DNA of 36,707 nucleotides from Colwellia sp. (GTDB lineage: Bacteria > Pseudomonadota > Gammaproteobacteria > Enterobacterales > Alteromonadaceae): assembly GCA_013215655.1 (NCBI GenBank), contig JABSOX010000005.1, forward strand, positions 1 to 36,707. The letters are read 5' to 3'. The notes below the pieces were generated by a model. That model saw nothing but the letters and a program-made list of their open reading frames with translations. It was not told the DNA's origin and searched no databases. Both the position numbers and the translations under genes were made by a program. Shown piece after piece: positions 1 to 36,707 of this stretch (the stretch's first letter is position 1; each line of letters begins with the position of its first letter).

Positions 1-497
1 GAGATACCCTTTTCCTGATCTGAGCTCATATATGCGTCTATAGGCAGAGGGGAGCCTCCACAATTGCCACCCAGTACCGTTGTGATACCTTGGCGAATAC
101 CATTTTCCATATCAGGGTTTCTAAGAAGATTGTGATCAGCATGGCTATGCAAATCAATAAAACCAGGTGAGACCACCATGTTTTTAGCATTAATAATCCG
201 CTCTGCAGAAGCGGTGTTCAGTTTTCCGATGTGCATGATTTTGCCATTTTTTACAGCGATATCGGCAATAAAACCGGCTTTTCCACTGCCATCGATCACT
301 GTTCCGTTTTTTATCAAAATATCATAATGCACTGACGGGTCGTCAGTAGTGCCAGAACCGAGTACAGACTCAGGTGTAGATATAGAAGAGTCGTAATGAT
401 CATCTCTCGGTAAATAATCTGTATAGCTTGCCGCCTTGCTGGACATGGCAGCAACAATGTTGAGTAGTAAAATAAGTGTAATACACTGGAAAACCAT
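1..497 (-). CDS. D-aminoacylase-like amidohydrolase, N-terminal part (cut by window edge)
   Basis: Reading the minus strand from ATG at 497 gives 165 codons open to the window edge, so the C-terminal two thirds are missing. Residues 1-23 form a hydrophobic export signal. Residues 58-92 are the small beta domain of amidohydrolases (DILIKNGTVIDGSG). PGFIDLHSHAD at 111-121 supplies the metal ligands H117, H119 and D121, and GGNCGGS at 143-149 matches the cysteine motif of the N-acyl-D-amino-acid deacylase group. In that family the enzyme hydrolyses N-acyl-D-amino acids; here it would act in the periplasm. AAGGA lies 6-7 bases before the ATG. It is the next minus-strand gene after the TonB receptor (gap about 280 bases), so import of an acylated or D-residue-containing compound followed by periplasmic cleavage is a fair inference. 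A related dipeptidase or dihydroorotase-like enzyme is the alternative. Confidence 0.85.
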   Translation of the reverse strand, partial: MVFQCITLILLLNIVAAMSSKAASYTDYLPRDDHYDSSISTPESVLGSGTTDDPSVHYDILIKNGTVIDGSGKAGFIADIAVKNGKIMHIGKLNTASAERIINAKNMVVSPGFIDLHSHADHNLLRNPDMENGIRQGITTVLGGNCGGSPLPIDAYMSSDQEKGI

Positions 498-779
498 ATA
501 AGTTCCTTTAAAAGTCCGGCTAAAATAACAAACAATGAGTTTGTTCTTTGTGCTAAATTCTATTAATTATCCAAGGGTAGCCGTGTGTCTTTATTTCTCT
601 TTTAGCAAAGAATAATGCAAATTTAATTTTGTCAAACCATTGATTTATCGGCCACAAATTACCGATAGCAAAATATAGGTAGATAAATATGGTCCACTCA
701 ATAATTTACTTCCTAAAATTTATGAGCGACTAAAAAAGGGAATGAGGAAAACTTACCCCACCCCTTGGGATGTACTTCG

Positions 780-3689
780 TTAGAAACTATATGATGCTTT
801 TAAATAAAACGTCCTTAGTAGATGATCAACATATCGAGAATCATAACCCACGACACCAGCACCACCGCTCGAACGAATTGATAGTGGCGGACTTTGATTA
901 AAGACATTATTAACACCAAATACCAGTGTCAATTCGTCAGACTGTTGCCATTTTGTGACATAATTTGCCGTTAAATAATCAGCTACTTCGCGCTTAATTG
1001 CGTGTTCATATCGTCTTAAGAAGTCATCTGCATAAAGAATTCGACTACTATTTGCATTCCATTCTTGGTCTGTGTAGCCGCTTTTCCAGCTAAAATTCAG
1101 AGAATGGGTAAAATCACCAATAATAAAGGTATTGCTGAAGTTAATTTTATTTCTAAACGTAACATCTGCATCTATGCCAAATACACCAAGATTACTGTTA
1201 TAGGTTAGAGGATCTCCTTCTACTTCCGGCTCCTGTGAACGTTTATTTTCAATCATGTAAGTACCTCTTAACGAGGTTTCATAACGACCAAAGTCAAAAT
1301 CGGCTGAGAGGTTAAATGCCCAGTCAACGCCCTTGTGGTAAGACTTATCGATGTTAATACTTGTATCAATAAAAGTCAGTAAGTCACGTTCTTGGGTAGC
1401 ATTATAAAATAAGCCAAAAGCTTCGCGATATTTTTCAGGGTTAACTAGGAATGCTTGCTCCTCGGTCACACCGCCAAGCCTATCTTCAATGGTTATTTGC
1501 CAGTAATCGATATTCATATCAAAACTTTGTGAGGGTGAATAAACAAAACCGACCGACTTTTGTACTGAAGTTTCCGGTCTTAAATCTGGATTTCCTCGGA
1601 AGGCAGTAGGGTATTGAGTTTGACCATCACAACCAACGTTCAAGGGGTCACTAGAGCTTGGGAATGGGCATACAAAGTTACTACCAGTTGAACCACCAAG
1701 ATCTAGCGGTGCCGCTAAGGTATCCATAGAGGCTGTTTTAAACCCCGTTCCTTGAGAAGCACGAATTAATAATTCGTCGGTGGGACGATAAGCAATACTT
1801 AGCTTGTAAGTGGTTTCGCTGACATCATCATTGATTTCTGAATAAGCCTCCCGTTCATTATAAACCCATCCAGAACCGTTATTTTCAGGAGGCTCAGTAT
1901 AAGAAGAGGTAATCGCACCAATATTGTCATAACGATAAGCCGCAGTAATCTCTAGGCCGTCAATAACCGGTATCACGGTTTCAACGAACATACCATAAGT
2001 TTCACGAGATAAATCATACAAGGTACTGGCAGATTGACCTTGCATGACTTCTTCCAGGTTATCTTGGTTAGCACCGGTTACATAAGAAACTTCACGATAA
2101 TCAAAACCCGTGGCAACATACATTTCACCAGCGGGAAGCTCGGCAATAGCGCCCGATAATTGCCCTTGTATCGCTAAAGAGTCGGTATCAGTAGTAACAT
2201 AGTCTTGTGAATTAAGATTTATTGCATCAATCGCTGCAACGGCTGCTGATGATTGTTGACCAACAGGAAGAAAGGGGTTGATAATCAATGTCGGGCTGTT
2301 AAGCAATTCACCAAGACCTTCCGCTTCGATATAGCCACTTAAACGGTTTTGGCTTCTGGAACTATCAGAATAAGTAACCGAAGTATCATAATACCAATCA
2401 GTTCCCACGGCATTAAAATCTCCGTTTGTCCCTAGGGTAAAATTGAAGGCGTCGACGGTAAATTCTCTGGTACGAGGTCCACCTGGAGCAATACGCCAGC
2501 GTAGTCTCGCTCTATTTAAATTATCGCGTTGCTCTGCCGTCAATACCTCTGCACCCGGAGTATCATTTAACAGCAACTCACTGACAATCGCGGAATCCAT
2601 ATCTAGGGCCATGCCACTTACGAAATTGGCCGCTGCCCGAGAAATACTTTTAGTTTTTGACAATAAAAGTGAAGTGTAGAGTTCCATATTATCACTGATA
2701 GTATACGCGCCGTTAACGAGGAAGGTATCAACTGACTTTTCAGGAAAAATATCAACTGCTTCAGTAAAGTCGTAAAGACAACGTTCCTGAATTCTTGAGG
2801 AAGTAGCAGAATCTTGCGGTATGTTATATTCTGCACATTCACCATTACCCTGTAGCGGATCAGCTCGGTAACCATTCATTCTCCACTCTGGAAGGTCACC
2901 ATCAAATCTTAAATCGAAGTTTGCAGGTGCTGCATTGCTTGATAGTCGGGTAAATACTAATTTTTCTCCGCCATAGTCAAACCCAACGATACCTGTCTTA
3001 CCATAATCTCTTTGCGTAGACTTTAACTGCGCTTGTGAGTCATGGCTATAAGATAAAACAAAATTATAGTTGTCACCATTAATACCATGAGTAATGGCAA
3101 AATGATTACTCTCACCACCATCTTGTTGTGGTTGCGAAATTTTCGCTTCAACTTTAGTGCCTTCAAAGTTTGTTTTTAGAATGAAATTGACAACACCAGT
3201 AATCGCATCTGCACCATAAATGGCAGAAGCACCATCGGTTAATACTTCAACACGCTCAATGGCTGCAATAGGAATAGAGGAGATATCGACGGTATTACTG
3301 CTACTGTGAGACGCCATACGTTTGCCATTAAGCAAAACGAGTGTGTATGAAGCTCCTAAACCACGCAAAGAAGCGGTTTCTTGCCCTGAAGTATTATTCA
3401 TTGCTGCACCAACAGCCGTATATCCTTGCATCGCAGGGATTTTACTGATCAGTTCACCCGTGGTATTAATGCCTTGCGCGGCGATTGAGTCAGCATCAAA
3501 GACCATAACTGGTAATACATTTTCCACGTCAGTTCGTTTAATTGCTGAGCCAGTGATAGCTATTCTTTCAACTTCTTGCAGTTCTTCTGCATAAGTCGGT
3601 ACAGAACTCAGTGCAGTTATGATGGCAATAGCTGTTGTTGACAGTGATAATCTTGATATCTTAGATAGACTAAGTTTGTCAGTTTTCAT
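780..3689 (-). CDS. TonB-dependent outer-membrane receptor
   Basis: This 969-residue protein has a cleavable signal peptide (cut probably after A34). A TonB-box-like ERIAITGS segment follows at about 41-48. The plug domain spans roughly 50-170, with the typical LRGLGASYTLVLLNGKR and GASAIYGADAITGVVNFILK stretches. The remaining ~800 residues form a barrel ending in aromatic F (LKASYSF), the usual C-terminus of outer-membrane barrels. AGGGGA precedes the ATG. Receptors of this length without a siderophore-type signature are often used for carbohydrates, peptides or other nutrients in Alteromonadales; the substrate cannot be read from sequence. Neighbours hint at it: an exported D-aminoacylase-like hydrolase downstream on the same strand and a divergent membrane-bound regulator upstream. 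No N-terminal signalling domain for sigma/anti-sigma control is visible, so regulation by the divergent gene is more likely. Confidence 0.95.
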   Translation of the reverse strand: MKTDKLSLSKISRLSLSTTAIAIITALSSVPTYAEELQEVERIAITGSAIKRTDVENVLPVMVFDADSIAAQGINTTGELISKIPAMQGYTAVGAAMNNTSGQETASLRGLGASYTLVLLNGKRMASHSSSNTVDISSIPIAAIERVEVLTDGASAIYGADAITGVVNFILKTNFEGTKVEAKISQPQQDGGESNHFAITHGINGDNYNFVLSYSHDSQAQLKSTQRDYGKTGIVGFDYGGEKLVFTRLSSNAAPANFDLRFDGDLPEWRMNGYRADPLQGNGECAEYNIPQDSATSSRIQERCLYDFTEAVDIFPEKSVDTFLVNGAYTISDNMELYTSLLLSKTKSISRAAANFVSGMALDMDSAIVSELLLNDTPGAEVLTAEQRDNLNRARLRWRIAPGGPRTREFTVDAFNFTLGTNGDFNAVGTDWYYDTSVTYSDSSRSQNRLSGYIEAEGLGELLNSPTLIINPFLPVGQQSSAAVAAIDAINLNSQDYVTTDTDSLAIQGQLSGAIAELPAGEMYVATGFDYREVSYVTGANQDNLEEVMQGQSASTLYDLSRETYGMFVETVIPVIDGLEITAAYRYDNIGAITSSYTEPPENNGSGWVYNEREAYSEINDDVSETTYKLSIAYRPTDELLIRASQGTGFKTASMDTLAAPLDLGGSTGSNFVCPFPSSSDPLNVGCDGQTQYPTAFRGNPDLRPETSVQKSVGFVYSPSQSFDMNIDYWQITIEDRLGGVTEEQAFLVNPEKYREAFGLFYNATQERDLLTFIDTSINIDKSYHKGVDWAFNLSADFDFGRYETSLRGTYMIENKRSQEPEVEGDPLTYNSNLGVFGIDADVTFRNKINFSNTFIIGDFTHSLNFSWKSGYTDQEWNANSSRILYADDFLRRYEHAIKREVADYLTANYVTKWQQSDELTLVFGVNNVFNQSPPLSIRSSGGAGVVGYDSRYVDHLLRTFYLKASYSF

Positions 3690-4149
3690 TTATATTTCCC
3701 CTAATATCGATCAGACACAACGTCCGTTCATTTTCAAATGGGCTTTAATCCCATAACTTCTTTACACTCACCAACTATCGCGATTATTTCTTTATTTTCA
3801 TTACGATTTTTCTGTGGTGCAGCTTGTTTTAAATGATCGGTAATCTAACTACAATCTCGAAAAAGCCTTTTAATTCTCGTTTATAGATAATTTTTATATA
3901 ATTTTTATATTGTTTATTAAAACAATGTGTTAGTGGTTGTTTTTAGAGGTAAAATAAGAGGTAAAATAAAAATAATGAAATTGATAACTTGGTTTGTTAC
4001 AGTATTAGTATTGGGAATACAGCTAGTCAGCTATCTAAAATTAACAGGATAGGTTGAGCCAGAATACAACTAAGAAAAAGTTAATTAATTGTTCACGAAT
4101 AAATAATAAAAATACAAAAAATACAAAAAATAAGAATTAATCGTAACTA
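3690..4149. promoter_or_regulatory. Divergent intergenic region between TonB receptor and regulator
   Basis: This 460-base AT-rich gap must hold promoters for both the receptor (minus) and the regulator (plus). I see no confident -35/-10 pair. It contains a short tandem duplication around 3945-3968 (GAGGTAAAATAA twice). It also holds a 25-codon hydrophobic reading frame at 3975-4052 (starting MKLITWFVTVLVL) whose nearest purine-rich element is about 16 bases upstream, too far for a normal ribosome site. The small frame could be a leader peptide or chance. Confidence 0.4.
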
Positions 4150-6255
4150 ATGAGAAAAGATACAACCTATTTTATAAGAGACTGTAATGTTATTCCGGAT
4201 GAGAATTGCCTGCTGTTCAAAGGCACTTCAAGGGAAAAGTTGCAGCCTAAAGTTATCGAGGTATTAAATTTACTTGCCAAGAATTATCCTCGAGTTATCT
4301 CCCGTGAAGAAATAATCCATGAAATTTGGGATGACAATGCTCCTGTAGGTGAACAGGCTTTGACCAATGCCATATGGAATCTCCGACAAATTTTTCGTAA
4401 GTATTATGGTGAAATACCATTCATTAGTACTATACATAAATCTGGTTATAAATTATCAGCCAAGCCTGTTTTTCATAATATAGATACTGTTAAAAAAAAT
4501 TCACGGAGAATTGACTATCGATTAATGATTATCATCAGTATTTTTGTAACAACAATTCTTTTAATAGCGACATTTCTTTATCCGAATAAAATACAAGAGC
4601 CCGAAAAAATTGTTGTTGAATCTATTACTACTGAATCTGGCAGAGAGGTATTTCCTGCCTTATCTCCCGATAATAGACATGTAGCATTTAAATGGGTTCG
4701 GGCAGGTTATTCTATTGATCTGTATATGAAAGATCTGACACAACCAGATTTACCTATAAAGAGACTTACTTTTGATGATGAACCAGAAGGTGCGCCCGTT
4801 TGGTCTGCCGATGGCAAACATCTCTACTTCCAGAAATTCTCTGACTCTTCTAATAATGCAGATTGCAAAATTGTTGAATTAACTTTACTCAATGGCGCTG
4901 AAAAGACCATTGCTAATTGTGCAAAAGTACAGTTTCCTCATATTGCCATATCTGATGATGGAACTCAGCTCGCTTATCTAACCCTCATAGAATATAACCC
5001 ACATATAGGTATTGCAATTATTGAGCTCAATGACCTGGCAAAATCGCCCAGAATCATTGCCTGTAATTCCAACTGTAAATTTATAAATCGTGATTTATCC
5101 TTTTCAAAAGATGGGCAGAAACTCGCTGTCGCTAGGCGATTTAATGAATATAACGAAAATATATTCATTATTGATTTGAAGTCAGGTGCGGAAACCCAAA
5201 TCACCAATGAGTTTTATGACATTGTCGGTTTAACTTGGCATTCAGATAATAGACACATTATCTTTGGTGCCCAGTATTCTGATTTTAGAAAGGGATTTAT
5301 GGTCAACATTGATTCTAAAGTTATTAAGCCGTTGGGCATTGATGGATTCGCTTTTCCAAATATAAACAAAAACAACGATTTTTTGCTCTATCATGATAGG
5401 GCTAGCAAGTCGCATATTGGCTCTTTATCACTTGCTAAAGACAAAAAGTCTACATTATTCCCTTTGATATTATCGGATTACAGTCATAAAAATCAGGATT
5501 ATTCGAAAATTCATAACAAAATTACTTATACCTCAAACCAATCTGGATCACATGAAATTTGGGTATCAGATATCTTAGGCAAAGTAAGAGAACAATTAAC
5601 ATTCTTGGAAAAAGAGCTCACTTCACCAAAATGGTCAAACAATGGTAAATTGATTGCGTTCAGTGCACCGAATGAAAAACATACAGGGAATTTAATCTAT
5701 ATATTGAATGTCGAAACAAAGAAATTTTCCGCAATATCCACGCCTTTTAATATTCATGGCCGACCTACTTGGAGTTCTGACGACTCCGGAATAATTTCTT
5801 ATGCGATTAAAGAGGGTCAGAAAAATTTATTTCTTTTCCCACTTGCTGGGGGAGAGCCGACACAACTCACCGAGAATGGTGGCATTGTTGGAAAATTGCA
5901 TTCAAATGGAGATTTATATTTTACTCGTCAAGATAGTACCATCTGGGTTAAATCTTTGTCGTCCGATGTTCCTGCTCTGCAACTGTTAAAATCCGAAGGT
6001 TTTGCTGCTCGTTATTTATGGGAACTTACAGAGAAAGGAATTTATTATTTCATTGAAATGGAAAACCGTTATCAAATAAAATTCTATGATATCGCCACCT
6101 CAACGACCTCAGCCGTTATTGATTTACCTTGGCTTGCCGATAATAAATACCGTTCATTTTCTTTTGTTGAAGACGAGGAACTATTGCTATTAACTGTCGA
6201 AGATTTCCCTCAGGCTGATATTAAAAAACTTACCCACTTTTTATTAAAGGAGTAA
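4150..6255 (+). CDS. Membrane-anchored winged-helix regulator with TolB/PD40 propeller (CadC/ToxR-like)
   Basis: Residues 20-105 are an OmpR/PhoB-type winged helix (PKVIEVLNLLAKNYPRVISR, then ALTNAIWNLRQIF, then the wing STIHKSGYKL). A single transmembrane segment lies at about 124-144. The rest, residues 150-701, is a sensor domain with repeated PALSPDNRHVAF, PVWSADGKHLYF, LSFSKDGQKLAV and PTWSSDDSGIIS blades typical of TolB/PD40 beta-propellers. The architecture is that of a one-component regulator: the propeller sits in the periplasm and the winged helix binds DNA in the cytoplasm. Such proteins are common next to TonB receptors and exported hydrolases in Alteromonadales and Shewanellaceae. 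It is divergent from the receptor at 780-3689 and is its likely controller (inference). The ribosome site is weak (AAGAA about 10 bases upstream). Confidence 0.9.
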   Translation: MRKDTTYFIRDCNVIPDENCLLFKGTSREKLQPKVIEVLNLLAKNYPRVISREEIIHEIWDDNAPVGEQALTNAIWNLRQIFRKYYGEIPFISTIHKSGYKLSAKPVFHNIDTVKKNSRRIDYRLMIIISIFVTTILLIATFLYPNKIQEPEKIVVESITTESGREVFPALSPDNRHVAFKWVRAGYSIDLYMKDLTQPDLPIKRLTFDDEPEGAPVWSADGKHLYFQKFSDSSNNADCKIVELTLLNGAEKTIANCAKVQFPHIAISDDGTQLAYLTLIEYNPHIGIAIIELNDLAKSPRIIACNSNCKFINRDLSFSKDGQKLAVARRFNEYNENIFIIDLKSGAETQITNEFYDIVGLTWHSDNRHIIFGAQYSDFRKGFMVNIDSKVIKPLGIDGFAFPNINKNNDFLLYHDRASKSHIGSLSLAKDKKSTLFPLILSDYSHKNQDYSKIHNKITYTSNQSGSHEIWVSDILGKVREQLTFLEKELTSPKWSNNGKLIAFSAPNEKHTGNLIYILNVETKKFSAISTPFNIHGRPTWSSDDSGIISYAIKEGQKNLFLFPLAGGEPTQLTENGGIVGKLHSNGDLYFTRQDSTIWVKSLSSDVPALQLLKSEGFAARYLWELTEKGIYYFIEMENRYQIKFYDIATSTTSAVIDLPWLADNKYRSFSFVEDEELLLLTVEDFPQADIKKLTHFLLKE

Positions 6256-6338
6256 TTAACTTTACAAGCGAAATGTACATTTCATATTTAAATATTTATG
6301 TCTGCTTATGTTTCGAACGGAGACCTATTTTTTAGCGA

Positions 6339-6449
6339 TTGCAGCTAATAGCTTTAGTCTGCTTCGTGGTGTTTGCTGACCCTTTGAACAAATGATTTAA
6401 TCGGAAATTATTTGCTTCGATGAAAGGATCACTTTGTGCGCAAAGCGGA
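6339..6449 (+). repeat. Decayed copy of the interspersed structured repeat (copy J)
   Basis: The left part (GCAGCTAATAGC, then CGTGGTGTTTGCTGACCCTT) and the right end (GGATCACTTTGTGCGCA at about 6427-6443) match other copies; the middle is eroded. It lies in the 935-base gap 6256-7190. The rest of that gap shows no gene and, apart from the sigma-54 promoter near its right end, no other recognised feature. Confidence 0.55.
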
Positions 6450-7090
6450 AACTTTTGGTATCAACATCATACCTTCCGCAGCTAGCCAATAGCTGACGTT
6501 AGCATTGAAATTACTAACGGCTTCTCAGAGCCTAGCGCAGTTGTCAAATGAATTTAAAGTACCTTTACCCCCAAACATTCGTTAACAACGGATGAATACT
6601 CAGTTAGTTAGGCGAACCACGTTTATTCTTACTACATTCACGGTTGATTTCACCAATATTTAATTGTTAGTTTTTCATATTAAACCAACAACTTGAGCAC
6701 TTAGTTATAACAAAGGATAAAAGAGTAAACTAACTGTTCACAAGTCAGTTGCTAGGTGGTGAGTTTGAATTGTATTTACTGCTCTGTAGCGGTGTTAATG
6801 TGATTAGTTACAACAATTAGCACCAGTGAGTTTTAATCAATTACATTACTGAAACTGTCATTATAGATAGGTAATGCGTGATTATATCAATGATATATCT
6901 ATCGTTGTTAGTCCATTTTAAGCATTTAATTGTGTAAAAATACTGAGATCAATTTAGATGAACATTCGTAAATTTTATGTAACATATTCAACTGGTTGAT
7001 AAGAGCTTTGGTGTCGGGTTATTTTACAGTATTACTTTATTTAAAATTGTTCAATTTATCATCATATTGAAATTGTTTAATATTTAAGTT

Positions 7091-7108
7091 TTGGTATGTT
7101 TTTTGCTG
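7091..7108 (+). promoter_or_regulatory. Sigma-54 (RpoN) type -24/-12 promoter of the PEP-CTERM gene
   Basis: The site reads TTGGTATGTTTTTTGCTG. It has GG at 7093-7094 and GC at 7105-7106, separated by exactly ten bases, and agrees with TGGYRYR-N4-TTGCW at nearly every position. Transcription would begin near 7118, giving a leader of about 70 bases before ATG 7191. An imperfect inverted pair TTCAAT (7050-7055)/ATTGAA (7066-7071) lies just upstream and could be an activator site. PEP-CTERM genes are known to be driven in several proteobacteria by RpoN with the PrsK/PrsR system. Confidence 0.7.
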
Positions 7109-7190
7109 AACAGGTGAAAAGGGAGTAATAACTTACTATTTTAACTATTACCTACCAAAAAAACTGAAAGGGACTAAAAAGGAAAACAAC

Positions 7191-7853
7191 ATGAAATTTA
7201 AATTTTTAAATATTATTTGGATAAGTTTGATACTGTCTGCAAGCTGTTTGGTTAACAATGCAAATGCTGGATTAATTCAGGATGGAGAGATAATTACTGA
7301 CACAGAAACTAATAACGAATGGTTTACACTTACGAGCACACTCGGCTTTTCATATAACGAAATGCTTTTAAATTTTATGGATATTAATAGCAAGTTTTAC
7401 GGTTTTTCATATGCAACATTTAGTGATCTAGAAACACTTATTAATGGTCAAGGATACACTGGTAATTATGCAATGCCTGATTATAATTCAGGGAATATGT
7501 CTGCCGCACAGTTATTACTCACTACTTTTGGGCAGACAGGTAGTAACGTAGCAGCAAGATCAGACGGTATGTTCCAAACTGACAGCGTTGGGTTCGCTAA
7601 TTGGTTGGTAGTATTACCCTCGTATAACTGGAACGGACCTGGAGCAACTGCTGTTATAGCATACGATGCAACAGGGTGGGGACCTCATCGCGCTGTTGCT
7701 GGATGGGGTAACGGTAATGATATGGGCAGTTGGATCTTTAAGGCTGACGAACCTATCACAGGTACAGCAAATGTTCCTGAGCCATCTACACTCGCTATTT
7801 TCGCATTAGGAATGATTGGGTTAGCATCACGTCGATTTAAGAAACAACCTTAA
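7191..7853 (+). CDS. PEP-CTERM sorting-domain exported protein
   Basis: This 220-residue protein has a signal peptide ending near A26. Its body is Gly/Asn/Trp-rich with no catalytic motif that I recognise. The C-terminal sorting tail is textbook: VPEPSTLAIFALG at 195-207, a hydrophobic helix, then the basic end SRRFKK. In this family the tail is recognised by an exosortase (EpsH/XrtA type) and the protein is delivered to the surface, usually in exopolysaccharide-producing cells. No exosortase or EPS gene lies in this window, so the sorting machinery must be elsewhere. The gene stands alone between a sigma-54 promoter and a terminator. AAAGGAAAACAAC precedes the ATG. The body opens with DGEIITDTETNNEWF, a pattern seen in PEP-CTERM proteins of marine gammaproteobacteria; the function is unknown. 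Confidence 0.92.
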   Translation: MKFKFLNIIWISLILSASCLVNNANAGLIQDGEIITDTETNNEWFTLTSTLGFSYNEMLLNFMDINSKFYGFSYATFSDLETLINGQGYTGNYAMPDYNSGNMSAAQLLLTTFGQTGSNVAARSDGMFQTDSVGFANWLVVLPSYNWNGPGATAVIAYDATGWGPHRAVAGWGNGNDMGSWIFKADEPITGTANVPEPSTLAIFALGMIGLASRRFKKQP

Positions 7854-7880
7854 TATAGTTTTTATTATGTGATTCTAGAA

Positions 7881-7914
7881 AAACATCAATTGTCATGATT
7901 GGTGTTTTTTTTGT
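7881..7914 (+). terminator. Intrinsic terminator after the PEP-CTERM gene
   Basis: ACATCAAT (7883-7890) pairs with ATTGGTGT (7898-7905), allowing one G-U pair, and is followed by a run of eight T. It starts about 25 bases after the stop codon. Confidence 0.8.
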
Positions 7915-8189
7915 TTCTGGTGATTGGTTAATTAGGTTATTTCACCTTTAAACCACCACCCTAAGATTAAGTATCCTTTGCTATGCCATATTTGTAAAAG
8001 ACTTCAGACACTTTAACTTAATATTCAGCACTGCTACGTCATTTTTATAATTTTGGCAACATTTCATTCACAAAAACCTATCCTTTTGCGAATAGTTGTC
8101 GCAATCATTGCAGTTAGATAAGCCAAGCCTAACGTCCGGTTTCGTATCAAAGGGGTCGTTAGGAGGGATGATTTTTACACATGAATTTA

Positions 8190-8343
8190 GACCGCTTTGT
8201 GGTGCTAACTGACCTTAAAATCAATTATCCTAATGACCGTTTTGTCGGATAAATCGACAATTACCATAAAAGAAATTAAGGGGCGCTTTTGAGCACAAAG
8301 CGGTCGTTAGCAAGATTTCCTGAGATGATCACTTTGTGCGCAC
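8190..8343 (+). repeat. Interspersed structured repeat, copy A (most complete)
   Basis: This copy is used as the reference. It contains four versions of one motif: GACCGCTTTGTGG (8190-8202, +), TAATGACCGTTTTGT (8231-8245, +), ACAAAGCGGTCGTTA (8295-8309, -) and GATCACTTTGTGC (8327-8339, +). The minus-strand version can pair with any of the plus versions. A small stem TTGTCG (8242-8247)/CGACAA (8255-8260) and a CCTTAA/TTAAGG pair sit inside. It lies in the gap 7854-8506; apart from the terminator at its start I see nothing else there. Confidence 0.85.
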
Positions 8344-8506
8344 AGTTGACGTTAACTACTGGCTATTCTTTGGGACTACTGATCGCTAAAAGGGGACGTT
8401 TACATTGTCAGAAAGTACATCAAGCATGACTAAGCAGCAGACATTGAGTCATTATAAATTATGGAAATTTTATTGACCTTTGTGCTTGGCATTAGAAAAT
8501 AGTTTA

Positions 8507-9403
8507 TTACTCAACTTGCAGCAGTGATATTACCCACTTTTGGAGTGCATCTTCATTATAGCGTGGATGCCAGGCCGCAATCACATCAAAATTATCAGGT
8601 GATTGTTCAAGGTTTATTTCTATTAAATCTAAGTCAGTTATCGCTCTGGAAGGCAAAAAAGCTATTGAATCCGTTGTATCTAGATACATAGGTACGATAG
8701 AGAAACATGGTGCAGATACCACTACATTTCGTTTTAAACCAAACGTCTTGAACCAGTCATCAATAGAGCCTTTAAAATTTGGTCGTGAAGGCGAAGCAAT
8801 AATGCTTGGATAACGTGCAATTTCTGCAAGAGAAGGATTTTTAAGTGCGATTGATGCCTTTGGTGAGGCAACGCAAACATGGTGTTCCTCAAAAAGTTTT
8901 ACGATTGGATAGTTATCTGGAATATAGTCAGGAAATGCGATTGCTAAGTTTACTTTTCCACTTTCCATTAATTCATGAATTTTATCTAACTCAAAGTCAC
9001 GAACGATTAACTTTAACTTAGGGGATTGCTCTCTGAGTAGAGAAATTAATGACGGTAATACTACTTGTTGGGCATAATCGGTTGCTGCAATAACAAAAGT
9101 GCCTGTGATTGTTTTAGGATCAAAGCTTGTCGGTGATAAAAGTGCGGTAAAATCATTTAGTAGTTTGTCTACGCCTATAGATAAATCTTCAGCAAATGGT
9201 GTTGGCACAAAACCATTCGTTTTTCTAAGAAACAACCTATCATCAAAAACATCACGTAATTTTTTTAAGTGCTCGCTTACGGCTTGTTGGGTTAGGCCCA
9301 ATTGATTGGCCGCTTTTGATGCATTTTGTTCTTGTATTAGGGCCTGAAACACCCTTAATTGTTTAAGATCTAATCGGTCTAACTTACTCACATGTATCGC
9401 CAT
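8507..9403 (-). CDS. LysR-family transcriptional regulator
   Basis: This 298-residue protein has an N-terminal winged helix (LKQLRVFQALIQEQNASKAA, then LTQQAVSEHLKKLRDVF) at about 12-60. A LysR-type periplasmic-binding-protein-like effector domain follows (TGTFVIAATDYAQQVVLPSL onward). Length and layout are normal for the family. It is divergent from the short-chain dehydrogenase-like gene at 9560; LysR proteins commonly control the adjacent divergent gene, so that gene is the likely target. The inducer cannot be inferred. Confidence 0.93.
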   Translation of the reverse strand: MAIHVSKLDRLDLKQLRVFQALIQEQNASKAANQLGLTQQAVSEHLKKLRDVFDDRLFLRKTNGFVPTPFAEDLSIGVDKLLNDFTALLSPTSFDPKTITGTFVIAATDYAQQVVLPSLISLLREQSPKLKLIVRDFELDKIHELMESGKVNLAIAFPDYIPDNYPIVKLFEEHHVCVASPKASIALKNPSLAEIARYPSIIASPSRPNFKGSIDDWFKTFGLKRNVVVSAPCFSIVPMYLDTTDSIAFLPSRAITDLDLIEINLEQSPDNFDVIAAWHPRYNEDALQKWVISLLQVE

Positions 9404-9525
9404 TACTTTTGCCTACAGTCTACGGCAATTTAACACATAACCAGTTATTCTTGTATCACTAACAATAAATGATTGTTTCTAATTGTTTTACCAGTTCTTT
9501 ACCATCTCTCCATCAAATCAATTTA

Positions 9526-9536
9526 ACCAAATTGGT
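9526..9536. promoter_or_regulatory. Candidate LysR operator in the 9404-9559 divergent region
   Basis: ACCAAATTGGT is a perfect 5-1-5 palindrome placed 24 bases before the ATG of the dehydrogenase-like gene. LysR proteins typically bind interrupted dyads of this kind. No supporting second site was found. Confidence 0.35.
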
Positions 9537-9559
9537 ATAAGTTAAAAAGAGAGAATCAA

Positions 9560-10165
9560 ATGAAAACAGTTATTTTAATCGGCGCGTTAGGGAAAATGGG
9601 ACAAGCGGCATTAACAGGTTTAGGCAATCACAAGGTAATTACAGCAGGACGCTCTGGTAATGTTGACCATATTGTTGATATTACCAATGAGCAATCTATA
9701 AGAGCTTTATATGAGACTGTTGGTCATTTCGATGCTGTTGTTAATACTGTAGGTTTTTGTGAATACGCTACGTTCACTGAGATGACAGAAGCGCAGTGGA
9801 TGACAACGGTGATGAGTAAAATGATGGGACAAATAAACTTAGTGCGAATTGGTCAAGAGTACATTGCTGATAACGGCTCATTTACGTTAATTAGCGGTAT
9901 TTTAAATCAGAAACCAATTCCATTTGCCATTGCTGATGCAACAACAAGCGGTGCTATTGATACTTTTGTAAAAATTGTTTCGTTAGAAATGCCAAGAAAT
10001 ACTCGTATTAATGTTGTTAACCCAACGGTATTAGCTGAAGCATGGGACGTATACGGTGAAATGATGCCTGGTTTTCAGCCTGTTCCTGGAACATTAGTTG
10101 GAAAAGCTTTTGAACGCTCAGTAGATGGCTTTATTAATGGCGAAGTTATCTTTGTCGATGCATAG
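9560..10165 (+). CDS. Short (201-aa) SDR-like Rossmann protein
   Basis: The N-terminus MKTVILIGALGKMG is a Rossmann nucleotide-binding turn. FDAVVNTVGFCEYA corresponds to the NNAG region and SGSFTLISGIL-like sequence (NGSFTLISGIL) to the catalytic-Ser strand. At the place where classical SDRs carry YxxxK it has ADATTSGAI, so the catalytic Tyr and Lys are absent. I recall other ~200-residue SDR-like proteins with this atypical active site, so the change is probably a subfamily trait and not decay. The substrate is unknown. AGAGAGAATCAA precedes the ATG. It is divergent from a LysR gene and followed by a perfect 9-bp hairpin. Confidence 0.85.
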   Translation: MKTVILIGALGKMGQAALTGLGNHKVITAGRSGNVDHIVDITNEQSIRALYETVGHFDAVVNTVGFCEYATFTEMTEAQWMTTVMSKMMGQINLVRIGQEYIADNGSFTLISGILNQKPIPFAIADATTSGAIDTFVKIVSLEMPRNTRINVVNPTVLAEAWDVYGEMMPGFQPVPGTLVGKAFERSVDGFINGEVIFVDA

Positions 10166-10176
10166 TATTTATAATT

Positions 10177-10199
10177 GAAAGCCTATTTAGTAGGCTTTC
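10177..10199 (+). terminator. Hairpin after the SDR-like gene, possible terminator
   Basis: GAAAGCCTA (10177-10185) pairs perfectly with TAGGCTTTC (10191-10199) across a five-base loop, 12 bases after the stop codon. No clear T tract follows, so it may be a weak terminator or an mRNA-end stabiliser. Confidence 0.5.
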
Positions 10200-10324
10200 A
10201 CATAAATTATTGACTGACCGCTTATGGGCACTGGTCAGCCCGCTTATCAAAAAATCATAAGATCTTCTTTCGTATCTAAACTGCCCCTTAGCTGAGGTGA
10301 ATTGTGTTCATAAAAAGCGATCGA

Positions 10325-10462
10325 TTGCCCTTTTAGCCGACTATCCTAATGACCGCTTTGTCAGATAAAACGACTATTGCCATAAAAGAATTCAAGGGGC
10401 GCTTTTGAGCACAAAGCGGTCGTTAGCAAGATTTCCTGAGATGATCACTTTGTGCGCATTGC
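10325..10462 (+). repeat. Interspersed structured repeat, copy B
   Basis: It matches copy A from the GCCCTTTTAGCC left variant through TAATGACCGCTTTGTC, AAGGGGCGCTTTTGAGC, ACAAAGCGGTCGTTAGC and GATCACTTTGTGCGCA. TAATGACCGCTTTGT pairs with ACAAAGCGGTCGTTA with a single G-U. A further ACAAAGCAGACTTA lies about 30 bases on, suggesting the element may extend rightward. It lies in the gap 10166-10949, where nothing else was recognised. Confidence 0.85.
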
Positions 10463-10949
10463 GGAAGTAATACTCTCAATCCTTGAGGGCAGCTCCTCAC
10501 GACAAAGCAGACTTAACATTAATTATTACTTTTTGATTGTTTAGATCGAATGACAGAAATACTGGTAATACGAATTAAGCAATACTGCTCCTTTTTCTGA
10601 AAATTCGATGAAACAGCTCTAACAGCTAACCGATTCTGATCTCAGCTTAACTTCCCTTTTTGGATTATTTAACTAAAAACGGAAGTAGAAATAGTCTGTT
10701 TTAAGGAAATGTTTACAATATTGATATAAACATTGCTGTTCAATTAACATAACCAGCCGATTACAGACGTTTGGCTCTAGAGCTAAACAGGCTGACCAGC
10801 CAGCTATTGTAAAAATACCAATACTTATTAGCCATTATGCTAAATTTGCCAATGTATAAATAAAACAAATAAATTTAAGTGATATCATAAGATATGCACC
10901 ATTTTAAATAGCACCGACCTATGTGCTTATGATTGCAGTCAAGTCATAT

Positions 10950-12068
10950 TTACTGACTTGTCAGGGCTACGTTTTCACTCAAAACACCTCCCACCCAACG
11001 GTCAATTTTATCTATTACTTTTTCATCTATAGTGGTTTCAATTTCCCAATATTCTTCGGGTCCAATACCTTTTATCGCAGGTTGAAATAGGTGATTCAAT
11101 CCAGAGAAAGTGTAGGATTCTGACTTAGGGTGCTGTAGTAATTCTCTAGTAGACGACTCATTTTCCTTTGACGATACCAGCATATCTTTAGAACCAAATA
11201 GCGCCAGAATGGGACCATTATGATCTTTGATAAGCGGCTTGGGATCTTGATGAGTTTCATTAAACCACCAGGCGGTACCGTAAGTATCTACCACTGACTT
11301 AATATGTTCTTGATCTGTGACTCCTGCGTCCAACACATATTGTTTTATTTTTTCCCGAACTTCGCTGAGATCTTTTGACTGTGGATATATGGCAAAAATA
11401 TCAGTTAATTCTCTGACTATTCTGTTGGTTTCAGCTTGTTCAATACCTTTCGCGTCATTAATATCTCGATTTTGCTGGATGATAGTTTCAGCGATAGTTT
11501 GCGTTCCTACGCCGCCTAGACCAATAACATAGTCAGGTTGTTGCCATTGGCTTGCAACCAGCGCTTTGATACCACCTTGTGAATGTCCAATATATCCAGA
11601 AGATGAAATGGCTACGCCAGATTTATTATTTAACCACTCAAGTGCAGCCGCCGCATCTGAGGAATACTCAGTATCCGTTGCGCTGAGAAAATCACCACCA
11701 CTTTCACCAACCCCACGGGTATCGTAACGTAAAACTGCATAGCCGCGCATCGTTAGCAAATGAGAGATCACTAAAAAATAATTGTGTCCGGTGACATGGT
11801 TGTCTCTGTTTGGTGGAGGATTACCAGATTGCCCGGCGATCAGCACAAAAGCATTAAATATTTTACCATTCGCCGGGTAAGTCAGTTCTCCCGACAGCTT
11901 AGTACCGTCACGGGGATTGATAAATTCAACCGGTTTAACAATGTAAGGCCTTTCTTCTGGTTCTTGTGGATGTGGAATAGTGCTAAACAGAAAGTCGTCA
12001 AATTTGCTGTTGCATGAAGCGAGAAGCGCAGCTAGCGGAAAGAGTAATATTTTAAATTTAAATCGCAT
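10950..12068 (-). CDS. Alpha/beta-hydrolase lipoprotein
   Basis: This 372-residue protein has a lipoprotein signal ending in LLASC (Cys19 lipidated), so it is membrane-attached. The alpha/beta-hydrolase fold is clear: oxyanion strand FVLIAGQSG at 74-82, YDTRGVGES at 115-123, nucleophile elbow GHSQGG with Ser163, acid residue in the FGSKDMLV strand near 295, and catalytic His in GLNHLF near 327. This is the S33/serine-aminopeptidase-like hydrolase group (esterase or peptidase); the substrate is not readable. It stands alone with repeats on both sides (copies B and C). AGGAATAC lies just before the ATG. Confidence 0.9.
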   Translation of the reverse strand: MRFKFKILLFPLAALLASCNSKFDDFLFSTIPHPQEPEERPYIVKPVEFINPRDGTKLSGELTYPANGKIFNAFVLIAGQSGNPPPNRDNHVTGHNYFLVISHLLTMRGYAVLRYDTRGVGESGGDFLSATDTEYSSDAAAALEWLNNKSGVAISSSGYIGHSQGGIKALVASQWQQPDYVIGLGGVGTQTIAETIIQQNRDINDAKGIEQAETNRIVRELTDIFAIYPQSKDLSEVREKIKQYVLDAGVTDQEHIKSVVDTYGTAWWFNETHQDPKPLIKDHNGPILALFGSKDMLVSSKENESSTRELLQHPKSESYTFSGLNHLFQPAIKGIGPEEYWEIETTIDEKVIDKIDRWVGGVLSENVALTSQ

Positions 12069-12249
12069 AGTGTATTCCTATTAAATTTTTTCGAGTCAAC
12101 GAAGGTAAAATTAGAGGATACTGTATTATTAAAACGTACTGTGTAAGAGACTGTAAAGATCAGCAAATTAATAGATCTAGCGGCTCGCAGACATAAGGTC
12201 TAATGTCCACAGAGAGCCTAAAAGTTGCCTTTATCTCCGTAATTATTCA

Positions 12250-12403
12250 TGTCACCTTTGTAGTGCTAACTGACCTTAAAATCAATTATCCTAATGACCG
12301 TTTTTTCGGATAAGACAACTATTGCAATAAAAGAAATCAAAGGGCGCTTTTGAGCACAAAGCGGTCGTAATAAAAATCCCCTGAGATGATCACTTTGTGC
12401 GGA
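12250..12403 (+). repeat. Interspersed structured repeat, copy C
   Basis: It shares TGCTAACTGACCTTAAAATC and TATCCTAATGACCG with copy A, then AGGGCGCTTTTGAGCACAAA, GCGGTCG and GATGATCACTTTGTGCG. The GTTAGCA after GCGGTC is lost. It lies in the gap 12069-12621, which otherwise holds only the inverted repeat at 12546. Confidence 0.8.
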
Positions 12404-12545
12404 TTGTTGACGTAACTATCTGAAATATTTCAGGTCAACTAAGAGCGACACAGCAGACCTCAAGGATTAACTAATTAGGAGCACTTTATGCTGAACGTAA
12501 CCTTTGAACAGTTGATTTACTGAGATTTATAGGTCGCTTTCTGAT

Positions 12546-12583
12546 AACGTTGACTTAACCAATGATATAATTAAGTCAACGTT
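12546..12583. repeat. Perfect 13-bp inverted repeat downstream of the YghU-type GST gene
   Basis: AACGTTGACTTAA (12546-12558) and TTAAGTCAACGTT (12571-12583) are exact reverse complements across a 12-base loop, about 40 bases beyond the stop codon at 12622. No T tract follows on either strand, so it is a transcript-end hairpin or protein site rather than a clear intrinsic terminator. Confidence 0.6.
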
Positions 12584-12621
12584 AATCTCTATTCATGTCA
12601 GATAAAATCTGAGCTATTTCA

Positions 12622-13509
12622 TTATTTGCTGAAGCATTCTTCTGTTTCGACCATCTTATTTTGCGTTTTGAATTCAAAATCACTCGCATCATGGCGCTCA
12701 TGCAACTGCTCGTTCAATTCACCCCAAGTACGATTGACCATTACACCACGTTTAACCGCTGCCCGTTGTCCAATTTCTTCAGTCCAGCGTACTAAGTTTT
12801 TATAAGATTGAGTTTGCAAAAATTCTGCAGCTTCATATACTTTATTTTGTACCAGCGCCCCATACCAAGGCCATATGGCCATATCAGCAATTGTGTATTG
12901 GTCACCACACATATATTTATTATTAGCCAAATGTCGATCTAGTACATCAAGTTGTCTTTTTACTTCCATGGTAAAGCGTTCGATTGGATATTCGAATTTT
13001 TCTGGTGCGTATGCGTAAAAATGGCCGAAGCCTCCACCTAAATATGGCGCACTACCCACTTGCCAAAATAGCCACGACAAGCACTGTGATTTAAGTTGCG
13101 GATCTGTGGGGAGAAAAGCAGCAAACCTCTCTGCTAAATGCATTAATATCGCGCCAGATTCAAAAATGGGCAATTTCTGATCAAAGCTATTATCCACTAA
13201 AGCAGGAATTTTAGAGTTTGCATTGACCTCGACAAACCCTGAGCCAAATTGATCTCCTTCCATAATATTAATCAAATGTGCATCGTACTCGGCTTCTTTG
13301 ATATTCAAAGCTAATAATTCTTCAAGTAAAATAGTTACTTTAACGCCGTTTGGTGTGCCCATAGAGTAGAGTTGTAACGGATGTTTGCCAACAGGCAATT
13401 CCACTTGATGTGTAGCCCCTGCTACAGGGCGGTTAATATTGGCAAACTTTCCACTACCTTGTGAATTCCATTGCCAAATTTTGGGTGGTTGATAAGTATT
13501 TTCAGACAT
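12622..13509 (-). CDS. yghU: YghU-type glutathione S-transferase / disulfide-bond reductase
   Basis: The protein closely resembles E. coli YghU as I recall it: the NTYQPPKIWQW start, FANINRPVAGATHQ, LPVGKHPLQLYS, TPNGVKVTILLEELL, FVEVNANSKIPAL, and the end LNEQLHERHDASDFE. YghU binds two glutathiones and reduces disulfides or peroxides; it is cytoplasmic. I use ATG 13509 instead of an in-frame ATG at 13560, because GGAG sits six bases before 13509, YghU starts at the same point, and no ribosome site precedes 13560. It is the third gene of a minus-strand run with the AhpD-like and thioredoxin-like genes (gap about 175 bases), consistent with a thiol-stress group. It is about 296 residues long. 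Confidence 0.92.
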   Translation of the reverse strand: MSENTYQPPKIWQWNSQGSGKFANINRPVAGATHQVELPVGKHPLQLYSMGTPNGVKVTILLEELLALNIKEAEYDAHLINIMEGDQFGSGFVEVNANSKIPALVDNSFDQKLPIFESGAILMHLAERFAAFLPTDPQLKSQCLSWLFWQVGSAPYLGGGFGHFYAYAPEKFEYPIERFTMEVKRQLDVLDRHLANNKYMCGDQYTIADMAIWPWYGALVQNKVYEAAEFLQTQSYKNLVRWTEEIGQRAAVKRGVMVNRTWGELNEQLHERHDASDFEFKTQNKMVETEECFSK

Positions 13510-13684
13510 TTCAGCTCCGTAATTGATATTCATATATTCAAAGTTTTCATTAACTGGCATCGAGATTGTTTACTGTATTCTTAGTTGAGCACTACAAATC
13601 CATCACATCATATTGGGGGATTTGTTATGCTTTATAAATAGTTGATTGTGTCCAGAATAAGATTTTATAACTCTTATTGCTATT

Positions 13685-14230
13685 CTACTTCCACTTAATC
13701 GAACATCCTATACTTGGATGTTGTGAAGCAGGCCCATGGCCGGTCTTAGCTATCTGAAGCAATGCATCAAGCAACTCAGTTTTTCGATTGGTTGCATCCC
13801 CCATGACTGCATCATCAAGTCGTCCCCGATATTGAAGTGCTCCCGCTTTATTAAAGCCATAAAAATCTGGTGTGCATACTGCTCCGTAACTTTTTGCAAT
13901 AGCTTGCTCTTCGTCTACCAAGTATGGAAAGGTAAAACCATTAGTTTTAGCAAATGCTCGCATATTATCTGGACTGTCTTCTGGGACATAACGGTAATCA
14001 TTAGAGCTAATGGCAACGACATTAATTCCTTCTGCTTGTAATAACTTAGCGTCATGAACAAACCGATTTATGATACGTTTTACATAGGGGCAGTGATTAC
14101 AGATGAAGGCTATTAACAAACCATTTTCACCTTGTAAATCGGATAAATTATAGCTATTGCCATCCGGGTCTAACAATGTAAAAGGCTTGGCATTCCATCC
14201 CATTTCAGCTTTTGGTGTATCTAACAACAT
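13685..14230 (-). CDS. Thioredoxin-fold (AhpC/TSA-like) redoxin
   Basis: This 181-residue protein has a thioredoxin/peroxiredoxin-like core: FTLLDPDGNSYNLSDLQG at 17-34, then LLIAFICNHCPYVKR with the redox pair C44-N-H-C47. VVAISSND, the cis-Pro region CTPDFYGF, and the ending GCSIKWK are trademarks of a widespread 'thioredoxin family protein' of 180-200 residues. No signal peptide is seen, so it is cytoplasmic. It is probably co-transcribed with the upstream AhpD-like gene (61-base gap containing a perfect 11-bp hairpin) and perhaps with yghU downstream. The likely role is thiol-dependent reduction of peroxides or disulfides; the substrate is not known. Confidence 0.9.
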   Translation of the reverse strand: MLLDTPKAEMGWNAKPFTLLDPDGNSYNLSDLQGENGLLIAFICNHCPYVKRIINRFVHDAKLLQAEGINVVAISSNDYRYVPEDSPDNMRAFAKTNGFTFPYLVDEEQAIAKSYGAVCTPDFYGFNKAGALQYRGRLDDAVMGDATNRKTELLDALLQIAKTGHGPASQHPSIGCSIKWK

Positions 14231-14250
14231 GATTTAATTCTCTAATAGAG

Positions 14251-14281
14251 GAGCAATAATCGATGAATAAGATTATTGCTC
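14251..14281. repeat. Intercistronic perfect 11-bp hairpin
   Basis: GAGCAATAATC (14251-14261) and GATTATTGCTC (14271-14281) are exact reverse complements with a nine-base loop, filling most of the gap between the AhpD-like and redoxin genes. No T tract follows on the minus strand, so it is better seen as an RNA-processing or stability hairpin than as a full terminator. Confidence 0.6.
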
Positions 14282-14291
14282 GGAAAAATCA

Positions 14292-14858
14292 TTAAGCGCT
14301 TACCGTTTTAGCAGCAGACCAAGCATCTGACTTAAAAGCGTCATCAAGCGGCGTGTTTATCAGGTGATTAGTGTAGGTCGACATGACTTTAAGTGAAGTG
14401 CCAACAATAACTTCAAGCGCTGTTTGTTTGTTATAACCAACAGCAAACAATGCGTCTAAATCACTCTGTTCAACCCAACCTCGAGTTTCATTAATTCGTA
14501 CTGCAAACTGATGAAGCGCTTCAAGTTTAGCATCCGGGATTTTTGTTCCATCACGTAGCGCTTGCAACACATCGCTTTTAACGCCAGCACCTTTTGCAAT
14601 AGTCGTGTGTGCAGCGACACAATAAGGACAGCCATTTAATCTATTATTGGCAATCATAATCACTTGACGTTCAGTTTCAGTTAGCGCTGTTTTATTAAAG
14701 ATTTTTGCCAATGACAAATAGCCTTCGAGCAGTGCTGGTGCTTCGGCTTGCCCTGCATACAAGTTAGGTACAAAACCATACGCCTTTTTGGCACCTGCTA
14801 ATAAAGGCTTACTGTTTGTTGGTGCACTATCTTCGGTGTGTAATGTAAATTGCGTCAT
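14292..14858 (-). CDS. AhpD-like carboxymuconolactone decarboxylase-family peroxidase
   Basis: This protein of 188 residues has the AhpD signature: GCPYCVAAHT supplies C77, C80 and H84 (CxxCxxxH), preceded by ERQVIMIANNRLN and followed by TIAKGAGV. Proteins of this group act as alkylhydroperoxidases or thiol-linked reductases in the cytoplasm. I start at ATG 14858 (MTQFTLHTED), which has AAGAGA about seven bases upstream. An in-frame ATG at 14912 would add 18 residues that overlap the -10 region of the promoter described at 14913-14941. It is the first gene of the AhpD-like/redoxin/GST run and is divergent from the TetR gene at 15151, its likely repressor. Confidence 0.9.
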   Translation of the reverse strand: MTQFTLHTEDSAPTNSKPLLAGAKKAYGFVPNLYAGQAEAPALLEGYLSLAKIFNKTALTETERQVIMIANNRLNGCPYCVAAHTTIAKGAGVKSDVLQALRDGTKIPDAKLEALHQFAVRINETRGWVEQSDLDALFAVGYNKQTALEVIVGTSLKVMSTYTNHLINTPLDDAFKSDAWSAAKTVSA

Positions 14859-14912
14859 AAATGTATCTCTTAAAAAGTTAATAATAAACGGTGTTTGTAC
14901 CGACTGGTTCAA

Positions 14913-14941
14913 ACTATAATTTGTTTAAAACGATCGGTCAA
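14913..14941 (-). promoter_or_regulatory. Sigma-70 promoter of the AhpD-like operon with TetR-type operator
   Basis: On the minus strand TTGACC (14936-14941), 17 bases, TATAGT (14913-14918) is a near-consensus promoter; transcription starts about 45-50 bases before the ATG. ACCGATCGTT (14929-14938) is one base short of the perfect palindrome ACCGATCGGT and overlaps the -35 box. From memory it resembles the GACC-N4-GGTC core of NemR-type operators. The TetR gene next door is the natural candidate to bind it. Confidence 0.6.
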
Positions 14942-15150
14942 CACTTTTTTTATGATTTATAAAATGGCATTTAATGAATTGTTTTAGAGGTATAGCTGAA
15001 AAGCCATGTTGATTAGGCCTTTGACAGGCAAGAATTACCGTAAAATACTTTTGCTCTTTTTATTGCTATTATAAAAAAAGAAGAGGTGTTTGTAATGAAC
15101 GGTATAAAACATTACACTAGGGACATAACATAAATGAATGTGAGAGCCAT

Positions 15151-15732
15151 ATGCCTTGGGAAAAATCGTTTGATGAAGAAGCTGCCATAGAAAACGCGAT
15201 GCGGGTTTTTTGGGAGAAAGGCTATGAAGCAACCTCAATTGCAAACCTTATTGAAAGTACGGGTATAAATCGTGGGAGTCTTTACAATGCTTTTGGCGGT
15301 AAACGACAATTATTTACCCTGTCATTGCTTAAATACGACACCGAAACTCGAAGGGCTTTTATTGCTCAATTAGAAGCGTTAGATAACCCCAAACTGGCTT
15401 TTAAAACTTTGTTTGATACCTTGGTGCAACAGTCTAAAAAGGATATACAACCTAAAGGTTGCTTTTTAGTCAATACCTCAGTAGAAATAGCCTTTCATGA
15501 TAAAGAAACTAGGGATATTGTCACTCAAGGTTTTATTGAATTTGAGGCGTTTTTCCGCCGTGGCATTGAGGTTGCTCAATCTCGCAAAGATATGCCATCG
15601 ACACTTGACGCTTCAGCTACCGCTAAAATGCTATTTTCGTTAGTTGTTGCTATTCGTGTATTGGGGCGAGGTGTTTATGATGAATTATCTCTACAAGTTA
15701 TAGCCGATCAAGCTGAGAATTTAACCTCGTAA
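15151..15732 (+). CDS. TetR-family transcriptional repressor
   Basis: This 193-residue protein has an N-terminal TetR helix-turn-helix at about 12-58 (AIENAMRVFWEKGYEATSIA, then GINRGSLYNAFGGKRQLF). An all-helical ligand domain follows, containing KGCFLVNTSVEIA, a motif found in many electrophile- or oxidant-responsive TetR repressors. It is divergent from the AhpD-like/redoxin/YghU run, whose promoter carries a TetR-like palindrome over the -35. Repression of that run, relieved by a reactive small molecule, is the natural inference. One Cys lies in KGCFL and might be a sensor, which is unproven. There is no strong ribosome site (GAGAGCC before the ATG). Confidence 0.93.
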   Translation: MPWEKSFDEEAAIENAMRVFWEKGYEATSIANLIESTGINRGSLYNAFGGKRQLFTLSLLKYDTETRRAFIAQLEALDNPKLAFKTLFDTLVQQSKKDIQPKGCFLVNTSVEIAFHDKETRDIVTQGFIEFEAFFRRGIEVAQSRKDMPSTLDASATAKMLFSLVVAIRVLGRGVYDELSLQVIADQAENLTS

Positions 15733-15989
15733 TATCTACCATTCATATGAACTTCATAGGTATTTCGGCTAGAAATGAGAGCAATTAAAATTCTTATAGC
15801 CATTCAAATACCTTTTACGTTTTGCTTATAAACCTATTAAATCCAATCAGATTATATTTATCAGAAAAGCCTTAAAATGGTCATATATTTAAATTTCCCT
15901 TATGATATGAATACAAACAGAGTATAAATATTATGTCCACTTATATACTAATAGCACACCGATTATTGAGTAACTTCAGCTAATAGATA

Positions 15990-16225
15990 TAGTCCTTTTT
16001 GTGGTAATACTGCCCTTAAAGCTAACTATCTTAATGACCGCTACGACAATTACCATACAATAAATTAAGGGGCGCTTTTGAGCTGTGAGATCAATTGGTC
16101 AACGCAACACTATACTTAGAGAAAGTAGGGGCGTTACCATGAAACGAAGAACAAGAATTTACTATAATGCACAACAACGTGCATTGATTTGGGATAGATA
16201 TCCTGAAATGATCACTTTGTGCGCA
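15990..16225 (+). repeat. Interspersed structured repeat, copy D, split by an IS30-family remnant
   Basis: The left half (ATACTGCCCTTAAAGC, TTAATGACCGC, ATTAAGGGGCGCTTTTGAGC, ending 16083) and right tail (GATATCCTGAAATGATCAC, TTTGTGCGCATTG, from about 16195) match other copies. The expected ACAAAGCGGTCGTTAGCAA between them is replaced by the IS30 left end. The inner stem is also shortened. Outside this element the gap 15733-16405 shows nothing recognisable. Confidence 0.8.
16084..16198 (+). mobile_element. IS30-family left-end remnant with transposase start
   Basis: TGTGAGATCAATTGGTCAAC at 16084-16103 resembles the terminal inverted repeat of IS30 as I remember it (TGTAGATTCAATTGGTCAAC). ATG at 16139-16141 opens MKRRTRIYYNAQQRALIWDR, the typical IS30 transposase N-terminus. 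After about 20 codons the frame runs straight into the repeat sequence (TATCCTGAAATGATC), so nearly all of the transposase and the right end are lost. GATA is shared at the junction, suggesting a short-homology deletion. Confidence 0.8.
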
Positions 16226-16405
16226 TTGCACAAGTGAACAGTCTAAAAATAAAAACTTCAACTATCTGTTGGTAAGCTGTCATTAATAACTGGTTAGATG
16301 GAGCACTTTACGGACTAATTTTTTAATATAAAAATGGTCTTCTAACAGTCCTCCTATATATCAATATAAGTTTGTATTTATGGGTTTTACTATCTTTGCA
16401 GTAAT

Positions 16406-17347
16406 TTACTCAATTACCTTTAAATGAATATTATGAGTTTTAAAGTAAGATTCCAGTCCACTCGGTTCATTGATTATCAGGTCTTTGAAAGCCCAACGCA
16501 ATCCCCGCGCCCATCCCTCAACGTTAGCACTCCCGTGCCGTTCACCTTCAATAGTGTAATTAAGTAATTTTAATCCGTTATATTTTCTTTCAGCTATTTT
16601 TTTCTGAAACAGCACTATATTTTTCATGAACTCTGTATATTCACTACTACCGTAACTAATAAAAAGTCGACATTGTAAGGGGATATTTTGAGCCGCGTAG
16701 CTATTGTCTTTACGAAAAATATAACCTGAATCCCAACTAACCGCAGGACTTAATGATATGTAACTTTGAAATAATTCAGGTTTTTCATACATCGCATATA
16801 ATGAAAATAAACCTCCAAATGAAGCACCTCCCAAAACTCGCTGGTTTGGATTTATACGATAGTCAGACTCTACTCGTGGGATAATCGATTGTTCAATAAA
16901 ATTGAGGAACTTTGGAGCGTCACCTGAACCAGTTACATCTATTCCATCATTGGTGGGTGATAAATCGCGACCGCGCAATGCGCCATAGTTCACATTTTCG
17001 CCTGGGTAGGAGATTCCTACGATTATAAATTCCGGCATTACGCGATCGTAGTTTGATTTACCGCGAATAGATTCAACAAGTGACAAATCCCATTGTGCAT
17101 CAGTCATATAGAGTACTGGATAAAATTGCTCTGTAGATTTATCATAATTTGCTGGGAGAACAACGGATATTTCGTAGTCACGGTTGGTAGCTATAGAATG
17201 TAATTGAATAAATTCTGTACCAATTGGAGCTGTATAATGAGCATCAGAGTAAGTAAGCTTGTTGTTTATATTATTGTTCTTAATAGCACAAGAACTAAAC
17301 AAAGTTGACATCAATATAATTACGATTAACCGCTTAGGTCTATTCAT
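16406..17347 (-). CDS. Esterase-family (IroE/Fes-like alpha/beta hydrolase) lipoprotein
   Basis: This 313-residue protein has a lipoprotein signal ending in LFSSC (Cys20). The body belongs to the putative esterase family typified by IroE/Fes/EstD: YDKSTEQFYPVLYMTDAQW, FIIVGISYPGE, VLGGASFGGLFSLYA with nucleophile Ser176, and the closing ERHGSANVEGWARGLRW with the likely catalytic His. It would act at the membrane on an ester (siderophore, acyl or sugar ester). A related esterase lies at 27090-27941 with the same YPVxYxTDAxW opening, so the window carries two paralogous exported esterases. AAGGAATACTGTG precedes the ATG. Confidence 0.88.
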   Translation of the reverse strand: MNRPKRLIVIILMSTLFSSCAIKNNNINNKLTYSDAHYTAPIGTEFIQLHSIATNRDYEISVVLPANYDKSTEQFYPVLYMTDAQWDLSLVESIRGKSNYDRVMPEFIIVGISYPGENVNYGALRGRDLSPTNDGIDVTGSGDAPKFLNFIEQSIIPRVESDYRINPNQRVLGGASFGGLFSLYAMYEKPELFQSYISLSPAVSWDSGYIFRKDNSYAAQNIPLQCRLFISYGSSEYTEFMKNIVLFQKKIAERKYNGLKLLNYTIEGERHGSANVEGWARGLRWAFKDLIINEPSGLESYFKTHNIHLKVIE

Positions 17348-17457
17348 TCACAGTATTCCTTAAAAGTTATCTAATTCTAGTAACTGCTTGTCTAATACAT
17401 ATAAAACTATCATGCATATTGGAACCTGCGTTTTCAAGGCGGTTGTCGCCTAAATTG

Positions 17458-17601
17458 TTAAGCAGCCTCTTTGCGTTGCTCTAGTTTGAAATACACATCA
17501 CCTATTGGCTGCCCGTTTCTTTCACTTTTTGACCATCGTTCAGAATGCTCATTTGTTTTTTTTTCGATATAACACTTTCCGTTTCGCCAATATTTCAACA
17601 T
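17458..17601 (-). CDS. Small unrecognised ORF (47 aa) or gene remnant
   Basis: ATG at 17601 has GAAGG five bases upstream and opens a 47-codon frame (MLKYWRNGKCYIEKKTNEHS ... EAA). The same frame continues upstream without a stop for about 20 more codons, back to a TGA, so this could be the tail of a lost gene. It is rich in Lys, Glu and aromatic residues with no membrane segment. I recognise no family. It lies in the gap 17348-18003, where the only other recognisable trace is a decayed repeat near 17815-17870. Confidence 0.35.
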   Translation of the reverse strand: MLKYWRNGKCYIEKKTNEHSERWSKSERNGQPIGDVYFKLEQRKEAA

Positions 17602-17814
17602 CAAGACCTTCAAGCTATTGGTTTTGCGTAGTAAAGCTGATCCTGCTATGGCTATTCATTGTTGTATAAGAAATTAGCTTAGTAGACAACCGGTGACTCA
17701 TCAAATGATTGTAATCCTCAAGTTAAATTGGTTTCGATTCGTTAGTTTTTTGAGAAATGAGTGATGTCTGCTCAAATCGCAACAAAAATAATTATAGTTG
17801 GTGTATTTGAATCG

Positions 17815-17870
17815 AGGATCTAGACTGTTTTGTGGTACTTGTGACGATTAAACCGTATCCCCAACTTGTA
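17815..17870 (+). repeat. Probable decayed left end of the interspersed repeat (copy K)
   Basis: TAGACTGTTTTGTGGTACTT resembles the left end TAGACCGCTTTGTGGTGCT of copy A, then similarity fades. Weak evidence. Confidence 0.3.
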
Positions 17871-18003
17871 TCAATATTGGCGCTAAAAATCATTTATCGT
17901 TAACGACTTCTTGGTGCGCATTAGAGATATTGTCTAATTAGCTTAATCAATGTCTATATATGAATGAACAACAGACATAATATTTAGCATAGTAAAGCAG
18001 CAA

Positions 18004-18903
18004 CTATGCAGCTAATATGTTTGATGCTTGTTCTAAAAATTCTTGCCATAATATATCATCAAGAGCGAGTTTTTTGAGTAAGTCCGCTACTTGTTCCTCA
18101 CATGCTATACCTTTTTCATACAACAAATAGACTTCGCTCAATATATTTGCATTGAAAAGGATCTTAGCTAAAGCCGTTGTTTTCTTCCCCCGTTGTTGCC
18201 GAAGCGCCTCAACATATGTAGGAGGGAGTTTCCACTCGACGGCAACAAAATATGAAATGTCTATAGACATTTCTGACATTAATTTTTTAAAGACTGATCC
18301 TCCTGGTGAGCAATCAATATCTGCCGTTTCAAACGCTTTGCACAAACATTCAAAAATAACAATCTTACCAACGTCATGAATTAGCCCAAGCAAATGTGCA
18401 TCAAAAGCATTTTCATTGTGGGCAGGAGCTAATATTTGACACATGGAAGCACAATATAATGAATGTAACCAAATTTGCTTGCCAAACATTTTGTGATAAA
18501 TGGGTTTTTGAGGCATTATATTTTTTACCATAACCGTACTAGCTATGCTTGAAACTCCCGCGACCCCAAGAACGCCTACAGCTTTACGTAGTGAACTAAT
18601 AATCTCGTCTTTTCGATTATATTTTGCTGTATTCGCAATTTTTAATACTTGAATAGCTATTGAAGGGTCTTTCTCAATAATAGCAACGATGTCTAAAAAG
18701 TTAGATTTAGGACATTTTAGAGTTTCAATAAGCTCAACAAGTACAATAGGTAGTGGGGGAATATGTGAACATAATTTATCTGGACTGTTTAATATGTCTC
18801 TAACATTAATTAAAGTATTATCTTCAATTCCGTTTAAGCCTTCATTGACAACCGACTTTCCAAACATCACATCATAAAAAGCAGTGGAGATATTTACAGA
18901 CAT
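18004..18903 (-). CDS. HDOD-domain protein
   Basis: This 299-residue protein has an HDOD domain over most of its length: LCSHIPPLPIVLVELIETLK, IIEKDPSIAIQVLKIANTAK, SSLRKAVGVLGVAGVSSIAS, and LLGLIHDVGKI carrying the HD pair. HDOD proteins are HD-GYP relatives usually thought to be non-catalytic and involved in signalling; no second output domain is present. I choose ATG 18903 (MSVNISTAFY) instead of a TTG five codons earlier, because AAGGA sits seven bases before 18903 and would lie inside the longer reading. A terminator-like hairpin sits in its leader at 18945-18976. No operon partner. Confidence 0.9.
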   Translation of the reverse strand: MSVNISTAFYDVMFGKSVVNEGLNGIEDNTLINVRDILNSPDKLCSHIPPLPIVLVELIETLKCPKSNFLDIVAIIEKDPSIAIQVLKIANTAKYNRKDEIISSLRKAVGVLGVAGVSSIASTVMVKNIMPQKPIYHKMFGKQIWLHSLYCASMCQILAPAHNENAFDAHLLGLIHDVGKIVIFECLCKAFETADIDCSPGGSVFKKLMSEMSIDISYFVAVEWKLPPTYVEALRQQRGKKTTALAKILFNANILSEVYLLYEKGIACEEQVADLLKKLALDDILWQEFLEQASNILAA

Positions 18904-18944
18904 CTTATAATCCTTCAAAAGGTGTTGTTTCTATATGGGAAACT

Positions 18945-18976
18945 AAAAAATCTACTTAAGCTAAGTAAGTAGATTT
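18945..18976 (-). terminator. Intrinsic-terminator-like hairpin in the HDOD gene leader
   Basis: On the minus strand AAATCTACTTA, a seven-base loop and TAAGTAGATTT form a perfect 11-bp stem running into a six-T tract. It ends only about 42 bases before the HDOD start codon. The nearest upstream minus gene (M20 peptidase) ends 525 bases away, so either this is a distant terminator for it or an attenuator for the HDOD gene. Confidence 0.6.
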
Positions 18977-19164
18977 AAACATTAGTACAAAATATAAAGA
19001 AATCCATGTCTTTTGAGGACATATTGTTGTTTATTATAGATGTTTCAATAGACTTAAATATAAAGATTGCTTGCAGTTATTAACGGTCAAAATTTTGTTT
19101 TTTTATATCCCTATTCATGACACTTTATTGAAAAGTAAGATGTATTTTCTATAATGTACTTAAT

Positions 19165-19309
19165 TTCTAATGATTTTAGCTAATAAGCTTGGTCTCCTTT
19201 GTGGTGATTACTGCCCTTATAGCCGACTATCCTAATGACCACTTTCTCGGATAAAACGACAACTAAGATAAAAGAGATTAAGGGGCGCTTTTGAGCACAA
19301 AGCGGTCAT
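19165..19309 (+). repeat. Interspersed structured repeat, copy E (right end lost)
   Basis: It contains TTTGTGGTGATTACTGCCCT, ACTATCCTAATGACC, CGGATAAAACGACAACTAAG, ATTAAGGGGCGCTTTTGAGC and ACAAAGCGGTCATT. It stops there: the ATTTCCTGAGATGATCACTT tail is missing. It lies in the gap 18904-19500; besides the leader hairpin nothing else was recognised. Confidence 0.8.
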
Positions 19310-19500
19310 TGAACTTTTGTGAAACCATCAACATGTTTTGGGTAATATTAACCGTAATTCGCTGCTCACTTGTTAGGCGGGTTTAAGCTCATAGTTGCCG
19401 TTCATATTCGGTTCCTGAACGTTCTTTGAGCCTAAAGCCGTTGTTTGTGAAAATGGAATTTTCGCCCAAGTTATAGATGAGTTAATGATTTCTGGGCGGA

Positions 19501-20907
19501 TTACTTAACGCCACCGGTTGCATACTTCATCAGCCGTTCCCAGTGATCGAGGGACTTATAAAAACCTTTTACTCTGATCTTCTCATTGAGGCCGTGGGCA
19601 TTCGAGCTATCACCAACAATGCCAAGATATCCACCGACTCCATAAACAGGAATACCCAACGCCCGAAACTCTTTACCGTCGGTGCCACCCGCTGACATAT
19701 TAGCTGTGATCGAGATGCCTTCATAATGAAGTGCGTTGGCATAAACTACTGCTGCCACAACATCATTGCGCATAGGGGAGGCAGGTGCAAAACCTGTAAA
19801 TGATTTAATTGCAACCGTCACCCCAGCCCCCACAAGATCTTCAAGCTGCTTGTGTACAATAGCAGGATCTGTGCCCGGCATAATCCGACAATTGATTGTC
19901 GCTTCGGCTGATTGCGGTAGTGCGTTTTCCGCGTGCCCTGCATTCAGCATTGTTGCCACACAGGTTGTGCGGATCAGAGCATTAAATTTGGTATTATCGG
20001 AAAGTATTGCTATGGATTTTTCATCTGTCTGATCTTTGAGAAAGGCCATGATGGCAGCTGCCATTTCAGGCTTTTCGCTCTTGCTCTTTTTCTTCATAAA
20101 CAATTCAGTGATTTCATTAAGTTCAGGTTTGAAACTATGCGATTCTACTTTGTCGAGGGCTTTAGCCAATTGATAAATCGCATTGTCCTTGCGTGGTCTG
20201 CTACTGTGGCCACCTGAATTTGTCACTGTCAAGGTCACTGTATAATAGGTTTTTTCCGCTGCTTGAATGCTATAAATCAGGGGTTTTCCTGTCGTGGAAA
20301 TACGACCGCCGCCAGCGTCACCATTAAAAGCAAACTCTATATTCAATTTCTCCAGTGCCATTTGCGCCAATTGCTTCGTCGAAACCATGCCGGTTTCTTC
20401 ATCATCAGTGAACATGATTACCATATCGCGTGTAGGCACATACCCCTCACTTTTCAATTTGATAAATGTGGAGAGAATGCCCACCACACCGAGCTTGTTA
20501 TCGGCGGTACCCCGACCCATGAAATAGCCGTCTTTTTCAGTCAGCGTAAACGGATCTAGCACCCAGTCTTTTTTGTAAGCGGTGACTACATCCATATGGC
20601 CAAGAAAAGCGATGCCCTTTTGATTACTGTCACTACCTTGGTAACGCACGATTAGACTTTGATGGCCTTCAGCTGTATCAACAACGGTGATATCGTCGTC
20701 AACAAATCCTGCTGCCTTTAGGCGTTTGATGAATTTAGCCACTAGCTTGGGCGTTCCCTTACTATCGGCATATGTGGGTGTCTCTACTGCTTCTTGATAG
20801 ATGACGCGGCTTAGTTTTTGATGATCTGTTAATTCGCCCGCAAGCGAAGTGCCGCCTATGATCACTGCACAGATTGTACTGACGAGTATAATTTTATATT
20901 TTCGCAC
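19501..20907 (-). CDS. Exported M20-family zinc metallopeptidase
   Basis: This 468-residue protein has a signal peptide (cut near A23). It has the full M20 metal site: GHMDVV with H104 and D106, GRGTADNK with bridging D136, TDDEETG with the general base/ligand pair E170-E171, a C-terminal-half Asp in AGGTDGKEF, and SSNAHGLNEKI with the final His. The lid/dimerisation domain is inserted normally. Family members are carboxypeptidases, dipeptidases or aminoacylases; the exported, large M20 type often acts as a periplasmic dipeptidase-like enzyme. It stands alone between repeat copies E and F. Confidence 0.93.
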   Translation of the reverse strand: MRKYKIILVSTICAVIIGGTSLAGELTDHQKLSRVIYQEAVETPTYADSKGTPKLVAKFIKRLKAAGFVDDDITVVDTAEGHQSLIVRYQGSDSNQKGIAFLGHMDVVTAYKKDWVLDPFTLTEKDGYFMGRGTADNKLGVVGILSTFIKLKSEGYVPTRDMVIMFTDDEETGMVSTKQLAQMALEKLNIEFAFNGDAGGGRISTTGKPLIYSIQAAEKTYYTVTLTVTNSGGHSSRPRKDNAIYQLAKALDKVESHSFKPELNEITELFMKKKSKSEKPEMAAAIMAFLKDQTDEKSIAILSDNTKFNALIRTTCVATMLNAGHAENALPQSAEATINCRIMPGTDPAIVHKQLEDLVGAGVTVAIKSFTGFAPASPMRNDVVAAVVYANALHYEGISITANMSAGGTDGKEFRALGIPVYGVGGYLGIVGDSSNAHGLNEKIRVKGFYKSLDHWERLMKYATGGVK

Positions 20908-21040
20908 CTATTTTCCCTCTTTGGATTTTGAAAAAAACATTGGCTTAATTCATTGGCAGCGTCCAGTATAAATTTCTCACTAGAGCTATACCTCGTTTTT
21001 ATTAAGTACCTACTATAGCTTAGGAATAAAAGGAATTACC

Positions 21041-21124
21041 ATGGCATATTTCAAAATCAACAAGAAAAAGGGTAAGGTTAATTGGTTGAAATGGACAAAA
21101 ATATTAGCATCAGAACTGATTTAG
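21041..21124 (+). CDS. Possible 27-aa basic small ORF
   Basis: ATG at 21041 follows AAGGA with seven bases between, a well placed ribosome site. It encodes 27 residues, starting MAYFKINKKKGKVNWLK. It is strongly basic, with no recognised family. It may be a real small protein or a remnant start of a lost gene. It lies in the 1047-base gap 20908-21954, which also holds a palindrome at 21346, repeat copies F and F', and on the minus strand around 21217-21350 a 40-odd-codon open stretch that may be a gene scrap. Confidence 0.35.
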   Translation: MAYFKINKKKGKVNWLKWTKILASELI

Positions 21125-21345
21125 AACCTGCAGAAGGTTATTGTCTTTTGCCACTTCTTTTTCTGTATTTTCTCAGCTTCCAGAACCCAAAAATCCCAAT
21201 TAAAATTTTAGAAAAACTTGGGTGAAAGCCTATAGTTAAAGTGTTCGTTTTTAGGTTTAACTCGAAGCTCGTAACTGTTTTCCCGCCGTATGTACTCTAA
21301 GTCACCATTATTCACATTAAACCTAATGTCTTCTTTTAGCGGTCT

Positions 21346-21375
21346 GGTCTTGCCCCTTAATTATGGGGCAAGATC
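21346..21375. repeat. REP-like palindrome
   Basis: GGTCTTGCCCC (21346-21356) and GGGGCAAGATC (21365-21375) are inverted with one mismatch across an eight-base TTAATTAT centre. The right arm with its flank, GGGGCAAGATCAAAGTG, recurs at about 29497-29512 immediately left of repeat copy H. Confidence 0.6.
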
Positions 21376-21471
21376 AAAGTGCAATTTGAAGTCATGCCAA
21401 TACAATAAAGTGAGCGGCAGGTTTGGTGGCTAAGCGGACTAATTATTGTGATAAATACGTGACTAAATTAC

Positions 21472-21623
21472 GACGGCTTTGTGGTGAGAACTGACCTTAA
21501 TATCAATTATCCTAATGACCGTTTTATCGGATTAAACGACCATTACCATAAAGGAATTTAAGGGGCACTTTGAGCACAAAGCGGTCGTTAGCAAGATATC
21601 CTGAGATGATCACTTTGTGCGCT
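21472..21623 (+). repeat. Interspersed structured repeat, copy F
   Basis: It contains CTTTGTGGTGAGAACTGACC, ATCCTAATGACCGTTTTATC, AAGGGGCACTTTGAGCACAA, GCGGTCGTTAGCAAG and GATGATCACTTTGTGCGC. The AAACGACCATTACCATAAAG segment is shared with copy I. Confidence 0.85.
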
Positions 21624-21663
21624 AGCGGAAGTGAGTAGTAATACGCTTTAACTTCCGATGTTT

Positions 21664-21715
21664 AGCACAAAGCGGTCGTTAGCAAGATTTCCTGAAATGA
21701 TCACTTTGTGCGCAT
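21664..21715 (+). repeat. Interspersed repeat, copy F' (right half only)
   Basis: AGCACAAAGCGGTCGTTAGC, then AAGATTTCCTGAAATGATCA and CTTTGTGCGCATTG, reproduces exactly the right half of the element about 90 bases after the same segment of copy F. This is a tandem partial duplication or a longer element with internal repeats. Confidence 0.85.
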
Positions 21716-21954
21716 TGCTGCATTAAACTACGTTCAAATCCAAACTGCTAATGTTTAGTACAAAGCAGTCATAACAAATAGATTATCCTATTGTGTTGTC
21801 GTTCAAAAATCATATTAGATCAGTTTAATCTTTCCCCCCTTAACTAAAAGTTAACATCAACTGAAAATTGTTTCGATATTTTCCCTGCACGCTCAAGCCT
21901 ATGATGACCACTGATAAACAAACGATTTAAAAGAAGTCAAACGAGGAACGGCAG

Positions 21955-22818
21955 ATGAATAATGAAATATTAGTAATTGGTGGTACGGGTCAGGTAGGTA
22001 GTCATTTGGTGGATTTGTTGATCAACTATGACAGCAACTTTAAGTTATTGGCAAGAAGCCCGGAGAAACAAGAGAAACTTGCCGAGCAAGGTATAAATTC
22101 TATTATAGGTGCAGTAGGTGATGAGGCTTCTTTAAAGTTTGCCCTTGCAGGCATCGAACAAGTCTTTTTATTAACCAGTAATGATCCTGAAATGTTTGAC
22201 AGTCAAAAACAATTGATCGATCTCGCTATTGAGACTGGAATAAGAAAAATCGTTCGTCTTTCAGCAGAGCCTGCTGATGCAGACTGCGATATGGGAATGT
22301 ATAGCGAACATGGAAAAATTGATAACTACTTGATCGAAGCTGACATTGATCATGTGATCTTGCGCCCTACTTATTTTCTACAAAATATGGCTGTCATGCA
22401 TGGTGGATTCATTAAAGAAAATAATATGTTTGCCCAGTATTTAGGGGAAACAAAAATTCCGATGATAGACACCAGAGATATTGCCGAAGCGGCATTCTAC
22501 TCCTTACGGAGTGATCAATTTAATAATGCTACTTACTACCTGACAGGCCCAAAAGCAGTAAGTTTTGGCGACTTTGCTACCGCTTTATCTGACAAACTTC
22601 AGCGTAAAATTAACTACCAGAATATATCTTATGCGCAACAGGAGGCTGGACTTAAAGGTGCAGGCATACCTGATTGGGTCTGCGATACCGTGATGAAGTT
22701 ATTTAAAAAATGGGCTGAAAATGAAGATCATGCCGTCACTGACCATTTTGAAAAGATCACCGGTAAAAAAGCTATTGGTATAGAGCAATACATTGCCGAC
22801 CATGTGACTGCTTTCTAA
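21955..22818 (+). CDS. NmrA-like NAD(P)-binding oxidoreductase
   Basis: This 287-residue protein has an N-terminal NAD(P) loop GGTGQVGSH at 8-16, KLLARSPEK matching the ribose/phosphate-binding strand, IEQVFLLTSNDP, and the NmrA-like YSEHGKIDNYLIEADIDHVI followed by LRPTYFLQNM. Enzymes of this group include QOR2-type quinone reductases and azoreductase-like proteins; some members are redox sensors without activity. It is cytoplasmic. It precedes the SDR gene by 116 bases on the same strand, so the two may be co-transcribed. GAGGAACGGCAG before the ATG is a good ribosome site. Repeat copy F' ends 240 bases upstream. Confidence 0.9.
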   Translation: MNNEILVIGGTGQVGSHLVDLLINYDSNFKLLARSPEKQEKLAEQGINSIIGAVGDEASLKFALAGIEQVFLLTSNDPEMFDSQKQLIDLAIETGIRKIVRLSAEPADADCDMGMYSEHGKIDNYLIEADIDHVILRPTYFLQNMAVMHGGFIKENNMFAQYLGETKIPMIDTRDIAEAAFYSLRSDQFNNATYYLTGPKAVSFGDFATALSDKLQRKINYQNISYAQQEAGLKGAGIPDWVCDTVMKLFKKWAENEDHAVTDHFEKITGKKAIGIEQYIADHVTAF

Positions 22819-22934
22819 TTAGTTATCACAAAAGTACGTTTATGTTCACTAAAAAAATGGCCATGAATAGTGTGGCCAATTATTAGCAGTACCTAACAGT
22901 CAACTTATCTCATATAAACATAGAGAACTTTACC

Positions 22935-23879
22935 ATGCAAAAATCAAAAATATTCGACAGCGGCTTTTCTGATTGGACACCAAACCAATTACCTGACCTA
23001 ACAGACAAAACTTTTTTAATTACGGGTGGCAATTCTGGCATCGGCCTAGAGGCGGCAAAAATGCTTGCTAAAGCAAACGCTAATACCATCATTGCTTGCC
23101 GTAATCCCGCTAAAGCGCAACAAGCGGTGACGGAGATCGCGACACTGGGCTCCGGCAATGCCGACAGTGTGCAACTTGATCTTGCTAGTATGGAATCCGT
23201 TCGTTCTGCTGCCACTGAAGTTCATGCTCGCTACGCCAAACTCGACGGTCTCATCAACAACGCTGGTATTATGGCAACACCGCAAACCAAAACAGTCGAT
23301 GGCTTTGAATTGCAGTTCGCGACTAATCATCTCGGGCACTTTTTATTCTCTAGCTTACTTTTGGACATACTAGAGAAGTCTTCCGGTCGCATAGTGGTGG
23401 TCAGTAGCATAGTGCACAAATCGGGTGATATTAATTTCGATGATCTAATGCTGAGCAAAGCGTATAGCCCCAACAAAGCATATAATCAGGCCAAGCTGGC
23501 TAACCTGATGTTTGCCCTAGAGCTTGATCGAAAACTGAAAGCTGCTGGTAGCTCAGTATCATGCATTGCCTGCCATCCAGGTTTCTCCGCAACTAAATTG
23601 CAGACTACTGGCCCGCAAGGTCCGATGAAATTTGTTTTTAAAACACTTAGCTTCCTTATGGCGCAATCACCGGACAAAGGGGCTATCCCAACTGTGTTGG
23701 CGGCGGCTGGTGTTGAAGCCGTACAGGGCGCTTACTACGGGCCACAATCTATGGACGAAGCGCGTGGCAAAGTAAGTGATGCCATAGTATCGAAACAAGC
23801 TCAGGATCAAAAAGCCGCGGCACGACTTTGGCTTGAAAGTGAAAAGTTAGTGAAGCAGAAATGGTCATTCTGCTCTTAA
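22935..23879 (+). CDS. Classical short-chain dehydrogenase/reductase (retinol-dehydrogenase-like)
   Basis: This 314-residue protein has the TGGNSGIG cofactor loop at 30-37, ACRNPAKA typical of the RDH/WW-oxidoreductase-like group, LDGLINNAGIM, VVVSSIVHKSGDINFDDL, and the catalytic YNQAK. All the classical SDR active-site residues are present, unlike in the SDR-like protein at 9560. It is cytoplasmic, with a probable role in reducing carbonyl compounds or lipids; the substrate is unknown. It follows the NmrA-like gene in the same direction. Confidence 0.92.
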   Translation: MQKSKIFDSGFSDWTPNQLPDLTDKTFLITGGNSGIGLEAAKMLAKANANTIIACRNPAKAQQAVTEIATLGSGNADSVQLDLASMESVRSAATEVHARYAKLDGLINNAGIMATPQTKTVDGFELQFATNHLGHFLFSSLLLDILEKSSGRIVVVSSIVHKSGDINFDDLMLSKAYSPNKAYNQAKLANLMFALELDRKLKAAGSSVSCIACHPGFSATKLQTTGPQGPMKFVFKTLSFLMAQSPDKGAIPTVLAAAGVEAVQGAYYGPQSMDEARGKVSDAIVSKQAQDQKAAARLWLESEKLVKQKWSFCS

Positions 23880-24061
23880 GGATCGCATAGTTATCTGGGT
23901 AAAAAGCAGTTAGAAACACAGCCATATTATTCACTGGAGTGTAACGTCTAACTGTTCCGACTAACTATGGAACAAGTTACTAAGAGATGGTTTTGAAATC
24001 GCCATTAATTACAGAAAAACTGTTGGTTATATTTTCTGCTACCAGTAAGTTGATGGTAGAT

Positions 24062-24961
24062 TCAATCATCAGTTGCCTCTGATATTTCCTGTAAACTTTG
24101 CCAAAGCAATGACGCTACAGGGCCCAGCAATTTATTTTTATTTTTTAATAGGCAGTAATTTAGATGTTGAGCATTTTTGCTATCAACTAATTCCAATTGT
24201 ATTAATTGTCCTGAGTCCAATTCTTGTTCTATTAAATGTTTAGGTAAACCACCCCAGCCCATCCCACTCAGGATAAGCATTTTCTTAGTAGCAAAGTCAT
24301 TAACATACCAACATCTCTGACCTGTTTGCACGCCAAATGATTGTCCTTTGCTTTGATTGCCTGAATCTTGAATTACTATTTGATATTCTTTCTCAAGCTG
24401 GCGAGCTTTAGTTAAATTTTGGTGCCTATTTAATAATTTTGGTGCCGCGACGCTGAACACAGAGCCTTGGTGAATGTTCAATAGATCATATTTTTGATTG
24501 GTGATTGTCTCATTGATCACGATAGATATCGCCAAATCAGCTTGTTCCTTGTCAAGCGCTTCAACGGCTCCTGTTATCTGCTCTTGACGAATAATCACCT
24601 GGGTATCAGGGTATTCATTTTGCATTTTTTCTAATGCGGGCAAAATAATAGTCAAATCAAAAGTGCTGTTAACGGCTAAGGTTATAACGGCTTCATTACC
24701 TGCATTAAGGTGCTGACTAAGATCTTCTATTTCTTGGGCCTTCTCCAATAACATTAAAGCCAGTTGATAGATTTGTTGACCTTGTATTGTTAAGCTCATG
24801 CGATAACCTTCTCGGTTAAACAGCTCTATACCTAACTGACTTTCTAGCTGTTTTATGCCTTTACTCACTGCGGCCTGAGTCTTGAAAAGTGTTTCGCTAG
24901 CCGTTTTTAACGTGCCTAACTCAGCAACAGTTTTTAGCATTCTTAATTGTTCAATTTTCAT
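24062..24961 (-). CDS. LysR-family transcriptional regulator
   Basis: This 299-residue protein starts MKIEQLRMLKTVAELGTLKT and has TLFKTQAAVSKGIKQLESQL as the DNA-reading helix region, followed by a normal LysR effector domain. It converges with the SDR gene at 22935-23879 and is divergent from the MBL-like gene at 25139, which with the GST behind it is the likely target. No operator was identified in the AT-rich 24962-25138 gap. Confidence 0.93.
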   Translation of the reverse strand: MKIEQLRMLKTVAELGTLKTASETLFKTQAAVSKGIKQLESQLGIELFNREGYRMSLTIQGQQIYQLALMLLEKAQEIEDLSQHLNAGNEAVITLAVNSTFDLTIILPALEKMQNEYPDTQVIIRQEQITGAVEALDKEQADLAISIVINETITNQKYDLLNIHQGSVFSVAAPKLLNRHQNLTKARQLEKEYQIVIQDSGNQSKGQSFGVQTGQRCWYVNDFATKKMLILSGMGWGGLPKHLIEQELDSGQLIQLELVDSKNAQHLNYCLLKNKNKLLGPVASLLWQSLQEISEATDD

Positions 24962-25138
24962 TTTTGACTCAAAGTTTCAATCGATAAGAACATATTAATA
25001 GCTTAGTCAGTTCTAGTTAACTTAAAGTTGAGTTCACATTAAATAAATTTCGATATTTTTAATAATTCGATTGATTAAACTATTCATTATTGAGTTTATA
25101 TTTTGTAAATAACAAGCCCGAAGCTTCAGGAGAATAGT

Positions 25139-25864
25139 GTGATACGAGAATACCCCCAAGCAACACCTCACGGCGAAATCAAAGAGATTTTTGACGATGT
25201 ATTTCTTGTAACAGGTAGTGTTGTTATGGCACCCGGCATTCAACTCAGCCGTAATATGATTATTGTTCGAGAAGACACATCACTAACGTTAATTAGTACC
25301 GTAAGGCTTGATGATAAGGGATTACAAGCGCTTGATACACTTGGTGATGTAAAACATGTTGTCAAACTTGGCGCTTATCATTTAGGTGATAACAATGGTA
25401 TTGACGACCCATTTTATGTCGATAGATATAATGCCAAGCTCTGGGCAATGCCAGATATGAATCATCGTCAAAGCCTTTCGACAACAAATTTACTAACACC
25501 AGAAGGAGAACTACCTTTTAAGGACGTTTTGCTATTCTCGTATGAGACCTCTAAAAAGCCAGAAGCATTACTTCTAATCAATAGAGCAGGTGGTATTCTT
25601 ATTTCTTGTGATAGCCTACAAAATTGGCTGGAGCCTGATGAGTATTTTAGCGACGTTGCAGCAAATGTTATGGGAAAGGCTGGTTTTTTCCGTGCCGCAA
25701 ACATAGGCCCTGAATGGCTTCGTGCCTGTGAACCAAAAGCGTCGGACTTTTCACGTGTTCTAACATTGGAGTTTAGTCATCTTTTGCCTTCACATGGTAG
25801 ACCAATAATTGCTACAGCTAAGCAAGAGTTCACTACTACCTTCAGTGAATTTTTTAAGATGTAA
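25139..25864 (+). CDS. Metallo-beta-lactamase-like protein lacking the canonical HxHxDH
   Basis: This 241-residue protein starts at GTG with CAGGAG six bases upstream. It has the order of an MBL-fold protein (EIKEIFDDVFLVTGSVVM opening strands, GGILISCDSL with Asp158, LLPSHGRPI with His219). Where a classical member has HxHxDH there is LGAYHLGDNNGIDD, leaving only His81 and Asp residues. It is either a divergent MBL subfamily (some DUF-type members look like this) or a non-catalytic relative. It sits next to a divergent LysR gene and is followed after a terminator-like hairpin by a GST. Fold assignment is by motif order only. Confidence 0.65.
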   Translation: MIREYPQATPHGEIKEIFDDVFLVTGSVVMAPGIQLSRNMIIVREDTSLTLISTVRLDDKGLQALDTLGDVKHVVKLGAYHLGDNNGIDDPFYVDRYNAKLWAMPDMNHRQSLSTTNLLTPEGELPFKDVLLFSYETSKKPEALLLINRAGGILISCDSLQNWLEPDEYFSDVAANVMGKAGFFRAANIGPEWLRACEPKASDFSRVLTLEFSHLLPSHGRPIIATAKQEFTTTFSEFFKM

Positions 25865-25886
25865 AATACGGAGGAAAATGGCAGTT

Positions 25887-25926
25887 AAGCTCTATCGTCG
25901 AATACGATAGAGCTTTCATTATTTTA
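25887..25926 (+). terminator. Intrinsic terminator between the MBL-like and GST genes
   Basis: AAGCTCTATCGT (25887-25898), loop CGAAT and ACGATAGAGCTT (25904-25915) form a perfect 12-bp stem followed by a T-rich TCATTATTTT. It is 22 bases after the stop codon, so the GST gene may need its own promoter or depend on read-through. Confidence 0.7.
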
Positions 25927-25946
25927 ATCACAACTAGGAGTAAACA

Positions 25947-26570
25947 ATGCAGTTATATGGAATGGGTATATCGCGGTCTTTCCGCACCTTATGGGCAGCG
26001 GAAGAAACAGCAGCGGATTACGATTATATCGAACTAGATTTCGGTAGTAGTGGTGACAACGGCTCCCAGTCTAAGCATTATAAAAAGCTCAATCCACAGG
26101 GGAAAGTGCCAACATTGGTCGACGGTGAGCTAGTGATCTGCGAAAGTGCCGCCATTTTGAACTATTTAGCGGCCAAGACACCGCAGCACAATCTTATGCC
26201 GAAAGACGGCACCGCAGATCGAGCTAGATATGATGAAATGTGTTTCTTTATTTTGTCTGAACTAGAGCAGCCTTTATGGACTACCGGAAAACACAAGTTT
26301 GCCATTCCTGAGCAATACAGAGTGCCAGAAATATTGAACAAAACTACCGCGTTTGAATTTGCCAAAGCCCAGTCCGCTTTGTTGGCTCTTAAAGGTGATC
26401 GTGAATATGCCGTGGGTGAGTATTTTACCATGGCCGACATTTTACTGGCTCAGACATTGGGTTGGGCCCAAAGATTTGAATTTTCAATTGATGACAGCTT
26501 GGTTGAATATAAAGAGCGAATGACCAAGCGGGATGCCTTTGCCAGAGCCATGAAAAAAGCCGGAAAATAA
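25947..26570 (+). CDS. Glutathione S-transferase
   Basis: This 207-residue protein has an N-terminal thioredoxin-like GST domain (MQLYGMGISRSFRTLWAAEE; LNPQGKVPTLVDGELVICESAAILNYLA, with cis-Pro and the ES glutathione-binding pair). An all-helical C-terminal domain contains REYAVGEYFTMADILLAQTLGWA. Length is normal. The catalytic residue is not a clear Cys or Tyr; Ser9 or Ser11 is a candidate. It belongs to a different subgroup from the YghU-type GST at 12622. ACTAGGAGTAAACA before the ATG is a good ribosome site. Confidence 0.92.
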   Translation: MQLYGMGISRSFRTLWAAEETAADYDYIELDFGSSGDNGSQSKHYKKLNPQGKVPTLVDGELVICESAAILNYLAAKTPQHNLMPKDGTADRARYDEMCFFILSELEQPLWTTGKHKFAIPEQYRVPEILNKTTAFEFAKAQSALLALKGDREYAVGEYFTMADILLAQTLGWAQRFEFSIDDSLVEYKERMTKRDAFARAMKKAGK

Positions 26571-26726
26571 AATATATACTTATTTAGGAATGACTAAAAT
26601 TGACAAAGTCCTGCACTAAACCGAAGTAAACTGGCTAAACTCCCTAACGACTGCTTCATAGTATTATGTGAGTGTCTTCTTTGGTGGCTAAGCTATCTAT
26701 CTATTAAGATAAATTCACGTCTAAGT

Positions 26727-26838
26727 TTGGTCGGTTTTGTCGGATAAAAAGACAATTACCATACAAGAAATCAAGGGGCGATTTTGAGCACAAAGCGGTC
26801 GTTAGCAATATTTCCTGAGAGGATCACTTTGTGCGTAT
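26727..26838 (+). repeat. Interspersed structured repeat, copy G (left end diverged)
   Basis: It matches from TTTTGTCGGATAAAAAGACA through AAGGGGCGATTTTGAGCACA, AAGCGGTCGTTAGCAATATT and GATCACTTTGTGCG. The usual TATCCTAATGACC is replaced. It lies in the gap 26571-27089, where no other feature was recognised. Confidence 0.8.
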
Positions 26839-27089
26839 TGCTGACGGAAGCGGTTGCTTTACTAACGACAGCTCTTCCGACAAAATTGACATAAAACCTC
26901 TTAGCTAGTATGTTAGTTTTTTCCGCTAAATAGACCGAGTTTAGGAGTCAAAGCCAACCAGTTTTATGATTACTTAGAAGTGTAAATGAACATTTTAAAT
27001 GTTTGATGAAATATTTTCATTAGTCGAATAAGCTATTGAAGTGTGGTAGATTTCTTGGATTATTAATTCGACTTTAGAACAAGAGAAAC

Positions 27090-27941
27090 ATGTTTAAATT
27101 ATTTGGTTTTATTTTATTTTTATTCCTTTCTATCTCATCAAATATTGTAAGTGCTGAATCAAACTCCTTTTCTATTCCTCGAAGTGAAATCGTTGAGATT
27201 AGAGATTTAAAAAACGAACGAATTTATCCATTATTTATAAAGTTGCCTCGATCATATAACCGCAATACTAGACAACATTATCCTGTAATTTATTTAACGG
27301 ATGCTTGGTATTCATTTCAAATCATTTCCGGTGCGACACGCTTTCCAATGAACACAGGCAAAATGCAAGAAGCCATCATTGTCGGTATTTCCTATGAAAA
27401 AGGTTCGAAAGGAGATACAAGTAGAGTTCGCGACTATACCCCCGATAAAGCCAGTGCTTGGAAAAAACAAACCGGAGGTGCGCCTAGCCATGTCGCATTT
27501 ATCAAGAATCATGTCTTTAAATATATTGATGAAAACTATCGGACTGATAAAGTAAATAGAACATTTGTTGGTAACTCGTTAGGCGGTCTATTTGGTTCTT
27601 ATATTTTGTTAACAGATCCCAATATGTTCAATAATTATATTTTGGGTAGCCCATCATTTTGGTTTAACAACAAATCATTATTCAAAACTAAAGCATTAAT
27701 GCCTGCTACTAATCTAGGTCAGCCTATTAATGTTTTTGTTGGCATAGGAGAGCAAGAAGCATTCAATTTTGGCAATCAATATGACATGGTTAATGATGCA
27801 AAGGTTTTTATAAAAACGATAAATAAAATTTATGGTAGCAAAGTTAATAGCAAGCTATTGGTGATCCCTGAAGCCGATCATTATACAGCGTTTCCTACAA
27901 CCGCCGTGCAAGGTCTTGATTGGATATACAGGGTTAAATAA
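27090..27941 (+). CDS. Exported esterase (IroE/Fes-like alpha/beta hydrolase)
   Basis: This 283-residue protein has a signal peptide (cut near A22). The fold marks are YNRNTRQHYPVIYLTDAWYS, AIIVGISYEKG, FVGNSLGGLFGSYIL with the nucleophile Ser, and PEADHYTAFPTTAVQGLDWI with the catalytic His. It belongs to the same putative esterase family as 16406-17347 but lacks the lipoprotein Cys, so it is periplasmic or secreted. It is followed after five bases by the M1 peptidase gene, a clear operon. The likely role is cleavage of an ester-linked compound before peptide trimming; the substrate is unknown. Confidence 0.9.
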   Translation: MFKLFGFILFLFLSISSNIVSAESNSFSIPRSEIVEIRDLKNERIYPLFIKLPRSYNRNTRQHYPVIYLTDAWYSFQIISGATRFPMNTGKMQEAIIVGISYEKGSKGDTSRVRDYTPDKASAWKKQTGGAPSHVAFIKNHVFKYIDENYRTDKVNRTFVGNSLGGLFGSYILLTDPNMFNNYILGSPSFWFNNKSLFKTKALMPATNLGQPINVFVGIGEQEAFNFGNQYDMVNDAKVFIKTINKIYGSKVNSKLLVIPEADHYTAFPTTAVQGLDWIYRVK

Positions 27942-27946
27942 CAAAA

Positions 27947-29305
27947 ATGAATATTATTTATAAAGCAGGAATATTTTTAATTTTCTGGCTTACATCGTCT
28001 ACTGTATTTGCCGAAGCGGATTTTGTTGCTCGAAGAAATGTCGATTTCATTCATTATAAAGCCGAATTAGCCGCTGATTTTAAAGCGCTGTCTGTTTCAG
28101 GGAAAGTACAGATTGAATTCGTCGCCAAAGTTGAAAATGTAGAGCAACTCACCTTTTCTGCCAAATATAAAACAATATATTCAGTGAAAATCAATAATGT
28201 TACTACAGCTAATCTTATTGAGGACGAACGTTTAATAGTAACGTTCAAAGAGCCATTGCAGGTAAATAAAACTTATCTATTAACGGTAGAATACCAAGCT
28301 TTACCTGAGCGAGGCATGAAATTTTACGATGATCACCTCTTTACTGTTTACCATACAAAAAACTGGTTAGTATCACATGATTCGATAGCTGATAAAGCCA
28401 GCTTTGAATTGTTACTTACTCATGATGCTAAGTTAACCTCAGTTGGTAATGGTCGTTTGCTATCAACAGGAGCCAAGTTTGGTAATAAAGTTATCTCCCA
28501 CTGGTTACAAGATTCACCAATACCAATCTATACCTTTGGATTTGCACTAGGTGAGTTTGAAGAGGTAAGAGCAACACACAAAAACTCACAGTTATCTTAT
28601 CTCTATCGTAAAAATTCTAAATCAGGCTTAGATCCCCAAAAAATAAAAGATGTATTTATCAATGTTCCTGACATGATTGATTTTTTCGAAAATAAAGCTG
28701 GATTTGTACTGCCCAATAAATCTTATCAATATGTCGTTGTTGAGGGCTATATGGCACAAGAAGCAGCTGGTTTTAGCTTAGTTGGAGAAAAATATGTACA
28801 TACAGTGCTTGCAGATAAAAATGAAAATTGGTTTATTGCCCATGAACTGGCTCATGAATGGTGGGGCAACAGTATTACTTGTGCTAATTTTTCTCACTTT
28901 TGGTTAAATGAAGGTTTAGTTCAATTTTTAGTTGCTGCATATAAACAACATCTGTTTGGCAATTCCGCTTACAAGCAGGAAATAGGTGTTGCTATTGCTA
29001 GGGTCAAGCGAGCCGTGCAAAAAGGTAAAATATCACCAGTTGCATTTAAACATCAGATTAAAGAACAAAGCATAAATAGAACAATGGCCTACAGCAAGGG
29101 AGCGCTTATTTTTTATATGCTCCGTAATAAATTAGGTGAAGAGATATTTTGGCGAGCATTAAAACACTACAGTATAAAAAACAAACAATCATCAGTGACC
29201 ACAGATGATTTAAAAAAAGCATTTGAAAAAGTGAGTAAACAAGATTTAACCCATTTTTTTAACCGTTGGGTCTACGGAAAAGAAATCCCTAAACTGAGTT
29301 TATGA
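27947..29305 (+). CDS. Exported short M1-family zinc aminopeptidase
   Basis: This 452-residue protein has a signal peptide (cut near A22). Residues 30-200 form the N-terminal beta domain. The catalytic domain carries HELAHEWWGNS at 299-309, with zinc ligands H299 and H303 and, 18 residues on, E322 in WLNEGL: the M1 HExxH-x18-E. The GAMEN exopeptidase loop is replaced by QEAAGF at about 271-276, and the transition-state Tyr lies in TMAYSKGA. The protein is about half the length of PepN-type enzymes: the C-terminal helical domain is missing, as in other short bacterial M1 proteins. It is co-transcribed with the esterase just upstream. Confidence 0.92.
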   Translation: MNIIYKAGIFLIFWLTSSTVFAEADFVARRNVDFIHYKAELAADFKALSVSGKVQIEFVAKVENVEQLTFSAKYKTIYSVKINNVTTANLIEDERLIVTFKEPLQVNKTYLLTVEYQALPERGMKFYDDHLFTVYHTKNWLVSHDSIADKASFELLLTHDAKLTSVGNGRLLSTGAKFGNKVISHWLQDSPIPIYTFGFALGEFEEVRATHKNSQLSYLYRKNSKSGLDPQKIKDVFINVPDMIDFFENKAGFVLPNKSYQYVVVEGYMAQEAAGFSLVGEKYVHTVLADKNENWFIAHELAHEWWGNSITCANFSHFWLNEGLVQFLVAAYKQHLFGNSAYKQEIGVAIARVKRAVQKGKISPVAFKHQIKEQSINRTMAYSKGALIFYMLRNKLGEEIFWRALKHYSIKNKQSSVTTDDLKKAFEKVSKQDLTHFFNRWVYGKEIPKLSL

Positions 29306-29504
29306 GCCATCAAACATTAAGTAAAGGGTCGGTTTCTAGCAGCAGAAGTTTAAATTGGGAAGCTGCTTATTTCCGCATTACGCACCAAAGAGCTCATCAA
29401 TAGCAAGCCTGCTTATGACAGCTTTAGGCTCATTGTGACTGCTAGATATAGTGATTTCGGCTCTTAATTTATGACCGCTTACTGTCCATTATTCTGGGGC
29501 AAGA

Positions 29505-29652
29505 TCAAAGTGGTGATTACCGCCCTTATAGCCAACTATCCTAATGACTATATTGTCGGATAAAACGACAACTAAGATAAAAGAGATTAAGGGGCGCTTT
29601 TGAGCACAAAGCGGTCGTTAGCAAGATATCCTGAGATGATCACAGTACATTG
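29505..29652 (+). repeat. Interspersed structured repeat, copy H
   Basis: It contains TGGTGATTACCGCCCTTATA, AACTATCCTAATGAC, TTGTCGGATAAAACGACAAC (perfect inner stem), ATTAAGGGGCGCTTTTGAGC, ACAAAGCGGTCGTTAGCAAG and ATATCCTGAGATGATCAC, then diverges before CTTTGTGCG. It is closest to copy E. The palindrome arm GGGGCAAGATCAAAGTG abuts its left end. It lies in the gap 29306-29795, otherwise empty. Confidence 0.85.
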
Positions 29653-29795
29653 CGGAAGTTAGCTAGCCGCCCAACCTAAGGTCCGCTCTATAGTCTCATA
29701 GTTGACCTAACAACATGAAAAGCTTAATGTCAGCTAAGAGGTATAACGGACATTCGGTCTAATCAAATCGAGCGCCGGCATCAATTCATTTTATT

Positions 29796-31034
29796 TCATT
29801 TGGTAATACAATTTAAGTCTTGAATGAATACAGCCCCCGATTCTTGACCTTGAGCATCATGATTGGGTGTGGCAATAATGGCAACGCCATTAGATAACCC
29901 AACGTTCCATCCAAATTTATCATCTGACATGCTACTCTTGGCTACAAACTTTGATGTATAACGCCAACCGCCAGAGCCTTTCTTGTATACATACAGTGCT
30001 CCAGTATTGGAACCGTTAGCATCATGGTTCATTGCACTTATAATTGCAGTATCGCCGCTCAACGCAACGCCACGCCCAAACCTATCGTCAGCTTGCCCAT
30101 CGGGTGAAGTCAGCTTAACTTGTTGTGTCCAAGTACTGCCATCTCGCACAAAAATATATGCAGAACCTGCATCTATCCCTAACTCTTCAGTATCGTCTCG
30201 TCTTGCGGAAACTAGTGCGGTATTCTTTGACAGTGCTACTCTGACGCCAAAAATATCAGTTTTCCCGCCATCAGACGCCATGAGTTTAGCTTCTTGCTTC
30301 CACTTATTTTCCTTTAGAACATACACGTATACGGCTCCAGCGTTTTCCGCTTTTTCGTCATGTAAATCAGCCCCAACAAGAATGGTATTGCCGTCAATGG
30401 CAACGCTTATGCCAAATAAATCTCCCGCTACACCATCACTCGCTGTTATTTTAGTTTGATAGTGCCACGAATCGTTTTCTCGTTTGTATATATATGCGGC
30501 TCCTGCGTCGTTACCCAACGCGTCGTTTCGCGGAGCGCCAATGATAAGGTGATTTTTGGTGAGTGCAATACTCTGACCAAAAGCATCTCCCGGTTTTGCA
30601 TCAGGTGCAGTGAAAATATGACGTTGCTTCCAAGTATTCACTTCACGTTCAAAAGAGACAACAGCGCCCGAATCTTTCCCTTTATCATCCCTTCTCGACA
30701 CACCTAACATGGCAACATTATTGTTCAATGCCACGTTGCCACCAAGTGTATCTTCGGCGAAGGCCGGCTCAGCAACGAGTTTAGCTTGTTGACGCCAACC
30801 GCTCTCGCCTAACACATAGACATAAGCTGCTCCAGCATCTTTTAGACCATCGATATCTGCTTTATATGCACCGATTAGTACTGTCGTGCCATCTATAGCA
30901 GCACTAAAGCCAAAAGAATCTCCTGCCTTGCCATCGTCCGCTAAAATAATATTTTGCGCCGCAAAGCTATTCGCAGCGACTAATGTTAGAATCGCACATA
31001 TGTGGCGTTTGACCTTATGTATTAATTTCATCAA
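29796..31034 (-). CDS. Exported FG-GAP / integrin-alpha-like beta-propeller protein
   Basis: This 412-residue protein has a signal peptide (cut near A25). The rest is about seven repeats of ~53 residues, each with (D/E)xxxxDxFGxxVALxxxxxxIGAxxDDxxxxxxGAxYVY followed by W-x-Q-x-x-K-L. The repeated FG..VA and GAxYVY blocks are those of FG-GAP propellers, which bind calcium through Asp-rich loops and often mediate surface binding. No enzyme motif is present. It follows the MBL hydrolase by 73 bases on the same strand and probably shares its transcript. Confidence 0.88.
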   Translation of the reverse strand: MMKLIHKVKRHICAILTLVAANSFAAQNIILADDGKAGDSFGFSAAIDGTTVLIGAYKADIDGLKDAGAAYVYVLGESGWRQQAKLVAEPAFAEDTLGGNVALNNNVAMLGVSRRDDKGKDSGAVVSFEREVNTWKQRHIFTAPDAKPGDAFGQSIALTKNHLIIGAPRNDALGNDAGAAYIYKRENDSWHYQTKITASDGVAGDLFGISVAIDGNTILVGADLHDEKAENAGAVYVYVLKENKWKQEAKLMASDGGKTDIFGVRVALSKNTALVSARRDDTEELGIDAGSAYIFVRDGSTWTQQVKLTSPDGQADDRFGRGVALSGDTAIISAMNHDANGSNTGALYVYKKGSGGWRYTSKFVAKSSMSDDKFGWNVGLSNGVAIIATPNHDAQGQESGAVFIQDLNCITK

Positions 31035-31107
31035 TTTTCTCCTATCCGTTTCAAACTAATAACAACCAAAATGTAAATATGAATAAGTCTTTCTGCTTCA
31101 CAAATAA

Positions 31108-32019
31108 CTACTCGAGCAGTCCCGTTATATCGTAGTAATGTGTAGTAACCATTCTCTCGGTGGTAATAAATGCCCAATTCCATTTGTCTGTATACTTATT
31201 CAAAGGATCTAAAGCCTTGATAGCCTCCAAAGATAAACCTTGGTCAATTAGTGCTTTAATGATGTTGTGTGTTTCGTTCAACATGGCGATACTTGCTTCT
31301 AAGTCACCTAGCGTTGCTATTGGCCCATGTCCGGCGATAATTTGCGTATCTGCGTCAGCGGCTTCAATTATTGCCTTGAGACCTGCAATGAATCCTGCTA
31401 TCGAACCACCATTATCAATATCTATGAAAGGGAAACGCCTGGTAGAAACGAGATCGCCTCCATGGATTATATTGGCCTCCTTGAATGCAACAAAGAGGTC
31501 ACTGTTTGTATGGGCATTCGGCGCGTAATAAAGCTCAATGCTTTGTCCGTTCATTTTTATCGATGTATCTTCTGTGACGTCAATTGTCGGGAAATATTGT
31601 GGTGTGAACTTGGGAGCTTCGCGGCCTAACGCTTTGAGTGCCCCTGGGTTTTCAAGATACCGACGCACATTTGGGTGAGCCATAGTTATAGCCCCACGCT
31701 CCTTGAAGTACGCATTACCTCTGACATGGTCTCGGTGAAAATGTGTATTAAGGATAAGGTCGACATCGCGGTTATTGGATAGTTTTTTCTGGGCACCATC
31801 AATAAGTTCGGCCAGGTGCTCCATCTGTGTATCAACCATGAAAACACCGTCTTCACCAATTAACACGGCAACGTTGCCCGAGCGGTCCGTTCTTAGCTCG
31901 AAAATACGACTGCCAAGATCAGTTACCTTGATATCGAAACCTTTGTGTTGGTCGTGGTTGTGCGCAACTGCAAAACCACACCAACAAAAAATAGCGATAA
32001 GCTGAATCATCTTTTGCAT
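31108..32019 (-). CDS. Exported MBL-fold metallo-hydrolase
   Basis: This protein of about 303 residues has a signal peptide ending near A20 (FCWCGFAVA). It has a complete metallo-beta-lactamase metal site: THFHRDH near 93-98, GHAHTN-like PNAHTNSDLF, IHGGDLVSTRRFPFID with the Asp ligand, and AGHGPIA with the last His. This is the exported quinoprotein-relay/SoxH-like group rather than a beta-lactamase proper; the substrate is unknown. I start at ATG 32019 (MQKMIQLIAI) instead of a TTG two codons upstream; neither has a strong ribosome site. It is divergent from the LysR gene at 32276 and upstream of the FG-GAP gene. Confidence 0.92.
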   Translation of the reverse strand: MQKMIQLIAIFCWCGFAVAHNHDQHKGFDIKVTDLGSRIFELRTDRSGNVAVLIGEDGVFMVDTQMEHLAELIDGAQKKLSNNRDVDLILNTHFHRDHVRGNAYFKERGAITMAHPNVRRYLENPGALKALGREAPKFTPQYFPTIDVTEDTSIKMNGQSIELYYAPNAHTNSDLFVAFKEANIIHGGDLVSTRRFPFIDIDNGGSIAGFIAGLKAIIEAADADTQIIAGHGPIATLGDLEASIAMLNETHNIIKALIDQGLSLEAIKALDPLNKYTDKWNWAFITTERMVTTHYYDITGLLE

Positions 32020-32275
32020 TATCAATAACCAGAATTACTATTTTTATGTAGTGTGGCTGTTAAGCCAAGTAGGTAAATTATTAATGTGAGGGCTGTTTTC
32101 ATCTTTATACTCGTTATCTGTGTTCGACTATTCAATTCATATTAAGAGAGCATCGACATAAAATATAATTTTATAATGACATCACATTCATTTCTAAATA
32201 TGATGAATAGATTAAGATGATAACTTATACATAAAATTATATGATGAATTAAAGCAATAATTAAGGACGTTAATT

Positions 32276-33214
32276 ATGCGACCCCATGAATTAAAATTAT
32301 TGGTTATTTTTGATGTAATAATGACCGAAAAATCAATAACACAGGCGGCTGAGCGATTATCAATGACTCAACCCGCTGTTTCAAATGCTGTGGCCAGAAT
32401 GCGAGTATTATGGAAAGATGAGTTACTCGTTCCAGATGGCCGAAAAATACAGCCTACAACCTATGCAAAAAACCTTTGGGAGCAAGTACGAGACTCCCTG
32501 CATAACATCAATCAAGCTGTAGAGCCTGTAGCTTTTGAGGCAAAAAGTGCCAAACGTACATTTAGAATTGCTTTACCTGATATTGCCCTTGATGCACTTG
32601 GGTTGGATATGCGGAAGTTATTCGAGCAAGAAGCCCCAGGACTAAACTTACACGCGGTTCCTTATACCATAGCGTGTACCAAACCATTGTTGGATGACGC
32701 TGATGTCGATCTTGTTATAGGACAAAGCAATCGCTCATTAGAAAATATCTGCTCAGATCACTTATTTGATACTAGTTATGTCTGTGCCATGCGTATAGAT
32801 CACCCTTTGGCAAAACAAAATCTAACTGTTGAGGAGTTTGCCTCTGCGCAGCATTTGTTAGTTTCATTATCAGGCGACAGTACTAGCCCTACAGACCAAG
32901 CTTTACAACAATTAGGCTTGTCTAGACGAGTAGCTTTTACGGTTAATAAATTTTCCTCCGCTGTCCCTATTATTAAAGAGAGTGATCTTATTGCAATTTT
33001 ACCTACTGATCTTCTTCATCATTATTTAGGTTGCGGTGAGCTTGCAATTACTCATCCTCCACTAGATATTCCTCATACTTCCATTTCAATGTTATGGCAT
33101 AAGCGACAAAGTGCCGATAAAGGGTTAATTTGGTTGCGAAGGCACATAAAGCAAATATTCATTAAACGAAGAACACATCAGGTTGAAAAAGTGCTGAATT
33201 TTATTGATTCATAG
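32276..33214 (+). CDS. LysR-family transcriptional regulator
   Basis: This 312-residue protein starts MRPHELKLLVIFDVIMTEKS and has TQAAERLSMTQPAVSNAVAR as the winged helix, then a full effector domain (RTFRIALPDIALDALGLDM onward). The layout resembles NodD/LeuO-like LysR members. AAGGACGTTAATT before the ATG is a good ribosome site. It is divergent from the MBL hydrolase/FG-GAP pair (256-base AT-rich gap), its likely target. It is the last chromosomal-type gene before repeat copy I and the integron array. Confidence 0.93.
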   Translation: MRPHELKLLVIFDVIMTEKSITQAAERLSMTQPAVSNAVARMRVLWKDELLVPDGRKIQPTTYAKNLWEQVRDSLHNINQAVEPVAFEAKSAKRTFRIALPDIALDALGLDMRKLFEQEAPGLNLHAVPYTIACTKPLLDDADVDLVIGQSNRSLENICSDHLFDTSYVCAMRIDHPLAKQNLTVEEFASAQHLLVSLSGDSTSPTDQALQQLGLSRRVAFTVNKFSSAVPIIKESDLIAILPTDLLHHYLGCGELAITHPPLDIPHTSISMLWHKRQSADKGLIWLRRHIKQIFIKRRTHQVEKVLNFIDS

Positions 33215-33249
33215 TTTTGCATTATTAAGTGCCTATCACGCCAGAGTCT

Positions 33250-33349
33250 TCTTAGTCGGATTAAACGACCATTACCATAAAGGAAATCAAGGGGCACTTT
33301 GAGCAAAGCGGTCGTTACAAGATTTCCTGAGATGTTCACTATGTGCGCA
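33250..33349 (+). repeat. Interspersed structured repeat, copy I
   Basis: It contains TTAGTCGGATTAAACGACCA, ATAAAGGAAATCAAGGGGCA, CTTTGAGCAAAGCGGTCGTT and AGATTTCCTGAGATGTTCAC. It is missing the left end and a few bases around GCACAAAG. It is closest to copy F. It lies in the gap 33215-33718; the rest of that gap has no gene, in particular no integrase on either strand. Confidence 0.75.
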
Positions 33350-33675
33350 TTGTTGACTTAACTATTTTTATTATTAATGCCTTGTTTGCAGCACTAAGCG
33401 GACTTTGGCTCGCTATGTAATTTTCAAAATGGCACGAATATCTTAGTCTATTTCTTTAACTCTTTGTTTTATTAGCTATGTTTTGTTTTCACTTTTTACA
33501 TATAGAGCCATTTTAAGGCTCACATATCTCAATGCGCATTTACTCCAAGTAGATTGACCATTGAAAATGTAAATGAACACTGGTAACTTATTAAAATTAT
33601 TATAAAAATTTAGTGTGTGAGTTAGCAATTTTAAAAATTGTCGACGGTTTAATTCGAAATGCGCACTAATACACT

Positions 33676-33682
33676 GTTAGCC
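33676..33682 (+). other. Lone GTTAGCC core site at the start of the cassette array (attI or decayed attC)
   Basis: GTTAGCC fits the GTTRRRY-type insertion core and lies 37 bases before the first cassette gene, as in the other cassettes. No matching inverted partner 60-110 bases upstream is evident, so it is not a full attC; an attI-like site or an eroded attC would look like this. Confidence 0.4.
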
Positions 33683-33718
33683 TGTTTCGATAAACTGGTG
33701 TCATTAAAAGGGTTTTAG

Positions 33719-34042
33719 ATGTTAAATAAATATATGGTTGTTTTCTCAATTACTATTTCACTACTTTCAAGTACGGTGAAAGCTGATAGTAAGGATGTTT
33801 CTGAAAATAGCTTTAAAACACTACTAGAGTGTATGAAAACAGTCCCTATTGATGTGAAAAAATACAAAGGAGTTGGCTCATCACAAATTGTTTTATTAAG
33901 TGTTCTAAAAAACATAACTCAAAGCAGTGCTTCAATAAAAGACTTAGATATAGATTATTCTGAAATATATAAATTGGTTGAGAGCAGCTGTCCTAAAGAA
34001 TTAAACGTAGTTAAAAAGTTGAGTGCGCAAAAACAAGGCTAA
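33719..34042 (+). CDS. Cassette 1: small exported hypothetical protein
   Basis: This 107-residue protein has a signal peptide (MLNKYMVVFSITISLLSS, cut near A22). The mature part has about 85 residues, with Cys in LLECMK and SSCPKE that could form one disulfide. I recognise no family. The TAA stop is inside the R'' box of the following attC (GGCTAAC), a compact arrangement typical of integron cassettes. AAAGGGTTTTAG before the ATG gives a usable ribosome site. The function is unknown. Confidence 0.75.
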   Translation: MLNKYMVVFSITISLLSSTVKADSKDVSENSFKTLLECMKTVPIDVKKYKGVGSSQIVLLSVLKNITQSSASIKDLDIDYSEIYKLVESSCPKELNVVKKLSAQKQG

Positions 34043-34135
34043 CAAGGCCTTCAATCGGACAAAATACAGTTGGCTATTTTCACTCCGTTCAATATTTTAG
34101 CCAACTATATTTAGCCGCTTAAGGTGGCGTTATAT
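34038..34135 (+). other. attC site 1
   Basis: It starts at GGCTAACAAGGC and ends at GGCGTTATAT. The inner stem ACAGTTGGCT pairs with AGCCAACTAT. It is about 98 bases long and belongs to the VCR-like class shared by the later sites, although its last core (GTTATAT) departs from GTTRRRY. Confidence 0.8.
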
Positions 34136-34149
34136 GACTAAGAAAATTT

Positions 34150-34588
34150 ATGAGAATACTTCTTTGTTTGGTACTTTTAAGCACTAGTTCTTTTGCTAGT
34201 GTTGACCTAAATGTATTTACCAAAAACTTGAAACTTCCCCAAAGTAGTTTTCTCTTGGTAGAAGATCCGAATCTTATGACGATCAACTGTAAAGATACTC
34301 AGCATCACCTAACATTTTCTTATTTAAAAGATGGTGAATTTGCTGCGAACAGCTTTCTTGAAAAAGCAAAGAGTGAAAAATGACTGGGGGATTGAACTTA
34401 TAGATCATAAGTTTAAAACCATTGGTATTTATAAACACTTTTACACTCATACCAAGACTGATGGGAAAGATGAATTTACGTACATTTTGTGCGATGAGAT
34501 GATGTGTTTCTATATTGATACACATAATAGAGAGTTTATTGGTGAGGTTCTTTCTCAATTAGAAATAACTCCAACATGGAAGAGTTAA
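34150..34588 (+). pseudogene. Cassette 2: exported hypothetical protein, frameshifted at an A5 run
   Basis: ATG 34150 opens a signal peptide (MRILLCLVLLSTSSFASVDL) and reads to a TGA at 34381-34383. A second frame continues the protein convincingly (DWGIELIDHKFKTIGIYKHF ... PTWKS) to 34588. Removing one A from the AAAAA at 34376-34380 joins them into a single 145-residue protein (…KSENDWGIEL…). The second frame's own ATG at 34331 lies out of phase inside the first and is not a credible start. The product is exported, with Cys in NCKD and LCDEMMC; no family recognised. Either a real mutation, a slip site or a sequencing error. Confidence 0.75.
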
Positions 34589-34592
34589 CGTC

Positions 34593-34693
34593 ATATAACA
34601 AGCGTTTTAATCAGGACAAAAAACAGTTGGTTTTTGCTCCTGCGTCGCTTATTTTAGCCAACTATTTTATTGCCTATTAAACGGGCGTTAGGC
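34593..34693 (+). other. attC site 2
   Basis: It has R'' at ATATAACAAGCG and R' at GGGCGTTAGGC, with core GTTAGGC at 34687-34693. The inner stem CAGTTGGTTTTTGCTCC ... TTATTTTAGCCAACTATTTT is nearly identical to sites 5 and 6. It is about 101 bases long. Confidence 0.88.
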
Positions 34694-34702
34694 GCCATTT
34701 AT

Positions 34703-35167
34703 ATGGAGAACACTTTGACTACGGAAATAAAATCTAGGCCTTATTCATCGAATGATAGAGAATCCTGCATGTCTATTTTTGATGCTAATTGTCCTAAGTA
34801 TTTTGCGACAAATGAACGTTCTGATTATGCTCAATTTCTTGATTCCATGCCTGAAGAATACGATGTTTTCTTATCGAGTGGCGTTATTGTTGGGGCTTTT
34901 GGCTTAATTGGAAACGATAGTGAATATAAAAGTATAAATTGGATTTTAATTTCACCTGATTCACAAGGTCTAGGAATCGGTTCAATATTTATGAAACGAG
35001 CTATAAGTTTGGCAAATAATGCAGAAATAAAGCACATAAAAATAGCTGCGAGCCATTTATCAGCCCCATTTTTCTCTAAATATGGGGCCGTTAAAGTACT
35101 AGAAATAAAAAATGGCTGGGGTCCTGATATGCATAGAATTGACATGGAACTGATGGTAAGCGCCTAA
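34703..35167 (+). CDS. Cassette 3: GNAT-family N-acetyltransferase
   Basis: This protein of about 154 residues has a GNAT core: VIVGAFGLIGN, INWILISPDSQGLGIGSIFM with the acetyl-CoA loop QGLGIG, and HIKIAASHLSAPFFSKYGAV. The substrate is unknown; acetyltransferases are frequent integron cargo. Two starts are possible: ATG 34703 (MENTLTTEIKS), just after the attC and without a ribosome site, or TTG 34715 (MTTEIKSRPYS), which has GGAG six bases upstream and may be the true one. The frame running further upstream crosses attC site 2 and is not part of the gene. The TAA stop lies in the R'' box of attC 3. Confidence 0.9.
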   Translation: MENTLTTEIKSRPYSSNDRESCMSIFDANCPKYFATNERSDYAQFLDSMPEEYDVFLSSGVIVGAFGLIGNDSEYKSINWILISPDSQGLGIGSIFMKRAISLANNAEIKHIKIAASHLSAPFFSKYGAVKVLEIKNGWGPDMHRIDMELMVSA

Positions 35168-35263
35168 CAAGGGTTTACAAGTCGGACTCGTAATAGCTTG
35201 CTCGGTTCCACTTCGTTTCACATTTTAGCAAGCTATTGCTCGCCGCTTAAAACGGCGTTAGTA
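35162..35263 (+). other. attC site 3
   Basis: It has R'' at GCCTAACAAGGG (35162) and R' at CGGCGTTAGTA (core 35257-35263). The inner arms AATAGCTTGCT and AGCAAGCTATT are perfect inverted repeats, different in sequence from sites 2/5/6 but with the same architecture. It is about 102 bases long. Confidence 0.88.
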
Positions 35264-35279
35264 GTACAAGGAGAGTTTG

Positions 35280-35645
35280 GTGAAAATACTCACGAATATA
35301 TGCACGGATGACTTATCTCTAACTAAACAATTTTATATCGAACTACTAGGTTTACATGTTAAATATGATAGTGAGTGGTATGTTCAGCTTTGTTTACCGG
35401 ACAATCCTGAAATCGAATATGGACTCATACAAAGAAATCACGAGTTAGTGCCCAAAGAATATCAGCAGTCACCTAGTGGAATGTACGTAACTTTTGTAGT
35501 GCCAAATGTAGACCGTACTTATGAAACCGCTTTAGAATTAAACTTACCAATTGTGCAAAAGCTAAGAAATGAGTTTTATGGACAGCGCAGATTTCTTACT
35601 AAAGATCCAAGTGGTTGTCTCATAGATATTTGTACTCCATTTTAA
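35280..35645 (+). CDS. Cassette 4: VOC-superfamily (glyoxalase/bleomycin-resistance-like) protein
   Basis: This 121-residue single-domain protein has two beta-alpha-beta-beta-beta modules: KILTNICTDDLSLTKQFYIE LLGL, then YVTFVVPNVDRTYETALELN, and the closing FLTKDPSGCLIDICTPF. Members bind or degrade small toxic molecules as dimers, and antibiotic-binding relatives are common integron cargo; the ligand here is unknown. I start at GTG 35280, which has AAGGAG six bases upstream; the adjacent TTG at 35277 is too close to that site. Confidence 0.88.
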   Translation: MKILTNICTDDLSLTKQFYIELLGLHVKYDSEWYVQLCLPDNPEIEYGLIQRNHELVPKEYQQSPSGMYVTFVVPNVDRTYETALELNLPIVQKLRNEFYGQRRFLTKDPSGCLIDICTPF

Positions 35646-35671
35646 TGACTGTAAGGCTTGGTAGTAAAATA

Positions 35672-35776
35672 CAACTTACAAGCGCATTAAGAACGGACAC
35701 ATAACAGCTTGCTGTGTTTCGCTTCGCTCAACCATTTTAGAAAACTGTTATTTAGCCGCTTATGCGGGCGTTAGCA
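35672..35776 (+). other. attC site 4
   Basis: The left core is degenerate (AACTTACAAGCGC) and the right core is GGGCGTTAGCA (35770-35776). The inner arms ATAACAG ... CTGTTAT pair. It is about 105 bases long. Confidence 0.8.
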
Positions 35777-35812
35777 GCAAAAAACGTATATTGATTATTC
35801 TGCGAGGAATTA

Positions 35813-36214
35813 ATGACTTTAGGAATGTGTAACTGTGGTGAAGTAGTCTTTGAAATCACCAGTAAAATAAAAGACGTTTATTTTTGTCATTGCTCTATTT
35901 GCCGCAGTAATACAGGATCGAATGGCATTGCTGTGGTAGTAACTGGCAACGAAAACTTCCGCTGGATTAAAGGTGAAAAATACATTAAAACATGGATTAA
36001 ACCTAACCATGATTGGCAAACTAGTTTTTGTACTAATTGTGGCTCGAGTTTACCTGGGAAAAATGATGACTCTCGGATTTACATTCCAGCGGGTTTACTG
36101 CCCAACGACAATGAAAACCTAAAAGTTAGTCACCATATTTGGGTAGGTTCAAAAGCTAGTTGGGACGAAATTGGTGAACATGGCATTCAACATCTAGAAG
36201 CCTTTGGTAGTTAA
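35813..36214 (+). CDS. Cassette 5: GFA-family (Mss4-like zinc) protein
   Basis: This 133-residue protein has the paired zinc sites of the glutathione-dependent formaldehyde-activating/CENP-V fold: MCNCGEVVFEI, VYFCHCSICRS and TSFCTNCGSSLPG, followed by IYIPAGLLPNDNE and HHIWVGSKASWDEI. Family members occur widely, including in integron cassettes; few have proven activity, so 'GFA family' is safer than formaldehyde activation. GCGAGGAATTA before the ATG is a good ribosome site. Unlike cassettes 1, 3 and 6, its stop codon lies just outside the following attC. Confidence 0.92.
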   Translation: MTLGMCNCGEVVFEITSKIKDVYFCHCSICRSNTGSNGIAVVVTGNENFRWIKGEKYIKTWIKPNHDWQTSFCTNCGSSLPGKNDDSRIYIPAGLLPNDNENLKVSHHIWVGSKASWDEIGEHGIQHLEAFGS

Positions 36215-36226
36215 TTTCAAATATGC

Positions 36227-36326
36227 AGCTAACAAGCTGCTAAACAAGGACAAAATACTGTTGGTTTTTGCTCCTTCTTCGCTTATTCTAGCCAACAATA
36301 TTTGGCCTGTTAACAGGGCGTTAGTT
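36227..36326 (+). other. attC site 5
   Basis: It has R'' at AGCTAACAAGCTG and R' at GGGCGTTAGTT (core 36320-36326). The inner stem TACTGTTGG ... TAGCCAACAATA is nearly the same as in sites 2 and 6. It is about 100 bases long. Confidence 0.88.
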
Positions 36327-36350
36327 GCACAGAGCTATATCGAGTCATTG

Positions 36351-36648
36351 ATGAAAGTTAATATGCATGCACGACTTCTAAAGTACAAAGAAAAAAGCTT
36401 CACTTTGAGTGGTCAATATAAGAGGCATGCGCCGTTAATTATTATGCGGTTTGTTGTTATGTTTGCTGTTTTTTTTTAGTGATTCATTTTTACCCGTAGC
36501 GTTGCCTGATGCCATTAAGTTTTTCTTTATTGGTGTAACACTTGGTGCTCAAGTACAGGAGTTTATTTGGATCTATAAACATCAGCAAACTTGGAATATT
36601 CTTATAGATTCAACTGACTGGAATAAAATAAAGAGTAGGTGCAACTAA
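36351..36648 (+). pseudogene. Cassette 6: small membrane protein, frameshifted at a T9 run
   Basis: ATG 36351 opens MKVNMHARLLKYKEKSFTLS, a first hydrophobic segment (LIIMRFVVMFAVFF) and a TAG straight after nine T at 36469-36477. The other frame continues SDSFLPVALPDAIKFFFIGV with a second membrane segment, ending KIKSRCN at 36648. Removing one T restores a 98-residue two-helix membrane protein. The longer frame that starts at 36204 runs through attC 5 and is not real. The stop codon lies in the R'' box of attC 6. No family recognised. A long T run is also a favoured site for sequencing error or phase variation. Confidence 0.7.
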
Positions 36649-36707
36649 CAAGCGTTTTAACAGGGACAAAAAACAGTTGGTTTTTGCTCCTTCGTCGCTT
36701 ATTTTAA
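36643..36707 (+). other. attC site 6 (cut by window edge)
   Basis: AACTAACAAGCGTTTTAACA, then ACAGTTGGTTTTTGCTCC and TCGTCGCTTATTTTA, matches the left two thirds of site 2 almost base for base. The array therefore continues beyond the window. Confidence 0.88.

Follow-up and report, generated by a model that had tools for sequence, protein, structure and literature searches.

Integrons are the well-known builders of arrays of exchangeable gene units, with sites that all face in the same direction. REP and BIME elements, which have a RAYT transposase, are intergenic strings of palindromic modules in a mosaic arrangement. The ERIC and RU-type intergenic repeats of enterobacteria are 103-168 bases long (PMC2759123), and prokaryotic MITEs are described as short and non-coding (PMC10969869). 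The repeats reported here come from a 36,707-nucleotide stretch of Colwellia sp. DNA (the window). Like integron attC arrays, they are same-direction repeats of ~100 bases between gene units, but they have no attC match, their outer arms are variable and the units hold one to five genes in both directions. They share mosaic palindromic modules between genes with REP/BIME elements, but the unit is longer and no copy lies beside the single Y1-type transposase gene found. Size, intergenic position and many dispersed copies are shared with the ERIC/RU type as PMC2759123 describes it (a comparison by description, not sequence), whereas the repeats here keep one direction per contig and so far occur in one lineage only. 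Shortness and lack of coding are shared with prokaryotic MITEs (PMC10969869), in contrast to which no target duplication was found in the five full copies. The repeat family is new, its general kind is already known and its arrangement is unusual. We tentatively propose that these lineage-specific, imperfectly palindromic intergenic repeats of 110-160 bases provide homology between gene blocks through which blocks are swapped.

A profile search found ten copies of the 110-160-base repeat in the window, all ten on the + strand, as seen in Table 1. The copies were recovered by direct-repeat families D1-D4, BLAST and profile R1, in agreement with the earlier note, which had described ten clear intergenic copies in one + orientation. 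The 21-mer GAGCACAAAGCGGTCGTTAGC matched the window seven times at three or fewer mismatches, whereas 100 shuffles gave 0.01 matches on average. Minus-strand profile matches at 8188-8261, 12233-12318 and 21466-21545 overlap + copies and are the palindrome of those copies. All ten copies are intergenic relative to the ORFs chosen as genes, the gene borders being those of ORFs picked by the analyst from the ORF list. The core is a discrete unit, and sharing among multiple copies stops ~40-60 bases from it in most of 36 neighbourhoods. Two decayed copies that had also been claimed did not hold up. The one at 6339 consists of short shared pieces only, and the one at 17815 was dropped since none of the 35 other neighbourhoods compared matched it at E <= 1e-3. 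The insert in copy D resembles the start of what we take to be an IS30-type transposase gene. An insertion-sequence-like end (29484-29507) abuts copy H on its 5' side.

Table 1. Repeat copies and related features in the window
Feature	Position	Strand	Evidence
Fragments only: upstream module and ATCACTTTGTGCGCA tail, no full copy	6339..6454	+	repeats, neighbourhood comparison
Copy A, full length with core and both arms	8190..8345	+	repeats, BLAST, profile, fold
Copy B	10325..10463	+	BLAST, profile
Copy C, full length	12251..12406	+	BLAST, profile
Copy D, interrupted by short insert	15987..16240	+	BLAST, profile
Copy E, incomplete right arm	19165..19329	+	BLAST, profile
Copy F, full length	21472..21622	+	BLAST, profile, fold
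Copy F', only the right half, immediately after F	21656..21720	+	BLAST, profile
Copy G	26690..26846	+	BLAST, profile
Copy H	29505..29650	+	BLAST, profile
Copy I, without 5' part; last copy ahead of attC array	33248..33357	+	BLAST, profile
Chromosomal-integron cassette array, six attC sites, not repeat family	34039..36706	+	attC profile

Next, the orientation bias was put to a genome-wide scan, and it recurred on other contigs. At least 28 copies, besides fragments, were found on 12 of the 161 contigs (profile, E <= 1e-3, best 150 of 3410 first-look candidates scored); since the candidates were scored only in part, the genome copy counts are lower bounds. Contig directions are arbitrary and, thus, a test for equal orientations is readable only within contigs, where the reading does not refute the bias. 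In the window, the direction is uniform in 10/10 copies, or in 9/9 (two-sided chance 0.004) if F' is counted with F. Outside the window, all five contigs with at least two such copies were uniform (C156 3/3, C11 3/3, C106 2/2, C21 2/2 and C101 2/2; 12 copies), for which arithmetic on the profile counts gives a chance of 1/128. C58 and C34, which have a 77-base end in common, carry one copy each and the directions agree. A 58-base left-end fragment on C106 (at 36198; best 40 of 52 scored) is opposite to both C106 copies. One possible explanation of the uniformity is chance and history, with few independent events in IS-rich accessory DNA and a striking window chosen for study. The copies are indeed few and the contigs short, and an ordered appearance was the reason for choosing the window, but the contigs outside the window were not used to find the pattern and are uniform as well. 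We regard this explanation as unlikely.

Another explanation is that insertion (already raised in the earlier note) or retention is tied to replication direction. Skew was taken at the third position of four-fold codons; for calibration, 20 stretches of a closed relative were used, and a value was obtained for 18. On C101 and C148 the G-rich strand is the one with the + copies, as a tie to replication would have it, but on C107 (10 copies) and C116 the copies are on the opposite strand. The four contigs with a skew of more than two standard errors thereby split two to two, the others being uninformative, and in recently acquired DNA the skew may be misleading. We give this explanation hardly any weight.

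The repeats could also be a transcribed structured element, such as a terminator, an mRNA-stability element or a small RNA, kept by selection. The earlier note had called the repeats structured and, in agreement with this, single copies folded better than shuffles in all three cases tested with DNA parameters (z -3.56, -3.69 and -3.94, the first being copy A as single-stranded DNA). However, an alignment of 21 copies keeps only two base pairs and no compensatory change, a test of conserved RNA structure that is weakened by many truncated rows. The nine copy-bearing gaps comprise four convergent, four tandem (two each way) and one divergent gene arrangement, so the direction of the repeats does not follow that of the genes; a gene-directed role was rejected because neighbouring gene directions do not predict repeat direction. 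Selection for a transcribed element is, in our view, highly improbable.

An integron array lies close by, ~0.7 kb after the last repeat copy, with attC sites at 34039, 34594, 35164, 35675, 36229 and 36645 (the last cut by the contig end) and small ORFs between the six sites. The repeats might be sites of an attC-like kind, or what is left of cassettes that this genome's integrase had taken up. Matches to attC occur on at least five of the 12 copy-bearing contigs, against an expectation of 1.8 (p 0.019; best 150 of 4283 scored), and the strong attC matches share the repeat direction on all five. In the genome G004, copies lie within 0.4-0.9 kb of attC-like sequence at two of the four loci examined. 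But weak attC matches on C156 and C133, and the attC near the G004 copies, are opposite in direction, and poorly assembled accessory contigs may simply be where repeats of both kinds collect. Moreover, the attC profile R2 matched nothing between window positions 1 and 34038 at E <= 0.1. The GCTAAC/GTTAGC outer arms pair in some copies only; elsewhere the left arm, judged by eye, is GATTAC, GAGAAC or TAATAC, and GTTAGC shows no matching change. An attC variant was rejected on the missing profile match and the unconserved outer arms, and an integron origin seems very unlikely.

The main rival is a non-autonomous mobile element, MITE- or REP/ERIC-like, with its transposase in trans and its direction fixed by a local property, to which any block exchange would be unrelated. 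This is possible, though we think it doubtful. The repeat is palindromic and a discrete unit with unrelated flanks, is dispersed over 12 contigs and has a size like that of ERIC-type small mobile repeats (PMC2759123), and its nearest relatives are often on different contigs. Some copies have CTTTGTGG at the 5' end and others a CAAAGTGG-like sequence, and a CACTTTG near the 3' end is complementary to the CAAAGTGG-like form only. With the ends not sharply defined, the lack of a consistent target-site duplication outside the element in five full copies counts against mobility as a negative that is not strong; the best shared words at any offset tried were three bases in four of the five full copies, inside the element. 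The transposase search covered the Y1 family. Its single Y1_Tnp match, on C128, has no repeat in the surrounding 3.3 kb, and a REP with RAYT was rejected on this basis. Furthermore, skew does not predict direction, while independent insertions should give mixed directions.

No known name could be put to the family, as the earlier note had said. The window had no Rfam match at gathering score, blastn gave no match to the family in plasmids or phages, and viral contigs had no match to one exact 21-base word of the repeat. No paper on the family was found in the open-licence literature on Colwellia or intergenic repeats, nor one on chromosomal-integron attC in Colwellia, absences of little weight.

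Spread by tandem duplication, another earlier suggestion, was not borne out. Identity was 0.877 within contigs and 0.874 between contigs (permutation p 0.40, 20 copies). As sharing a contig does not make copies more alike, local duplication is unlikely and was rejected. For five of the nine window copies, the most similar copy is on a different contig, and the copy at 29541 is 1.00 and 0.99 alike to two C106 copies.

The copies look like mosaics, apparently exchanging pieces with one another. Within segments, the distances between copies are correlated (r 0.77 and 0.59; 6 to 14 copies), while between-segment correlations are weak or absent (0.32, -0.10, 0.20 and -0.19; 6 to 14 copies), although two of these four remain a little above zero (permutation p 0.035 and 0.051). 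In a four-gamete test, 11 of 300 site pairs were incompatible, seven of the 11 involving one column. Mosaicism could also be gene conversion without block exchange. The results as a whole lean towards recombination. The copies look mosaic, and three of the five gene-content breakpoints relative to relatives fall within 84 bases of a copy. A Colwellia MAG contig (L115), which may be misbinned or misassembled, is identical to the window from 1765 to 9443, and past ~10303, ~22 bases ahead of copy B, only repeat pieces match. The block at 21762-26606 (NmrA, LysR, a 241-aa ORF and GST) is present at 88-89% identity in the genome G005, where the flanking DNA does not match the window flanks; its left edge lies 42 bases behind F' and its right edge 84 bases before G. 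The other two breakpoints, at 22859 and 24051, flank an SDR gene that the G005 block lacks, and both are more than 1.1 kb from any copy. Since 52% of intergenic bases are within 150 bases of a copy, the three nearby breakpoints are weak evidence by themselves.

Under block exchange, a single crossover with a repeat already in place would bring in a block that has one repeat of its own, leaving two direct repeats around the block. Repeated entry and the reverse deletion could build an array with repeats in one direction and genes in any direction, presumably by ordinary homologous recombination (RecA). No circle or excision scar was seen. The model does not explain the origin of the first copies, which perhaps came from a MITE-like insertion. 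We consider it improbable that this is a gene-block array system separate from integrons, in which every block of one to five genes, often including a regulator of its own, is accompanied by a single directional palindromic repeat, and in which insertion and removal of blocks, by RecA or by a dedicated recombinase, take place in one repeat direction only. If the repeats are joints for swapping gene blocks, as they may be, plain palindromic repeats and homologous recombination could build multi-gene-block arrays like those of integrons, some of the modular accessory DNA in marine bacteria would need no dedicated enzyme to explain it, and exchangeable units would be marked by the repeats.

The spacing of the copies was also examined. 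Over all 21 gaps, even spacing was unremarkable (p 0.14 with ten copies, 0.042 with nine), and within the long gaps its chance was 0.014. Copies occupy nine of the ten gaps longer than 480 bases and none of the 11 shorter gaps.

Ten copies of an unnamed intergenic palindromic repeat were found in the window, contig C107 of the 161 in the 5.56-Mb draft (G000), to the left of an integron cassette array and between ordinary genes (LysR regulators, dehydrogenases, esterases, GSTs, peptidases). In a full copy, a left arm (CTTTGTGGTG..TGACCTTA..) is followed by a core (GTCGGATAAAACGACAATTACCATAAAAGAAATTAAGGGGCGCTTTTGAGC) and then by a right arm (ACAAAGCGGTCGTTAGCAAGATTTCCTGAGATGATCACTTTGTGCGC). Partial complementarity between the arms gives a long imperfect hairpin. 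Three copies folded singly gave z scores of -3.56, -3.69, and -3.94. The hairpin structure as such was not conserved in an alignment of 21 copies. Since variable modules (TTGACGTTAGC.. or GCGGAAGT..ACTTCCGC) lie 3' of the core and an upstream module lies 5' of some copies, the gaps consist of palindromic pieces strung together.

The repeat profile (R1) gave at least 36 matches in the window's genome at E <= 1 (150 of 3410 candidates scored) and at least 30 at E <= 1e-3, two of which are minus-strand palindrome echoes within the window. With the echoes removed, at least 28 copies or part-copies remain on 12 contigs, ten of them in the window. BLAST added fragments at E <= 1e-3 on C112, C1, and C53. 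Among the matches listed, the family was seen in two of five other genomes of the genus, G004 (at least five or six matches, depending on the query) and G005 (at least one), all shorter or more diverged, and in none of 53 further relatives. In the window's genome, the 13-base arm word AAAGCGGTCRTTA is present 28 times, compared to four for the reversed control; each of 58 relatives has it seven times or fewer. In a genome collection that may lack the window's own records, the exact 26-base core word had one match, in a Colwellia MAG that has this locus too, which places the window's genus probably in or near Colwellia.

All ten window copies lie on the + strand by direct-repeat, BLAST, and profile searches. 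Every other contig that carries at least two of the 28 copies is also uniform in direction (three each on C156 and C11; two each on C106, C21, and C101). A 77-base end common to C58 and C34 joins them in the same sense, and their copies agree. Four of five weaker fragments on contigs with another copy agree as well. The skew of the repeat contigs showed no link between repeat direction and replication strand: contigs with + copies gave +0.122 (C101, se 0.027), +0.091 (C148, 0.043), and -0.071 (the window, 0.030), and C116, with a - copy, gave +0.105 (0.027). On the other repeat contigs the skew stayed within two standard errors; for C34, sites were too few to give a value. Copies on the same contig showed no greater likeness (identity 0.877 vs 0.874 otherwise, p 0.40, 20 copies).

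Copy distances correlate well within segments (r 0.77, 0.59) but little between them (r 0.32, -0.10, 0.20, -0.19), which suggests that pieces have been exchanged among the copies. In a four-gamete test, a small count of 11 of 300 site pairs was incompatible, seven involving one column.

Gene content changes near some copies. Locus L115 of a Colwellia MAG (JALJPB010000146.1, that MAG's contig C53) is identical to the window over 7.7 kb (1765-9443), differs at 16 positions between 9443 and 10268, and beyond about 10303, where copy B starts, matches in repeat pieces only. A simple misjoin is disfavored because the differences rise before the break. Since the three gene-length matches between the MAG and an 18-kb stretch of C101 are only 66-71% identical, and genes of window 13401-33400 were absent among the matches listed for the MAG (40 of 87 candidates scored), L115 either was transferred recently or is a misbinned fragment of the window's species. 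Both readings make it another version of this locus. G005 holds the window block 21762-22859 plus 24051-26606 at 88-89% identity, with non-matching DNA on both sides. Three of five breakpoints lie 22, 42, and 84 bases from a copy; the others are 1.1 and 2.3 kb from the nearest one.

We infer that these facts fit a repeat family that would serve as a medium for exchanging gene blocks by homologous recombination. The nearest rival is a mobile element with biased insertion. Among the models considered, homologous recombination is the one under which a single direction would arise with neither local duplication nor a link to replication.

Positions of repeat fragments, element ends, and integron features
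Feature	Contig or locus	Position
IS-like end abutting a copy	window	29484
IS-like end abutting a copy	C34	6004
IS-like end abutting a copy	C106	42821
IS-like end abutting a copy	C133	21204
IS-like end abutting a copy	C58	3038
IS-like end abutting a copy	C121	5957
Transposon-like end in a copy	window	16087
Transposon-like end in a copy	L016	6160
Weaker fragment, agreeing	C11	6811
Weaker fragment, agreeing	C156	7867
Weaker fragment, agreeing	C34	8912
Weaker fragment, agreeing	C148	17684
Weaker fragment, disagreeing	C106	36198
Further repeat	C101 (L020)	41258-43700 (11258-13700)
Cassette array	window	34039-36707
Integrase-like gene	C141 (L027)	3912-4803
Stretch with diverged copy and attC-like sequence, G004	L076	10035-10693
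Stretch with diverged copy and attC-like sequence, G004	L078	13012-15260

A copy lies in nine of the ten window gaps that exceed 480 bases, with F and F' in a single gap, and in none of the 11 shorter gaps. By arithmetic on gap lengths, long gaps contain about 82% of intergenic bases and, thus, this placement is only mildly unusual. The spacing test gave p 0.014 within long gaps and, over all gaps, p 0.14 for ten copies or 0.042 for nine independent copies.

An IS-like end, TGATCTTGCCCCAGAATAATGGAC (up to three mismatches), occurs eight times on 15 contigs, six times abutting a copy; because 13 of these contigs were chosen for a repeat or fragment, the count cannot be read as a rate for the whole genome. 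It looks as if the repeats may be a preferred target of this end type. Similar transposon-like ends, presumably IS30-like, have entered two separate copies at one and the same position, following GCGCTTTTGAGC. The one Y1-type transposase gene found (L116, on C128) has several copies of a different repeat, TTTGTCGAGCCTC..GTCGACCTACAA, on its flanks; together they are perhaps a REP system of their own. The further repeat on C101 occurs three times in one direction and has matches in G001-G004 and G059.

The chromosomal-integron cassette array at the window's right end has six attC (cassette recombination) sites, the sixth of which is truncated where the contig stops. The chromosomal integron of this genome is large: across 24 contigs, at least 123 attC matches reach E <= 0.01 (best 150 of 4283 candidates scored). 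Several arrays are suggested because many matches lie in arrays and those at the two ends of C98 have opposite directions. The integrase-like gene beside the main array looks broken or misassembled, since it is spread over several reading frames. Its profile match is below the cut-off and the same profile also gives matches in each of the 14 control genomes, so the gene's identification draws on its position too. In G004, attC-like sequence lies within 0.4-0.9 kb of two diverged repeat copies, which point the other way.
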